A model generated the notes under the pieces. That model made no database searches. It was not told where the DNA came from and saw nothing but the letters and a program-made list of their open reading frames with translations. Made by a program: the position numbers and the translations under genes. 55,560 nucleotides of DNA from a virus, in the IMG/VR virus record IMGVR_UViG_3300033146_001559, positions 1 to 55,560 of that record; one strand, given 5' to 3'. Below, piece after piece: positions 1-55,560 of the stretch (positions are counted from its first letter, which is position 1; the number at the start of each line of letters is the position of its first letter).

Positions 1-88
1 TCCATACGGAAGAAACGTAATCATCGCCCGATGCGAAAAGTGGTCCGCGCCAAAACGGGTCATGCTGTGAATGTTTATAACTACTCAT
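1..88 (-). CDS. Hypothetical protein, cut by the window edge
   Basis: The first 29 codons of a leftward gene that runs off the left edge. The product begins MSSYKHSQHDPFWRGP and I do not recognise it. The start is supported by an ATAATTA box exactly five bases before the ATG, the spacing seen at many virion genes here. Its place just downstream of the gp15 gene suggests a structural role, which is inference only. Confidence 0.5.
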   Translation of the reverse strand, partial: MSSYKHSQHDPFWRGPLFASGDDYVSSVW

Positions 89-129
89 GCTCTTAATTAT
101 GAGAACAGTGCAATATATTACCCGAGGAC

Positions 130-1275
130 TTACGGCTCCCCTATATATTTGTTAGAACATCCAGATAAAGATGTTTCTGATAATCGACTCAGTCCAGTAT
201 ATTTATTCATCAGTATAACATCCACCTCGCCAATAACATCATCTGGCATCACAATAGATACAGTGCCGTCGCCATTATAATAATGACTATCTAATTTGAT
301 CCCATCAAAAGCTGGGTTGTCGGCACTCAAAGAAGCACTACCGCCAAACGGATCATATGCGGTGACGGGGAATACATCAGAATATCGTGGGGTGATGAAA
401 ATGGAGTCGATATTCTCCATGCTCTCACCCTGAAGGTCGATTATCGTCCGTCCACCACCCCACAAATCATAACTAAACCAATCATGATTCTCATCCCAGT
501 CTTCCCCGTCTTCGATCATATCATAACACGACTCCCACCAACTATGGATCGATGGTTGTGCTTTCAGTGTGACCGTATCTGGTTGCTCCATATTGGGCTT
601 CCGATACCAACCACAATCCAACTCCTCCACATACCCGAGATTATATTCGATCTTCTTGATCAACCCAACTTCTCCATAATCGGCTCTATAATACCACCCT
701 TCCAGTGTCAGTCCGAGGTTGGCAATGTATCGAATTTTTGACTTGGAGTCAGTATCCGTGGGTAAATCCATACTAACCGACCCATCCCATGTTACCTTCG
801 ATATCACCTCTTTATCCGTGTGGGGCTCCCTCCATGATAACTGTATATAAGGGTTAAATACTGATAGATAGTGGGCTAGAATCTCTTCCAGATCGCTCCC
901 CTTTGTAGTCACAATCGCTAAATTAAAATCCATATTCACTGGGACAGGTTTCCGATTAACATGGAGTTTATCATTACCCTGCCACCCCCGATCCACCATG
1001 TCGGCTTTCTTCCCCTCGTTCCTACTATCATCTAGCGACATACCAGTCATGGTGACTGACATACACGGTAACACAATCTGTTTATTGAACTGCACGGCCT
1101 CATGGACCTGTCGTGTTTTGTGTCCGTATTTCAGGGGAACTGCAATTGTTTGGAGTATATTACCCCTGACACCACGGGCATCATATTCATACCGACGAAT
1201 GCGACACCCATCAAGTGCCGAAAGGAGATGGATCTTCAATGTTGACAATTCGGAATTCGACGGAATATGATTCAT
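130..1275 (-). CDS. 15: Tail sheath stabiliser / tail completion protein, T4 gp15-like
   Basis: 381 residues. In T4, gp15 forms the ring that caps the tail tube and sheath and contacts the neck. The order of segments follows gp15: an early RRYEY stretch, a VPLKYG strand, QIVLPCMSVTMTG, PVPVNMDFNLAI, a LAHYLSVFNPYIQLSW stretch, and LGLTLEGWYYR near residue 190. T4 gp15 is 272 residues, so about 100 extra acidic and aromatic residues lie at the C terminus. The ATG lies inside a perfect inverted repeat shared with the divergent gp14-like gene, with ATAATTA five bases upstream. The call rests on recalled family pattern, not on an alignment. Confidence 0.7.
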   Translation of the reverse strand: MNHIPSNSELSTLKIHLLSALDGCRIRRYEYDARGVRGNILQTIAVPLKYGHKTRQVHEAVQFNKQIVLPCMSVTMTGMSLDDSRNEGKKADMVDRGWQGNDKLHVNRKPVPVNMDFNLAIVTTKGSDLEEILAHYLSVFNPYIQLSWREPHTDKEVISKVTWDGSVSMDLPTDTDSKSKIRYIANLGLTLEGWYYRADYGEVGLIKKIEYNLGYVEELDCGWYRKPNMEQPDTVTLKAQPSIHSWWESCYDMIEDGEDWDENHDWFSYDLWGGGRTIIDLQGESMENIDSIFITPRYSDVFPVTAYDPFGGSASLSADNPAFDGIKLDSHYYNGDGTVSIVMPDDVIGEVDVILMNKYTGLSRLSETSLSGCSNKYIGEP

Positions 1276-1310
1276 GCCTTTAATTATGTGCGGGGATAAT
1301 TAAAGGCATG
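1273..1310. promoter_or_regulatory. Symmetric divergent late promoters for gp15 and gp14 genes
   Basis: A perfect 15-base inverted repeat (1273-1287 and 1296-1310) separated by eight bases. Each arm contains the whole unit ATAATTAAAGGCATG, so promoter box, five-base spacer and start codon are identical for the two divergent genes. No ribosome-binding site fits between box and start codon. Confidence 0.75.
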
Positions 1311-2045
1311 CCCGTGACATCCACACCAACTTTCGCCCCATCTAATGACAACCTGAAAAGTAGTGGTAAATCATTCATGGATAACTTGATTGGGTGTCAC
1401 CCAATGGGTATCCTAGAGCAGAGTGGGGTAATGTTAGAAAAATTACTGGGAATTGACCTACTATATTATCGCCAAAATTTTGACCCAAAAAAAGCACACC
1501 CCATATACGGAGATGAGACCTCGGAATTTTTGGATCCATATCTGATTCGGGGTCTTGTGCAGATGAATACGGACAATACTCTTCTTTCTCAGTTTGGTAT
1601 TGAGGCCGAAAATGATATTGATATTCAAATAACTTATAGTGGATGGGAAACAATTTTTGGTAGTGGTGTCAAACCACAGGCGGGTGATATGTTCGAAGTA
1701 AAGGACCTTCTATGTAATCGACCTGATGGATTCACTAAATCATTATATGTGGTCACGTCGCAGGGTGATGACACACAGTTCGACGTATCCAAACGATGGA
1801 AAATAGCAGGAAAACGTGCCGATTATTCATTCCTCCCCAACCAACCTCGGGAAAAGAGCGGTTCCCCATTATTCGCCAGTAAATTCGTTGGGGTGGTTGA
1901 CAATAAAACTCTTGAGCCTATCATCGATGAGGGGTTTGAGAATCCAATAGAGCGCGATATTGACGATATTGCTGAAGATAACTTCAAAAACGAAAATAGT
2001 AATGTGTATGGAGGTGGTTATTACATAGACGAAGATGATATGTAA
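1308..2045 (+). CDS. 14: Neck protein, T4 gp14-like
   Basis: 245 residues, close to T4 gp14 (256). gp14 joins gp13 in the neck ring that seals the filled head and receives the tail. Matching features in the same order are an early LLYYR motif, LLSQFGIEAENDIDI around residues 93-107 (T4: FFSKFGFEVRDEVTL), a PQAGDMFEV turn, and a long acidic C-terminal tail. It faces the gp15-like gene across a shared promoter, and gp14 and gp15 act together at the head-tail joint. It converges with the protease gene, 13 bases away, with no visible terminator between them. Confidence 0.65.
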   Translation: MPVTSTPTFAPSNDNLKSSGKSFMDNLIGCHPMGILEQSGVMLEKLLGIDLLYYRQNFDPKKAHPIYGDETSEFLDPYLIRGLVQMNTDNTLLSQFGIEAENDIDIQITYSGWETIFGSGVKPQAGDMFEVKDLLCNRPDGFTKSLYVVTSQGDDTQFDVSKRWKIAGKRADYSFLPNQPREKSGSPLFASKFVGVVDNKTLEPIIDEGFENPIERDIDDIAEDNFKNENSNVYGGGYYIDEDDM

Positions 2046-2058
2046 GCGAATATATCAC

Positions 2059-2733
2059 CTACATAGTTCGAATACAATGGAGAACTGCATTCACTATATA
2101 CTGTTCCTTGTCATGTCGCGGTAACCTAACTAGAGATTCTTCCAAGTTATCGAGTGGTTGCGCTAGAAATCCTCCATCACTCCCAATGATCCACTCCCGC
2201 TGTTCCAAAAGAGGATCAACAATTGCAGACGAAACGCTCGGATCCTGAACAGTGTCATAACACACAATTCGCATATACCTAACATAGTCCGCCTCACCAC
2301 CATGGTTTTCGTCGATTTGACCAAGGGCTCGACTGGACTTTCCGACCATACCACCACCATCAATAAGAGCGCGTTGGATACGCCCCATCGGGGTGTCTAG
2401 GACGACTGCCTTTCCATAAACAGTTCCATCATTTTCCATGCGCAGACTAACAGTTCGGTCACAAGCTCGCTCGAGATCAACGTCGGGGGTCGACGGATGG
2501 TTAAGTTCATTGAAAGCTCTTTTGGTTTTTACGAATTCTTCGTTATAACGGCCAATGTCGGTATGCATTTCGGTTGGGTCATAAATTCGTCCATTCTTAT
2601 TTTTTTTACCTGCTTCACCAAAAATACCCTCGACATACATCCGCTTGGGTTCCCCTGTGTTTGTCTGTTCTTCAAACGTTTCGAGAATGTTGTTGTTGGT
2701 TCCCACCAAAAGTTTAAATGCGCTATTAGCCAT
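2059..2733 (-). CDS. 21: Prohead core protease, T4 gp21 (peptidase S80)
   Basis: 224 residues, near the usual size. This serine protease sits in the prohead core and cleaves scaffold and capsid proteins before packaging. The family signatures are visible: YVEGIFGEAG near residue 33, the catalytic His in FNELNHP (His79), and the catalytic Ser in GKSSRALG (Ser133 or Ser134). An ATAATTA box lies five bases before the ATG. It is divergent from the portal gene, 72 bases away, a pair that works together in head assembly. Confidence 0.92.
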   Translation of the reverse strand: MANSAFKLLVGTNNNILETFEEQTNTGEPKRMYVEGIFGEAGKKNKNGRIYDPTEMHTDIGRYNEEFVKTKRAFNELNHPSTPDVDLERACDRTVSLRMENDGTVYGKAVVLDTPMGRIQRALIDGGGMVGKSSRALGQIDENHGGEADYVRYMRIVCYDTVQDPSVSSAIVDPLLEQREWIIGSDGGFLAQPLDNLEESLVRLPRHDKEQYIVNAVLHCIRTM

Positions 2734-2805
2734 AACTCTAATTATGCGTTTTGTTTTAATTTAGGAAAATGGTTGCTTTATCGGGTGGTCATCATAATTA
2801 AATCC

Positions 2806-4812
2806 ATGGCAAATAATAGTTTAAACCCTCTTTCATGGTTCTCAAGTCAGAGCAAGTCCAAGAACCCAAACCGAGAAGAGGATATTAGTAAGGCGATCAG
2901 AAAAGCTGTTGTCATGGACGAACTTGGGGACACTAGGTCGCGGGAGACTGATAGGCTTGCGGTGTCAACCATTGACGCTCCGTGGAAGGATGATAAGGAG
3001 CAGGGGGGAATTATGGGGGCATGGCAAAATACTGGATTCCGTCATTATATGGCATTCAACTTCAATCGGGATAAGGTGGCTCGGGTAGCAGACTACCGCT
3101 CACTGGCAAAAGAAGAGAAAATCGATGCCTGTCTACACGAACTAACAATTTCATGTCTCGCCTCTCATGATGGGGTGGAGATGGTTGAAGCCAAACTGGG
3201 CGGTGATTATGCGGACAAAACAAAGCAGATCATCGACGAGGAGTTACGTTATGTTATTAATCTTTTCAGGTTTGAAGAAAGGGGACAGGAATATTTTAAG
3301 GAGTTCCTAACATGTGGTGAGTTGGTATTTGAAAATGTGTTTTCGGTGATGAAGCCAGAACTTGGGATTCTGGACATCAAAGCTATTCCACCTGAGAATA
3401 TGGACCCCATTTACCGAAATCAGTATAATGAAGAGATCGAGGCCTTTATTTTAAGAAAACCCAATAACCAACTTGGGGATCAAGGTAATCGATATTTCCA
3501 ACAAACGCGATCACAGAAACATACACAGACGTTTGACACAATACCACTTGCAAGTAGCCAAGTTACTTATTGCAACTCGGGTGAATGGGATGACACCCTG
3601 AGTATGAGCATACCCTATATTACGAGGGGTCAAGATGCCCAGAAGAAATTGACGCTGATCGAAGATTCAATTATTATTAATGCAATGGTTAATGCCCCAG
3701 AGCGGCTACTATGGAATATCCCAACGGGTAATATGGATTCTGCGTCACAAGCGCGATACATGCGAAACATCATCAACTCCCATAAGAGCAAGAAAGGAAC
3801 AGACCAGAACGGTAATATTCTCGACAAATATGATCCAATTAGTATTACCGAGGATTTTTACATACCAGTTGGTTCGGATGGGGTATCAGCCACCGTTAGT
3901 CGCATGGCTGGTAGTTCTGCCTTCGGTAGTGGCTTTAATGGTATGTTGGACTATTTTCATGCTAAGGTATATGAGGATATGCACGTGCCGATTTCTAGGT
4001 TAAACCCAGAGACGGCTGGAACCGACGGAACCACGATCACAATGCAGGAACTGGCTTTTGCTGAACGTATCATCGCTATTCAGAAAAAAGTTGCCGCTGC
4101 CATCAAGAAAACATTAATTGTTCATCTGAAGCTCAAGGGGTTAAAACTTCATCACGAAAGTTGTGCTGGTGGTATTTTACTCGAACGGAGTGATATGCAT
4201 ATGAGTTCTATTACTGACGAATTGTTATTCGAAAAACATATAGAGCTGGTAGAGCGTGACTATTACTCAGGTCAACTAGTCGAACAATGTATCACCGAAA
4301 ATAATACCACACTATTACATGAAATCGGCACAAGTTACTGGGATCAATATGAATTAAATGAATATGATATCAAAGTGGTGTTTAGTTTACCAACGTCATT
4401 CATGGCCCTTCGTGACCAACAGCAATTTGACCTCAAGTGGACAAACTTCAACACCATGGCGGGCAGTGGTTTCTTCTCCGTATTTCTTTTAGCCAAGGAA
4501 CACTTAGGCATGACCGACGATGAAATACTCCGTCATGTTGAGTGGAAGAAAAAGGAGGCCGAGAAAAACTGGGAGCTGGGGCAGATCGAAGAAGGTGGCC
4601 CAGAATTCCGAGAAGCTCAAGCCGAAGCTCTTGGTGCTGACATTGGTGGTGATATGGGAAGTGCTCTTGGTGGTGATATGGGGGGAACACCCGACTTTGG
4701 TGGTGGTGATATGGACGGCATCGACGGGGATGAAGAAGCACCACTCCCGTCGTCGGATAGTGGTGCTGAGTTGGATGATTTAGAAGAAATCCCCGATGAG
4801 CCAGAGAGGTAG
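2806..4812 (+). CDS. 20: Portal protein, T4 gp20-like
   Basis: 668 residues. It would form the dodecameric vertex through which DNA is packaged and to which the neck attaches. Gp20-like features include FNRDKVARVADYR, an YKEFLTCGELVFENV-like segment near residues 165-180, AIPPENMDPI, and the conserved MNAPERLLWNIPTG followed by SQARYMRN; a clip/stem-like helical region follows VSRLNPETAG. The C-terminal 80 residues are low-complexity Gly/Asp/Met repeats (GGDMG). The frame is open upstream, but I place the start at 2806 because ATAATTA sits five bases before that ATG; upstream starts would overlap the divergent protease gene. Confidence 0.9.
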   Translation: MANNSLNPLSWFSSQSKSKNPNREEDISKAIRKAVVMDELGDTRSRETDRLAVSTIDAPWKDDKEQGGIMGAWQNTGFRHYMAFNFNRDKVARVADYRSLAKEEKIDACLHELTISCLASHDGVEMVEAKLGGDYADKTKQIIDEELRYVINLFRFEERGQEYFKEFLTCGELVFENVFSVMKPELGILDIKAIPPENMDPIYRNQYNEEIEAFILRKPNNQLGDQGNRYFQQTRSQKHTQTFDTIPLASSQVTYCNSGEWDDTLSMSIPYITRGQDAQKKLTLIEDSIIINAMVNAPERLLWNIPTGNMDSASQARYMRNIINSHKSKKGTDQNGNILDKYDPISITEDFYIPVGSDGVSATVSRMAGSSAFGSGFNGMLDYFHAKVYEDMHVPISRLNPETAGTDGTTITMQELAFAERIIAIQKKVAAAIKKTLIVHLKLKGLKLHHESCAGGILLERSDMHMSSITDELLFEKHIELVERDYYSGQLVEQCITENNTTLLHEIGTSYWDQYELNEYDIKVVFSLPTSFMALRDQQQFDLKWTNFNTMAGSGFFSVFLLAKEHLGMTDDEILRHVEWKKKEAEKNWELGQIEEGGPEFREAQAEALGADIGGDMGSALGGDMGGTPDFGGGDMDGIDGDEEAPLPSSDSGAELDDLEEIPDEPER

Positions 4813-4814
4813 AT

Positions 4815-6287
4815 CTAAACGAATATGAAACACCTCGCACTAGCACGAGTTACCCCAACATAGAGATGTTGTAAAACCTCTCTCTTTTTGGGGTTCTTCA
4901 TTATGTCCCTAGCAATAATAATGATATTATCATATGTGCTCCCCTGTGATTTGTATGTGGTTAAACACGGGGCATATTTCAGTCGGGCAAATCGTTTATC
5001 CAATTTATAGTAAATCACCCACTTATCACGTGAGGCTTTCCCCCTCTTCATTCTTAGTGCGTTCTTCTTTAGACGCTCCAAATGTGCTTCATACGCGACA
5101 TAGCTGTCTTCGTGGACTATCTCTATCTGTGAGACCCGTCCCGTGTATAGATTTTTAATCTGCGCAATATAACAGTCATACATCTCACCATGAGCCATCC
5201 GTGGCTCAATCGTATAATCCTGAATAATCAATTCCTCGTTTGTCTGATACTCAATCTGGGAACCATCCGTGGTAAAAATCGGCTTATCTACGATAACCTT
5301 ATCACCAGTAACATATTTTGGGAGATACATCACCCCACCCTTATAAAAAGGATATTCTTCCTTTACCTTTTGGATCAGATCATCACCATGGAATCCATCT
5401 GCTTTGAATTTTTCAACCGATTCTTTGATCTTCTCTTTATAGATCATTTTCCGAATCTGTGTATTTAGCCCATTAACGGTGTTATTTGTCCATGCAACGA
5501 CTCGACAGTGATTTGGGTCTGCATCATACTTACCCCCCGTGAATAGCTTCTCAAGGACGGCCTTGTAGTCTTTCTGATGAACTACCATCACACCATGTCC
5601 ATCATCATTCACTTGAGTGACTGGTCGGAACGTCCCCTCGCGAATCTCCTTGCTCAATTTGATAATAGGGTTTGTTCCTTTTTGGCGGACAATCTCGGTT
5701 AAACTCGAGTGCCCAATGTTATTACTCTTACGGCGGTCTTCGTCCATTGGCGCAGATGACTTGTGGTGAACGGGGGGTAACTGCTTTCCATCACCAACAA
5801 AAATGATCTTCAAAAATGGGTTGATCTCGATCTCCTCTAGGAGGAACGCAAACAACTTATCATCAAGCATGGACGCCTCATCGATGATGATGAGGTCATA
5901 GTCACCGACTTTATTGGGGTTCTTCCGATCTTTAACGAATGTCTCAACCCCGCCATCAGTCACAATTGGTTTTAATCCCAGCAAACTATGAACCGTTAAA
6001 TACGCGAGATTCTCCTCACTCTCAAAGTCTGCCATGTGGACAAGCACCCGAAGCGCTTTGTGGGTGGGACAAGCAATACATATACGTGTTCCGTATCGAG
6101 CAATCTGTTCCTCCACGAACATGTTTACTGAAAAGCTTTTCCCAACGCCCGCGTATCCCTCGAAACAAAATAGTTGTTCCCCGCCTTTAATGAAATCCGT
6201 TAAGCGTTGATATGCATCTTTCTGTCCCCCAATAAGTAGTTCGGTGTCTGGTAATTTCGGCTGTCTTAACCGTCTATTTTCAATCAT
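4815..6287 (-). CDS. dda: SF1B DNA helicase, T4 Dda-like
   Basis: 490 residues. Dda is a 5'-3' helicase that helps start replication and strips proteins from DNA. Visible motifs: Walker A GYAGVGKS (44-51), motif II DEAS (136-139), a GDGKQLPP motif III, TTYKSQGST near the C terminus, and the final YVGVTRAS motif VI. Length and motif order match T4 Dda (439) with a modest C-terminal insertion. I choose the ATG at 6287; a TTG two codons upstream is also in frame. A TATAATT box is present but only four bases from this ATG, shorter than usual here. It converges with the portal gene, leaving two bases. Confidence 0.92.
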   Translation of the reverse strand: MIENRRLRQPKLPDTELLIGGQKDAYQRLTDFIKGGEQLFCFEGYAGVGKSFSVNMFVEEQIARYGTRICIACPTHKALRVLVHMADFESEENLAYLTVHSLLGLKPIVTDGGVETFVKDRKNPNKVGDYDLIIIDEASMLDDKLFAFLLEEIEINPFLKIIFVGDGKQLPPVHHKSSAPMDEDRRKSNNIGHSSLTEIVRQKGTNPIIKLSKEIREGTFRPVTQVNDDGHGVMVVHQKDYKAVLEKLFTGGKYDADPNHCRVVAWTNNTVNGLNTQIRKMIYKEKIKESVEKFKADGFHGDDLIQKVKEEYPFYKGGVMYLPKYVTGDKVIVDKPIFTTDGSQIEYQTNEELIIQDYTIEPRMAHGEMYDCYIAQIKNLYTGRVSQIEIVHEDSYVAYEAHLERLKKNALRMKRGKASRDKWVIYYKLDKRFARLKYAPCLTTYKSQGSTYDNIIIIARDIMKNPKKREVLQHLYVGVTRASARCFIFV

Positions 6288-6362
6288 GCCCAATTATAGC
6301 ACCATTTTAGTGACGAACAACCATTAAAATAAAAAAAACACGATGAAGTTATAATTAAAGAT

Positions 6363-7001
6363 ATGAGCAAATCAATTTTTGAGCCATCCGTAGTGGAAAA
6401 CCTATCCAGTGTGTTCAGCGAAATGACCACACAAACACAGCCAACTAAGACTAAACCGTCCAAGCGGGTTGTCCGAGAAAGTGTTGAATCCAACAAAGGG
6501 GTCACTCCTGCCGTCGCGACCATTGTTAAAGAAAAGAGTGTCAAGACTCTATCTTCGTTTAATGCGGTGTTCAACGCTGTGATTGGCGAGTCTGATGAAT
6601 TCGACGATATTGATATGGATGTAGACGTTGATGTAGAAGATGGGGTCGGTGAAGGGGAAATGGTTGAGATCCCTCGCGCATTGTTGGATGAGTTGATCAC
6701 CTACCTCGAAGATCCTATGGGTGATGATGAAGAATCTGACGTTGATGATTTTGATATGGATCTCCCAGAAGAAAAGATTCAGGTGTCCAAACTCACCACT
6801 AAAGGGGGTTCGACTGTATCTGGTTCAGTCATAGCAAATGATAACACTAAACAGAGTGCTAAAAAATCAGGAAGTGCCTGTGGTAAGAAAGTCCGTGATG
6901 GTAAAGCGTCGCTACTAAATCGACTCTATTCATTTAAAGTATCTGGTAGTCCCACGGCTAAGGTCAAAATGGTCGTCGGACAAAAAGCACTAGTCAAGTA
7001 G
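6363..7001 (+). CDS. Hypothetical acidic protein, possible prohead core component
   Basis: 212 residues, not recognised. The N-terminal third is Thr/Lys-rich, the middle (about 76-140) is a very acidic run with alternating Asp/Val and Asp/Met, and the C-terminal quarter is basic (KKSGSACGKKVRDGK). That charge pattern resembles phage scaffold or core proteins, but I see no diagnostic motif. A TATAATTA box lies five bases before the ATG, placing it with the structural genes. A hairpin terminator follows the stop codon. Confidence 0.75.
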   Translation: MSKSIFEPSVVENLSSVFSEMTTQTQPTKTKPSKRVVRESVESNKGVTPAVATIVKEKSVKTLSSFNAVFNAVIGESDEFDDIDMDVDVDVEDGVGEGEMVEIPRALLDELITYLEDPMGDDEESDVDDFDMDLPEEKIQVSKLTTKGGSTVSGSVIANDNTKQSAKKSGSACGKKVRDGKASLLNRLYSFKVSGSPTAKVKMVVGQKALVK

Positions 7002-7019
7002 ACCATTACTATTATATTT

Positions 7020-7053
7020 AAACTCCATGGTATGTCAATATCATGGAGTTTTT
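7020..7053. terminator. Bidirectional hairpin terminator
   Basis: Perfect 10-base stem (7020-7029 with 7042-7051, ending CATGGAGTTT), 12-base loop, short T run on the rightward side and A/T-rich sequence on the left. It lies between two convergent genes and can end transcription from both. Confidence 0.7.
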
Positions 7054-7057
7054 GCGT

Positions 7058-7450
7058 CTACTTATCCATAAATTCAATTTTCTGCTGGGCCGTCATGTCG
7101 CGAATGTTATCCCTAAAAAACACCCAGAAATTATTAATCTCTGTTGGGTTGGTCACGGGGAAGATCCTAATCATGTGTAATGATTCACATGCGGAGTTTC
7201 GATATTCCTGTCGGAATAAATCCCAGTAGGTCACTAGATTGTGGGCTTCTTGGTTCAGTGAGTTCATGGCTGATGGGGGTCGAAAATTCAACACCTTTAC
7301 GCCAAATTCGGACATCAATACCGCTGGTGAATTTGTAGCAAGGGCGCGGCGGGTAAGCATCGCCCCACTCTTTGGAACCCTACGAACCCATTTCATTTCA
7401 ATAACACTGTTTTTGAGGGAAGTATCAAGTAAACTTCTATTAATAGCCAT
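7058..7450 (-). CDS. Hypothetical protein, possible small SH3-barrel fold
   Basis: 130 residues. An early MKWVRRVPKSG strand pair and a later YWDLFRQEYRNSACESL segment resemble small phage/bacterial SH3-barrel proteins of the DUF2693 type (strand, WDL..., R-S/F..-S), but this is a weak impression. The C-terminal 40 residues are Phe/Asn-rich. ATAATTA is five bases before the ATG. No function assigned. Confidence 0.7.
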   Translation of the reverse strand: MAINRSLLDTSLKNSVIEMKWVRRVPKSGAMLTRRALATNSPAVLMSEFGVKVLNFRPPSAMNSLNQEAHNLVTYWDLFRQEYRNSACESLHMIRIFPVTNPTEINNFWVFFRDNIRDMTAQQKIEFMDK

Positions 7451-7454
7451 GACA

Positions 7455-7850
7455 TTAATTATTCATGATACTATCAACGGCATCGGAAAAATTGGCATTT
7501 TCTAGATATTCGGCGGCACGCGCACTAGACACGTCAAACACGGTCATTACCCATTTAATACTCTCATCGGACGCGTGGACACTTTCTACCTTCGGTGCTT
7601 TATTATAGCTACTGAATATTCGTCTCGCATCATAACGCGTCTTCGGGAGTATTGACTGTAATACCGACACCTTGGTGTTATTTGACCTTTCATGCCAAAA
7701 AGAGTTATTTACCGTCGTGTTGAGCATTTTAGCAAATGCCCTGTTATTGTAAGACAAAAACCGTATAACAGGAAACATCGGAAATGTTTCATAGTATATT
7801 GGTGCTGTCTTATGGGTTATTATATCCTCGAGGTATTTGCTTAGACTCAT
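7455..7850 (-). CDS. 62: Putative clamp-loader small subunit, T4 gp62-like
   Basis: 131 residues from the ATG at 7850. Gp62 pairs with gp44 to load the sliding clamp. The layout fits phage clamp-loader A proteins: an N-terminal stretch ending FPMFPVIRFLSYNNRAFAKMLN (positions about 26-47), a basic PKTRYDARRIFSSYNK segment, and a C-terminal helix with AAEYLENANF. T4 gp62 is longer (187), and the cross-family similarity is low, so the call is tentative. The 5' end overlaps the small upstream gene by 41 bases, suggesting coupled translation. Gp44 is not in the window. Confidence 0.5.
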   Translation of the reverse strand: MSLSKYLEDIITHKTAPIYYETFPMFPVIRFLSYNNRAFAKMLNTTVNNSFWHERSNNTKVSVLQSILPKTRYDARRIFSSYNKAPKVESVHASDESIKWVMTVFDVSSARAAEYLENANFSDAVDSIMNN

Positions 7851-7971
7851 TATCGTTTTGTTCTTTCTCTTTTCGCTTCTCGTCATCCAGTGTATCCCAA
7901 ATAGGAGCATCTCTGAATGTTTCCCATTTTACGGCATCTTCGGGTTTTCTACCTTTTCCATTTTGTGACAT
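7810..7971 (-). CDS. Small conserved phage protein (53 residues)
   Basis: A 53-residue product beginning MSQNGKGRKPED. Small phage proteins with an N-terminal NGKG-KP motif are common and of unknown role. A degenerate box (ACTAAATA) lies five bases before the ATG. It overlaps the start of the putative clamp-loader gene and starts five bases after the stop of the glycosyltransferase gene, so the three look like one transcript. Confidence 0.55.
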   Translation of the reverse strand: MSQNGKGRKPEDAVKWETFRDAPIWDTLDDEKRKEKEQNDNESKQIPRGYNNP

Positions 7972-7975
7972 AATA

Positions 7976-8716
7976 TTATTTAGTAAAATCTCCATATGCT
8001 TTGACGAATTCATAATGACTGTCCAGCCACGAATCATCCATTTCGCCCATACCTTTATGGACTACGAAGATATCCCATGTGGTCAACCCAAGACCATATT
8101 TATATGCTCGGAGTGATGCACTGAGATCATAGTGATGAAATTTGAACCGTTCGTCAAATGTAAACTCTTTCTCCAAACAGGCATCAATGTCAAACGACAT
8201 AAATAATCCATCAAGTAGGATCATTTGTGCTGGAACTGGACCAAAACTAGTTGACCATGTCTCACCATCTTTCTGGTGTGCTACGAATCCTGACTGGTGT
8301 GGTGCTACACCCCACCCATCACTATCAAAACGTGACAGGGTGTGCCATGCCGTTCGGTGATTACGATCAAATGGTAACATGATATCGGTCGCCCCCGCCA
8401 GCCCGACCATACCATAGTCTTTATGTGCCATTTGTAGCTTATTAAACATATCGTTATCAAACAACGTGAGGTCATCGTGTATGAAGCACACATAATACCC
8501 CTCATACCGACTATCAATGTATGTATTATACACCTCGGGGAGTCCTTTAGTGTTATCAGCATTAATCTGGATTGAGACTTGATCTGGATTCTGGTTGGCC
8601 ACTCGCCTCACCGAGGCATACTCATCAGATGCTTTATATTCATCCAATGACTTTGGTGTGGTGACCACAATTATGAGGTCACGTGTATCTTCTTCTGGTG
8701 CTTTTGGGTCGATCAT
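7976..8716 (-). CDS. Glycosyltransferase, StrF-like GT-A family
   Basis: 246 residues. The N-terminal LIIVVTTPKS strand, INADNTKGLPEVYN segment and YYVCFIHDDLTLFD (DxD-type metal site near residue 81) match the GT2-like 'StrF' glycosyltransferase domain; MVGLAGATDI, VPAQMILLDGLFMSF and FDERFKFHHYDLSASLRA follow in family order. It would transfer a sugar from a nucleotide donor; the acceptor is unknown. It has the early-type promoter rather than the late box. It is one of several sugar genes in the window. Confidence 0.82.
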   Translation of the reverse strand: MIDPKAPEEDTRDLIIVVTTPKSLDEYKASDEYASVRRVANQNPDQVSIQINADNTKGLPEVYNTYIDSRYEGYYVCFIHDDLTLFDNDMFNKLQMAHKDYGMVGLAGATDIMLPFDRNHRTAWHTLSRFDSDGWGVAPHQSGFVAHQKDGETWSTSFGPVPAQMILLDGLFMSFDIDACLEKEFTFDERFKFHHYDLSASLRAYKYGLGLTTWDIFVVHKGMGEMDDSWLDSHYEFVKAYGDFTK

Positions 8717-8750
8717 ACACAGATTTTACCACGATTTGGTATTTATGCAA
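8717..8750 (-). promoter_or_regulatory. Early-type promoter for the StrF-like glycosyltransferase
   Basis: On the minus strand: TTGCAT, 16 bases, TAAAAT preceded by TGG (extended -10), then six bases to the ATG. Predicted +1 falls on the start codon. Confidence 0.65.
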
Positions 8751-8771
8751 GCGTAAACGATAATTAAAGTC

Positions 8772-9236
8772 ATGAGCAAATTCATTAAAGAACTTTTTAC
8801 GAAACAACTCCTTTCTGAAGAAGACGGTGTTTATAGAGATCGCAGCAGACGATTCCCAGATTCATCCGAATCGGATTTTGATGGGGGTCTCGATGATGGG
8901 ACGGATTCGTCTGAATACGGAACCGAGGGACTTGGATTCGATGTGAGTGAGACCGAAGAAAAGAACTTCGCTACCGTGTATGCTAAAGTTGATCAGATCG
9001 AATCAATGATGAAAGAACTAGTGGATCCAAAGAATCAAGAGAACTTGACTCGCCAGTTGGCTAACTTCGATCGTAATGACTCCATCGGCAAAGGACTTTT
9101 GGATAAACTATCACGCCCAATCCTAAAATCAGTCGATAGCCTCGGTTCGGTTAAAAACATGCTCGACCAAGTGGCGTCTGCCGAGCCATCACTCCAGCGT
9201 AAGATCGACGCAATCACTAGTCAGAATCAGGGCTAA
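8772..9236 (+). CDS. Hypothetical protein
   Basis: 154 residues, not recognised. The N-terminal half is acidic and Ser/Gly-rich; the C-terminal half is predicted helical with regular leucines (residues about 70-150). The opening MSKFIKELFTKQLLSEE resembles the short leader-like N termini of several unassigned structural genes here. ATAATTA is five bases before the ATG. The last 20 bases overlap the convergent primase gene. Confidence 0.72.
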   Translation: MSKFIKELFTKQLLSEEDGVYRDRSRRFPDSSESDFDGGLDDGTDSSEYGTEGLGFDVSETEEKNFATVYAKVDQIESMMKELVDPKNQENLTRQLANFDRNDSIGKGLLDKLSRPILKSVDSLGSVKNMLDQVASAEPSLQRKIDAITSQNQG

Positions 9237-10272
9237 AGTAGCTCGTCTGGCCTGAGCTATTCCGCTTATCCATTATTATCTTAATAGCATCCTTGCCTGT
9301 ATACACATGGGCAAGGATGTTTTCCGTTGGGATTTCATCTACTTCCTCCCTCATCGCATATTCATTAAAATCCTTACATTTTTCGAATTTACCACCCCAT
9401 AGGAACACTTTTTTATTGCTTTTGGCATATTCGATGTAAAGTTCGAATACCTCGGGATTATCAAAATCATTGTCGAGGCAATATACCATATCAAAAAATA
9501 CGTCATATGAATCTAAAATCGCCTTCTGTGCGGCATTATATTTAATCCCACCGCCACCAATGGCATTTTCAACGAAAAAACAGTCCAGCGGACCCTCAAG
9601 CACAAAGATGTGTGGCAGTGAGTGGTTGATGGTATTAAGCCCGAAAAATATCTTCTTCCCATTGAGGCACGACATATACTTGCCCGCTTCATTGTGTTTG
9701 AATGTCTGCGCCCTTGATTGGAAGAATTGTAACACACCAGATTCATCATAAAACGGAATAATGATTCGATCTTTATGCACGAAATCACCCAGTGAAAGAA
9801 ACAGATCCACTCGAAACTTAGCGGTGTCCAGTCGTCTGGATCGAATGATCTGGATGGCTGACGTGATCGACCATTCATCATAAAACGCCACTTGCCCTTT
9901 ATTCGTTAAGTTTATCACGTCCAATGGTAGTCGGGGCGCGGGTTTTACGTATTCTTCACGTATATTAATGAATGTCTTGGATGACGAAAACACTTCACCC
10001 TCTTCGGCTCTTATCATGTTCCCAACTTCGTGATATGATATGTTCAGTGCCTTCATAATGAAGCCTACCTTGTTTAAGCACAAACCACAATTATAACACA
10101 CGGTGATCCCCTTATCGGGATAAAAAAATAAACGTTTTTTACGACCTAATGAATTTCCCTCATCACAAAACCGACACCCCCCATTTAACCGACCATCCCC
10201 GCTACGAGTAGCATCAGGGACGAACTCCATAAACTTATCTTCAAAGAAATGATCTGGGACGTGAAAGCTCAT
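9217..10272 (-). CDS. 61: DNA primase, T4 gp61-like
   Basis: 351 residues from the ATG at 10272 (a TTG two codons earlier is also in frame). Gp61 makes RNA primers with the gp41 helicase. A zinc-binding domain is visible: CRFC (Cys33, Cys36) and CYNC (Cys59, Cys62). The TOPRIM part follows, with VLEGPLDCFFVE (the catalytic Glu, about residue 222) and YCLDNDFDNPE (the DxD, about 262). Length is near T4 gp61 (342). An early-type promoter ends six bases before the ATG. Confidence 0.88.
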   Translation of the reverse strand: MSFHVPDHFFEDKFMEFVPDATRSGDGRLNGGCRFCDEGNSLGRKKRLFFYPDKGITVCYNCGLCLNKVGFIMKALNISYHEVGNMIRAEEGEVFSSSKTFINIREEYVKPAPRLPLDVINLTNKGQVAFYDEWSITSAIQIIRSRRLDTAKFRVDLFLSLGDFVHKDRIIIPFYDESGVLQFFQSRAQTFKHNEAGKYMSCLNGKKIFFGLNTINHSLPHIFVLEGPLDCFFVENAIGGGGIKYNAAQKAILDSYDVFFDMVYCLDNDFDNPEVFELYIEYAKSNKKVFLWGGKFEKCKDFNEYAMREEVDEIPTENILAHVYTGKDAIKIIMDKRNSSGQTSYFSPDSD

Positions 10273-10306
10273 GCACAAATGATATAGATTTAGTAATTAA
10301 AGTCAA
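10273..10306 (-). promoter_or_regulatory. Early-type promoter of the primase gene, overlapping a rightward late box
   Basis: Minus strand: TTGACT (10301-10306), 16 bases, TATCAT (10279-10284), six bases, ATG. The spacer contains a TAATTA box reading rightward toward the next gene, so early leftward and late rightward promoters overlap. Confidence 0.65.
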
Positions 10307-10312
10307 GCACTT

Positions 10313-10756
10313 ATGAAAAAATTTGATATAGTAATAAACGAGATATTCGAAACGATCACAAAACGTGGTGATCTGATGGGTGATACTATGCCCCAACTAC
10401 CGTCATACAAACAAAAGCCGAATGATGGGGTTGGTGCTAAATATAGTGCAAACGACCAAGGGAAAATCGCGGGAAAATATCGGAAGGGGGTCGATAATGT
10501 TGAAGGTTCTATGGTATCAGATCGGGATCGGGCTGCTGGGACCGAGAAGGGTCAGCTCAAAACACAGATGGATGGCGGTGGAAAAATACAGAAGGTGGTG
10601 ATGAGTCAAATGCGATTTAATCGTCTACTGAACCAATCGGGTGAGCGGTCCATCGATCTTTCCGATGGTCAGGAAAAAATTGTTAACAGTAAGGATGGAG
10701 AACTGACCGTAACACTTTTGGGTGATGGGCGCGTTAGTCTGGTGCGACGTCCATAA
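10313..10756 (+). CDS. Hypothetical protein
   Basis: 147 residues, not recognised. Gly/Lys/Asp-rich middle, then a predicted helix (VVMSQMRFNRLL) and a C-terminal beta region (GELTVTLLGDGRVSLVRR). A TAATTA box lies upstream, but 13 bases from the ATG instead of five, so this transcript may have an eight-base leader. It overlaps the convergent structural gene by 23 bases. Confidence 0.7.
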   Translation: MKKFDIVINEIFETITKRGDLMGDTMPQLPSYKQKPNDGVGAKYSANDQGKIAGKYRKGVDNVEGSMVSDRDRAAGTEKGQLKTQMDGGGKIQKVVMSQMRFNRLLNQSGERSIDLSDGQEKIVNSKDGELTVTLLGDGRVSLVRRP

Positions 10757-11969
10757 TAGTGTGCTTCAGAATATAATACTCCACACGCTCCTTCGTTAAG
10801 TCAAACCACTGACGGTGCGTTGGGATGTATGGTATTTTCTGTAGATTGACCATTGCTCCCATAAACCCGTTCGTCCGCAAACCTTGCTCGCGGTGGAACA
10901 CATGAGTGGCCGTAGAGTAAATACCTTGCTGTATGTCCGCCAGTGGGTATGTCGTTAATTTATTGCTATCTGGGGTTAGGTTATCATCTAATATTATCAT
11001 ATCAACTATGAGGTGTTCGGGATTACCCCCATCGGTAGATATGGCAAATATATGCTCGCCCGCAGTGATATTGTCGTCGGGATCAATCAATTCACCCACA
11101 TTGCGATTAGACATTATGACCGATATATCATCATGACCGAATATGATACTTGGATTAATTGACCCAAACTTCATCACCATTTCGAGATCTTGCGGTGAAT
11201 TATCACCAAACCCACTATAACTAACACCGACCTGTTCTCCCATATAATCAACCATGGCAATATCCGCCGTCTCGATCATTGATATGTTTTCTGCGAGGTT
11301 TAGTGTTCTCTCGGTCATATGGGTGGTTAGTGTATTTTCAAATATAGTAGATAATAATTCGGACGTTACTGAGTATGGGTTTGAGAACAGTATCCCGTTC
11401 CCATCATGGTTAACGGGATCAAAGGGCTTGAGGTAGTCAAGATAGGTAGTTCCCGCATTATTGATTTCGATTGGAAAGGGATCCTCGAAAGCGTGAAACT
11501 TATACTCGATAGTTGATCCATTATATTCAACTCCATCCACTATGGCAGTTATATCAAACACACTCTTCTTCATAGTATGTGTGGGTATCCATATTTCCCC
11601 CCCACAGTCATCGATAACCGTGTTATATTTACCCCCCTCGACATTAATGACTATCTTAATGAGAAAACAAGATATCTCGCCATCATCCCAACTACATTCA
11701 CCTAATGTTGGTGGTGAGATATATTCTACGTCATATTCATCGTCATTTAAATACGGAATCGTCACCACGACCGACTCGGGGGTTACCCCTATGATGGGTG
11801 TTTTATTAGTAACTGTCCCCGACAAGAGTTGAACCATTAGCTCATACTCCACGCCTGTCCAAAATGACTCAAATTGACTATTACCGTGGGTGGGTTTTAG
11901 ATCTAAAAACTCCACACCCAATCCTACTTTAGTGTGAGTCACAGTTGATTTAATATTTGAGTTGATCAT
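10734..11969 (-). CDS. Hypothetical virion (probably baseplate) protein
   Basis: 411 residues, beta-rich, with no recognisable motif. It has no promoter box of its own: the ATG lies two bases after the stop of the upstream 189-residue gene, so the two are cotranscribed from the promoter at 12541. It sits in a row with gp4- and gp53-like genes, so a baseplate or tail role is likely. It could be one part of a larger structural protein encoded as separate cistrons. Confidence 0.75.
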   Translation of the reverse strand: MINSNIKSTVTHTKVGLGVEFLDLKPTHGNSQFESFWTGVEYELMVQLLSGTVTNKTPIIGVTPESVVVTIPYLNDDEYDVEYISPPTLGECSWDDGEISCFLIKIVINVEGGKYNTVIDDCGGEIWIPTHTMKKSVFDITAIVDGVEYNGSTIEYKFHAFEDPFPIEINNAGTTYLDYLKPFDPVNHDGNGILFSNPYSVTSELLSTIFENTLTTHMTERTLNLAENISMIETADIAMVDYMGEQVGVSYSGFGDNSPQDLEMVMKFGSINPSIIFGHDDISVIMSNRNVGELIDPDDNITAGEHIFAISTDGGNPEHLIVDMIILDDNLTPDSNKLTTYPLADIQQGIYSTATHVFHREQGLRTNGFMGAMVNLQKIPYIPTHRQWFDLTKERVEYYILKHTIMDVAPD

Positions 11970-11971
11970 TT

Positions 11972-12541
11972 TTAGAGTATTGGGGTTTGTGCATCAATGT
12001 CAGTTAAATTCACGATCTGAATGTCCATTTCATCAAGAACGGATTCGCGTTCAACGACGCCGCGTAATATCCTATCGTCATCGACCGTTGGATCCTGATA
12101 GCTACCACTCTTCGAATATTTCGTAAGAAATACACTCTCGACATTATGTAAGAACCCAATCGTGCTCCCCTTCGCGCTCACACTGACCTTCACGTCAGAA
12201 ATTTCCTTTCGCTTTATATTATAGAACAAGGCAATATCACGAATTTTTGTGGCGAGAATTGGTATGACGTTTATCAATTCTGATTTATCGGTAAGGTCTA
12301 TGTTTGATAGCTTTATCACCTCGTCATCTTCACTGTATAGTAGTGTTATTCGATTTAAATAATCAGTGTATTGCTTGGAAAGAAAATTCAATGCCTCCCC
12401 GTCGGCGATAATAACCTCCTCCACTAAAGTGGCCTTCAGATACATATCATACTTGAGGGGTCGATCCTCATGCCTTATACTCGGGTTCACTTTTACCCAC
12501 TCAGCAAACCTGAGAAGCGTTGATGGGTTATATTTCTCCAT
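11972..12541 (-). CDS. Virion structural protein, N-terminal-like module of large baseplate proteins
   Basis: 189 residues. The opening (YNPSTLLRFAEWVKVNP) and a central segment about residues 85-120 with LINVIPILATKIRDIALFYNIKRKEI resemble the N-terminal part of long tail or baseplate proteins in large phages, where a similar helical stretch (VIPFFA-K---IA-YF--KRE-I) precedes much longer beta regions. Here it ends at 189 residues and the next gene begins at once. A TAATTA box is five bases before the ATG. Confidence 0.7.
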   Translation of the reverse strand: MEKYNPSTLLRFAEWVKVNPSIRHEDRPLKYDMYLKATLVEEVIIADGEALNFLSKQYTDYLNRITLLYSEDDEVIKLSNIDLTDKSELINVIPILATKIRDIALFYNIKRKEISDVKVSVSAKGSTIGFLHNVESVFLTKYSKSGSYQDPTVDDDRILRGVVERESVLDEMDIQIVNLTDIDAQTPIL

Positions 12542-12556
12542 GTATATAATTAGAGT

Positions 12557-12742
12557 CTAATAGTCAGATATCATCTTTTTCGTCTTGGTGTTGATAGATT
12601 TCATTTTAGCCAGCTCGGATTTAAATACTTTTAGTTTATCCTCTGATTCCTCTCTCCCAACAAAACTCTTCAATACCTCGACTTGCACTTCAAGAAGACT
12701 TGAGATTAATGTGAGTTCTGCAAATTTATAAACGGTTTCCAT
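12557..12742 (-). CDS. Small helical protein, possible chaperone-like (61 residues)
   Basis: 61 residues beginning METVYKFAELTLI; almost all helix with a regular leucine/valine spacing, then a Lys-rich end. Not recognised. The start is fixed by a perfect T4-type late box TATAAATA five bases before the ATG. The longer frame open upstream runs into the gp4-like gene and is not needed. Confidence 0.65.
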   Translation of the reverse strand: METVYKFAELTLISSLLEVQVEVLKSFVGREESEDKLKVFKSELAKMKSINTKTKKMISDY

Positions 12743-12755
12743 ATTACTATTTATA
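12743..12755 (-). promoter_or_regulatory. Consensus T4-type late promoter box
   Basis: Minus strand TATAAATA (12748-12755), followed by five bases and the ATG. In T4 the start point is about six bases after this box, which here is the A of ATG. Confidence 0.75.
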
Positions 12756-12776
12756 CCACTCCATACAAGTGTCAAC

Positions 12777-13265
12777 CTATAAAAACGGGACGTTGCCGTC
12801 CTTGATGTTTTTCTCGGACACCAAAACAAATTTCCATCCCTTCGTGTCGCAATATTCCTTGGCGGCACGCCATTTTGCTTGGTTGATTGCGAACATTTTT
12901 AGTTCATACATTAGTGTGGATTCTTTTTTCCGCCCTGTCCTCTTCGGTATCTTATTTTCAAGAATCGCGGTAATCTCTTTTTCTGGTTTTATTTCTACAA
13001 TTAATACGCCATGCTCTTTCGAATGGACTACGAGATCTGTCCAGTATTGACACACCCTCTTCTTAATGGGGTTATAATACGGTATCCATACCACTTCGCT
13101 ACCCCATTTTGTGATCCTATTGGAATAATCGAGCTTATACATATACTCAAACTCTAATTGAGAGCGATATTCCACCTTCTTACCCGATTGAGTATTTATA
13201 CATTTAGCTTTATTACGGGGTTTATAAATACCCTGTTTGTATTTTGGTCGACGACTCCTAGCCAT
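12777..13265 (-). CDS. 4: Head completion nuclease, T4 gp4-like
   Basis: 162 residues (T4 gp4 is 150). The protein is needed to finish heads so tails can join and has a TnsA-like restriction-nuclease fold. Visible features: KYKQGIYKPRNKAKC near the N terminus, VEYRSQLEFEYMYKLD, a DLVV catalytic Asp followed by VLIVEIKP (the D...ExK site), and a C-terminal KWRAAKEYCDTKGWKFVLVSE. Its ATG overlaps the stop of the upstream 717-residue gene (TAATATG), so it is translated from the same message. Confidence 0.88.
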   Translation of the reverse strand: MARSRRPKYKQGIYKPRNKAKCINTQSGKKVEYRSQLEFEYMYKLDYSNRITKWGSEVVWIPYYNPIKKRVCQYWTDLVVHSKEHGVLIVEIKPEKEITAILENKIPKRTGRKKESTLMYELKMFAINQAKWRAAKEYCDTKGWKFVLVSEKNIKDGNVPFL

Positions 13266-13266
13266 A

Positions 13267-15420
13267 TTATGCCGTTAGGTTTGGGTTATTTGATGACAGC
13301 GGTGGTGACCAATAGGGTATATCAGACCCATCACCCTTGATCGGTCTATCATGAGTAGTTACGACTGGGGACACACACCCATCAGAAGTTAGTGCATGGC
13401 CTGATAAAATCGGGTTATTGAGTTCCATTAAACTCATCGGAGTGAATGACGGATTAAATAATTGTGGCATTAACCCGTCACATGATTGAGCACCAATGGT
13501 CCAGTTAGTTGGTATGAATTTTGTTTTCTGTATCACTTCTTCCTCGGTGTCACTTGACGTGTATATCGCCATAGACATATCCTTGACCATCTTACCATAT
13601 CCCTTATCGGTGTATGTGTTCCCACTTAAAACATCATCACCCAACATGACAGGAACGTTCATAAATGTCATGACCACGTTCGACGCGATAAACCGAAGCC
13701 TGTATTCCTTATCTATTTTAAGTCGGGTCGAACTATATGAATTACGGTTAAATCGAAACGTGAATGGGTCCCCTCTTGCAATGTCCTCCCCGTCGTTTAG
13801 ATTGAAATGGTTTAGTGATATCGCCTGAACTATGTTCCCGTCATATAATCCAAGATAAACTGTATTGAGTAATACATCATGAGCATGTGACTTTGTTGAT
13901 TTTATAAATGTCACTGCGTTGAGATAGTCACCCCGCCGATCTTCCACCAACGGGTCAACTGAAAATCCAGTATCATTCAGGGTAAATCTCTGTTCTGCTC
14001 GGTCACTTGGGGCTATTGCGGATGAGGTGGTAAGTGTATACTTCCCTAGAAAATACGAATCATCCGTATTAAATTTATCTTTACCTACTATCATACTAAC
14101 CATGCCATCGATAGTGTCAAAGAATAGCGATATCATTCTGTTTAATGAATGACATGAGACTATTTCGTCATATCCCACATACAGTCCGCATGGGGTGGAA
14201 GCTGTTGCGGGGATGATGGGTTCGGTGCTAACAATCTCAACTACCCCCGAGGGATCCTTATTAACCACATACACACTCGTGATGTTGGTTCGCAGGTCGT
14301 TAATATTCTGTATTAATTTTGACGCAGAGTCATTTAAAACGATTGACGAGAACATCTCATCCTGTGAAAAAGAAAGTCGATCCCAGTCGAAGGTATAGTC
14401 GAAGTCCTCTGCTATCGTCTGTGTGAACGCATAGTCCAATGCATTCGCCCATAGGTTGTTGGCCAGAATATGAATATGTGTCCCATCGCGGGCCATATCG
14501 GATATGGCAATTCCTTCGTGTGATCCCAGCACCAAACCACCTACTGATAATTTAGTAATTGAACTGCCACTGAATACCCACAGAAATCCATCCTGAACAT
14601 CATCAACTAAAATCCCAGTCGGAGACACTACTGGATGGTCGATGATGACGTCGATAGTGGAAGTCTCTATTGCAATGATTTCAACGACGCCATCACGAAC
14701 AACGAATAAATTACCACCAAAAACATCAATAGACCCACACGCACCCACGGCATATGTCCATTCATGCGCTAGTGAATGACTGTAACCCTTGACCGCACCG
14801 TTTCCACTGTCCCATACATATATACCACCCGTGGTGTGGTCAAAAATAACTTTCGCTGGATCCCTGAATTTATATTCAGCCGATAGCCCACCATATCCAC
14901 CAAAATACGTCTTAAACGACTGATCGTAGTCAGTAATCCCGATCTTTAATACATATCCACCATCAACAATAAAAAGATCATCGTCAACCAAAATAACGTC
15001 AACCACATCTTTCAATTTACCCATATCCGTCTCGGTTATTATCATTTTACGAATACCGTTATCAAAAATTTCAATCCTTTTAGTGTAAAATATCACCTGT
15101 CGATTTCCATTAGTATATAACCCCTTTCGATTGTCAATATCATCCAGAACGCCACCATTCAGCTCATCAGCCAGAATCATATCAATCGGCATAATCGAAT
15201 TATAAATTTCCACATTACCACGGACATATTCAACACAATCGATTATTTTATCCTGCATACTATTTAGTGTGACATTGGTAATAAATTCGGTGGTAACCGA
15301 AACGTCCTCCACCGAATACGGGAGCTTTAGCTCGGTGTCAATGGTTCTAGTTATGGACGGTCTATATTCCTCTAACTCATCAAGAGGGATATCGTCGGGA
15401 AAATTATGGTTGATGCTCAC
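13267..15420 (-). CDS. Large virion protein with beta-propeller-like repeats, probable baseplate component
   Basis: 717 residues. Residues about 100-340 hold repeated short beta motifs (DDDLFIVDGG, GGIYVWDSGNG, GGNLFVVRDG, DGFLWVFSGSS, DGTHIHILANN) typical of NHL- or YncE-type propeller blades; the C-terminal half is beta-rich and unassigned. Such propellers occur in tail or baseplate proteins of large phages. The start is GTG, with ATAAATA exactly five bases upstream, which supports a leaderless GTG start. It heads a message continuing into the gp4-like gene. Confidence 0.75.
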   Translation of the reverse strand: MSINHNFPDDIPLDELEEYRPSITRTIDTELKLPYSVEDVSVTTEFITNVTLNSMQDKIIDCVEYVRGNVEIYNSIMPIDMILADELNGGVLDDIDNRKGLYTNGNRQVIFYTKRIEIFDNGIRKMIITETDMGKLKDVVDVILVDDDLFIVDGGYVLKIGITDYDQSFKTYFGGYGGLSAEYKFRDPAKVIFDHTTGGIYVWDSGNGAVKGYSHSLAHEWTYAVGACGSIDVFGGNLFVVRDGVVEIIAIETSTIDVIIDHPVVSPTGILVDDVQDGFLWVFSGSSITKLSVGGLVLGSHEGIAISDMARDGTHIHILANNLWANALDYAFTQTIAEDFDYTFDWDRLSFSQDEMFSSIVLNDSASKLIQNINDLRTNITSVYVVNKDPSGVVEIVSTEPIIPATASTPCGLYVGYDEIVSCHSLNRMISLFFDTIDGMVSMIVGKDKFNTDDSYFLGKYTLTTSSAIAPSDRAEQRFTLNDTGFSVDPLVEDRRGDYLNAVTFIKSTKSHAHDVLLNTVYLGLYDGNIVQAISLNHFNLNDGEDIARGDPFTFRFNRNSYSSTRLKIDKEYRLRFIASNVVMTFMNVPVMLGDDVLSGNTYTDKGYGKMVKDMSMAIYTSSDTEEEVIQKTKFIPTNWTIGAQSCDGLMPQLFNPSFTPMSLMELNNPILSGHALTSDGCVSPVVTTHDRPIKGDGSDIPYWSPPLSSNNPNLTA

Positions 15421-15440
15421 TATAGTATTTATGGTAAAGT

Positions 15441-15821
15441 TTAAAAGAAGTTGGGGGTGTGATCGCCCACCATCGCCCGCACCGTATTGATCGATTCCCA
15501 GTCGGGTGTCATCAAACCTCGATGTTGTGCATCAAACTCAGCTAGTGCCGATTCACACCGATCCAAACCACTCCCACCACATTTGCTTTCAACCACCCGT
15601 CCCTTGTCGTGCAGTGAGTGTGCCAGCATTCGATTCACCGCTGATAGTAGGGTAGTGTGTGCTTGCTCGGGGGTGATTGGGGGTGGTTTAGTGACTACCG
15701 TAGTCTTGGCTATTCGTAGTTTATCAGCGACTCTGTCCCACCCAATGAACGCTAATATTGGTTCATCCGAACCATATACTACCTCACCAGTCTTAAAAGA
15801 TTCCAACTCACCTCGTTCCAT
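15441..15821 (-). CDS. Hypothetical virion protein
   Basis: 126 residues, not recognised. Residues 1-40 are beta-like (LAFIGWDRVADKL), residues 50-100 helical with two cysteines (CGGSGLDRC). AATAAATA is five bases before the ATG. It lies between gp53-like and large baseplate genes, so a tail role is likely. Confidence 0.7.
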   Translation of the reverse strand: MERGELESFKTGEVVYGSDEPILAFIGWDRVADKLRIAKTTVVTKPPPITPEQAHTTLLSAVNRMLAHSLHDKGRVVESKCGGSGLDRCESALAEFDAQHRGLMTPDWESINTVRAMVGDHTPNFF

Positions 15822-15829
15822 AATAGTAT

Positions 15830-16186
15830 TTATTCGTTTATGTAATCGATGACACTATTAATAACCCCCGAGGACGGTATCAAAATATCAGTTCCTACCA
15901 AAGTCGGAAGGACAAACGGGTCGTTGAAACCATTAACCATTCCGATCAACCACCACAGGCGATGAGTATCAAAATACAACCGACTGATGGTATGTAAATT
16001 TTCACCCAACGCAACCTGATGTGAAAAAAGGTCAGTCTGACTGATAGACTCGACCTCGAAATAGACCGAATCGGTCATATCGTAATACTTACCCCCCGAG
16101 TCTTCTCTGACCGAGAAGAAATTTTCAAAGTCTAAATCACTCACTGGGGGTAACCCACGGGTGTTTGTTCGTTTAATGTCAGCCAT
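15830..16186 (-). CDS. 53: Baseplate wedge protein, T4 gp53-like
   Basis: 118 residues from the ATG at 16186. The sequence has the LysM-like half of gp53: GGKYYDMTDSVYFE, then HQVALGENLHTISRLYF and LWWLIGMVNGFNDP, ending DILIPSSG. Gp53 joins wedge subunits around the hub. The frame is open 15 codons upstream, but ATAATTA lies five bases before the chosen ATG. It shares that palindromic box with the divergent gene at 16203. Confidence 0.78.
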   Translation of the reverse strand: MADIKRTNTRGLPPVSDLDFENFFSVREDSGGKYYDMTDSVYFEVESISQTDLFSHQVALGENLHTISRLYFDTHRLWWLIGMVNGFNDPFVLPTLVGTDILIPSSGVINSVIDYINE

Positions 16187-16202
16187 AAGGATAATTATAG
16201 TC
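16187..16202. promoter_or_regulatory. Single palindromic box serving two divergent genes
   Basis: ATAATTAT (16191-16198) is its own reverse complement. Read either way it ends five bases before a start codon: the gp53-like ATG at 16186 and the rightward ATG at 16203. Only 16 bases separate the two start codons, so both transcripts must be leaderless or nearly so. Confidence 0.75.
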
Positions 16203-16427
16203 ATGAGTGAATTCAAAGAATTATGTAACACTATTATAGATGAGGGGCGTTCGGTTGTGGTGAAGCGACGTTCTTTCTATCCACGCAAAATCGAAAAAAT
16301 CGGAGGACTCTCCCCCGAATTTGTAGAGGGGTTGGGACTTGAGATGGATCGACTACAACAAGAAGACCCCAGTATTTCCATGGGTAACTTTATCAAGGCT
16401 ATTAATTTTGAACTGGGACAGCATTAG
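16203..16427 (+). CDS. Small hypothetical protein
   Basis: 74 residues beginning MSEFKELCNTIIDEG; basic middle (VVVKRRSFYPRK) and a helical end. Not recognised. The ATG at 16203 is chosen over upstream in-frame starts because of the palindromic box five bases away. It ends in overlap with the terminase stop codon on the other strand. Confidence 0.65.
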   Translation: MSEFKELCNTIIDEGRSVVVKRRSFYPRKIEKIGGLSPEFVEGLGLEMDRLQQEDPSISMGNFIKAINFELGQH

Positions 16428-18298
16428 AGCGCTAATAACCACTCAATATCGGCCTGAAGATCCTCGGGACTTTCGTACCCGCCATAATCCACCATGTCTC
16501 TAGTATAAATACAGGGAGTGTATGCCGTAGAATTAATAGGCATTTGTTCTTGCGTTGCCCTCACATCACTGTCAATCGTCTCACCTATAATGCCGATGGG
16601 TTTGGAATACTGGTCAAATTTCGGGTCACTGAGATAGAAATAATCCTCCACGAGCTTATGGTGGAGTAGTAGCATTGCCCATGCTAATGCATCTACCAAG
16701 TCATCATACGACTCAGTGCCACCCTGTTTACCCCACTTCCAGTTGTTATTAGCACTGGTTACTTTAACAAACCCGTCCATCTCGGTGACAAGCTGGGAAG
16801 ACCGAATAGTTAACACGCTAACTTTATTCATGAAGTGATATAAGTTAGCCACCGACATATTCTTTGAATTGTTATGCGCAACAATACCAAATTCGTTGTT
16901 CGCCATCATCCGTTTATTCGAAGTGGTATTAAAGTGAAATCTCACCAACTTCCTATACCCATAGGATATGTTCATCGCCGAAACCACTTCACGGCCACAA
17001 TTATTATTTTCGATAGCACACCAGCACTGATTATACGTATTGGCCATTTTTAACACAATCAACGGAAACTCTTGTAAAGATATAGTGTTGTTTCTATATT
17101 CAGCCACCTGACGGATGTCCTTGAGATCCGTGACATCAATTATCTGGATTACAGAGAAACAGTCACCTACCCCCTCTGCAACGTCAACACCAGCAATATA
17201 GATGTGTCCGTTCACTGGATACTCCCATATCTTTAAGGAATCGTCGTCGGGGTCCCCATCATTATTCATCATCTTCCCTTGGGTGAAGATTGGTGGTTTC
17301 ACGGTGTTCTCAGAAAAATGCGCTTTGGTATCTGCCGATATCACACGTTTGATGTCATCACCCATTGCAAATGATCCACCATACTCGGTGTAGAATGCAT
17401 GTTCAGATCCCATCTCGATGATTTTCTCTGCATACCACTTATCATCCCGTTCTGGGTGGTCGCTCCATAACATCTGGAATGCTTTAAACTTGGTTGCTTT
17501 ATTTGGGTCTTTGTTTTTCTCATAGTCCCGTGCTTGATGGTAAATCTTCGCAAAGTGATTATTCATCCCATATGGTGTTGAAATCAGAATACAGAAAGAG
17601 TTATCACCCTCGGGGTTATAAGCCATGGCATCCAGTGTTGGGAGCACCGATTGTAGAATGGTTTCATCAAGACCCACTTTTCCATTATTATTAACGAAAG
17701 CCCACTCATCGGCAACGATTGAAGTAATCGTGGAACCACGGAAGGCGGCTTCGGTGGTGGAAGAGATGGTTACCTTGTTTTTATTATCAAACTCAAGGAT
17801 AGATTCGTTCCAGCGGGCAACCGCTGGTTTGAGAAATAATGGGAGATACTCATAGGCTTCTTTGATCTTCGATAGGTTGTTTTTTGCTAAGGTGTAGTTA
17901 TTTCCCAGCAAACCGATCGATTGTATACCCTTACCAAATAATAGATTCCAGAGGACAAATAGTGTCATTAGTGTAGTTTTTGACGTCTGTCTTGAGCTGT
18001 TCAATACAACACGATTGTTCTCTTGAAAATGCCTGAGTGCTTGTCGCTGAATGGGCCATAGTTTAATCAATTCCTTGTTGACCCCGAAGGTTGTGATTGT
18101 GAAGTAATTCTCCGCAAAGTATTCAATACTGTTCTGGCATCTGAGTAGTTCTGTTAGGTGTTCTGGCTTTAGTTCGAATTGGGCACCTTCAAATGGAACC
18201 ATGTGGTTATCACCAAGCCAACTCTCTACGATAACCTCAGCATCCAGAACATTATTATCCTCACCCCAGTGCCATATACCATCAATCTCTTCACTCAT
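16424..18298 (-). CDS. 17: Terminase large subunit, T4 gp17-like
   Basis: 624 residues, close to T4 gp17 (610). It packages DNA with an N-terminal ATPase and cuts concatemers with a C-terminal RNase H-like nuclease. Walker A is SRQTSKTT (102-109), Walker B is SIVADEWAF with Asp197/Glu198, followed by the LISTPYGMNN coupling motif. The nuclease part has GVDVAEG (Asp372) and DDLVDALAWAM near 585. The frame is open 44 codons upstream, but MSEEIDG at 18298 follows an ATAATTA box (seven bases away rather than five). Confidence 0.95.
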   Translation of the reverse strand: MSEEIDGIWHWGEDNNVLDAEVIVESWLGDNHMVPFEGAQFELKPEHLTELLRCQNSIEYFAENYFTITTFGVNKELIKLWPIQRQALRHFQENNRVVLNSSRQTSKTTLMTLFVLWNLLFGKGIQSIGLLGNNYTLAKNNLSKIKEAYEYLPLFLKPAVARWNESILEFDNKNKVTISSTTEAAFRGSTITSIVADEWAFVNNNGKVGLDETILQSVLPTLDAMAYNPEGDNSFCILISTPYGMNNHFAKIYHQARDYEKNKDPNKATKFKAFQMLWSDHPERDDKWYAEKIIEMGSEHAFYTEYGGSFAMGDDIKRVISADTKAHFSENTVKPPIFTQGKMMNNDGDPDDDSLKIWEYPVNGHIYIAGVDVAEGVGDCFSVIQIIDVTDLKDIRQVAEYRNNTISLQEFPLIVLKMANTYNQCWCAIENNNCGREVVSAMNISYGYRKLVRFHFNTTSNKRMMANNEFGIVAHNNSKNMSVANLYHFMNKVSVLTIRSSQLVTEMDGFVKVTSANNNWKWGKQGGTESYDDLVDALAWAMLLLHHKLVEDYFYLSDPKFDQYSKPIGIIGETIDSDVRATQEQMPINSTAYTPCIYTRDMVDYGGYESPEDLQADIEWLLAL

Positions 18299-18341
18299 AC
18301 GTGAGTAATTATATGTTGTTTGAAAATAAATCAGATTTTTG

Positions 18342-18376
18342 TTGCAAAAGTAAAACAATATGGTATCATATATTAT
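18342..18376 (+). promoter_or_regulatory. Early-type promoter
   Basis: TTGCAA (18342-18347), 16 bases, extended -10 TGGTATCAT, then seven bases to an ATG at 18377. It drives the frameshifted zinc-finger gene that follows. Confidence 0.6.
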
Positions 18377-18519
18377 ATGAAGACTGCTTCGCAACAGTAA
18401 GAAATAAGAATCATGACAAAAATACTCCAATTCCTGATGGTTGGATGACGGGATCTTCGTTACGGAATAACGAACACGAATGTCCTATATGTAAAACAAT
18501 AATTCATAAAAAACGTTAA
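18377..18519 (+). pseudogene. Frameshifted small zinc-finger gene
   Basis: The ATG at 18377 gives only seven codons, but the next frame continues without stop as EDCFATVRNKNHDKN..., ending with a CPICKTIIHKKR zinc-knuckle-like motif at 18519. One missing base near the ATG (ATGAAG where ATGGAA would restore the frame) explains both. A good early promoter stands at the expected distance, so this was probably a working gene of about 47 residues. It could instead be a sequencing error. Confidence 0.5.
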
Positions 18520-18566
18520 CATATTCTGACGAATGCAAACGTAAATACCAAACACAAAAATAATAA

Positions 18567-18652
18567 AGTATAGTAGCATAATTGGCAATGTAATAGATTA
18601 TTAATCTGTGAGATTTATCTCTATGTAGGTTCGAACCATACCTATACTGCCA
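18567..18652 (+). tRNA. tRNA with long variable arm, anticodon loop reads TTATTAA
   Basis: A full cloverleaf with encoded CCA. The acceptor AGTATAG pairs fully with CTATACT; D stem GCAT/ATGT with GG in the loop; anticodon stem ATAGA/TCTGT; a 15-base variable arm containing hairpin GAGA/TCTC; T stem GTAGG/CATAC with one mismatch and loop TTCGAAC. The seven-base loop implies anticodon ATT (Asn AAU), but a long variable arm is typical of Leu, Ser or Tyr tRNAs, so the identity is uncertain. Confidence 0.7.
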
Positions 18653-18661
18653 TTTTCAAAC

Positions 18662-18752
18662 TGCGGGGATCACATTAGTGGTTCATGTGACCAGTCTCAT
18701 AAGCTGTCGTCCTTTATCGGGCATGTGGGTTCGATTCCCTCCACCGCAACCA
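18662..18752 (+). tRNA. tRNA-like gene, anticodon CAT (Met or Ile)
   Basis: Acceptor TGCGGGG/CACCGCA (one mismatch), D stem CACA/TGTG with TTAGTGGTTCA loop, anticodon loop CTCATAA, T arm GTGGG-TTCGATT-CCCTC (one mismatch), and encoded ACCA end. The variable region is unusually long (about 17 bases) and can form GTCC/GGGC. The anticodon stem has one C-T mismatch. A CAT anticodon suggests Met or lysidine-type Ile, which is odd with a long variable arm. Confidence 0.65.
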
Positions 18753-18755
18753 TAT

Positions 18756-18809
18756 GTATCGGGGGTTTACCCCCGCCAGTTCTAGGTTCAATTCCTAGTC
18801 GATGCACCA
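18756..18809 (+). ncRNA. tRNA-like minihelix without D and anticodon arms
   Basis: Fifty-four bases. GTATCGG (18756-18762) pairs with TCGATGC (18799-18805), followed by discriminator A and CCA. A perfect T arm CTAGG-TTCAATT-CCTAG lies at 18782-18798. Where the D and anticodon arms should be there is only a short G/C hairpin (Gs up to 18765, TTTA, Cs from 18770). It starts four bases after the preceding tRNA. It is either a deleted tRNA or a deliberate acceptor/T-arm mimic. Confidence 0.5.
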
Positions 18810-18813
18810 CCAC

Positions 18814-18921
18814 CTAAACATATGTTTTGGCACATACTTTATTACCACAGTCCCAGAATCGATCATAACCATTGTTCAGCATGTTCTGATAACCAGATAG
18901 TGTGGGGTTCGAAACTGTAAC
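18814..18921 (-). pseudogene. C-terminal fragment of a gene split by the TnpB-type insertion
   Basis: A coding-like stretch with no start codon at its 5' end: ...NPTLSGYQNMLNNGYDRFWDCGNKV..., ending in TAG at 18814. Its upstream edge coincides with the left end of the decayed element. On the far side of that element an ATG overlaps the thyA stop codon (ATGA near 19370) and opens a short hydrophobic reading frame, which could be the original N terminus. Inference from layout; the family is not recognised. Confidence 0.35.
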
Positions 18922-18992
18922 CTAAAAACTTACAATATTAAAAAACATTGACATTTTTTATTTTTTTTTATGTAGAATAAGTTTAATTAAAG

Positions 18993-19150
18993 ATGAAGAC
19001 TAAACCAAACATGATCACAAGAATAGCGAATTCGAAACGGACGATGGTATAGTTCACCCTATTCCTTTTGAATTAGATTACGAGCCAACATTAGAAGAGT
19101 TCCAAGAACTTTATGATGATTGGTTTAGAATATTAGAAAGAAAGGCTTAA
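18993..19150 (+). pseudogene. Small frameshifted passenger reading frame inside the decayed element
   Basis: The ATG at 18993 gives 19 codons, ending in TAG. A one-base shift continues into a clean acidic frame with VHPIPFELDYEP and LEEFQELYDDWFRILERKA, stopping at 19150. A TTAATTA box precedes the ATG (three bases). It does not resemble TnpB and sits where the TnpB body would be. Function unknown. Confidence 0.35.
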
Positions 19151-19155
19151 ACTAA

Positions 19156-19275
19156 GTGACAGAACTGAATGCTTCTATTAATTTAAAGCAACTTTATACC
19201 GTGAGTTCCACGGGAATTAACGCCTCGGGAGATTGGAGTTCAGATCAGCTTACGCTGATTTCAGCCAGTCGTTGA
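19156..19275 (+). pseudogene. tnpB: TnpB C-terminal remnant with putative omega-RNA region
   Basis: Thirty-nine codons in one frame: TELNASINLK (the last catalytic block of TnpB is D-N-A-xx-N), then STGINASGDWSSDQ, the usual TnpB C-terminal tail. In IS605-type elements this 3' region also encodes the guide (omega/reRNA) scaffold, which runs into the right-end hairpin. Here it runs into the hairpin at about 19297-19314. No RuvC nuclease is left in this copy. Confidence 0.65.
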
Positions 19276-19369
19276 ATGAGGAAGAAAACATAAATCTACT
19301 TGTAGATTTTGTAAGTTTTTTAGAACGGACGCATGCAATACAACAACACCAATAATCTAACCAAAACAC

Positions 19370-20245
19370 TCATACCGCAACGGGGGCTTTGATTGAACTC
19401 ATTGGGGTGTAGCCCTCAATGTCGGTATCACTGTGCTCCCAGTCAAATATGCTGGTGAAGTTGTCTGTAGTAATCCGTGGGGGTGGTTGTGGGGTGCGTG
19501 ACAGCTGTTCAATTGCCTGATCCATGTGGTTCTCATACAAGTGGACATCACACCCAAATGCAGTCAACACGCCCTCCTGTAATCCAGCCTCTTTTGCGAT
19601 GAGGTGGAGAAGTAATCCGTAAGATGCAATATTGAAGGGAGCACCGAGGAAAAAGTCCCATGAACGCATGTTGAACGTGAGGTCAAGTGTTTCTCCGTTC
19701 GACGTCAACTGGAACACGTAGTGACACGGGGGTAGTGCTGTATGGTTGAGCCCCATGGGGTTCCAAGCCATACAGATCATTCGGCGATCCAAAGGGTTCT
19801 TCTTCAGTGTTTCGATGATATTGGCAAATTGGTCAATACCATCCGAATCTGCCATGCTATCCCAGCTGTATGGATCATGGAAATTTCTCCAGCTCGCCCC
19901 ATAGATACATTCGCCGAGGTAATCTTCACCCCGCATCTTCTTAATGGTCTCTGGGTCATTACCGTATGGCACTTTCGTCGGACAGCACCAATCAGACCAG
20001 ATCATACACCCTCGATCTTCGAACCATTTCTTAGAGGTGATTCCTTTAATAAATCCTTCCAGTTCAACCTTCATGGTTTTCCATGAAACTCGTTTTGTGG
20101 TTAGCATTGGAAAACCGTCAGACATATGGTGTTGAAGCATTACTGGTGGCATTTTATATGCACCCGTTCCAGTTCTGTTATCCTGTCTGGGGGATCGGGT
20201 TAGTTGACGAAGAATATTAAGGTATTGTGTTTCAATGTCTTGCAT
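19370..20245 (-). CDS. thyA: Thymidylate synthase
   Basis: 291 residues, full length for ThyA (264 in E. coli). It methylates dUMP to dTMP with methylene-tetrahydrofolate. Family motifs are all present: QDNRTGTGA, a FPMLTTKRV segment, the catalytic Cys174 in ALPPCHY, a QLTSNGETLDLTFNMRSWDFFLGAPFN folate/dUMP region in two adjoining blocks, and DVHLYENH near 235. Together with the class II ribonucleotide reductase it supplies DNA precursors. A strong early-type promoter ends six bases before the ATG. Confidence 0.97.
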   Translation of the reverse strand: MQDIETQYLNILRQLTRSPRQDNRTGTGAYKMPPVMLQHHMSDGFPMLTTKRVSWKTMKVELEGFIKGITSKKWFEDRGCMIWSDWCCPTKVPYGNDPETIKKMRGEDYLGECIYGASWRNFHDPYSWDSMADSDGIDQFANIIETLKKNPLDRRMICMAWNPMGLNHTALPPCHYVFQLTSNGETLDLTFNMRSWDFFLGAPFNIASYGLLLHLIAKEAGLQEGVLTAFGCDVHLYENHMDQAIEQLSRTPQPPPRITTDNFTSIFDWEHSDTDIEGYTPMSSIKAPVAV

Positions 20246-20279
20246 GTCGTTATAATAAGTGATTTTAGTAATTTGTCAA
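20246..20279 (-). promoter_or_regulatory. Early-type promoter of thyA
   Basis: Minus strand: TTGACA (20274-20279), 16 bases, TATTAT (20252-20257), six bases, ATG. Predicted start point is the A of the ATG. The -35 box overlaps the 3' end of the upstream gene. Confidence 0.75.
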
Positions 20280-20797
20280 ATCTTTTTCAGTTTTAGTCTG
20301 TCTTTGGAAAACTTTCTGAGCTTTTCGAATTCAATTCTCGTTAATTCGTCCTCCCGACCGAACCGTTGATAGATATTATAATGGCATTCGGTGGGTTTGG
20401 TTACAAATGACTCGGTGTCCACATACCGATTACAGAAATTGATGACGTCCGTTCGTAGGATGAAAACAAAGGAATCCTCGCGTTCAAACACAATATAGTC
20501 AGCATCCCCGTAAAGCCACCCAGCGTGCCCTGTGATGCCTTTAAACTCAATCCAGACATACTCGGTGTCTAAATGGGAATCATTGCGTCTGAGGCGTTTC
20601 TGCGCCTTTAAATCGACTGAGTGTATTTTGTTATTGAATTCAAGTCGGTAGTCAATGTGATGATAAATATCCTCCTCATCAGTTGAATACCTGAACTCTA
20701 TACCGTCAGTTGCAAGAACTGCTTGCTCAAACTGATGTGTTGCTGATTTATCAAGAGCGAATGCTCGTTGACTGGTGTCTCTTTCGTTTAGTTTCAC
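20276..20797 (-). CDS. Putative PD-(D/E)XK nuclease-like phage protein
   Basis: 173 residues with a GTG start. The core HIDYRLEF...HSVDLKAQKR (about residues 47-69) has the D...D-x-K arrangement of restriction-type nucleases, followed by VWIEFKGITG and GWLYGDADYIVFE. Similar proteins of unknown role occur in many phages. TTGACA and a -10 hexamer lie at the early-type spacing, placing +1 one base before the GTG. Activity is inferred from the motif only. Confidence 0.65.
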   Translation of the reverse strand: MKLNERDTSQRAFALDKSATHQFEQAVLATDGIEFRYSTDEEDIYHHIDYRLEFNNKIHSVDLKAQKRLRRNDSHLDTEYVWIEFKGITGHAGWLYGDADYIVFEREDSFVFILRTDVINFCNRYVDTESFVTKPTECHYNIYQRFGREDELTRIEFEKLRKFSKDRLKLKKI

Positions 20798-20832
20798 TAT
20801 GGACAGTGTATCACACCAGCCATGGTTGTCAA
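20798..20832 (-). promoter_or_regulatory. Early-type promoter of the nuclease-like gene
   Basis: Minus strand: TTGACA (20827-20832), 16 bases, TACACT (20805-20810), seven bases, GTG. Confidence 0.6.
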
Positions 20833-20834
20833 AT

Positions 20835-20866
20835 AAAACCCCGTGACTGATCTATCACGGGGTTTT
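20835..20866. terminator. Strong hairpin terminator after the interrupted tRNA
   Basis: Perfect 12-base stem (20835-20846 with 20855-20866), eight-base loop, G/C-rich base and A/T run at the ends. Read leftward it begins at the tRNA CCA end and closes with a T run. Confidence 0.8.
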
Positions 20867-20971
20867 GGTGGGAGTGTCGGGGTTCGAACCCGAAACCTAG
20901 CAATTATTTTAGATTCACTTGTTAGTGTGAACCCCAAAGAGTTGCCCGCTCTACCGTTGAGCTACACTTCC
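20866..20971 (-). tRNA. tRNA gene with about 31 extra bases in the anticodon loop
   Basis: Minus strand. Acceptor GGAAGTG/CACTCCC (one A-C mismatch), D arm GCTC-AACGGTA-GAGC, variable loop AGGTT, perfect T arm TCGGG-TTCGAAC-CCCGA, encoded ACCA. The anticodon stem GGCAA/TTGCT pairs fully but encloses 38 bases, not seven. The excess contains a seven-pair hairpin (GGTTCAC/GTGAATC with one G-T). Removing 31 bases could leave CTCATAA (anticodon CAT, Met) or CTCTTAA (CTT, Lys). Everything outside the loop looks like an ordinary functional tRNA. Confidence 0.7.
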
Positions 20972-20977
20972 ATAATT

Positions 20978-21547
20978 TTACTCGGATTCCAATGCATATC
21001 GAAATTCCTTTACACCCTGTCCGAGTTGATAATCGGGGGTCTTCAATGAGTCTACCAAACGAATAAGTGCTCCAACATGAACGGAGTATTCATCACCATC
21101 CCGTGCTACGTGCTCAGTCGTGTATGACTTATCGAAGTCAGTCTGTCTTGTAGTTACATAATCACCTTCAACCGTAGCTTCAGATTTAGCGTGCTTAATC
21201 GATGATAATCGCAGTAGATCTTCTGCCATCATCAGGAGAGCACTCTCATCCTCATGGAATGCCTCATCCATATTGGTAGAGTCGAAGCCGACCTTAGTGG
21301 TGGCTTTAAAACCATCCACACTGATTGTTCCTTGAGATTCATTGAAATTGATATCTTCAAATGAAACCTGAGTTCCACCATCATCACCGAGGATACCCCC
21401 AGTAGATTGGTATTGTCGGAGATCATCATTCAGTGTCAGGGCAACACGCTCAATCAATCCCTCGATGGTATTGGCGGTCAGGATTTTATTCTCCCGCACG
21501 CCAATACCCTCAAGGACAACACCAATCATCTTATCAAATTTACTCAT
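20978..21547 (-). CDS. Hypothetical protein
   Basis: 189 residues, not recognised. It starts MSKFDKMIGVVLEGI, like other unassigned late genes here; the middle is acidic with short beta segments (VSFEDINF, GTISVDGFKAT), the end helical. ATAATTA is five bases before the ATG, so it is probably made late and may be virion-associated. It sits directly upstream of the interrupted tRNA. Confidence 0.7.
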   Translation of the reverse strand: MSKFDKMIGVVLEGIGVRENKILTANTIEGLIERVALTLNDDLRQYQSTGGILGDDGGTQVSFEDINFNESQGTISVDGFKATTKVGFDSTNMDEAFHEDESALLMMAEDLLRLSSIKHAKSEATVEGDYVTTRQTDFDKSYTTEHVARDGDEYSVHVGALIRLVDSLKTPDYQLGQGVKEFRYALESE

Positions 21548-21555
21548 GAAACTAA

Positions 21556-21776
21556 TTATTGTTTTTGTGTATCCATGGCGAATTTCGCAATGAATGCATC
21601 AGCTACTGTGTTCGCATATTGAATACCAGCAGTTGCATATTTGGTTGACTCGTTTCATCCAATACCATCATGGATGCATGGTGACTAAATGCATTCTTCC
21701 AAATCTCTTGTGCTGAGTATGACACTCCTTCGTTGTGATTATCAATACGCTCCTGTGCAATTTCTTTCTCGTTCAT
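21556..21776 (-). pseudogene. Frameshifted small early gene
   Basis: From the ATG at 21776 the frame runs 57 codons (MNEKEIAQERIDNHNEG...) and stops at 21603. A one-base shift after about codon 44 gives a continuous frame with KYATAGIQYANTVADAFIAKF, ending at 21556 (about 73 residues in all). The composition on both sides is alike, so one base has probably been lost around CAACCAAATATG. A very good early promoter precedes the ATG. It resembles short unassigned phage helical proteins. Confidence 0.55.
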
Positions 21777-21810
21777 GTCAATATATTACCACGGGGTTTC
21801 AAATTGTCAA
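21777..21810 (-). promoter_or_regulatory. Early-type promoter
   Basis: Minus strand: TTGACA (21805-21810), 16 bases, extended -10 TGGTAATAT, six bases, ATG at 21776. Confidence 0.7.
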
Positions 21811-21890
21811 CTTCTATTGTGAGATATGCGTCAAACCAGACCGTTGTTAAAAACCTCAAAAATCTACAAGTAGATTGATTCAATTTTCAA

Positions 21891-22979
21891 CTATAATCCC
21901 CGACGGTAAACTAGGGAGACTCCTCGATCCAAGATATTTTTTGATGCATTACAATCAGCATGGTCAGTGTGATTGCACTTCGTGCATCGAAAAACGTCTT
22001 GAGTTTGTCGATTCATCCTATCGGTATGACCACATGATCTACACATTTGGGACGTATAGGCTGGGTTTACTGATGTAAATCGAACACGGTTCTCTTCACA
22101 ATTTCGTTCCAACCTGTCAAGCCAATATGCATAGTTCCATGAACCAATAGACTTTCGTAAAGACTTCGATAGCTTTCGCTTCTTCTTAGTCTTAAAATTC
22201 ATATTCTTCAACCTTTCAACTACAATCCGTTGTAGGTTTGGGTTCTTATCAAAAATTTCTTTAGCAGTAGTGTTAATGTAATGACGAAGGTAATTTCTCA
22301 ATCGTTTCTGCCTCTTGGAGCCGTGCCGACACCCATTAATTTTATTAATAATGGATTCTATTTCATTACCATAAAACTCTGCATCAGAAGTGACCGCCAG
22401 TGTTTTGATTCCAGTATCAATGCCGATCACTTTACCTTCTTCTTTCTTCAAGCCTGTATCGATTTCAAACACAAACTGCACATAGTCTTTCGTGATGATA
22501 TATGAGTTAAGTCGTTTTCCTTTAGATTCCCATTTGTTAAATTGTTTGTGTTTTTTAATCGGAAGCAGAAGTTTTATTTTGTTACCAATGGAACCAAGCT
22601 TTAGAAAGCAATCAAAGCTACTTTCGGATTCTTGAAGATCGGCAATGGTTGAACTACAATACATCCGATTACCTCTATGTAGGGGTTTTGATATATTCTT
22701 TGGTTTGTGTTTCCACCTCACCCTCACTGCGAGAATCATATCCAGAGCTTCCCTCGCGGCAACTTTTCTCAGCCGTGCCGACATCCAAGTATCGTCTTTT
22801 GTTATATCAACAATGGGCTTGAGTAATTTAGCTTTGGGTGGTAATTCTTTTAACTCCCAGAAATAATCAATGAATAGATTCACCACATTTCCATATTCGG
22901 ACAGCACTTCAGCCAACTCAGATTTCTTCTTCTGGGTTGTGAATTTTAATGTGCATTTTGACGCCCGAACGAACTTCAT
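21891..22979 (-). CDS. tnpB: TnpB, RNA-guided RuvC nuclease
   Basis: 362 residues. RuvC residues are intact: Asp188 in VIGIDTGIKT, Glu255 in RIVVERL, Asp342 in HADCNASKN. A zinc ribbon uses Cys313/316 (CRSC) and Cys332/335 (CTKC). TnpB proteins cut DNA next to a target motif under control of an RNA made from the 3' end of the gene; the hairpin after the stop (near 21865) would end that RNA. The C terminus (VSLVYRRGL) is shorter than in most relatives. Unlike a typical insertion sequence gene it has the phage late box ATAATTA five bases before the ATG. Confidence 0.92.
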   Translation of the reverse strand: MKFVRASKCTLKFTTQKKKSELAEVLSEYGNVVNLFIDYFWELKELPPKAKLLKPIVDITKDDTWMSARLRKVAAREALDMILAVRVRWKHKPKNISKPLHRGNRMYCSSTIADLQESESSFDCFLKLGSIGNKIKLLLPIKKHKQFNKWESKGKRLNSYIITKDYVQFVFEIDTGLKKEEGKVIGIDTGIKTLAVTSDAEFYGNEIESIINKINGCRHGSKRQKRLRNYLRHYINTTAKEIFDKNPNLQRIVVERLKNMNFKTKKKRKLSKSLRKSIGSWNYAYWLDRLERNCEENRVRFTSVNPAYTSQMCRSCGHTDRMNRQTQDVFRCTKCNHTDHADCNASKNILDRGVSLVYRRGL

Positions 22980-22995
22980 ATTAATAATTATAGTT
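22980..22995. promoter_or_regulatory. Palindromic late box in front of tnpB
   Basis: ATAATTAT (22984-22991) lies five bases from the tnpB ATG leftward and also five bases from an ATG (22996) rightward. The same one-box divergent arrangement is seen at 16187-16202. Confidence 0.6.
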
Positions 22996-23081
22996 ATGGG
23001 TAAACAAAAAATACGTGTTAACCCATTTATTTTTATTCTTTTATATTTTGGAGATTATTTGAGGTATTGTAAGTTTTTAGG

Positions 23082-23567
23082 CTACAATTTTGAACCCATT
23101 GATTCCTCCTCCACCTCAACATTCTTCTTCAACAACTCAACCGTGTTCTTAAATGCCTTTTCGAGGACACCCTCGGGTAGTTCCAAGTCATAAACATCAC
23201 CAGAACGAGCCATCCCTGCCATCACACAGTCCGTGATATATTCCAATACGTCCACGAGATTGACATCTTCAGGAACCCCGTCCTCTTGTGCAAGGTGGTG
23301 TCTCCAGATCTTGCGGTGGTTGTCCCACCATCCAGTGTAGCCATCTTCAAATCCATTAGCGAAGTCATCGTGGAACCAGTCAATCTTGGTGAGTTTGTCT
23401 TGATCGTGAATACCAGCGGCTTCTAGGATCATGTTATTAAAGAATCCAAGTCCTTTAACTACATCCCCAATATGCTGGGCTGAGCTGGCAAGAAGTGTTT
23501 CCTTCGTGGTGTTTTTAAAATCACACGTTCGTGAGTCGGCCGTTGCTGATTTCTTAATCGTTATCAT
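23082..23567 (-). CDS. Conserved phage protein, HD/DUF5662-like
   Basis: 161 residues from the ATG at 23567. It has GIHDQDKLTKIDWF (H-x-x-x-K), a WWDNHRKIWRHHL histidine cluster, and VLEYITDCVMAGMARSG, a pattern seen in conserved phage proteins that look like small HD or DUF5662 domains; activity unknown. Its last codons (SMGSKL) lie in the left end of the TnpB element, so the natural C terminus has probably been replaced. The early-type promoter is perfect. It shares its fold type with the next gene. Confidence 0.65.
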   Translation of the reverse strand: MITIKKSATADSRTCDFKNTTKETLLASSAQHIGDVVKGLGFFNNMILEAAGIHDQDKLTKIDWFHDDFANGFEDGYTGWWDNHRKIWRHHLAQEDGVPEDVNLVDVLEYITDCVMAGMARSGDVYDLELPEGVLEKAFKNTVELLKKNVEVEEESMGSKL

Positions 23568-23601
23568 GTGATGATGATAACACATTAATAAAGGTTGTCA
23601 A
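23568..23601 (-). promoter_or_regulatory. Early-type promoter
   Basis: Minus strand: TTGACA (23596-23601), 16 bases, TATCAT (23574-23579), six bases, ATG. Confidence 0.75.
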
Positions 23602-23608
23602 CTTTTAT

Positions 23609-24463
23609 TTAGTCACGTTCACCCCAGAGTTGCGTAATAGTTAGATTGATCAATCCAATCTGGTGATCAGTGAAATCCCAACGGACACCGATATTAGCCT
23701 TTGCCCACTCACGTGGGTCGGTGTCTTTCTCTTCGGAGACTGAACACCAGTCACAAACCATCTCCTGAATATCATAATCACCCATACTAGATGCATCAAT
23801 AAGTCGTTGTGGTTTGTCGCGGTCATCGGGGTTTGTCAGATCGGATTTATCGGGACTCCAATACTCTGGGTGGTGTGTGTTCTTGGTAATGTGGTGCTCC
23901 GTGGCTTCTTTCATGCGCTCCTCTATATCTGCTGGTGGATTGAAGCTCTGGAAATCTGTTCCGTCTTCCTGACACTTATACTTCCAAGTCAACCACACAT
24001 ACGGCCCAAACTCTGGCTCTTCGAATTTTGAGGAATCATGTTCCACCATACGCTTACGCTTTTCATCGTCATCCATATCTGGAAGCTGTTTGATGAACTT
24101 CCTCACTCGTTTGATATGGTTGTATGTTCGACTGATAAAGTGTTCCTCCATATCAGGCGTGAAATCTTTCGGGGGCTCCCCACTACACCCACACCCCGAA
24201 CCCATACTGTCCATTATGTTATCAAACGTGGCATCATATGATCCTCGCATCTCACCACACTCCTCTTTGATCTCAAGATCTTCGTCATCAACTTCCTCCG
24301 CCTCAATTCGGGCTTTTTCTTCCTCCTTCTTTTTATCAAGGTGTTTTTTGTATTTTCTGGCGGCAAACTTCGCGCCTTTGGTTAAAACAAATTTAGCAAC
24401 TTGCTCTTTAGCGCCTTCCTCGACTGGCTTTGCATCTGACATCAACTCATTGAACGTGGACAT
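23609..24463 (-). CDS. DUF5662-type protein with an acidic/basic N-terminal extension
   Basis: 284 residues. Residues 1-75 are a charged helical region (ARKYKKHLDKKKEEEKAR, then acidic), followed by a CGCSG turn. From about 105 a DUF5662-like domain follows: FISRTYNHIKRVRKFI, MVEHDSSKFEEPEFGPY, EHHITKNTHHPEYW, and SSMGDYDIQEMVCDWCS. The several His/Asp residues suggest a metal-binding HD-like helical domain of unknown chemistry. It has the late box (ATAATTA, five bases) although its likely relative next door has an early promoter. Confidence 0.72.
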   Translation of the reverse strand: MSTFNELMSDAKPVEEGAKEQVAKFVLTKGAKFAARKYKKHLDKKKEEEKARIEAEEVDDEDLEIKEECGEMRGSYDATFDNIMDSMGSGCGCSGEPPKDFTPDMEEHFISRTYNHIKRVRKFIKQLPDMDDDEKRKRMVEHDSSKFEEPEFGPYVWLTWKYKCQEDGTDFQSFNPPADIEERMKEATEHHITKNTHHPEYWSPDKSDLTNPDDRDKPQRLIDASSMGDYDIQEMVCDWCSVSEEKDTDPREWAKANIGVRWDFTDHQIGLINLTITQLWGERD

Positions 24464-24476
24464 ATGAGTAATTATG

Positions 24477-25091
24477 TTATTTCTTAATAAGGATTAGGCG
24501 TAACAGTGTTGGGTCACTATCCCCATATACTGATAAACCACTTGCTTCAATCGCATACTCCACCGAATACCCAATATTTTTGCATTTATCAATAAATTTT
24601 TCAACTTCGATAAACCGTCTACTATGTCCATTATACACCCAAGTGGTTCCGTGGACGTGTTCACCTCTCCAATATATTTCGTCGTTGGTTGTTCGAGCCT
24701 CGATGGCGAGAATACCACCACTTCCGAGCGTATCGAATGTGTTCAGTAGTAAGTTGGTTTCGTCCGTTTCGGTTATGGAGTGTAATGTAAACCGCGAATA
24801 AAATATATCAGTCGGTTCAAAATCCCATGTCACAAAATTACCCTCAATTATCGCCGCCAGCGGTGGGTTGTCGTGTTGTTGTGCAGTAACCGCCGCCACA
24901 CATTGGTCGATGGCCGTCACGCGGAGTCGTTCGTTCAAGTAGAACGAATCACGACCATTACCACACCCAAGATCCACAAGTGTTGTGTGGTTAGGCGTTA
25001 TGTAATTTTCCGAACAAAATATTGCGAATGTGCTTGCGTCCGAACTAACATTTTTATTGGAGTAAAACTCCTTCCAGTATTGTTTATCCAT
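24477..25091 (-). CDS. Class I SAM-dependent methyltransferase
   Basis: 204 residues. Motif I VDLGCGNGRDSFYL (residues 39-52) and the acidic end of strand 2 (VTAIDQC) are clear; DIFYSRFTLHSI is motif IV-like and GGILAIEAR motif V-like. The substrate is unknown. The ATG overlaps the stop of the LicD-like gene (TAATATG), so both are translated from one message, suggesting methylation of the same glycan or glycolipid product. Confidence 0.82.
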   Translation of the reverse strand: MDKQYWKEFYSNKNVSSDASTFAIFCSENYITPNHTTLVDLGCGNGRDSFYLNERLRVTAIDQCVAAVTAQQHDNPPLAAIIEGNFVTWDFEPTDIFYSRFTLHSITETDETNLLLNTFDTLGSGGILAIEARTTNDEIYWRGEHVHGTTWVYNGHSRRFIEVEKFIDKCKNIGYSVEYAIEASGLSVYGDSDPTLLRLILIKK

Positions 25092-25092
25092 A

Positions 25093-25605
25093 TTATTTAA
25101 GTTTTCTCGGAGACGTCCCTCCTAGTTTGGTATTGGCTGGGGTTTTCCAGTCACCATAACGGGCTTCTAGCTTGCTAGTAGCACCGAAAGGTATATTAAC
25201 CACGTGGTTACCAAACGATGCCGTTGGGATGTTTCCATATTGATCCCGACATTCCAACCAAATTGCCCGCTCCCATGGGTCGGTGAAAGTAGCCCCGTCC
25301 ACATAACAACAATAAAAATCAACACTGGCGAATAGATCGGTCTCTCGGGTCTTCAATATACCACTATGATTTATCTGTAACTCTATTCCGAGCATATCGA
25401 GCTTCTGCTTAATTTCGGGAACAAATGCCCGATCAATCATAATGTCAATGTCATCATCACCATCAATACATGACCCATTACGAACTACCCCCAATAATGT
25501 TCCATACCCAACAAACCAACTCACCCCACTGATCGAATACAGCATTGACGTAATTTGCGTTAATGTTGTATTCAGCTTCGCCATGCTGGTATATTTGCCT
25601 GCCAT
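25093..25605 (-). CDS. LicD-family phosphotransferase-like protein
   Basis: 170 residues. The N-terminal half has the LicD/nucleotidyltransferase signature: VSWFVGYGTLLGVVRNG followed by DGDDDIDIMID (metal-binding aspartates near residues 54-60), and later DFYCCYVDGATF and VNIPFGATSKLEARYGDW. Family members attach phosphocholine or related groups to surface glycans. ATAAATA is five bases before the ATG. It heads a message with the methyltransferase. Confidence 0.85.
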   Translation of the reverse strand: MAGKYTSMAKLNTTLTQITSMLYSISGVSWFVGYGTLLGVVRNGSCIDGDDDIDIMIDRAFVPEIKQKLDMLGIELQINHSGILKTRETDLFASVDFYCCYVDGATFTDPWERAIWLECRDQYGNIPTASFGNHVVNIPFGATSKLEARYGDWKTPANTKLGGTSPRKLK

Positions 25606-25609
25606 AATA

Positions 25610-25885
25610 CTATTTATGTTCTTCTAATTTATAATCAATGAATTTGTCTATTTTGTTTGATAATTTAAACACGGGGGATGTTTCGCCTTCTTCGGAATAA
25701 AGGAAAGAATTATCGATCCCCAGCATATCATCTAAATATGGTATGCATCGATCACCGAAGATGACCCATGCGGGGACATATATAATTCCTGCCAAAACAA
25801 CTTCAAGGGACCTGATGGTGAGCGCAATGGGCCATATAATGATTAAGTTGATGATATATAGAATTCGATATAATGGTGCTTTCAT
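25610..25885 (-). CDS. Small membrane protein
   Basis: 91 residues from the ATG at 25885. Two hydrophobic segments (about 8-20, LYIINLIIIWPIAL, and 27-44, VVLAGIIYVPAWVIF) are followed by a soluble acidic tail ending KLEEHK. Not recognised. A TTG start 13 codons upstream is possible. It lies just upstream of the LicD-like gene and may belong to the same surface-modification set. Confidence 0.6.
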   Translation of the reverse strand: MKAPLYRILYIINLIIIWPIALTIRSLEVVLAGIIYVPAWVIFGDRCIPYLDDMLGIDNSFLYSEEGETSPVFKLSNKIDKFIDYKLEEHK

Positions 25886-25961
25886 GGTGAAATGAATTCT
25901 TGGTTGATTTATCAAGGAAGTCAACTATAATTAACGTTGATGGCTAATAAATGCAATATCG

Positions 25962-26552
25962 ATGTCTTTATATGGGAAGAATATGTGCTATGAACACGGT
26001 CTCTTAGCGAATATATCTCAATTGGATGAGTTTTATAGCGGGTATGATTTTGTTGTGCATGTTGAGCGGGGTAGAGCTATTACACCTGAACCGAAAAAAC
26101 TCGGATGTGTGGTGATCGAACACGCGCCGTCCCTTGGATCTAGTGGTATGTTCTGGAGATTTCTCACATTTCACACGAAATATGGGTATGATGTAGTGTG
26201 TTCACGGGACGCCGATTCGATTTTTACTGAAGGGGAACGGCTTGCCCATACCGCATTCATTGACAGTGGATGCGCGGCGCACCTTATGTTCGATCATCCA
26301 AATCATCGGGGGGTTATGGGTGGCATGTTTTCCATCCTGCCAAAGTTAGTTAAGTTTCTATTTGATTTAATGGAACAACATATTAATGGAACTGCGGTGT
26401 ATGGTGAAGATGAGGGGTTCCTGCTCTCGCATTTCTACCCACTCATTAAAGGTGATGTTCTGATACCCTCATCAAATAATAATATCCCCAATAGTGTGCC
26501 ATTCCCACCACATAACCAGAGTATTTTTATAGGACAGCAAGTATTCAGGTAA
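25962..26552 (+). CDS. Phage glycosyltransferase-like protein, start probably frameshifted
   Basis: 196 residues. SLYGKNMCYEHG at the N terminus, SSGMFWRFLTF, a VVCSRDADSIF metal-binding DxD-like motif and MFDHPNHRGVMGGMF fit a family of phage/bacterial proteins with a GT-A fold. A TATAATTA box lies six bases before an ATG at 25940, but that ATG gives only 17 codons. Removing one base near 25953 would join it in frame (MANK-AISMSLYG...), matching the usual N terminus of the family. I annotate the in-frame ATG at 25962 and suspect a one-base insertion upstream. Confidence 0.7.
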   Translation: MSLYGKNMCYEHGLLANISQLDEFYSGYDFVVHVERGRAITPEPKKLGCVVIEHAPSLGSSGMFWRFLTFHTKYGYDVVCSRDADSIFTEGERLAHTAFIDSGCAAHLMFDHPNHRGVMGGMFSILPKLVKFLFDLMEQHINGTAVYGEDEGFLLSHFYPLIKGDVLIPSSNNNIPNSVPFPPHNQSIFIGQQVFR

Positions 26553-26910
26553 TTGTTTCGATGATTATCGTCTGCGCATCAGGGCGGGATGCGATGATAT
26601 CCATTTTGCCATTCACAAATTTCTTTAATTCCTTCTTGGCACGACGTCTGGCGCCCCATTTTGTCTTGAATGTCAGTTCGCGCCCAGATGTCCACGCCAC
26701 TGCGTCTTTGGCTAGAACCGCTATTGCGGTCTTATGAGTGTCACGGTGCTTAGTGTTGATTTGAATTTTGTATTTACCATCGCTACAGGCAATTAATCCG
26801 AACGAAATGATTAGTCTACCGAGATAAACATCGGCTTCTTCTTTATCAAGTCGGTTTTTGGTGATGGTGGCACGGAGTGCCGAGAGGTGGTGGTCAGTTT
26901 GTGTTGTCAT
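26545..26910 (-). CDS. Hypothetical protein, paralogue of its upstream neighbour
   Basis: 121 residues. It shares its plan with the next gene upstream: an N-terminal helical part, a GKYKIQI strand near residue 47, a TFKTKWGARRRAKKEL basic helix, a D/N-rich ASRPDAQ segment, and the same end (ETI-T/K). No family recognised. The ATG is four bases after the neighbour's stop, so they are cotranscribed. It overlaps the rightward glycosyltransferase gene by eight bases. Confidence 0.65.
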   Translation of the reverse strand: MTTQTDHHLSALRATITKNRLDKEEADVYLGRLIISFGLIACSDGKYKIQINTKHRDTHKTAIAVLAKDAVAWTSGRELTFKTKWGARRRAKKELKKFVNGKMDIIASRPDAQTIIIETIT

Positions 26911-26914
26911 GATT

Positions 26915-27298
26915 TTATTTGATTGTCTCGACGACTTTTTCGTTTTCGGATGGTCTTGAGTTTGCGAGTTTATTTATACTCGTGTTATAAAAATCCAATG
27001 TTTTAACTGCAAATTCACGTGCCTTTTGGTGGGTCTTGAATGTTTTGAATGTTTTGAATGTTGCCCAGTTGGTATTACGCAACTCCTCTTTAACTGGTAG
27101 AGCCGAGTGGACATGTGGGTTATCGTTCACCATTTCTATAACTATTTTATAGAACCCAGTTCTCATTTTAATGATATGAAAGTTGATGGGTCTTTGGCTG
27201 AAATATTTCATGGCATCTTCATATGAATAGTCGTGTTGTTTTAAGATATATCGATGGGTGTCGATTATCTTATCTACGTTATTTCTTAATCTAAACAT
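26915..27298 (-). CDS. Hypothetical protein, paralogue of the next gene
   Basis: 127 residues: YKIVIEM strand, a triple TFK repeat (residues about 88-97), a basic helix (THQKAREFAVKTL) and a LANSRPSENEKVVETIK end, all matching the gene downstream in order. Likely a tandem duplication. No clear promoter of either class is visible; the nrdJ terminator lies 75 bases upstream. Confidence 0.65.
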   Translation of the reverse strand: MFRLRNNVDKIIDTHRYILKQHDYSYEDAMKYFSQRPINFHIIKMRTGFYKIVIEMVNDNPHVHSALPVKEELRNTNWATFKTFKTFKTHQKAREFAVKTLDFYNTSINKLANSRPSENEKVVETIK

Positions 27299-27372
27299 TG
27301 TGTGTGTGTGTTTCGTGGTCTTCGGTTAACAGTATGGGTGGGTATTATGGGGATGATTTTGGATTTGTCGAT

Positions 27373-27409
27373 AAAAAAAGAGACCCCGTGGATTTTTCCA
27401 CGGGGTCTC
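27373..27409 (-). terminator. Intrinsic terminator of nrdJ
   Basis: Perfect 12-base G/C-rich stem (27380-27391 with 27398-27409), six-base loop, and on the minus strand seven T residues after the stem. It lies 12 bases beyond the nrdJ stop codon. Confidence 0.92.
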
Positions 27410-27420
27410 ACTATACGCAT

Positions 27421-30400
27421 CTATGTAATTTCGCATGCACCACCTGAACACGAGGCACCTGCCATTGTGTCAGCATCTACGTGGACTGCGGATTCTTCGT
27501 ATGCCTTTGACCAATCAACATCAACATATTCACGTTTCAGATCACAGAAGATCTTCCAGTTAGTCACATCCTTCAGACAGTATGTCATACGTTTCACATC
27601 GCCTTCAAAATATCGATCGGCGAACTGAAGTGCTCGGCGGATCCAGTCTTGTTTGAGGTCATATTGTGATGAGGTGTCGGATAGAGCATCATCTGCATCA
27701 TCCAGTTTTTGTTCGAGCTTGGCGATCTTGGTAGATAATTCATTTAGCTCTGGTGAGTATGACGCCGTGTATTCGATCACCTCATCGACATTATTCATAG
27801 TCATCTTATCACTAATGATATCTTTAATGGTCTTATACTGAATATTCGCCTGTGATAGCTCTTCAAGGAGCGTGTCATACTTTTCCTGTGCGACATCCAC
27901 TTCACCGTTTAATTGCTCAATACCGAGCGCATGGCTACATGCAGACCATAAATTATGGTCGAACGCTCGGAGACCTGCTGTAATGAGTCCAGATGCAAAT
28001 ACCGTTGCGTCACCATATTCCTTGACCATCTCTGCTGGAGTATAAACGGTTGAGAATGGTGATTGTGGGTAATCCTTATCACCCGATGAAGGTAGCATGG
28101 AGACTCCCGTGAAATTATCTTGGTTAGTCCACAGGTAATCGAATACCTCGTCCCATTCATCTTCCTTGACGGAAATCGTATTGGACACATTGTGTCGAAG
28201 ATATGGCTTATTACTTAGTTCTGGGCGGGTTCCGTGCTCTACCCAGTTCTGTTGGGTTAGTTTTACGTTTTCTAGTAGTTCAATTGCACCCAACTGGTTC
28301 TTAACAATAGCGCCTTTTGGCACCTCGCATACAAACGAGATAACATTATCCGTATCATTCGCCGACCACACACTCTTTTCGATAGCAGATGGATTAAACA
28401 TCCCAAAATATTGAGCTGGAAACTCAAGGGAGTTACATTGTATTCTCCTAACGTATTTTCTGGAGTGGTGAGGATGCACCCCCGAGGAGGTTCCAAGTAG
28501 ACATGACGAACTACCTTCTGGCTTCACACACGTCGTTCTAGCTGAACGACTTACACCAATTAAATCGGCTACTAGCGCGTTAGTTTCCTTAACAATCTCC
28601 GCGCCTTTGCGTTGAATTTCTGGATCCAGAGTGATAGCAGGATTATCCATAATCCCCGTAATACTAACCCCGAGTAGTGCCTCTTTATCGGTTAGTTCTT
28701 TTGTTGCTGATGCGATATATTTGAAATCAGTATACCCCGCTTGTAGTGTTCCAATGATTGCCGCTTCACGACAGCATTTATAGAACTTCTCGGCAGTGTC
28801 CGTGTATTTACCGTTGATTGTGCTGAGGTTACACATCTGGAACCCTTGGCGGCCATCTGGGAGGACGGGTCTGAATGAGATCTCACAGTTATGAACAATA
28901 ACCCCATTACAACTGAATGAGCTAGATTCGGGAACCGTGCAATCATACACTTCCTCCTCACCTACATATCGAACCTCCTTCACACCAGCCATTCGGCCAT
29001 TTGATAGTTGAACTATTGTTGAGTCATTGATATCTCCGATATTCACCCAGCTATCATCAAACCGTTGAATTCTGTGATCCGCCGTTCCAATCATCGGGTC
29101 ATAATCGAACTGGTGTTTATCATCAGTCGGGTCATGTATTAACTTATCAAAAGTTTGAACTACCGTTTCTTCTGTCAGCCCGCCAGCCAATTGCTTAACT
29201 TTGAGTCGTGTATCATTAAAATCATCAAGAACTAATTCATACACTTTCTTTGTTCCAGTTGACCAGAAACCACATTCGGTTGATTCGTATAGTGCTCCAT
29301 ATATTTCGGTTTTAAATTGGACACCGACTAAGTCGGAAACCAACTTATCGCCCATATCTGTCTGAATTTTGTTCCGACCAGAAACACAACAAGGGTTGAC
29401 CCCACTCTCATTATCATCCATAAAAACGAATGCGGGTTCCCCATACTCACGGACTCGTTCTTTAACCATATCAAATTCCTCTTTAGTGGAATCCCCACGG
29501 ATGAACACGGCGGAGTTATTAGAGCGTGCCCTCTGTGGGTTGTCGTTGAACCAATTTCCTGTTTTAGCATTCATAACTTCTTCATCATCAATGGAGAAGA
29601 TAATAATCAATGCGGAGTTGTGTGATACTGATTCGAATTTAGAGTCCTTTTGTCTCACCGTGAAGGCGTGAACGTCGGCGACCGATATATCATATGTTCG
29701 ACCATCTTCGATTCTCTCTGTTTTACCAATCCGAGAAAGCTTGTAATCCGAAGGTAATAGGTTGTCGCCTACCTCAACACTAGCACCACTACGGTCTGTT
29801 ACCAATGAGAATCGGGACGTCTCTGCTTCGATGATCGAGGTAGACATCCATCCCATATTTTCAACTAAATGATCATACACGAGCCACTTGTGGTTTGGTG
29901 TTGAGACCTGATAGCCGTATTTTGACGTGATTTTAACTAACGACTGCACGCCGTTATCCATTACCTCAGTCACTGGATATTCCTTACCAGCATACAACAC
30001 GGTGTCATCCAAAGTTAGTTCACTGATCTGTTTAAATGACCCATTTCCGAGCTTAACTTCGGATTCATGAAAAAGACAACGACGAACGCCACCACTCAAA
30101 ACGGCGTCTGAAAGATGGCAGATAATATCAAGTATATTGATCGGTTTCAGTTTATTACTAAACTCCCCCTCGGTGAAATCCTCATCCTTCAATCGTGCTT
30201 CGATGACCTCTCGGATCAACTCAACTGACCTATTTAGTCCGTTAGATCCTGGAGCCTTAAACCCACCACTGATAAGGGCACCCGCTGGTCGGATATCAGA
30301 ATAATCGAATTCTACGACTTTTCCACCCCATCCACCAAACCCGTCAATACTGACGGCTCCGAGGTATGATGCCATCAATACATTGATGCAATCTGCCCAT

Positions 30401-30849
30401 CCCTCGATGGAGTCCTCGGGCTTGAATACTACAGTGTCCCCCGATACGGGACTAATATCACCGATCTGCTTGACATGGTGCTTCTGGATGCTGGCACCTG
30501 CACCACATCCACACAAAAGCAGGTGCAGAAGTTCACCAAACACATCATCCCTGCATACATTACCAAATGCACAGTTAAACATCTTTGCATTCCCTCGTTC
30601 AATTGGTGCTCCCCCGAATTGGAGTGCCCTCTGTGAACCGAGGATCCGCTTACCGAATAACCCATCCTTCGCTTCTGCGATGATTTCTGCTAATTTGGGG
30701 GTCTCTCCGATTTGTTTTGCATACTTTCGTTCGTGCATATCAAATACACGATCTACTGTCTCACCCCACGTCTCTCTGCGTTTTTTGTCTTCATTGAATA
30801 GGGCATAGCGACTATACCGCACATATTCAGACATTGCTTTAATACTCAT
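27421..30849 (-). CDS. nrdJ: Class II (adenosylcobalamin-dependent) ribonucleotide reductase with two inteins
   Basis: 1142 residues before splicing and 821 after. It reduces ribonucleotides using a B12-derived radical. Class II RTPR-type motifs: MFNCAFGNV, LLLCGCGAGASIQKHHV, DSIEGWADC, DIRPAGALISGG, an ANNSAVF-like SNNSAVF, NPC-CEI once the second intein is removed, CNLSTINGKY, and a C-terminal CSGGAC cysteine pair. Two inteins interrupt active-site motifs (residues 258-411 and 488-654). TTAATTA lies four bases before the ATG. The phage would depend on host or imported cobalamin. A long noncoding or degenerate stretch lies upstream. Confidence 0.92.
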   Translation of the reverse strand: MSIKAMSEYVRYSRYALFNEDKKRRETWGETVDRVFDMHERKYAKQIGETPKLAEIIAEAKDGLFGKRILGSQRALQFGGAPIERGNAKMFNCAFGNVCRDDVFGELLHLLLCGCGAGASIQKHHVKQIGDISPVSGDTVVFKPEDSIEGWADCINVLMASYLGAVSIDGFGGWGGKVVEFDYSDIRPAGALISGGFKAPGSNGLNRSVELIREVIEARLKDEDFTEGEFSNKLKPINILDIICHLSDAVLSGGVRRCLFHESEVKLGNGSFKQISELTLDDTVLYAGKEYPVTEVMDNGVQSLVKITSKYGYQVSTPNHKWLVYDHLVENMGWMSTSIIEAETSRFSLVTDRSGASVEVGDNLLPSDYKLSRIGKTERIEDGRTYDISVADVHAFTVRQKDSKFESVSHNSALIIIFSIDDEEVMNAKTGNWFNDNPQRARSNNSAVFIRGDSTKEEFDMVKERVREYGEPAFVFMDDNESGVNPCCVSGRNKIQTDMGDKLVSDLVGVQFKTEIYGALYESTECGFWSTGTKKVYELVLDDFNDTRLKVKQLAGGLTEETVVQTFDKLIHDPTDDKHQFDYDPMIGTADHRIQRFDDSWVNIGDINDSTIVQLSNGRMAGVKEVRYVGEEEVYDCTVPESSSFSCNGVIVHNCEISFRPVLPDGRQGFQMCNLSTINGKYTDTAEKFYKCCREAAIIGTLQAGYTDFKYIASATKELTDKEALLGVSITGIMDNPAITLDPEIQRKGAEIVKETNALVADLIGVSRSARTTCVKPEGSSSCLLGTSSGVHPHHSRKYVRRIQCNSLEFPAQYFGMFNPSAIEKSVWSANDTDNVISFVCEVPKGAIVKNQLGAIELLENVKLTQQNWVEHGTRPELSNKPYLRHNVSNTISVKEDEWDEVFDYLWTNQDNFTGVSMLPSSGDKDYPQSPFSTVYTPAEMVKEYGDATVFASGLITAGLRAFDHNLWSACSHALGIEQLNGEVDVAQEKYDTLLEELSQANIQYKTIKDIISDKMTMNNVDEVIEYTASYSPELNELSTKIAKLEQKLDDADDALSDTSSQYDLKQDWIRRALQFADRYFEGDVKRMTYCLKDVTNWKIFCDLKREYVDVDWSKAYEESAVHVDADTMAGASCSGGACEIT
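28888..29388 (-). other. Mini-intein 2 in NrdJ (NPC/CEI site)
   Basis: Residues 488-654 (167 aa). It starts CVSGRNKI, has a TADHR block B-like motif (589-593) and ends VIVHN before Cys655. The flanks rejoin as NPC+CEI, the conserved class II active-site motif. No homing endonuclease domain fits in the length. Confidence 0.85.
29617..30078 (-). other. Mini-intein 1 in NrdJ (GGVRR/SA site)
   Basis: Residues 258-411 (154 aa). It starts CLFHESEV, has block B STPNHKW (316-322) and ends ESVSHN before Ser412. The flanks rejoin as GGVRR+SALI, the conserved extein sequence. The splice nucleophile downstream is Ser here and Cys for the other intein, so the two are different types. No endonuclease domain. 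Confidence 0.85.
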
Positions 30850-30912
30850 ATTTTAATTAATTTGTAGACCGACTAACCACTAGCCCGTCCAGAAATTAAT
30901 TATACTCCACCG

Positions 30913-30953
30913 CCACGGCAAAATCAAGCGTTTTTGGCTTTATTTTGCCGTGG
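30913..30953. other. Long hairpin upstream of nrdJ
   Basis: Twelve perfect base pairs (30913-30924 with 30942-30953, CCACGGCAAAAT), then one mismatch and four more pairs around a seven-base loop. There is no T run on either side, so it is not a normal intrinsic terminator. It lies 64-104 bases before the nrdJ ATG and could act in the nrdJ leader if transcription begins further upstream. The rest of 30850-30972 shows no gene. Confidence 0.5.
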
Positions 30954-30972
30954 TCTCGTAAGTCTTTCGCCT

Positions 30973-31148
30973 CTAACCACTAAGACTAGTATCATCCGCA
31001 TCAAAGCTAAAGTTCATTGAAAATACGGTATCTATCTCGAAAGAAATAACCTCATCCGACGTTAGCCACTTACTCCAACTCACATATGATCACTGTTCAC
31101 AAGTTATAACATAAACTTCTTCTTGGTCTTTTTGAATATATTAAACAT
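30973..31148 (-). pseudogene. Degenerate small gene after the 100-residue gene
   Basis: An ATG six bases after the preceding stop gives MFNIFKKT..., ending after 14 codons. A one-base shift gives DQEEVYVITCEQ, an in-frame TGA (31090-31092), then SYVSWSKWLTSDEVISFEID and on to TAG at 30973. The codon pattern looks like real coding sequence on both sides, so this appears to be a gene with one frameshift and one nonsense mutation. Not recognised. Confidence 0.4.
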
Positions 31149-31154
31149 GATATT

Positions 31155-31457
31155 TTATTCTGAAATTGATTCCGTCTTGATTAGACGTGAAAAATGGTCG
31201 ATAATGTCTACATCATCGGGGCGCGTGAGTGCTTTATAGTCAAATTCACCCCAGAGGCGTTCTTTGATATCGTCGTCCTTTACGAGCGGCAATACAAAAT
31301 CCCAAAGCGAATTAGACTCCCATAATACGGGACTCCATCCATAAGAAACAGATGCTACCATATCCCGTGGTTTAGCGATGGCATTGGTGATAACAGCCCC
31401 CCAGTGGTATCCACTTGGGGGTTTTGGGGCATCTGGTAATGTAATATTAACTTGCAT
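31155..31457 (-). CDS. Hypothetical early protein
   Basis: 100 residues (MQVNITLPDAPKPPSGYHWG...). Not recognised; one SVSYGWSPVLWESN aromatic stretch in the middle, acidic end. A good early-type promoter ends six bases before the ATG. Confidence 0.72.
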   Translation of the reverse strand: MQVNITLPDAPKPPSGYHWGAVITNAIAKPRDMVASVSYGWSPVLWESNSLWDFVLPLVKDDDIKERLWGEFDYKALTRPDDVDIIDHFSRLIKTESISE

Positions 31458-31491
31458 GACCTATTATTACATAGTATGTTTGATATGTCAA
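31458..31491 (-). promoter_or_regulatory. Early-type promoter
   Basis: Minus strand: TTGACA (31486-31491), 16 bases, TAATAA (31464-31469), six bases, ATG. Confidence 0.65.
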
Positions 31492-31683
31492 TTAACAAAA
31501 TCCATTAAAATAATCACGACTATCATAATAGCTATCATTAGTAGGTTCTTCGATTGGTTCCACGTATGGTGGTGTCGGTAGTTTGGTCACATTTTTAGTA
31601 ATCGTCTGTCCATCTACCTCAATCACAACTCGCTTACCTAAACCCGCTGTATTCTCCGTAGCCGTCTCGGCAATATGGTGCAT
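31492..31683 (-). CDS. Small hypothetical protein (63 residues)
   Basis: 63 residues with a basic/beta middle (KRVVIEVDGQTITKNVTK), a proline-rich PTPPYVEPIEEP stretch and an aromatic end. Not recognised. Its stop abuts the next gene's promoter. A TTGACT at about 31726 could drive it with a short leader. It lies just beyond the IS607 right end. Confidence 0.5.
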   Translation of the reverse strand: MHHIAETATENTAGLGKRVVIEVDGQTITKNVTKLPTPPYVEPIEEPTNDSYYDSRDYFNGFC

Positions 31684-31738
31684 TTTGTTAAATACCAGAC
31701 GACTACAGTATGAAATAATATAGTCAAATATTATTTCT

Positions 31739-32948
31739 TCAAGCTAAATTAATTAACTTCGGGATCACTGCAAATCCCTCTATCCCATCAGCATTGAATG
31801 CATTTGGGAGTGCTTTTCTCATAATATTGTAAGCTCCATTGACGTCAGCATTGATTTTTCCAAATAATTTGGAGTTGAACATACCACGGGTAGCTCTGTA
31901 TCCTTTATATTCTTCATGTTTCTCAATTTTTTTCCAAGTCGAGGAATGAACATTTAGATGTGTAGGATTCCTCCTGCAACCTAACTTCAATCCCAACCAG
32001 CTTACATTTATATGTTAACATTGAAATAAAAGTATCAAATGGAATCTGCACAAAATTCTGATTAGTTCTTTTTCCCAAATTTATCTCTTGTTTCCATCCT
32101 TTGTTCTTGCCAATAATAAGCAAGGAAACATCGTTGGAATCTAAATGATTAATAATTTTGGCACTAATCTTGTGCATATAATCTTTGATTTTTCTATTTC
32201 TTTTGTCTTGTAATTTCTGTAATTTTCTACTCCATTTTTTGTTATTTTTTGTTTCTAATTCAGCCTGAATTGTTGACTTCTTTTTGTTGAAATATTGATT
32301 TATTGACTTCAGTGGGTTGCCGTTGAAGATGAGGGGCGAAGCCCCGTCTTCAAATACCACCGTGGCGAGGTTGGATAATCCAATATCAATTGATGCCGTA
32401 TTTGCCTCTGAGCGAAGCTCTTCCTCCACAACCTCATACACTATCTCAACCACGAAGTGGTTGGCTCTAGGTATGATTCTGGCTTGTTTTACATCACCCC
32501 ATTCTTCAATATTCGTTGGTATTTTTAAAGTTGTCCCAGACAAAGAAATCACTCCATTTTTACCAAACTCCTTTTTAGAAATTGCCCCTTTTTCAAAAAT
32601 AACAACCTGTTGTCCCTTTTCCGTATCCTTGTATTTAGGGATTTTGGGTGGTCCCGTGAAGCCAACTTTCGATTTATTGTATGATTTTATGGATGCAAAG
32701 AATGCACGGTAATTCTGGTCAACCAGTTTGATGACTTGGTTGCAGATTTTCTTCTTCAGACCACATTTTTCCCAAATTTCTTCCTTTTTGATTTCTTTGT
32801 ATAGTGAAGAAAATCCAATATATTTTCCATTTTCGAAGAAATACTGACGAGCAATATATAAACAGGAATTATATAAGTTTTTGCTTTCAAAGCACAACTC
32901 ATAAAGTTCTGGTGTTGGTTTTAAAATATGTTGCTCTACTAATTTCAT
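31739..32948 (-). pseudogene. tnpB: IS607-type TnpB, frameshifted in an A7 run
   Basis: The first frame (MKLVEQHILKPTPELYELC...) includes the RuvC Asp region (ASIDIGLSNLATV), SLLIIGKNKGWKQE and EESYTSKCSFLDLEK, then stops. A second frame continues IEKHEEYKGYRATRGMF and INADVNGAYNIMRKALPN to the stop at 31739. The switch point is a run of seven A residues (31927-31933 as T on the plus strand); one A fewer gives the normal EKIEKHEE sequence. The gene is either dead or read by slippage on the A run. The zinc ribbon has Cys near residue 335; the second Cys pair is not obvious. Confidence 0.8.
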
Positions 32949-32949
32949 A

Positions 32950-33525
32950 TTATTCGTTTAAAAATTTTTCAATGTGTTCTTTTCTTTTTGCCTTTCTTTT
33001 CCCATACAACCTTGCGGAAAATGAATAAATGATTGAGATTAGATCTTGCATTAAATCCTGCTTATCATCATCGGTGAAGTTGACTACGTCAATTGAGATG
33101 TTGTTTTTGTTTAATAATGTTTCAATATAATTAAACCCAAATCTCGTTAAACGATCTTTATTTTCAACTACAATTACATCATAATCACTTCGATCTAAGA
33201 TTTTCTGTAATGTTTTTCTGGTATCATTCATACCAGAACCAACCTCCTTGAATGATGCAATTACTTTATACCCCTTCGTTGATGCATATTGCTCAAGAAA
33301 AAGCTGTTGATCTTTCAGTGATTCTTTCCTATTATTGTTCGAAACTCTGGCATATATGATAGCTCTTTTAACCTCGGATCTATTTTCTTCATCAACTTTG
33401 ACAAAAATTGAACCACTTGGTGAGGTGAAGGCATTTTCGATTTTCCCTTCCTTGAACCACTTCCATGCAGTTCTATAAACAATGGAATTGTTCTTCGCAT
33501 ACTGACTCAACTTGATGTTCATCAT
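32950..33525 (-). CDS. tnpA: IS607 TnpA serine recombinase
   Basis: 191 residues. An N-terminal MerR-like helix-turn-helix (LSQYAKNNSIVYRTAWKWFKEGKI) precedes the catalytic domain RAIIYARVSNNNRKESL, with Ser in RVS about residue 62, then LDRSDYDVIVVENKDRLTRFGF and a C-terminal basic helix. Length and order are those of IS607 transposases. It starts two bases after an open ATG pair near an ATAATTA sequence. The gene is intact. Confidence 0.92.
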   Translation of the reverse strand: MMNIKLSQYAKNNSIVYRTAWKWFKEGKIENAFTSPSGSIFVKVDEENRSEVKRAIIYARVSNNNRKESLKDQQLFLEQYASTKGYKVIASFKEVGSGMNDTRKTLQKILDRSDYDVIVVENKDRLTRFGFNYIETLLNKNNISIDVVNFTDDDKQDLMQDLISIIYSFSARLYGKRKAKRKEHIEKFLNE

Positions 33526-33579
33526 ATTTAATTATCACATTGCTCCATATAAAACAATAAAAAACTACATTTATTTTAA

Positions 33580-34687
33580 CTAGTTATGACACTCATCCAA
33601 ATTCTGAATATAATGAGTATCTTTAAGATCAGCTGGATCATCAACAATCCCCGTGGTTGTCTCTCCATCAATCACAAATGGGGTCTTTGGTATACTATCC
33701 ACCACAAATTCCTGACCATTCTTCATCCTGTTTCTCATCACCAGTGGTATACATACCAAGTTTACCGAGAACTCGCTTGAGGTCACTAAAATCAACAATG
33801 ACAGTTCCAGTGGCATCGATGCCCACACACTCACGCCTGAATCGATCTCCCGATTCTTTGTGTGTTTCCTTTCCAGATGGGTCCGTTTCGTTTAGATCAC
33901 TCCACCCAAACTCCTTACAACCAATTACTTCATTCAGAAGTTCTGGCGCATATGTCTTCACTATGGCGCGATACCGTTGACCTAGATCACCCCGAAACCC
34001 ACAATCAAACCATCGAATATCAATCGCTTCTGGGAAATCCCAGATTGTATTATCATCGCGGTAGTAGTCGATCCGAGTTGATGCATCATACGTCTTAATA
34101 ATATGGCACGTGGAGGTTCCTTTCAGATCCATCACGGCACTGGCTAAGATCGCACGGTGTAGCCCCTGATCATCTTCATCAAAGAAGAAATCCATGTTTG
34201 AAATACCACGGAAGAATCCAATCTCAGCACTCTGTAAGAAATTTCCAATTCGAGACACGCGCAGCCGCGAACCATTTTGGAGTGAAATTAAATTTCGGCG
34301 AGTATCTGATCGGTGGCGGATCGGTGGTTGCCCTAGAATCTTCTGTAAGGTGGCATCCACGGACATTCTAACGAGTTCTGGGCAATATGATACCACATTG
34401 GCATCATACCCCGCCTCAGTGATCATACGGTATACGATCACTATCTTCATCAACAGTGTTTTACCCACCTGTCTATTCGCAATTGTCAGTGAATTACCAT
34501 CATACATTGCCTGTAGTGCCAATTTATGTTGGGGTGACAATGGCGTCGGTTCATCAATGAACGCCCATAAGTATTTCTCAGCAAACTCTATGATACTACC
34601 ACACTTCAGGTGCTTGATATAAGCACTATCAAGAACTTCTTTGAGTGACTCATCCCCATAATATTTAAACTCTTTATAATCAGACAT
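33580..34687 (-). pseudogene. Second, diverged terminase-like ATPase; 3' end frameshifted
   Basis: The 330-residue first frame carries a terminase-type ATPase: LSPQHKLALQAM Q-motif, Walker A IANRQVGKTLLMK (70-80), and FFFDEDD (167-173) in the Walker B position. It stops at 33695, but another frame continues NGQEFVVDSIPKTPFVIDG to 33580; a one-base change around 33715 would join them to about 367 residues. I see no gp17-type nuclease motif. It differs clearly from the gp17 gene at 16.4-18.3 kb. An early-type promoter precedes it. IS607 lies immediately downstream. Confidence 0.62.
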
Positions 34688-34720
34688 ATAATATATTATA
34701 CCCTATTTTCAGTTTGTCAA
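34688..34720 (-). promoter_or_regulatory. Early-type promoter of the terminase-like gene
   Basis: Minus strand: TTGACA (34715-34720), then 27 bases to the ATG with a TATAATAT stretch in the -10 region. TATAATAT also stands five bases from the ATG, so late-type reading is possible too. Confidence 0.55.
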
Positions 34721-34826
34721 ATAAAAAGGGGGACAATAATAACGCCGAAACTGAAACTATTACAATTATAGTTTTAAGTGGCGGTTTCACATAGTTAATT
34801 ATAATATAAAAAGGCAATTTATCAAC

Positions 34827-34859
34827 TTGACATTAACCACCATAACCATATATAATCCC
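34827..34859 (+). promoter_or_regulatory. Early-type promoter
   Basis: TTGACA (34827-34832), 27 bases to the ATG at 34860, with a TATATAAT stretch in the -10 position. The 106 bases before it (34721-34826) hold no gene, only A/T-rich sequence with a short hairpin AAACTAT/ATAGTTT. Confidence 0.6.
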
Positions 34860-35129
34860 ATGGACACCACCGAATTAGATATATTCCTTCGAAACATGGT
34901 AGATACTACCAATGGCAAGCTCATTGACGCCCCAACTGGTATAGTCCACACGGGTGGTGGTCGGGTGTATTATGAGGTCGGGTGTGAAAAGGCATCATCC
35001 CCAAACAAACTCGCCTCATTAATCACTAAAAATATAGGCACCCGCCATCTATACTATCTTACAACATTTGGTGTGTCCTTCACGAAAAAGGACGGATATT
35101 CGGTCAGAGTCGGCTACCTAGAATATTAA
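34860..35129 (+). CDS. Hypothetical early protein
   Basis: 89 residues (MDTTELDIFLRNMVDTTNGK...), not recognised. It ends with a beta-rich RHLYYLTTFGVSFTKKDG segment. The ATG at 34860 is preferred over an upstream in-frame start because the promoter's -35 box covers that region. A strong terminator follows. Confidence 0.65.
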   Translation: MDTTELDIFLRNMVDTTNGKLIDAPTGIVHTGGGRVYYEVGCEKASSPNKLASLITKNIGTRHLYYLTTFGVSFTKKDGYSVRVGYLEY

Positions 35130-35136
35130 TTCTATA

Positions 35137-35187
35137 AACTAAACAAAAAAACGGGTCAACCAAATGACCCGTTTTTTTTGTTTAGTT
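35137..35187. terminator. Strong bidirectional terminator
   Basis: A nearly perfect 22-base stem (35137-35158 with 35165-35187, one extra T) with loop ACCAAA, centred on CGGGTCA/TGACCCG flanked by A7 and T8. It lies between the convergent 89-residue gene and the tail sheath gene and works in both directions. Confidence 0.92.
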
Positions 35188-35192
35188 GCTGT

Positions 35193-37667
35193 TTAGATGA
35201 TTTCCTCAAAAACCCCATCTAGTCGAAGCATGTCGAAATTTAGTATGATCCGATCCACCTGTCCTGTAATCTTAATGGCAATCGTTGCCATTAGCGTTCC
35301 CTCCTGTTGGAGAGTAACATCACTAGATACGACAACATTATAATCTTCAATTGCGCCATTATCAAGAGCCACTTTGAGGTATCGCTCAATCGTATTCTTG
35401 AAACGTATACGGGTTTGGAAGTTATTCGGCTCAAATAAGAATGGCCGTAGTGCAACCGAAAGGTTCTTCTCCAGCCATATCATCAGGCGGCGTGCGGAGT
35501 TCTGTCGTAATTGGATAGTATCGTTCTTCAGTTGCGTTTGGTCTGCGAATCGGAGGAACCCGCTCGATGCGCGATCAAAAAATACTGAGTTTGCATGAAT
35601 CTTCCAAAGTAGATCACGGTCACGTAACACGGGGTCACATGCGATATCAACTACATCTTTTACTACCCCACGTGCCACTCCTGCGGCAGACTGCCATGGT
35701 AAGGCCGTCTCCCCGAACAGACGAGCGACGACGGGTGACGAAGGCACCCACATCGGTTTGGATGTGTATAGGTTATTGACTTTATACCACTGGGCATCGA
35801 TGGTCATTACCGAGGTATTAATCAGACGCGTTAGGTTTTTCATCGGCTGGTAAATATATGTAGCAAACAAATCTGGGGTGCGAGCCTTGGTGACTGGATT
35901 ATAAACCTTGCAATCAATACCATTGATGAATATTTGTCGGAGGGGGTCGGCACAATGTAAATGTTGAATACCCCCATTATTAGGACGTGTAAACCTAGAA
36001 AAATTAACAAACTCATCGTTGATCTCAGACCACAGGCTTCGGAGTCGACCAGTTTCGGAGAACTCTGGAGTTGCTTTACCTAAATCAGCCTTAACATCGA
36101 TATATGCCGTATCATCATAGATAAATGATTTCGTGGCTGGGGTTCCATCAAGCCACGAGTCGGGCTCTGTATTCACCGTCGCCCATATAGTCGCCAACCC
36201 AGCTTCCACAGATACGTCCAATGATACGCGATCTGGATTATCCACTCCACGAAGGGCCGTTCTTAATTTTTTGGGCAAGTTGCCGATATCGTATCCCTTC
36301 TGTTCAACCGTCTTAACAAACTGCGACACACCAAACATCGAGTCGGCGGTGGGGTCTGTGTCTGATGGTGGGGATGAGATGTCATCTTTAACGTCTGGAC
36401 GCCAGAACTTGACGCCTCTACTCTTTTGGCCATTGGGGTTTACATATTCATCCGAGGCGATGTGGCTGTTCACGAGCACCTTGAGTCTGGCGGTTGGGGT
36501 TTGTTCGACTTTATCCTGAATGAAATCCGTTACCTTCGCGCCACCCTCAGTGATCGTGGTGTCCGAATTAGACACCGATCCAACATGATTCTCGACCACC
36601 ACTGGTATTAATTGTCTTGATCCGTTTCTAGTGTCCTCGATCAATCGCCACATGGTGATGTTTACGTAGTTCGCATACTCCCCAGTCTCCCACGGGGAGT
36701 TGGTTGACGTCTCTGCCAATGAGTTTTGTGTATATGAAACCGACCCATTAGTTTCGCCGTTGGGGGTCACTAACTCAAAGTCAAATTTCTCTGGTGGAAG
36801 TCTTGACCATGTGCTTGCAACAGAACTTCCCGATAAACATGTTTTAATATCAGTCACACAGTTATGTGTGGTGGATGGATCTGCGCTTGAGTTATCCGTA
36901 GCGGTTACATAGTAACCACTACTCGCGTCTGGCGTGATAGTGCCAGAACTATCAAGAATAATCATCCCAACTTTACCAAACTCGGCCGCGTCATAACTCG
37001 AAAGTGACTTATCAAAGCTAGTATAGGAGTCAGACCAATTAATTTGACCACAAGCAACTTTTGCGTATCCTTCCTCATTTAGATTAACACGAATCGGCTC
37101 TCCAAACACATACCCGTCAGTATCCTTAACGTTATAAACCATCGGTTCGCTATATCCAGCAAGCCCCGACGTTATTTCATCGGCCATCTTTTTGTAGTCA
37201 GCACTGAGAACTACATCACCAGCCCTGAATCCAGCCATAAGTGCTGGGTCGGCTGCTAGGTTTGGCTGTGCCATGATCAGCGCCTTGGGGATGTCCCCCG
37301 ATAATGTAACCGAGTATAATTCTTTGGTGGTGGTGGTATCCTTTATAGTCGGGAAAAGTAATGCCGAATATGTCTTACCCACCTCCCATCCGTCGTCCTT
37401 ACCATATGGAAGTCGTGTGAACACCACGCTCGCGCCCGACTTAAGGACACGTTCGACCGCGTCATATGCATAAATTTGCTCTGGGCGGTTACCGTTCGGT
37501 TCACCGAAAATAGAGGTAAACTCGGAAATGTCATTCAAAAGATATGGTTCGTTATTTGTTCCCTCGGACGTGAAACCATTGACAAGGATATTATACCCCG
37601 TTGGTGCAGTCTGTTGGACGTCGTAACTCTCGTTAATTATAATTGCGGGAGAAATTGGCTTGCTCAT
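35193..37667 (-). CDS. 18: Contractile tail sheath protein, T4 gp18-like
   Basis: 824 residues (T4 gp18 is 659). The N terminus SPAIIINESYDV, the VNGFTSEG and SVVFTRLPYG segments, and the C-terminal domain (FVNFSRFTRPNNGGIQHLHCADPLRQ..., QLRQNSARRLMIWLEKNLS, FEPNNFQTRIRFKN, LDNGAIEDYNVVVSSD) follow the sheath family order. The large insertion lies in the surface-exposed middle (about 230-440). ATAATTA is five bases before the ATG. Divergent with the tail tube gene, 62 bases away. Confidence 0.93.
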   Translation of the reverse strand: MSKPISPAIIINESYDVQQTAPTGYNILVNGFTSEGTNNEPYLLNDISEFTSIFGEPNGNRPEQIYAYDAVERVLKSGASVVFTRLPYGKDDGWEVGKTYSALLFPTIKDTTTTKELYSVTLSGDIPKALIMAQPNLAADPALMAGFRAGDVVLSADYKKMADEITSGLAGYSEPMVYNVKDTDGYVFGEPIRVNLNEEGYAKVACGQINWSDSYTSFDKSLSSYDAAEFGKVGMIILDSSGTITPDASSGYYVTATDNSSADPSTTHNCVTDIKTCLSGSSVASTWSRLPPEKFDFELVTPNGETNGSVSYTQNSLAETSTNSPWETGEYANYVNITMWRLIEDTRNGSRQLIPVVVENHVGSVSNSDTTITEGGAKVTDFIQDKVEQTPTARLKVLVNSHIASDEYVNPNGQKSRGVKFWRPDVKDDISSPPSDTDPTADSMFGVSQFVKTVEQKGYDIGNLPKKLRTALRGVDNPDRVSLDVSVEAGLATIWATVNTEPDSWLDGTPATKSFIYDDTAYIDVKADLGKATPEFSETGRLRSLWSEINDEFVNFSRFTRPNNGGIQHLHCADPLRQIFINGIDCKVYNPVTKARTPDLFATYIYQPMKNLTRLINTSVMTIDAQWYKVNNLYTSKPMWVPSSPVVARLFGETALPWQSAAGVARGVVKDVVDIACDPVLRDRDLLWKIHANSVFFDRASSGFLRFADQTQLKNDTIQLRQNSARRLMIWLEKNLSVALRPFLFEPNNFQTRIRFKNTIERYLKVALDNGAIEDYNVVVSSDVTLQQEGTLMATIAIKITGQVDRIILNFDMLRLDGVFEEII

Positions 37668-37729
37668 ATAGATAATTATCGATTTTCGCCCGATAAAATT
37701 TAATATGGGTCGTAGCTATAATTATTCCT

Positions 37730-38380
37730 ATGAGCGATCTTTCAAACATCTATAATATCAGAAAGGCTGATAATAGCTATAAGCGTCACGGGTTTTCGAA
37801 ACAACACCACCTACGCCCTATTAAAATTGGCCCAGAGCCTTATAATAGTCGGATCCTTCGGGGCATCTACTACATGACGTCAACTACCATTCCCGCCTTA
37901 AAACGTGAAGCTATCGACGTTAATTTTATCGGCGTGCCGCTTAAAACCCAAGGACAGCTCGAATTTGGGGGTGGGGAGACAACCATTGGATTCAAAACGG
38001 CAGGGGATTATCTAGGGCGAAATGCCATCGAGCAGTGGATGTTCGAGATGGGTAATCCTGTTACTGGTGGGGGGACATTCTGCACTGGCGATGATTCAAC
38101 TATTCAGTATGCTCTTGTCAATGAACTCGGGAAAGTGGTTCGCGGTGTGGAGTTTCATAGTATTTTTCCTACTAATGTTGGTGACATTTCATACTCAAAT
38201 GAAGAAGTTGGCGTGACTACATTTGACGTCTCATTCGCATATAACTACTGGCTACCACTCGATATTTCGAATATCGATCTTGGTGATGATCCAGATGCGC
38301 AGAACCCAACAAAGATTTACGACCAATACGAAAAACTGATTGACGAACGGGATACCAGTGATAATCCATGCGAGGTTTAA
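37730..38380 (+). CDS. 19: Tail tube protein, T4 gp19-like
   Basis: 216 residues, a little longer than T4 gp19 (163). The GIYYMTSTTIPALKREAIDVNFIGVPLKTQGQ segment near residues 45-76 and the WMFEMGNPVTGG region match tube proteins, which stack as hexamers inside the sheath. TATAATTA lies five bases before the ATG. It pairs with the divergent sheath gene, the usual partner. The stop overlaps the convergent neighbour by four bases. Confidence 0.85.
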   Translation: MSDLSNIYNIRKADNSYKRHGFSKQHHLRPIKIGPEPYNSRILRGIYYMTSTTIPALKREAIDVNFIGVPLKTQGQLEFGGGETTIGFKTAGDYLGRNAIEQWMFEMGNPVTGGGTFCTGDDSTIQYALVNELGKVVRGVEFHSIFPTNVGDISYSNEEVGVTTFDVSFAYNYWLPLDISNIDLGDDPDAQNPTKIYDQYEKLIDERDTSDNPCEV

Positions 38381-38844
38381 TCACTGCGTAAAATAGGGGT
38401 GACGTCTGACACTTCAACCTCACTAGCACAAATACCCCATGGTAGTGGGGTATTTGTGCTAATAGAAAAAAATGCATCTTCAGTTCTATCCCTAACATAC
38501 AGACTAAGGCACACACTTTCGTTTAGGTTTGCCCGTTTCCGATCTTCATGAATGTCTAACAGTGACATTCCGTTTAACAGTGTGAGCCACCCCGAGATTT
38601 CTTTTGTATGTTGGGCTTCAGACGTTGTGGGGTGTGACGTCCAATGACATTTCGTGTTAATATCTACATAGTATTCATAGAATTCGCCGTAGTCATGCAC
38701 GTATTCAATCGTCGACCCCACCTCATTCATAATAAATCCGTCGTGATCCGAAGACCACCTAATTTTATCAATTGGTTGATATGTCTTAATATTCTTCCAT
38801 TGTCCGTTCAGGACAATCTGTTTAAATGTTTCAAAATCTTTCAT
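38377..38844 (-). CDS. Hypothetical protein
   Basis: 155 residues, not recognised. Alternating aromatic/charged N-terminal half (GEFYEYYVDINTKCHW), then ISGWLTLLNGMSLLD. Its 3' end contains a 16-base perfect inverted repeat (38424-38461). A 16-base palindrome lies just before its start region. No box of either class is at the usual spacing; TATATA stands two bases from the ATG. Confidence 0.65.
   Translation of the reverse strand: MKDFETFKQIVLNGQWKNIKTYQPIDKIRWSSDHDGFIMNEVGSTIEYVHDYGEFYEYYVDINTKCHWTSHPTTSEAQHTKEISGWLTLLNGMSLLDIHEDRKRANLNESVCLSLYVRDRTEDAFFSISTNTPLPWGICASEVEVSDVTPILRSD
38424..38461. repeat. Perfect 16-base inverted repeat within a coding region
   Basis: TAGCACAAATACCCCA (38424-38439), six-base loop, and its exact complement (38446-38461). 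It lies 44 bases after the tail tube stop and inside the last codons of the convergent gene. No T run follows on the plus strand, so it would be an atypical terminator for the tail tube message. Confidence 0.7.
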
Positions 38845-38853
38845 ATTATATAC

Positions 38854-38869
38854 GCACTCATTTGAGTGC
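38854..38869. promoter_or_regulatory. Palindromic operator-like site
   Basis: GCACTCATTTGAGTGC, a near-perfect palindrome (seven pairs around two bases), ten bases upstream of the 155-residue gene's ATG and beside TATATAAT. It could bind a dimeric repressor or be an early-gene control site. Confidence 0.4.
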
Positions 38870-38913
38870 TGGGATTAGGGTATTATGTCTTCACTAACAT
38901 GTAAAGAAAAACT

Positions 38914-39222
38914 TCACGAATCATCTTCCTTAATGAAAAAATCAAAATTTGTCATGAAAAGGGCGGCGAGTGCTAGGAAAAGACCACGGCTGTCATTGCG
39001 ATCAGAGACCATCTCATTCACCAATTCGTTAATACCGCCCACTCCTTTGGGGAAAAGGGACGCACCCATCTTGAATCTGTATTTGTCATAGATGGCCACA
39101 TCATCAACCTCAAGATGATCTATGAACCATTGTTCCCATTCCGATGCGGTAATTTGTGCCACCGTCGTCCCATCGGGTTCTAGCCCTCGGGGTTCCTCCA
39201 TGATATCATCTAGATTATTCAT
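38914..39222 (-). CDS. Hypothetical acidic protein
   Basis: 102 residues (MNNLDDIMEEPRGLEPDGTT...). Acidic N terminus, then an ASEWEQWFIDHLEVDD helix and a hydrophobic LFLALAALFM stretch near the C terminus. Not recognised. The start overlaps the stop of the upstream membrane protein (ATGAATAA), so they are cotranslated. Confidence 0.65.
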   Translation of the reverse strand: MNNLDDIMEEPRGLEPDGTTVAQITASEWEQWFIDHLEVDDVAIYDKYRFKMGASLFPKGVGGINELVNEMVSDRNDSRGLFLALAALFMTNFDFFIKEDDS

Positions 39223-39598
39223 TGGTGGCAGTTGTAATGAATTGTATGAAAATATCGTTCACGTGCTTACATTTGGGGTTTTTGCATGTAAACTGACACA
39301 TGCCGAGGTGAAATCTGGTGTTGGTGGTTTTCTTACAATATTGGCATTTGAAATCTGCTGATATATCCCACACCCGTTCGGCAACTAGCATCTTCATAGA
39401 TTCTGTTTGTGCGTTTATCTTCTCCGTTTGGAGTTTGTTTTCTCTGGCGATCACCACACCAGCACCAAAGATCAATATTAACCATATTACGACCAACAAT
39501 ATCCCCACTTCGATTCCGACACCCAATAAGCTAGAACACACAACAACCATTAGCACACACAATGATGTGATAATGGTTGATTTATTAATTGATCCCAT
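39215..39598 (-). CDS. Membrane protein with a C-terminal zinc ribbon
   Basis: 127 residues from the ATG at 39598. Two transmembrane segments (about 7-25 and 29-50, LLVVIWLILIFGAGVVIA) are followed by a charged helix and a zinc ribbon CQYCKKTTN...CQFTCKNPKCKHV. Not assigned to a family. It lies in a row with RNase H and the small CxxC protein. Its start has both an early TTGACA at 27 bases and TTAATTA five bases before the ATG. Confidence 0.7.
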   Translation of the reverse strand: MGSINKSTIITSLCVLMVVVCSSLLGVGIEVGILLVVIWLILIFGAGVVIARENKLQTEKINAQTESMKMLVAERVWDISADFKCQYCKKTTNTRFHLGMCQFTCKNPKCKHVNDIFIQFITTATNE

Positions 39599-39631
39599 TA
39601 CATTAATTAATGTCAATTCCCGTGGTGTCAA
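39599..39631 (-). promoter_or_regulatory. Overlapping early- and late-type promoter
   Basis: Minus strand: TTGACA (39626-39631), 16 bases, TAATTA in the -10 position, five bases, ATG at 39598. The TTAATTA doubles as a late-type box, so the gene may be expressed in both phases. Confidence 0.5.
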
Positions 39632-40528
39632 TCAAAAAAGACCTAGATCCTGAATTGAGAATATGGATTCCCATTTTGTGATTGTGTCTGAAGAAAATCC
39701 ATATTTACGATATGCTTTATTGAGCATATGACTGGGGGCTCGCTTACTATCCAGCTTTAACTGCATAAGAATTGCTTTAACTTCGATTGGTGGTAAAGGT
39801 CGAGCGTTGAGATCGATAACCTCAACGGCTTCTTGGATAGATTCCAATTGTTCCTGATTCAGTTTTTCCTTATCCTCCTCCCAGTTCTCCACTAATTTCT
39901 TTGCTTTGATTTCCCCGTATCTAAACAACCCCCTGATGTTATCAGAAGTATCGCCCTTAATGGATTTAAATAAAACAAAATTCTCAAGTGATACTGGGAC
40001 GTGCTCCTCGAAATTGGACTTGGTGATAATATCACGTTTTGCGGGATTATATACACAGGTAGTATCATCGATACATTGTAAAAAATCCTGATCAACTGAC
40101 ACGATCATCGTATCACCATCAAGGTATGTCTTGAGATAGTTAACAATATCGTCACCCTCCGACGAATACGGGAACACCGTCTTGATTCCCATCGAATCGC
40201 ATAATTTCTTAATATGAATACAGATATCATGAACACGGATCTTGCTTTCGCGGGAAGAATCTCGGTTCTGTTTATAAATAGGAATCACAGTATTTCTCCA
40301 ATTACTGGAAGTTTTGTCCAACTTCCTGTCCCATACAATAAAGATCGTGGTGTCATGCTCATAATAATCCTTACTAATGTGATATAGATCATTAAAGAAA
40401 CTTCGGATCACAGTCCTGTCAATACCATCAACGATGTCATTCGGCTTATGATTTTTCTTTGCGTATGAGTCTGTTCTGGCCACGGCTCGATATAGGATAT
40501 TGTTTCCGTCTATAATGATATTTTTCAT
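39632..40528 (-). CDS. rnh: RNase H / 5'-3' flap nuclease, T4 Rnh-like
   Basis: 298 residues (T4 RNase H 305). It removes primers from lagging-strand fragments. Metal-binding residues of the FEN family are visible: IIIDGNNILYR (Asp near residue 7), FIVWDRKLDKTSSNWR, SSEGDDIVNYL (near 125), IVSVDQDFLQC (near 145) and SIKGDTSDNIRGL (near 192). The start overlaps the stop of the small CxxC protein, so both come from the promoter at 40705. Confidence 0.9.
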   Translation of the reverse strand: MKNIIIDGNNILYRAVARTDSYAKKNHKPNDIVDGIDRTVIRSFFNDLYHISKDYYEHDTTIFIVWDRKLDKTSSNWRNTVIPIYKQNRDSSRESKIRVHDICIHIKKLCDSMGIKTVFPYSSEGDDIVNYLKTYLDGDTMIVSVDQDFLQCIDDTTCVYNPAKRDIITKSNFEEHVPVSLENFVLFKSIKGDTSDNIRGLFRYGEIKAKKLVENWEEDKEKLNQEQLESIQEAVEVIDLNARPLPPIEVKAILMQLKLDSKRAPSHMLNKAYRKYGFSSDTITKWESIFSIQDLGLF

Positions 40529-40704
40529 AGTTTGTGTTTGTTATTATTTATATACTCGTCCTCTTGGATGGATACAACCTGAGCCCAACACTCACCACAC
40601 ACCAAATCATACTCACCTTCTTTAAATTCCGATGAGAATGACCGCTGTTCTAATTGGTGTTTTTCACCACAACACTCACATGTTGTGTGTAGTTCGGGTT
40701 CCAT
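40525..40704 (-). CDS. Small zinc-finger-type protein (59 residues)
   Basis: 59 residues: MEPELHTTCECCGEKH... then LVCGECWAQ, giving two CxxC pairs about 26 residues apart, typical of a small zinc ribbon. The C-terminal stop TGA overlaps the RNase H ATG (ATGA), so translation is coupled. A perfect early promoter sits before it. Similar small CxxC proteins precede replication genes in other phages; the role is unknown. Confidence 0.75.
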   Translation of the reverse strand: MEPELHTTCECCGEKHQLEQRSFSSEFKEGEYDLVCGECWAQVVSIQEDEYINNNKHKL

Positions 40705-40738
40705 GGATTAATGGTATCATCGAGTATGCTTTTGTCAA
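40705..40738 (-). promoter_or_regulatory. Early-type promoter for the CxxC protein and RNase H
   Basis: Minus strand: TTGACA (40733-40738), 16 bases, TACCAT, six bases, ATG. The -35 box is five bases upstream of a structural gene's stop codon. Confidence 0.75.
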
Positions 40739-40741
40739 TAT

Positions 40742-43700
40742 TTATTCATCATCAAAACACACATCACAGCCAGCACCGCTATTATATGATGGTGATAGTG
40801 GTGATTCTGATGACCGAGTAAACCGTTTTCTGGCCTCTTCGGGTGTTATGTTTTCGTGCATTATGTCGTCAATAAGGTTTTGAAAATCATCGTCCGTGGT
40901 GTTACAATCAGCTATTAATCCGAACAGGGTTGGGTCAAAAAACATAATAAGTGATATTAATTTGTCTAATTTAGGTAATAAGGAGTCATTCACCATCTTT
41001 GCTAAAACTGGGGTTGCCTGTGCCATGGCATTTCCCGCCTTCCTAACGTCGTCATTCGTGGGTAATAGTGTCATTGGAGCCATTCCAAACGAATGTGAGT
41101 GTGCTGAAACGATCGATGCTGGTCCAGCGACCGTGGTTGAAACCAGATTCTGGGCTGGTATTGTTACAGAACCCTTCCCGCCTACGACTGGTAAGGTCTG
41201 TGATGGTAGAAATGAATTAGAAATGTGTATATTCGGGATGGCGTATCCATTGCTGACGGTCGTCTCTGTTCGATGGTATTCTTTGACAGCCGTTATGTGC
41301 TGGCATGTGATTGGACCCTCGACGTGCATCCCGCCCTTTATCGTTAAATTTCCAGAGACCCCAACCGTTCCATCGAGTGCGATATTCCTGTATGTTTTGC
41401 CGCTCTTCGTAGTGGTATTCCCCGAGATCGTAACAGTATCAGCCGATATATGTAGGTGCTTGCCTCCGTGAAGTTTTATAGAATTTTTACTGGAAATATT
41501 AATCTGGTCACCGAATAGAGCCGTTAGTCTGCCCTGAAGCGTGAGTGGCCCTAATGTCTGTAGTGTCGCTCCATTAGACCCAACGGCCACCTGCCACTTG
41601 TTAGCGGCTTTCATGAAGTAGTCACCGCCCCCAATTGACGGGACGGGTGTCGATTCTAAATGTGGCACGGGCTCCATCACAACGGACGTTGTTTCCCCAC
41701 TGGATGAAGCTTGAACTCCCGACATGGCCAGACCCCCTTTTGGGTCGAGTTTAATGGAGGTCAAATCATTCATAACACCCCCAATTAATACGGTTTTTGA
41801 TTTAGTCACATATTCAATATCAACCCCACCTTCACCCAAATTAGTCTCCGCCTCATTAATTTTGGGGGAAGCCATTGCCAACGTGCTGGGAATCGATGCT
41901 CTGGATTGATCTGGCATATAGTCACCGCCCAAAGATGATGGACTTGACCCTGTCCCGTCGCAGGTTGAACATGTTTCGGTGTTTTGTGTTTTTACATCCT
42001 GATCCGTCACAGCTCCGTTTAGACTTTCCGTCGTTGAAGATCCTGCTGAAGCCGTGGCTGGTAAGAACGTGGCTGGCTTATTAGAAGTGGTCGGGGTGCC
42101 CGCCCCTTTACACACAGGGCATTTGGCGGGGGTTCCGACTTTTGTTTGTAATGGGGAACCGTCCTCTTCGTGGGGTTGATCACATCGCTGGACACCGAAT
42201 GTTCCTAATCGTTCACTCAGTGGTTTCAATATGGTCTTCAATTCTTCGGTATACCTCTGTGCGGCTGACACATCTCCACAAAATCGGGTATGGTTGCCCA
42301 TCATTATCTGCTCCGTGTCCCCCCCTGCATAACTAGTGTGGTTGCCCTCGACCGTAGCCCATTTATCACCCAATGCCAAACTGCTATAGTCCAACGGGGA
42401 GAATATGGACGTCCCGCCTTTGTGCATTAGTATCGAACTGCCAGTAGCCGATGCTAAGTTGACGGATTGGTTCCCACTTGATCCATTAATTTCCAATGAC
42501 CCCCCACGCGTGTTTATGACGGACTTCTCGCCGATGGTCTCTGGGGAACCGTCGGGTAAATCAGCAGCATTATACACGCTAGAGTAATCACCCGCCGACG
42601 GGTTTAGTGCAAGTGCAACGGGGGCGTGTGGGCTACCACCCTCAAACATCGTCCACACCGAGGCACCGTTATTGGGAATCGTGAATGACCCCTTAGCCGA
42701 ATTCGAATAGCTGTCCGTTCCATATGCGGTGGAAAACGGACTCGCAGATGATGCGAGTGGTATGTCGGTGTAGTCCAATCCAGCTGAAACATAAGCGGAT
42801 ACTTTCTTCTTATCATCCACCGACACATCACTCAACACATCATCCCACAACTTTGTTCGCCCCTGTTCTAATGTGGTGATATTATCACGCTGGTCTGGCA
42901 TCTGTGGGGTGCGGGACGCTAGTCGCCGAGCCTCAAATAAAGCTTTACCGTTCTTAATGATATCTTCTGCCGCAGACTCACTACCGACCGATATGAGAAG
43001 TGCTTTATCACTAACCTCTTCTGGGTGCAGACCCACCCCCACGCTGGTGAATCGATCCTTGATCGCGGTTCCCTTCATTCGTTGCAGGGCGGGAATAATG
43101 TGGTCTAGCGCAAATTGTCGCTCCGAGGTGCTAACCCCATTCCACTTGTGCTCGGCCCCCTGTGCTGATTTGGTATGGGGTGGTAAAAAGAAAGCATTTG
43201 GAATTTTACCCAAAGTCCCCATTAATATGGCGGCATATTCAGCCGCATGATCCCTGATGGCATTCATAGCGGGTGTGTCATTATCAAATGGTTCCGTGTG
43301 GTAGAACCCCTTCATACCACCCCCATTCGATGTTGTGGTTCGGATTGGATTTGATGAAATATGTGAGGATTTTGTGTTCGGTGCATACCGTCGGAAAAAG
43401 GCCGAGGTCGCATTTACCCACTCCATAGCTAGATTACGGTCGGTTGGGGATATATTGTCAGGAACAACGATCAATATCCCAGCACTACCACCAGCATCAT
43501 TAAAATCTAATGATATAGGCGTTCCTAATTTTCTACAACCATCACCACCACCCAAATCATCACGCGATACTGATTTAACTGGAACCACTGTGGTTTGTAG
43601 ATAAGACGCGCTGGCCTTCTGTGTGGTTATCGCTCGCGGTTGATTGGGTGATGACTCACCCTGCACATAGCGTGTGGTAGACGTAGTCTGTTGGACAGAC

Positions 43701-44572
43701 GTGGATGTAGTCCGTCTCGTATTCTTATGATATAAGCTACCCCCTTTCTTCAAAGTTCCCCAATATTTAGAAACCCCATTACCATTTCCATCCGATATTC
43801 TTTTTTCGGAAGCCAGTCGTTTTGCTATAATCTGTATGGCATATCTGGTGTTTTTAGCAGGATCAAATAGCTGTTCGTCGGTAAACTTCGTATCACTTAT
43901 CCCATTGTTTGTCGCATCACTGGCCGATAGCTGGAATAATCCGAGAGACAATTCCGAGTCGGTGCCGTGGCGACCCTTGGCGCGGCCATCCTTGCCGATG
44001 ATTTTATTCCCGCTCGGATCCAACTGAAAGTCCCCTTCGTTGTTAGTCTCAAACCCCGACTCCACTTGACATAATTCCACCAAAAAATCAGCCCAACTCT
44101 CCGCAGACCCATCAATACCGTAAGTGGCACCATCAACTGGCGTAACCCCAGAAAGCTGAGAACCACTGACCGCTTTGATAGCGAACCGTCTCAATGCCTC
44201 GGGGTCAATTACGGGGTTCCCTTTTTTATTTTTACCGATGACTGGTAATCTCCCAGAAAAGTTCAGCAAGTCACCATCACCGTTCGTGCCACGGGGTGAT
44301 TGAGCTTCATTCGTTAACATATCAACCCCACCTGATCCGCCCGACCCGAACATTGATTGTCCCACCGAACTCCAAGGGAGTGATTCCTTAAACCATGCTA
44401 GATTTTTGGGGGATAAACCAATAATTGCGCTTTCGGTTGGCTCGGAATATGGATCATCCGCAGTTCCAGTTCCATGCACCTGTGGGACCCATATCTTAAC
44501 TCTACCGCTCTTAGTCGGGTCACTGTTATCGATGATGACCCCCTTGTATAACCCATAGTGCTTTTCACTCAT
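40742..44572 (-). CDS. 5: Baseplate hub/spike protein with cell-wall-degrading domains, gp5-like
   Basis: 1276 residues, twice T4 gp5. Residues 1-100 form an OB-like gp5/VgrG domain (GVIIDNSDPTKSGRVKIWVPQ). Around 160-270 is a lytic transglycosylase-like domain (CQVESGFETN with the catalytic Glu, then SLGLFQLSASDA). Around 370-500 a second region resembles an N-acetylmuramoyl-L-alanine amidase (HISSNP, GFYHTEP), more tentatively. Two CxxCxGxG clusters (CPVCKGAG near 817, CSTCDGTG near 868) look zinc-binding. The C-terminal third has VgrG-like beta-prism repeats and ends CDVCFDDE. ATAATTA is five bases before the ATG. Confidence 0.85.
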   Translation of the reverse strand: MSEKHYGLYKGVIIDNSDPTKSGRVKIWVPQVHGTGTADDPYSEPTESAIIGLSPKNLAWFKESLPWSSVGQSMFGSGGSGGVDMLTNEAQSPRGTNGDGDLLNFSGRLPVIGKNKKGNPVIDPEALRRFAIKAVSGSQLSGVTPVDGATYGIDGSAESWADFLVELCQVESGFETNNEGDFQLDPSGNKIIGKDGRAKGRHGTDSELSLGLFQLSASDATNNGISDTKFTDEQLFDPAKNTRYAIQIIAKRLASEKRISDGNGNGVSKYWGTLKKGGSLYHKNTRRTTSTSVQQTTSTTRYVQGESSPNQPRAITTQKASASYLQTTVVPVKSVSRDDLGGGDGCRKLGTPISLDFNDAGGSAGILIVVPDNISPTDRNLAMEWVNATSAFFRRYAPNTKSSHISSNPIRTTTSNGGGMKGFYHTEPFDNDTPAMNAIRDHAAEYAAILMGTLGKIPNAFFLPPHTKSAQGAEHKWNGVSTSERQFALDHIIPALQRMKGTAIKDRFTSVGVGLHPEEVSDKALLISVGSESAAEDIIKNGKALFEARRLASRTPQMPDQRDNITTLEQGRTKLWDDVLSDVSVDDKKKVSAYVSAGLDYTDIPLASSASPFSTAYGTDSYSNSAKGSFTIPNNGASVWTMFEGGSPHAPVALALNPSAGDYSSVYNAADLPDGSPETIGEKSVINTRGGSLEINGSSGNQSVNLASATGSSILMHKGGTSIFSPLDYSSLALGDKWATVEGNHTSYAGGDTEQIMMGNHTRFCGDVSAAQRYTEELKTILKPLSERLGTFGVQRCDQPHEEDGSPLQTKVGTPAKCPVCKGAGTPTTSNKPATFLPATASAGSSTTESLNGAVTDQDVKTQNTETCSTCDGTGSSPSSLGGDYMPDQSRASIPSTLAMASPKINEAETNLGEGGVDIEYVTKSKTVLIGGVMNDLTSIKLDPKGGLAMSGVQASSSGETTSVVMEPVPHLESTPVPSIGGGDYFMKAANKWQVAVGSNGATLQTLGPLTLQGRLTALFGDQINISSKNSIKLHGGKHLHISADTVTISGNTTTKSGKTYRNIALDGTVGVSGNLTIKGGMHVEGPITCQHITAVKEYHRTETTVSNGYAIPNIHISNSFLPSQTLPVVGGKGSVTIPAQNLVSTTVAGPASIVSAHSHSFGMAPMTLLPTNDDVRKAGNAMAQATPVLAKMVNDSLLPKLDKLISLIMFFDPTLFGLIADCNTTDDDFQNLIDDIMHENITPEEARKRFTRSSESPLSPSYNSGAGCDVCFDDE

Positions 44573-44607
44573 GGGAGTAATTATGACGTAATATTAGTTT
44601 ATCAAGT

Positions 44608-45591
44608 TTATTCTAGTGGTGGTGGGTAACTACCTACGTTTACTGCGGTGTTGTTACTCGGGCTGTGTAGAACTCGCCCGAGTATGTCAACGGCTACATC
44701 TGCGCCATTGACGTGTATCGTCCGTATCCCAATATCAAATGAGTATTCGTGGCGGAGTGGGTATATGACGTTATTCAGAAGAAGCAATTCGCCATAATGT
44801 CTAACTAAGGATGCCATATATGTCTTTCGGTTATCCAGAATATGCATAAATCCAAGAACGTCGTTGGCAAAGTCAAACATATGTGCCAGTGCTTCATCCG
44901 TAATCTGATACATTTTCCCATATGCACAGCGAGGCATCATTCTCATCATAAAATATTCGAATTTTTTAGCCTCTTCGTGTAATCCAATCATATATTCTGG
45001 TATAATACGAACCATTGATTGTTTATTCAACATTGTGCTCAATCCAGTTGAATCCATAACGTCCTGCATAACCCCGTCCACCAATTCGATCGCCCTGTTC
45101 GGGATATTTAAATTATATAGTGTGTCGCCTAGAGTGTCGGGTATATTGACTAATGCTGGTAGGAACGACAGCTCATCCAAAATAGCAGAATTCACATCAG
45201 GGGGTAACACCTTTCTGATAGTAGATGCATATGCCCTCTTTAGACCAGCGGACATCTCCCCCAGTGTTGGGGTTTTGTTTGGATCCATGATCCCATCGAT
45301 ATTTGCTGCGATGTCCACTAATTCATCGGCAAGCTCCGTCATCTCACTTATAAGTGCGGTGAATTCCGATGACCCACCAAACAAATCTTTAACTAGTGAT
45401 ACTAATTCTGAGCTACTGCCAGTCGTTTCGCCGTGCAACTGTTTCACATAGTCAGCTTTCTCCTCGGGAGTGGCAACCCACTGATGCAGTGCATGTAATT
45501 CATCGATCATTGTTGTCGTGGTCAGCCCATCGTTCGATGGGAGCATAGCTGCTACCACCTCCTGTCCGACCACTTTACTATTTTCCCCCAT
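44608..45591 (-). CDS. Hypothetical virion protein, probable baseplate hub partner
   Basis: 327 residues, largely helical with a central LVDIAANIDGIMDPNKTPTLGEM stretch and a YMIGLHEEAKKFEYFMMRMMPR helix near 205. Not recognised as a T4 gene. ATAAATA lies five bases before the ATG and it is the gene directly before the gp5-like spike, so it probably belongs to the hub. Divergent with a small membrane protein. Confidence 0.7.
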   Translation of the reverse strand: MGENSKVVGQEVVAAMLPSNDGLTTTTMIDELHALHQWVATPEEKADYVKQLHGETTGSSSELVSLVKDLFGGSSEFTALISEMTELADELVDIAANIDGIMDPNKTPTLGEMSAGLKRAYASTIRKVLPPDVNSAILDELSFLPALVNIPDTLGDTLYNLNIPNRAIELVDGVMQDVMDSTGLSTMLNKQSMVRIIPEYMIGLHEEAKKFEYFMMRMMPRCAYGKMYQITDEALAHMFDFANDVLGFMHILDNRKTYMASLVRHYGELLLLNNVIYPLRHEYSFDIGIRTIHVNGADVAVDILGRVLHSPSNNTAVNVGSYPPPLE

Positions 45592-45626
45592 GATACTATT
45601 TATTGGGGATCGTTGTAATTACTTAC

Positions 45627-45917
45627 ATGTTTGTTATTGAATTTATCATCCTTATACTCAGTTCACTCGGCCTTATTAATATTTTAGTATATTCCCTCCT
45701 AATGGAGGGATATAGGTCCCTTATTATAAACATATTTACCCGATTTGGTATCGGGGAGTGGGGTGAATACCTAGTTAATTGTCCATCGTGCTCTGGTGTG
45801 TGGGTTGGTATAGTGCTGACGATTATATATATCAATGGATTTATCATATGGACACTACCACTAAGCATAAGTTTCCTCGGACTGTTAGGCCAGCTCTATT
45901 TTTTCCCAATGGAGTAA
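45627..45917 (+). CDS. DUF1360-like membrane protein
   Basis: 96 residues from the ATG at 45627. Three hydrophobic segments (about 3-22, 52-72, 74-92) and the motif LVNCPSCSGVWVGIVLT, which matches small DUF1360 membrane proteins. Function unknown. GTAATTA lies five bases before the ATG, so late expression is likely. Confidence 0.78.
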   Translation: MFVIEFIILILSSLGLINILVYSLLMEGYRSLIINIFTRFGIGEWGEYLVNCPSCSGVWVGIVLTIIYINGFIIWTLPLSISFLGLLGQLYFFPME

Positions 45918-46714
45918 TTATCTATCAGATATTGTGTTCGGGATAATACTTGGTCTTTTGTGGCGATTGGCATTTTCAGTGGATCACACCCGAACTTGGA
46001 GCTAAAGTGTTCAGCCCCACTTCGCATCGCATCCGCCCACTTCGCGTCATGACGGATCACTGATTCGAGAAAACCATTGTCAATATTCCTAATATATTGA
46101 CGGGAATCGGCGATATCAACGAACCACCCCCAGTGATTTGCCAAACCCTTGGTAGATTGTGTCTGGTAGTAGTCTATATGCTCCCAACAATTTTGATACC
46201 CCTCATCATGATATCCAACCGCCTTGATTATATTACGATGTATATACGAGAAAGCGGCCACACGATTTTGAGTAAAAACTACCCCATTAGTATCCCCAAC
46301 ACTTATACTGTTTTTCACTTTCGGCATTCCATCCGTTTCGAAGTTGGCGATACCACTCCATGCATGACATAGAGTGCCCCAAATACCAAACTCCGAGGCC
46401 GTCTGTATATAAGCATCAAACACATCACCGTCAGTGATGGATACATCATCCTCCTGAAGAAAAATGTGATCATATCCTTCACTAAACATCCGCTCCATTA
46501 ATCGATTTTTTGCAAACCCAATGGTTGCACGAGCATCGTATGGTAAGACTTCCACTAGATCGGTCGTTGTTGCGTATTTTTTACCAATTGGGGATGAATC
46601 AAACACAAACACTTTATCAATATCCCCGAACGGGGTGGTGTCGATAATCTCGTCATAAAACCCCTCCCTCATGCACGTAATGATACCCAGCGCCTTTTTG
46701 TTACCTATTTTCAT
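45896..46714 (-). CDS. Glycosyltransferase-like protein, GT-A fold
   Basis: 272 residues. GIITCMREGFYDEIID at the N terminus, ATIGFAKNRLMERMF, and HIFLQEDDVSITDGDVFDAY (metal-binding EDD near 100) followed by WSGIANF and AVGYHDEGYQNCWEHIDYYQR-like region fit a GT2-type transferase. Acceptor unknown. Its ATG overlaps the gp46 stop (ATGA), an odd pairing for a sugar gene and a recombination gene. It overlaps the rightward membrane gene by 22 bases. Confidence 0.75.
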   Translation of the reverse strand: MKIGNKKALGIITCMREGFYDEIIDTTPFGDIDKVFVFDSSPIGKKYATTTDLVEVLPYDARATIGFAKNRLMERMFSEGYDHIFLQEDDVSITDGDVFDAYIQTASEFGIWGTLCHAWSGIANFETDGMPKVKNSISVGDTNGVVFTQNRVAAFSYIHRNIIKAVGYHDEGYQNCWEHIDYYQTQSTKGLANHWGWFVDIADSRQYIRNIDNGFLESVIRHDAKWADAMRSGAEHFSSKFGCDPLKMPIATKDQVLSRTQYLIDNYSIGKK

Positions 46715-48765
46715 TTTCTAATTGTTGACATTCCACCCTCTTTAACAACGGTTAAAGTATGGGAATTTTCGATATTAAGTTCTGTTCGGTGCGTGATGAT
46801 ATATGCACTCTCCTGATATGATCCAAGGCGTTCTTCCAAAATTTCCGCCATCACGCCAAGTCCTTTAGCGTCAATTGATACATCAAACCACTCATCATAA
46901 ATCGATATATTCGTTGTGATTTGATTTTGAATTCGCAGAATATCCTTGAACGTGAACGCGAGTGCTGTATTGAGACGAACTCGCTCGCCCCCCGATAGCC
47001 CACCCACTGGAATTTCATTACCACCTAATGACGTCATCACACAATCAAACGCAGAATCAAACTCAAGCCTACATGGTGTCTCCAGACGTGCCAAATACAT
47101 ATTTACCGTAGTATTGAATAGACTCACGATCCTACCCAAGATGACCTCTCTTATACCATTCTCACCAAACAGTGTTTTCATATGATTCAGGTGTTCGAGT
47201 TTGACCACATTCTCGCTAAACTCAGTTTCAATCTTTTCGAGATCAGCTTTAGATGAGTTTGCATCCTGTTCGAGATCAGCTAAAATAGTTTTAGTCCCAT
47301 CGGCCACTCGTGTTGCATCCAGACGAGTGATAGTGTTCAGCAGTTCAACTTCCTCACGCTTGGATTCTTCCCATTGTCTGATTTCAGTATCATTCATGGA
47401 TACCTTCGAATACAACTGCTTACGTTTATCACTAACCGTTGCGTCCGCATCGTCCAACACGCTCTTACTCTCGTTAATTTTGGTGTATTCATCGCGAAGG
47501 TCGGCTAGTTTAACTTCCTGTGCTCGTATCGCGTCCTCCTCGACCTCGATACGAGCATCAAATAATGGTTTAAAGTCTTCCAGTTGCTTGATATCATCAC
47601 GCAATCCTTCGATCTTCACATCACAAAGTTTAATATAATCACGATGATCCATAATAGTAGCCGTGATCCCATCACGGCATTCCTCATCCATGTCCCGCTT
47701 ACAGGTTGGGCAGATTTTTGCCGACTCCGCTGATATTATAGACCGTTCGATGCGACTGATTTCGGATTCCTCCCTATCAATAGAACCCTGTATGGTTCCG
47801 ATGTCCCTGAAAATTCCCTTCGATTCAAATTTAATTTTACTGATGTTATCCTTGTGTTTTGTGACAACGTCCTTAATGGAGGACGCCTTATCCTTCAAGG
47901 TGTCCTGACTGGCGAGAATCGTTCTTCGCTTAGTAGTTATCGCGTCGACCACCGCATCTAATTTAGCACTCTCATCCGCCATATCAATTTTTTTGGGCTC
48001 TGGTAGGATTACGAATCCATCATAGTTAGATTGTGCCGTCTCTAGTCGCGCTTTATGTAATTCCTCTTCTTCAGCTATCTTTAGCTTTGCGCGGCTGATA
48101 TTACTATCCGTCGTCTCGATCAGTTGCTTGAACACGGATACCTTCCCGTTGAGAACCTCGGTGTCCTTATTCATCTTATTGAAGTCATCGCGCACCATCT
48201 TCTGCGCTTCTTTGATATATGTGAGATCAAAGACTCCTCCGATGAATTTCTCCCGTTCGACCTTCGACATTGTTAGAAACGAATTGGATGTGTGGATGTC
48301 TAAAGCAAATGATTGTTTGAAAACTTCCATTTTGATTCCGCCGAGGAACCGTTCGACTAGATCATCTTGTGTTGACTTGGAATGTGCCTGACTGACGTCT
48401 TCTCCATCAACCACTACCTTTAATTTTGATGGGTTGATGGATCGAGTTACGACTACCTTATGCGTGACACTACCACTTACTAGTGAAAATGACAACTGAA
48501 CTACACATTTCTTCTTTCCCGCTCCTCGGTTATATGGAATATCTGCCTGTGTGAATCCGTCTCTGGTCACTTTACCATAAAGTGCGAATAACACGCCATC
48601 TGTGAAGATAACCGACTTGCCGCACCCGTTTTTTTGTCCCTCTTGGGACACGGATTCATTTTCACCCTTAACAAATGTAATACCACTCATGAAATCATGC
48701 TCAACGAGTTCCCCCGTTGACATGAAATAGGATAATGAGATTTTTTCCAGTTCAATACGCTTCAT
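46711..48765 (-). CDS. 46: SMC-like recombination nuclease subunit, T4 gp46 (Rad50-like)
   Basis: 684 residues (T4 gp46 560). It forms the ATPase of the gp46/gp47 complex that resects double-strand ends. Walker A is GQKNGCGKS (43-51); two coiled-coil arms flank a zinc hook CPTC (352-355); the ABC signature GGLSGGERVRL and Walker B ISIYDEWFD lie in the last 90 residues. gp47 is not in the window. A perfect early-type promoter precedes the ATG. Confidence 0.93.
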   Translation of the reverse strand: MKRIELEKISLSYFMSTGELVEHDFMSGITFVKGENESVSQEGQKNGCGKSVIFTDGVLFALYGKVTRDGFTQADIPYNRGAGKKKCVVQLSFSLVSGSVTHKVVVTRSINPSKLKVVVDGEDVSQAHSKSTQDDLVERFLGGIKMEVFKQSFALDIHTSNSFLTMSKVEREKFIGGVFDLTYIKEAQKMVRDDFNKMNKDTEVLNGKVSVFKQLIETTDSNISRAKLKIAEEEELHKARLETAQSNYDGFVILPEPKKIDMADESAKLDAVVDAITTKRRTILASQDTLKDKASSIKDVVTKHKDNISKIKFESKGIFRDIGTIQGSIDREESEISRIERSIISAESAKICPTCKRDMDEECRDGITATIMDHRDYIKLCDVKIEGLRDDIKQLEDFKPLFDARIEVEEDAIRAQEVKLADLRDEYTKINESKSVLDDADATVSDKRKQLYSKVSMNDTEIRQWEESKREEVELLNTITRLDATRVADGTKTILADLEQDANSSKADLEKIETEFSENVVKLEHLNHMKTLFGENGIREVILGRIVSLFNTTVNMYLARLETPCRLEFDSAFDCVMTSLGGNEIPVGGLSGGERVRLNTALAFTFKDILRIQNQITTNISIYDEWFDVSIDAKGLGVMAEILEERLGSYQESAYIITHRTELNIENSHTLTVVKEGGMSTIRK

Positions 48766-48799
48766 GGTGTGATGATACCACGAAGTTCACATTTGTCAA
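48766..48799 (-). promoter_or_regulatory. Early-type promoter of gp46
   Basis: Minus strand: TTGACA (48794-48799), 16 bases, extended -10 TGGTATCAT, six bases, ATG. Confidence 0.78.
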
Positions 48800-48801
48800 T
48801 A

Positions 48802-49554
48802 TTATGTTTTGGCTCTATTAGCCGCCGAGCGCCATTGGTGGATCATTGATCGTTGGATAGTCGCCTTCTGGACACTCGGTGTGTTGATATTTTTTTTGGA
48901 AGTCGAATATACCCCCATCTCATTCAACTCAAGGCATGTCGTTAGCCCCGATGGGGTCATTAACCGTGTGGTGATGAATGGAACTGTCCCCGCACCAGCG
49001 AACATTTCGGTTAGAAATAGGAAATCGGGGGATACATATACCATATCTGGCTCCGTGAAGTGCAGTAGGTCATATGTCGCGTGCTGTTCGGCGATCATCT
49101 TGGAATGTGTTGTATTCAGTGGGCTTTCGTGCGGAACTGGGACTACCTTGTATTCGCCTTCCCAGTGAAGCGGGATAAGTTTCTCAACATCAGCATCAAT
49201 ACTAGACCAATCAATAACAATTAGCTCAACTTTAGCTGGATAAAGCGATGCTTGTGCATTAATAGAATCCAGAAATTCGGCGAAATACTGGAACCCTTCA
49301 GGCGATTGCATTTTTTCATAGGACGTCTGGATTTTTTTGCCACTTGCATTGATCTGCGCATCACACTCCTCCATCATCTTAATCTCCCCGATCAACACAC
49401 TGTCAGGTGAGCTATAATATACGAGCGATAAGTCTTTAATCGATACGATAATGCTAATTGGGGTGGATGCGGTCACTTCACACTCAATTGGTTGTGGTGT
49501 AGTGTTTACTGCTTTTTTTACTGCTTTTTTTGGTGTTTTCTTTTTACCTGTCAT
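48802..49554 (-). CDS. Glycosyltransferase-like protein with a Lys/Ala-rich N terminus
   Basis: 250 residues from the ATG at 49554. Residues 1-20 are a basic KKTPKKAVKKAV stretch. ISIIVSIKDLSLVY, ELIVIDWSS, and YDLLHFTEPDMVYVSPDFL read as a GT-A fold with an unusual metal-site region. Not a close match to any family I can name. It follows the dehydratase gene by four bases and is probably translated from the same message. Confidence 0.6.
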   Translation of the reverse strand: MTGKKKTPKKAVKKAVNTTPQPIECEVTASTPISIIVSIKDLSLVYYSSPDSVLIGEIKMMEECDAQINASGKKIQTSYEKMQSPEGFQYFAEFLDSINAQASLYPAKVELIVIDWSSIDADVEKLIPLHWEGEYKVVPVPHESPLNTTHSKMIAEQHATYDLLHFTEPDMVYVSPDFLFLTEMFAGAGTVPFITTRLMTPSGLTTCLELNEMGVYSTSKKNINTPSVQKATIQRSMIHQWRSAANRAKT

Positions 49555-49558
49555 ACCG

Positions 49559-50527
49559 TTATTTAAAGTTAGTTTTATAGAAGTCAACTGTTTTCTTGAT
49601 TCCTTCATAGAATGGAGTCATATCCCGAATAATGGTCGGTTTTAGTTTATAACAGAAGTCGTGACCGTTCCTATCAGGAACAAAGTCCATCGACACTGGA
49701 GTATCTATTTCTTTCATAATGAGTTCTGCCACGCGAATGTTATTCATAAGTCCGTCTGGGTTGGTAATATGATTGACTCGGTCACCAAACTCAGCATCAA
49801 GGACAATATCACTCAAAATACCAACAGTATCCTCAACAAAAGTCCATTCCCTAAGATTGGCCCCACTACCATAAATATGGGCTGGTTCGCCGTGAATACT
49901 ACGAGAAATAACATTTGGGATAAATTTACTTGGGTGTTGATATTTTCCATACTGGTTAGATAATACAACATACACCACCTTCATGTCAAGCGTATTCTCC
50001 ATTGATTGGAGAAATAGTGTTTGAGCCGCTTTTGACGCGCTATATGGGTTCCTCGGTTGGATCGGTGAATCCACATTAAATGCTGGGGATAATGCGCTTG
50101 GTAAATCACCATATTCCTCGTCTGTTCTTATCTGGATAAATCGGTCGATATTTTCTGCACCGAGTATATTAATTAGATTTGGGACGAGGCTACAATTAGC
50201 AATGAATACCTCGGTTGGGTGTGTGATTGATGTGTCGACGTGACTTTCTGATGCAAAATTTAATACAGTAACATTGCGTGGTTGTGATTTTAGTGACGTC
50301 GATAAATTATTAATATCCTTTGTTATGACGGAAGTTGGTATATCACTGGAAATCTCAAGGGCGAGCGCATCCGACTCTTCTAAATTCCATTCACATAATT
50401 CATTTGAATCAATAAGTATAATTTCATTAAAAACTGACTTATATGAGGTGACCGTATCTCGCACCACTCCCATAAAATTGGTTCCTATGAACCCGCGCCA
50501 TCCAGTGACTACTAAAGTATTATTCAT
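49559..50527 (-). CDS. NAD-dependent sugar epimerase/dehydratase, RmlB-like
   Basis: 322 residues from the ATG at 50527. GWRGFIGTNF is the Rossmann nucleotide motif; RTDEEYGDLP and NPYSASKAAQ (YxxxK, Tyr near 165) are the catalytic segments of dTDP-glucose 4,6-dehydratases, followed by HPSKFIPNVISR and REWTFVEDT. It would make a deoxysugar nucleotide for the nearby transferases. Its early-type promoter shares a palindrome with the divergent UvsY-like gene. Confidence 0.85.
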   Translation of the reverse strand: MNNTLVVTGWRGFIGTNFMGVVRDTVTSYKSVFNEIILIDSNELCEWNLEESDALALEISSDIPTSVITKDINNLSTSLKSQPRNVTVLNFASESHVDTSITHPTEVFIANCSLVPNLINILGAENIDRFIQIRTDEEYGDLPSALSPAFNVDSPIQPRNPYSASKAAQTLFLQSMENTLDMKVVYVVLSNQYGKYQHPSKFIPNVISRSIHGEPAHIYGSGANLREWTFVEDTVGILSDIVLDAEFGDRVNHITNPDGLMNNIRVAELIMKEIDTPVSMDFVPDRNGHDFCYKLKPTIIRDMTPFYEGIKKTVDFYKTNFK

Positions 50528-50604
50528 ACACAGATAATAGCACGAATATACTCTTTTGTCAAATGCATTTGACAAAAGCTAAAAATTATGATAATATCAT
50601 GCAT
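50528..50604. promoter_or_regulatory. Divergent early-type promoters on one 26-base palindrome
   Basis: A perfect palindrome (50553-50578, CTTTTGTCAAATG and its complement) contains both -35 boxes: TTGACA leftward (50557-50562) and rightward (50569-50574). Each is followed by a TATTAT or TAATAT hexamer, then by the dehydratase ATG (50527) or the UvsY-like ATG (50605, with ATG CAT ATG in frame). Confidence 0.75.
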
Positions 50605-51036
50605 ATGAGTGACGAACAGATGACTTTTACGCAAAAAATGGAGTTTTATCATAAAGACATGGAAAAGGACTGTGAGGTTGATTCCATAACCTTAATGGAT
50701 AAACTGGAAGATCACCCGAAAGTGATGAACAAATGGTTGCGATATTTGTATGACGGTAGGGTGATGTTGGATCTATTAGAGCGGAGGCGGGGTGACGTGT
50801 TTGATGAATGCAAACTGGAATTAGAAACTGGTGATGATCCAAGATATCAAAACATGTCAAATGCCTCAATGAAACGGAAAATTGAATCTTTCTCAAAAAT
50901 TAAACAGCTCGATAAGGCAATTAAACAGCAAACTCTCCTTTGTGAACAGCTGGTTGAATATGTCGGGATGGCAAAATATACCATTCTTCAGTGTTGTCAA
51001 TCAATTATCGAAGTGCGGAAACTCGAAGAAATGTAA
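50605..51036 (+). CDS. uvsY: Recombination mediator, T4 UvsY-like
   Basis: 143 residues (T4 UvsY 137). UvsY loads the UvsX recombinase. The order of features matches: VDSITLMDKLEDHPKVMNKWLRYLYD near residues 22-47 (T4: DSTKLQYEAANNVMLYSKWLNK), then a charged linker and a long C-terminal helix ending VRKLEEM. The next gene is UvsW, as in T4. A GCAT leader of one or two bases is predicted before the ATG. Confidence 0.75.
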   Translation: MSDEQMTFTQKMEFYHKDMEKDCEVDSITLMDKLEDHPKVMNKWLRYLYDGRVMLDLLERRRGDVFDECKLELETGDDPRYQNMSNASMKRKIESFSKIKQLDKAIKQQTLLCEQLVEYVGMAKYTILQCCQSIIEVRKLEEM

Positions 51037-51044
51037 TGTTTATC

Positions 51045-51078
51045 TTGCTATTAGCGAGATTCGTGCTAATATAATAAC
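51045..51078 (+). promoter_or_regulatory. Early-type promoter of uvsW
   Basis: TTGCTA (51045-51050), 16 bases, extended -10 TGCTAATAT, six bases, ATG at 51079. Confidence 0.7.
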
Positions 51079-52587
51079 ATGAGTAGTTTTTGGGTTAACA
51101 TTACAGCTAAAGATGGGAAGGGGGTTATCACCTCTTCTCATTTTGATGCGATAAGGGAGTATCATTCATGTGAAAACCCAAAAATCAAATACGCATCACC
51201 TTGGGCAAAACGACATATACCAAACCGTGTGTATTTTATTGGAACGGATGGGGTATTCGAGGTTGGACTCTTGGAGTCTATTTTTGGGTTCTGTAAAAAA
51301 ATTAATGAGGAAATTGATTCGGATGGTTCATTCGTGGTCGATCATCTCGCAGATAGCCTCAATGAACCAGCATTCCCTCTCAAAGCTGGGTTTCAGTTAC
51401 ATCAGTTTGATGGTTTCGAATATCGTGACGTGCAGGAAGAGTCTATACTACATGCGATTAAACGGGGGCGGGGTATTATTGATGTGGGGACCGCTGGGGG
51501 TAAGGGTTTAGTATTTGCGTCCATTATTAGAACGCTATTAACCTATAACCCACACATGACATTTGCACTTATAGTTCCGACACATCTCGTGAGTAAGACA
51601 CTGACCGAGATGATAAACGAATATGGCTTTGACGCAGACACCGAAATCACAGCATGGTCAGGGAAGATAAAGCCAGACTTCAAAAAGCCGATCGTGGTGG
51701 TGGGACAACATATTGCCAGTAAACGCGAAGATGAATTCCTCGAACATGTAGGCGGGCGGGGGGTGTGTATCATCGATGAGTGCCACATCCTCAAATATGA
51801 TGGTATCATAACCGAGCGTGTCCGCAAAGTAAAGACCCCTAATATCATTGGTCTTACGGGCTCCATCCCCAAAGAACCGCATAATAAAATGACCATGGTT
51901 GGTATAATCGGCAAAGTGGTAAATAAGGTAACTTCACGCGAACTAAAAAACAGGGGGTTCAAGGCCGATTCTAGAATTGTTGGGGTATGTATTGATGGGG
52001 GTAAATTCATCAATGGCGGGGTAGATGCACTCCAAGCATATCAATTTGAGCGGGAATTTCTGCTCACCAATAAAACGAGAAATTCATTCATCAAGAACTT
52101 TATTTTGGCGGCGTGTAAAGAAAATGTATTAATCCCCATTGATCTGGACTATCATGAAGAAATTCTAATCGATACTTTCAAGGACTGTGGGCGGGAAATC
52201 ATCGTGATTAATGGAAAAACACCCGACTCGGAGAGATCTCTTATATATGATAGCCTTGAGCATAAAAATGGAGTAATCCTTATTGTAAAAACTGGCATCA
52301 TGCGAGAAGGTATCTCTATCAATAACCTGAGCTATCTTATCGGTTATTTCATCGGTAAGAGTTTCGTGCGGGTCGTCCAGCTGTTGGGTCGTATTGAGCG
52401 GCATGGCGGGAACGCGGAGCCTGTTTTCTATGATTTTTTCGATACATCACCCTTCAGCAAAAAACAGTTTGCATCAAGACTAGAAATCTACCGTGGTGAA
52501 GATCTTCGGGTGAAACAAATTGAACACAAATTAGCTCACCCCTATGCAGAAAGTGAGCTATTTGACGTCTCTAAAGATGATGATTAG
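51079..52587 (+). CDS. uvsW: UvsW-type SF2 helicase
   Basis: 502 residues (T4 UvsW 503). It unwinds branched DNA and R-loops and helps switch from origin- to recombination-dependent replication. Walker A is the variant GTAGGKG (137-143), motif II DECH (233-236), motif III LTGSIPK, and a VRVVQLLGRIERHGG motif VI near 435. It follows the UvsY-like gene but has its own early-type promoter. The stop overlaps the next gene's stop on the other strand. Confidence 0.9.
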   Translation: MSSFWVNITAKDGKGVITSSHFDAIREYHSCENPKIKYASPWAKRHIPNRVYFIGTDGVFEVGLLESIFGFCKKINEEIDSDGSFVVDHLADSLNEPAFPLKAGFQLHQFDGFEYRDVQEESILHAIKRGRGIIDVGTAGGKGLVFASIIRTLLTYNPHMTFALIVPTHLVSKTLTEMINEYGFDADTEITAWSGKIKPDFKKPIVVVGQHIASKREDEFLEHVGGRGVCIIDECHILKYDGIITERVRKVKTPNIIGLTGSIPKEPHNKMTMVGIIGKVVNKVTSRELKNRGFKADSRIVGVCIDGGKFINGGVDALQAYQFEREFLLTNKTRNSFIKNFILAACKENVLIPIDLDYHEEILIDTFKDCGREIIVINGKTPDSERSLIYDSLEHKNGVILIVKTGIMREGISINNLSYLIGYFIGKSFVRVVQLLGRIERHGGNAEPVFYDFFDTSPFSKKQFASRLEIYRGEDLRVKQIEHKLAHPYAESELFDVSKDDD

Positions 52588-54275
52588 AGTTCGTTTACGT
52601 ATTCATCAAGGAATGATGCTACTTCAGCGATACCTTCCTTGGATTTGATCGTGGATAAATCTTCAAGATCACCTTTATCAAACTGAATATCATTCACCAT
52701 AATGGTATCTTCCCAATCATAGTGATAGCTATTGATCAGGCGATCCAGCTCATCTTTTCTAAAAGCAATATTCACATCCGAAGACGGGATGTGCTCGTCA
52801 CGAACAATGCGAAGTTCGGCATCGATCAGTTCAGACTCTTGATCGTAATCTGTCTGAATCACAACACCAACATCACACGTGAGGATGGCATGTTCAATTA
52901 AGTCGAATATTTCATCATGAGATTCCCTGTTTGCGACCTCCGAATATTTATTAACAAATACCTTCCCGATAGCTGTGTTTGTATCAAACACCACCTCTGC
53001 CAATTCTCCTGCGGAAGATCCCGTCATATCCATGGCATCCATGATATAATCAACGGAACGTTGAGATAGTTTGTTAATAATCTTAGTGGCAATGTCAGTA
53101 TCGATAGGTGTTAAATTGACATCGGAATCATCATCGGTTGCATCGACAAGATCACTAATCTCAACAATTGCACGGTCTTTAACATCATCAAGCACGTCAT
53201 AACCAACCACATAACTAACATTACCATATGCATCCGTATCGGTTCCCCTGAAATCGCCGAATCCATCACTACGCTGCATCCATAGATTGAATCCTTCTTC
53301 GATGCCGTGCTCAGATTCCAGCTTATCGCGTTCCGTAACCATGTATGGTCGTTCCTTTTCTAGATCTTTCATCATTTCAAGATCCAGATCACCAATACTA
53401 AAGTTACCCTCTGGGGCATAACCACCGCCACGAACTTCGGAAACAAGATACTCTCCATCGTCACCTCTGTATTTAAGGAGATCAACGATGTATCGATGAT
53501 ACTTCTTGGCTGGCTTTTTATTGGCGCGACCTTTCATCTCTCCAAGGAATTTATAGTCGTCACCAAATTCATCATCCAGATCATTCTTGGTAGATCGGAG
53601 AATGAAGGTTAGGAAGGGTTTTGAGGTCACTTTTTTGGTTTTTCGGTCAGTTGACACCTTTCTAAGTGATAAAATTGTGTCTTCCTCTCGGTATTCAGCT
53701 GAGTTACCACAGTGCCCCATAGCACCGCCCTCAAGGGCACACCGTGGGCGTTTGAGGTCAAACCACTTGTATCCATTACCAAAATCAATAAGCTCTTCTA
53801 TGGTGCCTTCCTGAAGCTCATCTGTGATATCGATCAATTGTGAATCATCGGAACGGTTCATTTGCCAGTTACCTTCCCAGTCTGTGAATTTATCATTCAC
53901 TTTTCCGAAGTCCTGCTCGTCAAATACAAAATTCTGAATCCGTTTCACCTCAGTCATTGCGAAGAAGTGACTCATTGTTTTGAAAATGTGATTGGTCTGT
54001 GTAAAATCACTCGCTACATACGGGAATCGCTTAACATACTTATCAAAGCGACTGGCTGATTTTTCATCAAGCTCGTCCGTCAACCGAGAGTATGCATCTG
54101 CTTTATGATACCGTAACATCCAGATGATGCGGTCATCTTTCTTGAATGTGGTGATTACTTCTCTGACTATTTCTGAATAATCTGAGTCGAACTCATCGAA
54201 CATAACAGCATACCGATCAACCCTACCCTCAATGAGGAAATCATAATCCACATAAAAATCTTTGAAAGCTTCCAT
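52584..54275 (-). CDS. Conserved phage protein with MGHCGN motif
   Basis: 563 residues from the ATG at 54275. The core has GYKWFDLKRPRCALEGGAMGHCGN (positions about 185-208, in pieces), then DTILSLR, KPFLTFIL, and FLGEMKGRANKKPAKKYHRYIVDLL. Proteins with this pattern occur in many large phages; the Cys/His at MGHCGN could be a metal or nucleophile site, but no activity is known to me. The C-terminal 200 residues are acidic. ATAATTA is five bases before the ATG; it probably belongs to the late set. Confidence 0.75.
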   Translation of the reverse strand: MEAFKDFYVDYDFLIEGRVDRYAVMFDEFDSDYSEIVREVITTFKKDDRIIWMLRYHKADAYSRLTDELDEKSASRFDKYVKRFPYVASDFTQTNHIFKTMSHFFAMTEVKRIQNFVFDEQDFGKVNDKFTDWEGNWQMNRSDDSQLIDITDELQEGTIEELIDFGNGYKWFDLKRPRCALEGGAMGHCGNSAEYREEDTILSLRKVSTDRKTKKVTSKPFLTFILRSTKNDLDDEFGDDYKFLGEMKGRANKKPAKKYHRYIVDLLKYRGDDGEYLVSEVRGGGYAPEGNFSIGDLDLEMMKDLEKERPYMVTERDKLESEHGIEEGFNLWMQRSDGFGDFRGTDTDAYGNVSYVVGYDVLDDVKDRAIVEISDLVDATDDDSDVNLTPIDTDIATKIINKLSQRSVDYIMDAMDMTGSSAGELAEVVFDTNTAIGKVFVNKYSEVANRESHDEIFDLIEHAILTCDVGVVIQTDYDQESELIDAELRIVRDEHIPSSDVNIAFRKDELDRLINSYHYDWEDTIMVNDIQFDKGDLEDLSTIKSKEGIAEVASFLDEYVNEL

Positions 54276-54286
54276 GCTACTAATTA

Positions 54287-55501
54287 TCAACCAACGGTCA
54301 CAATCGGAGTCACTCCTAAACTTAGTCTGATTTTCCCAACCAAAACCTCCCGTAAGTGTTGAGCTTCCGCCAATGGAACCAAGAGTCCGTCGTGGATACT
54401 GATTAGTTTGAATTCATCGACCATCTCGGTAATAATCTTGCTCTCCGCTCGCTGATACATAATATGCGCCTTGGACCCGATATCGAGTATGTGTTCGTGT
54501 AGAATTGGGTATTCCGATGACATGTAGTCAATCATCTTACCAATGTGTGTGTGTTCGAATTTTATCTTTGAGTCGACGAGTCCCTCAGTCACTCCACCCA
54601 AATATAACATCCAAGCCTTTTTCGCGGCTTTTCTGGTCAACCCAAACTGCTCATATCCAGTTCCGTTTTCAATATGAGTAGATAACCTCTTTTTTTCATC
54701 CCCATCCGTCATAAGATCAATAATAAAAGTCATTGAGGATGATTTGATATCAATTTCCGTCGAAGTCACACCATCCATTACAATAAAATTACGTAAAACT
54801 GATGGCATTTGATTAATCTTATTAAACATCCGCCCTACATTAGGAGAAACTTTAGAGTCGGACCCCTTGAAATTAAAACTTTCTAATTGATCACGCATCA
54901 TCAATCTCACCATATATGACCACTTCCGTTCAATACCAAGTGTTTCTAATGCTTGTAGGGCACCACTCATATCCAAAATAACACATTTTGTGTCATACAG
55001 GCCACCACGCTCAACACACTCTTGCTTGTAGCGACGTCGCATTGTAGCCGAAAGCCTATCATAAACAGACGTTAGTGTGAAATTGTGTGCGTCGTAGTAA
55101 TTGTCCTCCAACCGATATGCCCTACAGTATGACAAGCCCTCTTCGGAACACCATGTGGGCTTACCCGTTGCCGTATTGTTCATTGGTAACACAATACCAC
55201 ACTCAATGAGAGCATCCCTAATTGGAATAAATAAATCTGTCCCAAATGTTGATCTACCACTCAATGTCGATATGGCACACCATTTATATAAAAACGGTGA
55301 AGATCCCATGTGTTCGTGGTGTGCTCTATATGAAAATAACGTCGTAATGAAGTCTGAGGTCATGTTCTTGACGTGCCTACTACATTCTGGGTATGGTGTC
55401 CCCCTGATAACCAATCGATGCTCCATGACCCAAGACAGGTCAGACCCACATGCTACTGTGAGTGTCTTTTCTGTCTTGAGTTGTTTGAGAGTAATGTTCA
55501 T
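54287..55501 (-). CDS. Protein with family A-like polymerase palm motifs
   Basis: 404 residues. Three blocks in the order of a family A or single-subunit polymerase: TEIDIKSSSM (motif A, Asp251), TRKAAKKAWMLYLGG (motif B, 289-303), and QRAESKIITEM then LISIHDGLLVP (motif C, His370-Asp371). Similar HDG/HDS proteins are found on plasmids and mobile elements and are thought to be replication-related. The N-terminal 200 residues are unassigned and there is no exonuclease domain. The ATG overlaps nothing; a TTGACT/TATTAT promoter lies upstream with a nine-base gap. Confidence 0.6.
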   Translation of the reverse strand: MNITLKQLKTEKTLTVACGSDLSWVMEHRLVIRGTPYPECSRHVKNMTSDFITTLFSYRAHHEHMGSSPFLYKWCAISTLSGRSTFGTDLFIPIRDALIECGIVLPMNNTATGKPTWCSEEGLSYCRAYRLEDNYYDAHNFTLTSVYDRLSATMRRRYKQECVERGGLYDTKCVILDMSGALQALETLGIERKWSYMVRLMMRDQLESFNFKGSDSKVSPNVGRMFNKINQMPSVLRNFIVMDGVTSTEIDIKSSSMTFIIDLMTDGDEKKRLSTHIENGTGYEQFGLTRKAAKKAWMLYLGGVTEGLVDSKIKFEHTHIGKMIDYMSSEYPILHEHILDIGSKAHIMYQRAESKIITEMVDEFKLISIHDGLLVPLAEAQHLREVLVGKIRLSLGVTPIVTVG

Positions 55502-55539
55502 GTGAGATCAATAATATCAGAAGTAATTATAAAAGTCAA
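55502..55539 (-). promoter_or_regulatory. Early-type promoter of the polymerase-like gene
   Basis: Minus strand: TTGACT (55534-55539), 17 bases, TATTAT (55511-55516), nine bases to the ATG at 55501, so a leader of two or three bases is predicted. The last 20 bases of the window show nothing further. Confidence 0.55.
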
Positions 55540-55560
55540 CTATTTATTTATCTCGATGTG

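Follow-up and report, generated by a model that had tools for sequence, protein, structure and literature searches.

Promoters abutting start codons and predicted leaderless gene expression in a divergent branch of the T4 superfamily

In bacteria, leaderless translation has hitherto been seen mainly as a minority mode or in single genes. The cI mRNA of phage lambda is leaderless and begins on its AUG, as predicted for the messages described here, but it represents one gene in a phage that otherwise uses Shine-Dalgarno (SD) sequences. Bacterial leaderless genes, recognised by TA-like signals (PMC3160421) and described in Deinococcus-Thermus (PMC12340547), also have a -10 element beside the start codon and no SD, but they account for only part of the gene set (up to 46%) and use a cellular sigma factor, whereas the present case concerns a lytic-type phage in which the arrangement extends to two classes of promoter, a phage-type one among them. 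That phage transcripts are often leaderless is noted as a generality in one paper (PMC5312081), and the open-licence papers covered by our literature search did not describe leaderless transcription of late genes in any T4-like phage.

The late promoters of T4 have an octamer at -13 to -6 of the transcript start and no -35 element (PMC2988020). The boxes described here are like those of the T4 gp55/gp33/gp45 late system in their TATA-type octamer register (counted from the start codon), lack of a -35, use of both strands, association with structural genes and the presence of gp55 (in a relative), but here the start codon would lie at +1 and ATAATTA, not TATAAATA, is the prevailing core, and the T4 late region differs in having SD-bearing leaders (27/35 starts with an SD) and no peak of boxes ending five bases before the start codon (gap 5). 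The NATAAATA late promoters of T4-like cyanophages (S-PM2, Syn9; PMC2984593) share the T4-type box with a free first base, but cyanophage S-WAM1 has no gap-5 peak and an SD at 7/24 starts. Far-T4 phages such as RM378 (PMC4360716, PMC7198788) are likewise divergent members of the superfamily, and RM378 has a near-start box, but with a TATTTAA motif, a gap of 6 and SD-like motifs at some starts. The T4-type gene expression set out below is a variant not previously described in the literature searched.

The window, that is, the whole 55.6-kb virus contig IMGVR_UViG_3300033146_001559, covers part of the genome of a divergent T4-superfamily myovirus. Its portal, protease, terminase, sheath and tube are homologous to those of the superfamily, the capsid being absent from the window and present in relatives only. 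PHROG matches identified homologues of gp15, gp20, gp21, gp17, gp18, gp19, gp5, gp46, UvsW and Dda, and the top matches to named phages reached only ~25-31% identity. The window and five IMG/VR relatives, all incomplete, are referred to as the clade (G1, 21.7 kb; G2, 71.8 kb; G3, 127.8 kb; G4, 61.8 kb; G5, 39 kb), and G404 (139.6 kb) is a further close relative. G404 and G2 may be pieces of one genome, since they share one source metagenome and their gene contents are complementary. No relatives were recovered in viral searches with the sheath or the terminase as single-protein query. On the sequence evidence below, we consider it very probable that these phages have gp55-type late promoters with +1 on the start codon and that their early genes, which show nearly the same geometry, are leaderless or almost so as well.

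Register and conservation of the late boxes

The first-pass annotation had placed a box exactly five bases before 24 start codons, and direct reading found all 24 correct (17 ATAATTA, five ATAAATA, one CTAATTA and one GTAATTA), the codon after the gap being ATG except for a GTG at minus-strand start 15420. Exact ATAATTA or ATAAATA boxes at gap 5 to an ATG number 22 over both strands of the window, with 0-2 at adjacent gaps; in the comparison with shuffled sequence that the annotation had proposed, the mean was 0.87 and the maximum 2 (Poisson p ~2e-23). The spacing also holds outside the window, with a gap-5 peak in G1, G2, G3, G4 and G404 and a weaker one in the shorter G5; it is absent from T4, phiM9, HTVC008M, S-WAM1, X1 and Atu_ph04. 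Taking the first ATG of each long ORF, chosen blind to the boxes, 92/397 clade starts have their nearest box at exactly gap 5 and no other gap has more than 7; in G404, 20/120 starts have a box at gap 5, against 7 with one at gap 6.

Structural genes on both strands carry these boxes. They lie at 1281-1287 (minus strand) before the gp15-like tail sheath stabilizer (start 1275), at 2739-2745 (minus) before the gp21-like head protease (2733), at 2794-2800 (plus) before the gp20-like portal (2806), at 37673-37679 (minus) before the gp18-like tail sheath (37667), at 37718-37724 (plus) before the gp19-like tail tube (37730) and at 44578-44584 (minus) before the gp5-like baseplate hub (44572). A baseplate-wedge match among late-box genes is weak, and the major capsid gene has no gap-5 box in any relative that contains it. 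The remaining minus-strand boxes include ATAATTA at 94-100 (start 88), CTAATTA at 12547-12553 (12541) and ATAAATA at 12748-12754 (12742), 15426-15432 (15420), 15827-15833 (15821), 25611-25617 (25605) and 45597-45603 (45591), with others at 7456-7462 (7450), 21553-21559 (21547), 24469-24475 (24463) and 54281-54287 (54275); on the plus strand they are found at 1296-1302 (start 1308, 245 aa), 6351-6357 (6363), 8760-8766 (8772) and, as GTAATTA, at 45615-45621 (45627). Two divergent late promoters, those of starts 16186 (minus) and 16203 (plus), only 16 bp apart, have the 8-bp core ATAATTAT at 16191-16198 in common. Such 16-bp divergent pairs with one TAATTA core were seen 7 times against ~4 expected by a rough estimate, which is no clear excess; only those in which both starts belong to real ORFs stand apart from this chance level. 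When viral contigs were scanned for divergent boxes by DNA pattern, 52 loci were returned, mostly AT-rich chance matches.

The register is kept at orthologous starts for gp15 (6/6), the protease (5/5), the portal (5/5) and the gene in the gp22 position (5/5), and three further gene families keep it 4/4 despite diverged flanking sequence. Among the window starts listed above, 6363, 7450 and 8772 each retain it in 4/4 and 15420 in 3/3, the GTG included. The 7-base core occupies -12 to -6 relative to the start codon, and the T4 late-promoter register is thus matched when positions are counted from the start codon. We saw no -35-like conservation upstream of the late boxes. Bacterial transcription starts usually have a pyrimidine at -1 and a purine at +1. 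At 133/137 late-box starts (97%) the -1 base is C or T, compared with 44% before all ATGs and 44-45% in SD-using T4-like ORF sets.

Our reading is that the boxes would act as T4-type late promoters, read by a phage sigma factor of the gp55 family on host RNA polymerase. Their placement would set the transcription start at the first base of the start codon, structural-gene mRNAs would be leaderless, and ribosomes would recognise the 5'-terminal AUG with no SD contact. From this register we infer that RNA 5' ends fall on start codons and that initiation is leaderless, and by analogy with T4 the box-driven genes would be expressed late.

G404 encodes a homologue of the gp55-type late sigma, flanked by uvsW and gp47 (G404:87296-88156, E 1.6e-11), and gp55 is also present, at ~1e-25, in four members of a broader group of relatives. 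HMM, PHROG, Sigma70_r2 and profile-profile comparisons found no gp55 in the window or in G1-G5, all of them incomplete, and the RM378 sigma as query gave no match in the same contigs. G404 has a weak match to a gp45-like clamp (E 3.8e-5), and the match in G406 is better. The gp55 homologues bear on the proposal that the boxes are simply TATAAT-like -10 elements of the host sigma-70 and not gp55-type promoters. The sequence TATAATTA does include TATAAT, and transcripts from such an element would begin at or near the same base. However, T stands at -13 in only 36% of ATAATTA boxes, a -35 is absent, and the genes behind late boxes are set apart by function from those behind true TTGACA promoters; together with gp55 in G404 and the four other members, this makes the host-element proposal quite unlikely.

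The annotation had also listed four exceptions to the five-base spacing, and all four are real, but only two are late boxes. The gp17-like terminase (minus-strand start 18298) has a late box at 18306-18312 with gap 7, which by T4 rules leaves a 2-nt leader, and a late-like TTAATTA at 30854-30860 lies at gap 4 from minus-strand start 30849 of a ribonucleotide reductase-like gene. The product of the latter (27421-30849, minus strand) is 1142 aa long, and of these only residues 412-935 lie in its best family stretch; the additional sequence is possibly an insertion or intein. The exceptions at 6287 (minus) and 10313 (plus) turned out to be parts of early promoters. The TATAAT at 6293-6298, five bases before the Dda-like helicase start at 6287, is a -10 element of the sigma-70 kind, and the "box" 13 bases from 10313 is explained by its overlap with TTGACT, which is the -35 of the early promoter of the divergently oriented gene 9217-10272; this TTGACT sequence upstream of 10313 is conserved in relatives.

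Early promoters and the scarcity of Shine-Dalgarno motifs

Early and replication genes have sigma-70 promoters of the form TTGACA-N16-18-TANNNT directly before their starts, a class that the first-pass annotation had missed. In the window, TTGACA/TTGACT-N16-TANNNT promoters stand before the gene for thymidylate synthase, the gp46-like gene and primase-related genes, and before several genes of unknown function; from the end of the -10 to the start there are 4-9 bases, mostly 6. On the minus strand they comprise TTGACT-N16-TATCAT-N6-ATG at 10272-10306 (gene 9217-10272), TTGACA-N16-TATTAT-N6-ATG at 20243-20279 (thymidylate synthase, start 20245) and TTGACA-N16-TACACT-N7-GTG at 20797-20832 (start 20797), as well as promoters that end 6 bp before the ATG at 21774-21810 (ATG 21776), 23565-23601 (23567), 40702-40738 (40704), 48763-48799 (48765, gp46-like) and 50525-50562 (50527), and one at 34685-34720 that precedes the ATG at 34687; on the plus strand, a promoter at 50569-50607 ends 7 bp before the ATG at 50605. 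The clade has 35 exact occurrences of TTGACA-N16-18-TANNNT-N5-7-ATG against 0 in controls, and G404 adds 8. By their promoter placement, the early genes should be leaderless too, with messages that either begin on the start codon or carry a leader of at most ~3 nt, the distance from sigma-70 promoter to start being 5-9 bases. The earlier view of a leaderless late regulon is supported in its leaderless part, but the pattern is not confined to late genes, since early genes show nearly the same geometry.

Many early promoters of G2 and G5 stand at gap 9, where a leader of 2-3 nt is expected. In these two relatives (L003-L006, L124-L125) a family of gap-9 early promoters has near-identical ends, ...CGTT-ATG or TCGTC-ATG, which suggests a uniform leader of ~3 nt. 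If the boxes are promoters from which transcription mostly starts 2-10 nt off the start codon, very short leaders would be the rule, and the gap-9 promoters, the gap-4 and gap-7 exceptions of the window, the gaps of 5-8 in the broader group and the gap of 6 in RM378 would all fit. Against this stand the 92 clade starts at exactly gap 5, with no more than 7 at any one other gap, and their signature of -1 pyrimidine and +1 purine, and a message with a leader as short as 1-3 nt would in function still count as leaderless; we regard a general rule of short leaders as unlikely.

SD motifs are scarce throughout. The statement that no SD fits the window starts was borne out, with a motif at 0 of the 46-47 long-ORF starts against 2.7 in shuffles. 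Across the clade, SD-like motifs occur at 17/397 starts compared with 24.7 in shuffles, that is, at or below chance, whereas T4-like controls have 85/176 compared with 21.3; only 1/137 late-box starts has an SD. Leaderless genes are recognised by a -10 that precedes the start codon by about 10-12 bp and by the lack of an SD, and this combination is found here. By strict criteria, 120/186 close-tandem downstream starts have neither promoter type, and the many genes with no recognisable promoter must be translated another way, probably by coupling to the gene that they closely follow.

The lack of SD has a precedent in which messages keep their leaders. Flavobacterium johnsoniae does without SD yet 87% of its leaders exceed 10 nt, with a mean of 33 nt (PMC6847099), and Far-T4-like phages have been tied in silico to Bacteroidetes (PMC7198788). 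The box, at -12 to -6, sits where an SD would sit, and it could act at the RNA level, as a Kozak-like or other non-SD site for the ribosome on leadered messages like those of SD-free Bacteroidota, with promoters further upstream. However, early genes without a box have full sigma-70 promoters 5-9 bases from the start, which leaves no room for a leader, there is no conservation upstream of the box, and only 16 bp separate the divergent starts 16186 and 16203. The 97% pyrimidine at -1, the exact register and a motif near the T4 late consensus also speak against it, as do the promoter counts in the clade, where sigma-70 promoters are enriched (102 vs 22 shuffled) and those of the Bacteroidetes type not clearly so (13 vs 6 shuffled). 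By operon position, late boxes were found at 38% of divergent starts and at 18-22% of tandem ones, but the difference does not tell a promoter from an RNA signal. We judge the RNA-level site very unlikely. Four things are read directly from the DNA: the register, the fact that relatives keep it, the absence of SD and the existence of two classes of promoter. With the -1 pyrimidine, the gp55 of G404 and the sigma-70 geometry, they support the annotation's broader suggestion that translation in this system is built around leaderless messages.

Extent of the pattern, hosts and significance

Capsid-protein searches found many further contigs at 46-53% identity, and 570 candidate stretches at mixed distances were confirmed by tblastn. 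The 45 contigs of this broader group that were checked are SD-poor (56/599), and most of their boxes lie at gap 5 (46) or gap 6 (27). Their sigma-70 promoters number 41 against 41 in shuffled sequence, a weak comparison as mostly structural regions were covered, and since there is no excess the hosts of the broader group may differ. G6, from the SD-poor group, has ATAAATA at gap 6, and a clear SD (AAGGAG) is retained at its major capsid gene (L126, 1344-2873). More distant relatives use SD (10/11 in L109). In the capsid tree, the clade and the SD-poor group fall on one side of a well-supported branch and the SD users apart; the group of the window is separate from T4, cyanophages and pelagiphages, and RM378 lies on a very long branch. 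This cultured Rhodothermus phage (L254-L256) has a gap-6 peak of its box before ATG (11/42) and SD-like motifs at 11/39 checked starts, and we found no prior description of its TATTTAA boxes in the literature.

Early genes have to run on unmodified host machinery and therefore the host should accept leaderless messages, presumably as a native trait. Among six bacterial genomes scanned for the early-promoter geometry, the signal was strong in one Verrucomicrobiota genome, related to Akkermansia (28 vs 1 control), and in G015 and other Verrucomicrobiota, 59 genomes in all, TTGACA-N16-18-TANNNT-N5-7-ATG occurred 449 times against 67 in controls. Leaderless expression is, by this promoter placement, likely to be widespread in Verrucomicrobiota, and the phylum is a candidate host.

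An extra initiator tRNA favours leaderless translation (PMC9031893). G3, along with 15 further tRNAs, and G4 encode a tRNA-Met (L113:13647-13724 and L122:16306-16383), and that of G4 is ~82% identical to the E. coli tRNA-Met present in four copies per genome, which we take for the initiator; both phage tRNAs are accordingly classed as initiator-type. Similar initiator-type tRNAs are also found in Vibrio phages outside the group. In the window, a tRNA-Asn call at 18567-18652 (plus strand) has the anticodon ATT, unusual for Asn, and is possibly a weak prediction.

The window also carries mobile elements. An IS607-type pair, serine resolvase and TnpB, lies at 31923-33525 (minus strand); as a host clue its TnpB was uninformative, the best matches among 84,980 genomes reaching 43% identity and spreading over several phyla. 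A second TnpB-like ORF (21891-22979, minus strand) begins 5 bp past the late box at 22985-22991, as though a late promoter of the phage drove a mobile element; the ORF had no match in 388 genomes of the phylum of G015, in a search run without a positive control.

It is an evenly balanced question whether a large part of the T4 superfamily, most of it uncultivated, gave up SD-led translation, with all promoter-proximal genes, early and late, transcribed from the start codon, in hosts that initiate well on leaderless messages and in some cases with a phage initiator tRNA. RM378 and Rhodothermus marinus open part of this reading to direct test. If it is true, these phages would offer a natural system for 5'-AUG initiation at high flux, the pattern would hint at the hosts of uncultivated phages, gene finders that rely on SD may misplace starts in these genomes, and the mode of translation would be something that can switch inside one phage superfamily.

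Follow-up and report, generated by a model that had tools for sequence, protein, structure and literature searches.

Two loci with matching IS607-type ends

The DNA analysed (the window) is a 55,560-nucleotide stretch of a T4-like virus. It carries two non-autonomous IS607-type elements, a reduced one on the plus strand (18905-19328) and one with an intact TnpB on the minus strand (21841-23097). Their ends, in window coordinates, are as follows.

18905..18937, + strand: left end of the reduced element, GGGTTCGAAACTGTAACCTAAAAACTTACAATA, IS607 type; 30/33 against the intact left end
19306..19328, + strand: right end of the reduced element, terminating ..TTTTTTAGAACGG; carries an imperfect inverse of the left end
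23065..23097, - strand: left end of the intact element, GGGTTCAAAATTGTAGCCTAAAAACTTACAATA; 30/33 against the reduced left end

The left ends (18905-18937, plus; 23097-23065, minus) are identical at 30 of 33 positions. The right ends (19290-19328, plus; 21879-21841, minus) are identical at 33 of 39, with the hairpin TCTACTTGTAGA in both and a blastn E of about 1e-6. The preliminary description spoke of two TnpB elements with the same ends, and its left-end count and common hairpin are borne out by this comparison. Its label of “reduced copy” fits the ends, but not the rest: the reduced locus does not derive from the intact one, as its 39 TnpB codons and its scaffold belong to another lineage, F1.

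Both loci have GG at both termini (GGGTT.. at the left, ..AACGG at the right), a published feature of IS607 (PMC6188088). The last G of AACGG is the element boundary, at 19328 in the reduced and 21841 in the intact element, and the guides begin immediately beyond. A single Moraxellaceae genome has four IS607 copies that together fix the left boundary; the reduced left end aligns to their left ends without gaps, and these elements also terminate in ..AACGG. Homology to the ends of elements bearing a serine TnpA is strong at the reduced locus but weak at the intact locus taken alone (shuffle P 0.016 to 0.25), where the assignment relies on the 30/33 match to the reduced end. Furthermore, the reduced locus has an imperfect inverted repeat at unequal distances from its ends (18924-18938 / 19306-19320, 93%), which is only partial at the intact locus.

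Promoter-like hexamers occur in both copies of the left segment (TTCAAA-17-TACAAT and TCGAAA-16-TACAAT), which could suggest a phage promoter instead of a transposon end. We consider this extremely unlikely: within the window the 33-nt pattern is confined to these two loci (zero occurrences in shuffles), the segment starts at the same base as the multi-copy IS607 left ends, and its inverse is present at the right end. The two functions are not exclusive, and an IS end may contain a promoter.

No serine transposase TnpA lies between the ends of either locus, so these are IS607 derivatives at most, not autonomous members. The window does have its own IS607 element, with no recognisable ends of the reduced or intact type. 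A T-rich segment at 18954-18999, to which we give no weight, matches DNA upstream of that element's TnpA (E 0.002). No sibling virus with an empty site was found, because a terminase-based search gave no close relatives of this virus. Scans of viral contigs with a left-end 17-mer and a hairpin 18-mer returned 15 loci with neither a TnpB motif nor a second end, which we regard as chance matches.

The reduced element and its F1 scaffold

Inside the reduced element and just beyond it we found the following features.

19010..19150, + strand: broken small reading frame, EFETDDGIVHPIPFELDYEPTLEEFQELYDDWFR, no start codon; homologue just upstream of tnpB in another virus (L032)
19156..19275, + strand: remnant of an F1-lineage TnpB C-terminus, 39 codons and stop; aligns to DLNASINL..TVSSTGIKACGE of L032 and of a MAG (L037)
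19198..19328, + strand: predicted complete F1 guide-RNA (omega/reRNA) scaffold; 125.9 bits with R1, a covariance model of the F1 family with this copy in its training set; 35/35 pairs standard
19293..19308, + strand: 3' hairpin (helix 6), AATCTACTTGTAGATT; among F1 scaffolds the sequence varies and the helix is conserved
19329..19348, + strand: presumed guide, ACGCATGCAATACAACAACA, flanking DNA just outside the right end

In terms of protein, little is left. The small frame (19010-19147) reads as frameshifted and resembles a small ORF of L032 (52% over 29 aa, E 2.7e-6). As that homologue lies directly upstream of tnpB, the small ORF probably belonged to the ancestral element from the outset. 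It is no working gene, which speaks against the earlier view that it replaced the nuclease body. Apparent similarities to Vibrio phage proteins and phage helicases were rejected, being at chance level. The 39-codon frame described earlier as the last TnpB codons is indeed present (GTG at 19156, codons to 19272, then stop), but it does not come from the intact TnpB: it resembles the C-terminus DLNASINL...TVSSTGIKACG of the other lineage. With this remnant (38-41 aa), tblastn in phages and plasmids gave nothing or chance-level matches, after which relatives of the scaffold were found by DNA search.

The F1 scaffold measures 131 nt here and has a homologue at the 3' end of a Moraxella IS607 element that encodes TnpA and TnpB. 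R1 has matches in 19 of 119 Moraxellaceae genomes, mostly behind a serine TnpA and TnpB. F1 TnpBs are also present in L032 and L037, and none in the window. F1 is a conserved structured RNA adjoining F1 tnpB genes; its 3' end is the transposon right end, with the guide outside. Across 26 homologues, 26 of the 35 base pairs show double-sided changes, and the covariation is 0.435, compared with 0.18 for shuffles and no more than 0.115 when slid. The reduced locus thus retains both ends and an intact, covarying scaffold, consistent with the earlier proposal that it could supply a guide RNA without protein.

Solo F1 scaffolds also occur in three other contigs (L034, L049 and L055), which makes four with the window, two of them complete. 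Of the three outside the window, two are less complete (69 and 85 bits). The L055 scaffold lies precisely where a tRNA-Asp gene starts. A seeming solo copy from Moraxellaceae (L066) proved to be an assembly gap of N and was discarded.

The main rival to our reading, a real though minority possibility, is that the reduced element is a dead relic: a functionless deletion remnant, with a scaffold that survives by its overlap with the right end and the short time elapsed. The absent TnpB body and the frameshifted, startless small ORF agree with it, as do truncated F1 copies in cellular genomes, several of them degenerate, and the loss of part of the scaffold core in L034. The structure may also persist merely because the loss of TnpB is recent. 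On the other hand, a relic does not readily explain why all 35 pairs are kept although the protein content has decayed, nor why at least one pair (column 30/89) differs on both sides from that of every close relative. The recurrence of solo scaffolds also argues against it.

The presumed guide ACGCATGCAATACAACAACA has no second match within the window. Upstream of the solo scaffold lie TTGACA (18948) and TAGAAT (18973), 19 nt apart; this pair is beyond the limits of our promoter scan and was not used.

The intact TnpB and its F2 scaffold

As for the intact element, its features are these.

21891..22979, - strand: intact TnpB, 362 aa, F2 lineage; catalytic triad D188/E255/D342
21841..21925, - strand: predicted F2 guide-RNA scaffold, overlapping the TnpB C-terminus; terminates ..GTTTTTAACAACGG
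21861..21876, - strand: 3' hairpin, AATCTACTTGTAGATT
21821..21840, - strand: presumed guide, TCTGGTTTGACGCATATCTC, by its position beyond the right end

Its family membership is clear from profile matches, with 120.7 bits for NF040570 (cut-off 100) and a match to the PF07282 zinc-finger domain. The closest relative is viral (L002), 70% identical, and has the RuvC triad and the F2 scaffold in common with it. One TnpB is intact, as first described. A distant viral relative (L019) is 27% identical, and the patterns applied to cellular genomes returned no relatives. Between the window and L002, 13 of 14 codons are conserved in the F2 region, against a background of 52% (P 0.0015). The hairpin AATCTACTTGTAGATT is absent from L002, and the guide TCTGGTTTGACGCATATCTC has no second match within the window.

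The preliminary description went further and proposed that the intact TnpB could use a guide RNA from the reduced locus, so that one phage would hold a two-locus nuclease system. The two loci do share a genome, their ends, an identical hairpin and a similar 3'-terminal architecture. The scaffold comparison, which it had itself named as a refuting test, went against this pairing. R1 gives the intact 3' end 13.4 bits (E 0.2) against 125.9 bits for the reduced scaffold, and the reciprocal F2 model gives 21.4 bits for the reduced against 127.8 bits for the intact one. The loci therefore do not have the same scaffold family: the terminal hairpin and end are the sole common part. Nearly every TnpB scaffold studied is reported to have these (PMC10278001), and the hairpin varies freely within F1 and between the window and L002. 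The TnpB proteins also belong to two lineages with patchy similarity only. Because F1 and F2 agree only in the terminal hairpin, the intact TnpB is an unlikely user of the reduced RNA, and a two-locus system seems very improbable. The two loci are probably co-mobilised relatives, not partners.

Proposed mode of action and known systems

Work on TnpB guide RNAs normally considers them together with the adjacent nuclease. Our best reading, to which we give a probability of about 0.55, is that both loci are non-autonomous IS607-ended elements, one TnpB-only (intact) and one guide-RNA-only (reduced), the solo RNA being served by a foreign F1 TnpB. The reduced element would be a deletion derivative of an F1-lineage element that lost its TnpB body, with the upstream small ORF broken, and kept both ends and the whole scaffold. 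Because the ends are in common, one IS607 serine transposase supplied in trans could move either element. The solo RNA, with the guide ACGCATGCAATAC.., would be taken up by an F1 TnpB that the host or a co-infecting element provides, and would direct cutting of the uninserted site, promoting retention and spread of the 424-bp element. The intact TnpB, paired with the F2 scaffold and guide of its own element, would do likewise for that element alone. For ISDra2 TnpB, a cognate reRNA supplied in trans from a separate plasmid works (PMC8612924).

In this genome, near-identical transposon ends enclose two TnpB/scaffold modules that are unrelated to each other, which suggests that nuclease modules and ends are exchangeable. 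A wider, and rather doubtful, proposal is that viruses repeatedly carry solo F1 elements as a class of their own: protein-free, a few hundred bases long, and with a working scaffold that acts in trans, the F1 TnpB being supplied by the host or a co-infecting element. Such elements would spread by cuts at uninserted sites, including conserved ones as in L055, and so give the virus that has them an advantage over its siblings with no need to carry the nuclease itself. If solo intact scaffolds are truly present in several virus contigs, small mobile elements could serve to distribute guides, in effect as a dispersed guide library, intermediate between transposon nucleases and multi-guide systems.

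Among known systems, IS607-family TnpA/TnpB elements with a right-end RNA (the Moraxella bovis plasmid element, NZ_CP030243; ISXfa1, PMC10711439) are alike in the GGGTT.. left and ..AACGG right ends, GG termini, F1 scaffold and guide beyond the right end. Both window loci differ from them in having no serine TnpA; the reduced locus also lacks TnpB, and the intact locus has an unrelated TnpB/scaffold module. PATE-like ends-only derivatives of IS605 (PMC7290912) are also short geneless elements, presumably moved by a transposase in trans, whereas the window loci are of IS607 type and a full covarying guide-RNA scaffold is retained. Next, IS607 TnpBs guided by RAGATH-18-derived RNAs (PMC11061315) likewise combine an IS607 TnpB with a structured 3' RNA, and the G-rich left flanks in the window would broadly suit their G-rich TAMs (AGGAG, GAGGG); in contrast, the F1 and F2 scaffolds match no Rfam family even at E 5. 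Finally, the intact TnpB has the TNB domain of Cas12f-like TnpBs (Pfam PF07282) and is closest, among solved structures, to Cas12f proteins, but it sits inside transposon ends. The window also encodes a third TnpB (31926-32948), which stops early and represents yet another lineage.

Ends of the two elements

As for the two elements, they lie where the preliminary description had placed them, and share their ends as it reported.

18905-19328 (+), reduced locus, with left end 18905-18937 and right end 19290-19328
21841-23097 (-), intact locus, with left end 23097-23065 and right end 21879-21841
21891-22979 (-), TnpB gene of the intact locus

The left ends are identical at 30 of 33 positions and the right ends at 33 of 39, with the hairpin TCTACTTGTAGA common to both. 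Within the window the 33-nt left-end pattern occurs only at these two loci, with no occurrence in shuffles. We call F1 the scaffold and TnpB lineage of the reduced locus. Copies within one Moraxellaceae genome set the boundaries of an F1 IS607 element as (A)GGGTTGCAAACAGTTAA.. and ..TTTTTGGAACGG. Both window left ends have the same GGGTT start and align without gaps with these Moraxellaceae ends and with L002, a TnpB locus in another virus contig. Taken alone, the intact left end is weak against distant ends, and its assignment leans on the match to the reduced left end. IS607 elements are described as ending in GG, inserting at GG targets and carrying imperfect inverted repeats unequally spaced from the ends (PMC6188088; PMC10711439). 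GG termini and imperfect inverted repeats at unequal end distances are present at the window loci. Neither locus contains a transposase, and both are therefore non-autonomous.

A third TnpB locus at 31700-33560 (-) is an IS607 element with a serine TnpA at 32953-33525, and its ends are unlike those of the other two. Its TnpB has an early stop behind a run of seven A, with coding going on in another frame, due to either a frameshift or an assembly error.

Two scaffold lineages

The intact locus holds a single gene for a 362-aa TnpB. D188, E255, D342 and the zinc-finger domain are present, so by sequence this is a nuclease, not an inactivated regulator. Only one close relative was found in the virus collection: L002 (70% identity, 40-kb contig), also a TnpB-only element, starting with GGGTCGGTAACAG and ending with AACGG. 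Codon-level conservation between the final stretches of the two genes reaches 13 of 14 codons, against 52% elsewhere (P 0.0015), as expected for an overlapping guide RNA, and the terminal hairpins differ. We named the scaffold at this tnpB 3' end F2.

The reduced locus had been taken for a reduced copy of the intact one, but the 131 nt at its 3' end are not an F2 scaffold. This region gave a weak blastn match on a Moraxella bovis plasmid, to an element that carries TnpB and a serine IS607 transposase, the alignment spanning the entire scaffold up to ..TTTTTTAGAACGG. A gapped pattern built from both scaffolds, used to find further loci, matched a virus TnpB locus (L032), a MAG contig (L029) and two virus contigs (L033 and L034). 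R1, the F1 covariance model, detected the scaffold in 19 of the 119 Moraxellaceae genomes; in most cases it follows a serine TnpA and a TnpB.

The F1 structure is strongly supported across 26 sequences, with 93.5% of cells paired and both-side changes at 26 of 35 pairs, in an alignment fitted to the model that somewhat favours the structure. Covariation in this alignment is 0.435, compared with 0.18 when shuffled and at most 0.115 when slid.

In terms of partners, R1 gave only 13.4 bits (E 0.2) on the intact-element 3' end, from the terminal hairpin and end, and the reciprocal F2 model scored the reduced locus at 21.4 bits against 127.8. Across 408 columns, the F1 TnpBs of L032 and Moraxella have 37.5% identity; similarity of the intact TnpB to them is confined to short patches. 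A TnpB-domain search of the window had two matches, the intact TnpB and the one that stops early in the IS607 element, and revealed no F1 TnpB. With two scaffold and TnpB lineages, the partnership first proposed, in which the intact TnpB uses the reduced guide RNA, appears unlikely on sequence grounds.

A putative solo guide RNA

The nuclease body is indeed gone from the reduced locus; the small frame said to replace it (19010-19147) is not intact, having no start codon and appearing frameshifted. It is a remnant of a conserved ORF, about 40 aa long and with no PHROG match, whose counterpart in L032 (8089-8202, -) immediately precedes the F1 tnpB. This position suggests an ancestor ordered as left end, small ORF, tnpB and right end, from which the tnpB body was then deleted. 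In effect, the locus would now be two ends and a guide RNA.

The window F1 copy forms 35 of 35 pairs, one of them swapped on both sides relative to close relatives. As this copy is in the R1 training set, its R1 score is not independent evidence. That the reduced element is a relic is a serious alternative, to which we give a smaller but real chance. As a solo scaffold, with no tnpB beside it, the element could, by analogy, exploit TnpB and TnpA produced elsewhere. ISDra2 TnpB is functional with a cognate guide RNA from a separate plasmid (PMC8612924). Guide-directed cutting at the uninserted site would, from known TnpB biology, maintain the element in the population.

Solo F1 scaffolds were also found in L034, where part of the core is missing, in L049, a contig with a T4-like terminase and no TnpB-domain match, and in L055 (1501-1644, -). 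Such copies are few, and were reached through searches by pattern and by handle. In L055 the right-end GG coincides with the point where a tRNA-Asp gene begins, which makes the first bases of this tRNA the presumed guide. L055 belongs to a MAG labelled Altiarchaeales, of uncertain binning, in which a different contig (L037) encodes an F1 TnpB. One apparent solo copy in Moraxellaceae was an assembly gap; some others have been truncated or have degenerated.

Much work exists on TnpB guide RNAs, and there are mentions of solo guide RNAs with IscB and with small derivatives of IS605. Ends-only derivatives of TnpB elements are already known (PMC7290912). In the literature searched, which covers subscription papers incompletely, we came across no account of intact IS607 guide RNAs that stand alone in viruses.

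The virus and its other features

All 55,560 bases of the window come from one virus record. Its terminase is T4-like, with about 26-32% identity to known phages, and a search found no close phage relative. A second terminase-like ORF (33698-34687, -), with no Pfam match, stops just short of the IS607 element start. At 27424-30849 (-), a ribonucleotide reductase-like ORF of 1142 aa carries two mini-intein-like inserts, with a Pfam intein splicing domain match slightly below cut-off.

A 103-nt tRNA at 20869-20971 (-), detected by Rfam and not by ARAGORN, has about 30 additional bases at the anticodon region, possibly an intron. Finally, tRNA-like sequences at 18661-18810 (+) adjoin a called tRNA-Asn and score under Rfam thresholds. 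One of them ends in CCA and has an anticodon-like loop with CAT, and this degenerate cluster sits immediately upstream of the reduced element.

Follow-up and report, generated by a model that had tools for sequence, protein, structure and literature searches.

A tRNA gene with a hairpin insert in its anticodon loop on a T4-like virus contig, and interrupted tRNA genes in other phages

A tRNA gene on the minus strand of a 55,560-base virus record (the whole of which is referred to here as the window) spans positions 20866-20971 and carries a 31-nt insert in its anticodon loop. Judging from comparison with other phages, we rate it as fairly probable that this gene encodes a spliced, working tRNA with a short hairpin intron. 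The divergent window tRNA lacks a close relative, and the comparative argument is therefore borrowed from those phages. What is new here is a hairpin-only insert in a small T4-like contig, phage tRNA introns as such being already known.

Structure and setting of the interrupted gene

The covariance model RF00005 matches 20869-20971 on the minus strand over its full length (50.7 bits, E = 5.6e-8, against a gathering cut-off of 29) and places the insert in the anticodon loop. With the encoded CCA at 20868-20866, this match shows that a preliminary description of the DNA had the coordinates right. ARAGORN, run without introns, did not call the gene. The fold contains the acceptor, D, anticodon and T stems and a five-base variable loop which, together with the CCA, had been described as normal; an A-C mismatch at acceptor pair 3-70 (A3-C70), which makes for a weaker acceptor stem, had been overlooked. 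The anticodon stem is GGCAA/UUGCU, including one G-U pair. The anticodon loop is indeed 38 nt long with a hairpin of its own, made up of 8 bp capped by an 8-nt loop, with a UUU/AAA helix below, and the stability of the region (z = -3.8 to -4.1) was equalled by none of 200 shuffles. An alternative class II fold, which the preliminary description had named as something that would count against it, was not given by the covariance model, and a misread class II tRNA is rejected. A group I or group II intron is likewise rejected; at 31 nt the insert is, as had been pointed out, far too short to be self-splicing, and no Rfam intron family matched at gathering thresholds or with E values up to 1, nor did any other Rfam element account for it. 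No second copy of the insert, repeated or mobile, was found within the window.

If the insert is taken to lie between positions 36 and 37, the 5′ exon of 35 nt (20937..20971, minus strand) holds the 5′ strand of the acceptor stem, the D arm and the 5′ strand of the anticodon stem, and contributes C32 U33 C34 U35 U36 to the loop. The insert itself, UGGGGUUCACACUAACAAGUGAAUCUAAAAU, with its 8-bp hairpin, occupies 20906..20936 (minus strand). The 3′ exon (20866..20905, minus strand) consists of A37 A38, UUGCU, the variable loop AGGUU, the T arm, the 3′ strand of the acceptor stem, A73 and CCA. Under site 34/35 the insert edges move by at most 2 nt (20938-20908). Removal of the 31 nt restores, in silico, the 75-nt cloverleaf that had been predicted, with a 7-nt loop, a 5-bp stem, U33 and A37 A38; when the middle region was shuffled 20,000 times, removal of one block rarely gave a canonical anticodon arm (p = 0.0035). 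A canonical arm after insert removal is also one mark of the Lak-type phage introns treated below.

The anticodon that would be restored depends on the site, being AAU at 33/34, CAU at 34/35 and CUU at 35/36 and 36/37. A cut after position 36 would give the loop CUCUUAA (Lys-CUU) and a cut after 34 the loop CUCAUAA (Met/Ile2). The isotype profile of the tRNA body is low throughout (His 8.1, Lys 7.5, CAU 6.3), and neither the profile nor the nearest neighbors separate Lys from CAU. On sequence grounds we prefer site 36/37, and with it Lys-CUU, because the insert then starts with U and ends with AAU before A37 A38, as in phage tRNAs whose identity is fixed by their bodies. Since the isotype is poorly determined, the gene may also be a decaying pseudogene, hit in the anticodon loop by a small insertion and on its way to being lost. 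The low isotype score and the A3-C70 mismatch are in keeping with such decay, as are adjacent tRNA-like stretches at 18660-18811, which appear degenerate; the remaining stems are intact and the CCA is retained, which speaks against it. The preliminary description had left the choice between a processing step and a dead tRNA. The comparison with other phages favors processing, by analogy, and we consider decay unlikely, at somewhat under one chance in four.

The record encodes a T4-type portal, head protease, sheath stabilizer and terminase. The isolates nearest to its terminase, at about 30% identity, are phages of Sinorhizobium, Agrobacterium, Pelagibacter and cyanobacteria, and the best identity in IMG/VR was 33% in single-sequence and alignment searches. 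No close relative of the tRNA was found in IMG/VR or INPHARED, and no syntenic tRNA was found by searches with the exact tRNA pattern, the large terminase subunit TerL (as single sequence or alignment) or the neighboring open reading frame. A 189-aa reading frame (20978..21547, minus strand), with no family match and no relative, ends 7 nt upstream of the tRNA and is probably co-transcribed with it. Directly after the CCA lies a terminator-like perfect 12-bp inverted repeat with an 8-nt loop and a T-rich tail (20835..20866, minus strand), which a consensus terminator scan did not pick out. Among the reading frames scanned in this 55-kb fragment there was no RNA ligase or splicing enzyme.

Other tRNA-like and mobile elements were observed in the window. 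On the plus strand, 18567-18652 scores 45.9 bits as a tRNA and resembles class II, having G73 and a variable region of 15 nt; its anticodon is AUU, and an Asn anticodon with A34 is unusual for a bacterial virus. It is followed at 18660-18752 (plus strand) by a tRNA-like stretch whose variable region is 17 nt long and which has a CAU loop and CCA; this stretch falls under tRNA thresholds and weakly matches tRNA-Sec. Next, at 18755-18808 (plus strand), comes a mini-tRNA made of an acceptor stem, one GC-rich hairpin, a T arm and CCA, with the anticodon arm absent (fold z = -2.8), similar to the mini-helix inserts that interrupt tRNAs of other phages. The minus strand carries an IS607-like pair of serine recombinase and TnpB (31923-33525), a second TnpB-like gene (21891-22979) and a gene for a 1142-aa protein (27421-30849) with a match to an intein-splicing domain (E = 2.5e-8).

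Interrupted tRNA genes in other viruses

Across the whole of IMG/VR, a pattern scan for tRNA genes whose anticodon loop is normal except for 20-42 additional nt returned 31 stretches as its complete listing; 22 of the 31 have at least four anticodon-stem pairs, and about 19 of these are distinct viral tRNAs besides that of the window, with inserts of 21-42 nt and mostly one hairpin insert. The equivalent scan at the D-loop position, used as a control, gave six matches and no real insert, the matches being ordinary tRNAs with a stray motif or tandem or nested tRNAs. Inserts that sit in the anticodon loop and not in the D loop make random insertion into dying tRNA genes unlikely, and this weighs against decay. 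Across phages the hairpin inserts share their architecture and not their sequence. A signature in which the anticodon is followed at once by U, a hairpin and AAY, and then by A37 A38, is seen in seven of 20 inserts (0.29 expected in shuffles, p = 5e-5), a count that includes the window only if site 36/37 is chosen. The other bearers are Gly-GCC (L033, L038, L150, L399) and Thr-UGU (L130, L133) tRNAs, and it is the Gly and Thr identities of their bodies that place the insert at 36/37. Other sites occur, for example 34/35 in a Val-UAC tRNA (L132).

Several further stretches stand beside this set. Short hairpin-like inserts were seen in tRNA anticodon loops of a Cryomorphaceae MAG (L167) and a Saccharibacteria MAG (L231), contigs that could be phage DNA in bacterial bins. 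In L083 (+7342) and L276 (+3977) the anticodon loop of one tRNA gene contains a second, complete gene, for tRNA-Ile, and L032, L049, L054 and L108 share a recurrent insert type of about 39-44 nt that ends near GTTCCTA.

The bodies of the interrupted tRNAs retain the isotype of the restored anticodon. When isotype was predicted from the body minus the anticodon loop (10-fold accuracy 0.65), the prediction equaled an excision-restored anticodon in 16 of 18 interrupted tRNAs, against 5.8 expected by anticodon permutation (p = 5e-6). The interrupted tRNAs also supply isotypes that their phages otherwise lack. Contig L145 corresponds to Agrobacterium phage Atu_ph07, which is in culture and whose authors reported Asn and Thr tRNAs to be missing (PMC6102473); its interrupted tRNAs are Thr-UGU (335108-335213), with a hairpin, and Asn-GUU (323905-324023) and Lys-UUU, with tRNA-like mini-helix inserts, and the two missing isotypes match two of these exactly. 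Another phage, of 183 kb, has 51 detected tRNAs and lacks Val alone, the isotype of its interrupted tRNA, and a 533-kb phage without Cys, His and Lys has an interrupted tRNA for Lys. Pooled, six of 12 interrupted tRNAs fill such a gap (1.95 expected, p = 0.0025), and in four phages (G019, G008, G009, G010) the interrupted isotype is redundant. Both the retained isotypes and the filled gaps count against decay. They also bear on another explanation, in which the insert is retained and the extended anticodon arm serves as a decoy for anticodon nucleases or as a non-decoding regulatory tRNA. Host anticodon nucleases are known to attack tRNAs, and phages respond with ligases and substitute tRNAs (PMC7824862); a decoy, however, needs neither a restored anticodon that matches its body nor one that completes a tRNA set, and we regard a retained insert as improbable.

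Possible splicing route and relation to known systems

T4-type RNA ligases usually accompany the hairpin inserts: of the 13 phages that bear such inserts and measure at least 80 kb, 11 encode one, versus three of 14 similar-sized controls (p = 0.0015), where the controls are few, were checked for inserts locally and leave out L008 and L096 as insert-bearing. RtcB is absent from all 19 hairpin-insert records and is rejected as the joining enzyme. The archaeal splicing endonuclease domain tRNA_int_endo (PF01974) was found in none of 49 insert-bearing and control phage records; an enzyme of this family may still come from the host.

This last result also concerns the alternative of an archaeal-type bulge-helix-bulge (BHB) intron in an archaeal virus, cut by the host EndA. 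Archaeal BHB introns are, like the window insert, short and placed in the anticodon loop, most often at 37/38, and in GTDB genomes the same pattern matches mostly archaea. One 145-kb virus contig (L128), probably a virus of archaea, has a tRNA-Thr with a canonical BHB intron at 37/38. Unlike these, the window insert has no BHB motif, which consists of a 4-bp helix between two 3-nt bulges where exon and intron meet. Only two of four central-helix pairs form at 37/38, and none of the cut positions tried (33-40) gave a canonical BHB intron, which is rejected. At least three central pairs with flanking helices occur in 43 of 93 archaeal matches compared with two of 22 in the phage set, and the window TerL and portal are nearest to those of phages of bacteria (Sinorhizobium, Pelagibacter, cyanobacteria and enterobacteria). 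We therefore give a BHB intron very little credence.

With no BHB in the window, no splicing endonuclease, RtcB absent and ligases frequent, the simplest model is cutting by a nuclease and sealing by a phage ligase. Sequence and folding predict a transcript that folds as a tRNA with its anticodon arm lengthened by the hairpin. A putative endonuclease would cut at both edges of the hairpin within the anticodon loop and free about 31 nt, while the exon halves would stay joined through the other three arms (acceptor, D and T). Sealing of the exons by an RNA ligase, in the simplest case a phage enzyme of the T4 Rnl1 or Rnl2 type, would then yield a 75-nt tRNA, Lys-CUU if cut after 36 or Met/Ile2 if cut after 34. 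T4 Pnkp/Rnl1 repair offers a model for the joining step, and Rnl1/Rnl2-type ligases are common in insert-bearing phages; that repair rejoins a cut without removing RNA, and we infer its tie to splicing. The broader proposal is that phages have a tRNA splicing of their own in which a candidate endonuclease recognizes short hairpin or mini-tRNA inserts and T4-type ligases connect the exons; short introns that are not self-splicing would then exist in bacteria and be productively spliced there. We rate this proposal as equally likely to be right or wrong.

Short inserts had been considered foreign to phages in the preliminary description. This view is outdated, the first phage tRNA introns having been reported in 2019 from Lak megaphages and termed ‘enigmatic’; both intron-bearing and intron-free versions of Lak tRNA sequences exist, and one of the introns may itself be a tRNA (PMC6784885; PMC8346664). 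Like the window insert, Lak introns are short and lie in tRNA genes of bacterial viruses, with no mechanism described. The Lak example is a Thr tRNA with a tRNA-like intron in 540-kb, code-15 Prevotella phages, whereas the window insert is simply a 31-nt hairpin, on a T4-like contig unrelated to those phages. A 2026 survey by tRNAscan-SE describes the same phenomenon in bulk, with intronic sequences in tRNAs of 262 alternative-code jumbo phages; in its accessible part, it ties the introns to alternative codes and tRNA-in-tRNA introns and does not give classes, splice sites or a mechanism (PMC13037316). Bacterial group I tRNA introns, as in cyanobacterial tRNA-Leu (UAA), share the anticodon-loop site and the bacterial-type tRNA with the window insert and differ from it in being self-splicing and in having several times its length. 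A 2014 review places every phage group I intron known at the time in a protein gene (PMC3984707). In the literature searched, largely outside subscription journals, we found no splicing mechanism for phage tRNA introns.

The usual teaching is that bacteria lack protein-spliced tRNA introns. If phages do carry many interrupted tRNAs and need them for a complete tRNA set, infected bacteria would splice tRNAs by an undescribed route. Such splicing would probably be coupled to RNA ligases hitherto explained only as repairing anticodon-nuclease damage. Phage tRNA repertoires would also be under-annotated, with interrupted tRNAs missed, labeled as pseudogenes or assigned the wrong anticodon. Interrupted tRNA genes also occur in phages that are in culture (Atu_ph07, GAP32, CBB, Serratia BF), which puts the question within experimental reach.

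Other insert classes in phage tRNAs

A second class consists of inserts of about 40-50 nt at other sites of the anticodon arm, frequently just behind position 28 or 29, in which a hairpin is followed by (A)CAGCAA (L005, L021, L023, L034, L043, L051, L055, L056, L081, L082, L087, L097, L098, L101 and L111); it has the look of a coherent intron family, one that Rfam does not list. One insert of this class is conserved in cultured Rak2-like jumbo phages, namely Serratia BF, Erwinia SNUABM phages, Cronobacter GAP32, Pectobacterium CBB, Xanthomonas XbC2 and Vibrio D479, where the interrupted gene is annotated as tRNA-Lys, tRNA-Phe or a pseudogene. The halves of the anticodon stem covary across this insert (CG..TGTCG, GG..TGCCC, CG..GCTCG, GG..TGGCC), and such conservation across genera, although in a class different from that of the window, also argues against decay.

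In other tRNA genes the anticodon loop holds a mini-helix of acceptor plus T arm (L036 +448, L063 -2796, L093 +7555, L123 +4399, and Atu_ph07 323905-324023, the Asn gene, and 68159-68280). These inserts are possibly released by normal tRNA end processing, for which RNase P and a 3′-processing nuclease come to mind as candidates, purely as an idea. Homing endonuclease genes adjoin interrupted tRNAs (L358 5326-5934, L492 293-334; Atu_ph07, Erwinia phage SNUABM_50), and homing endonucleases may help the inserts to spread.
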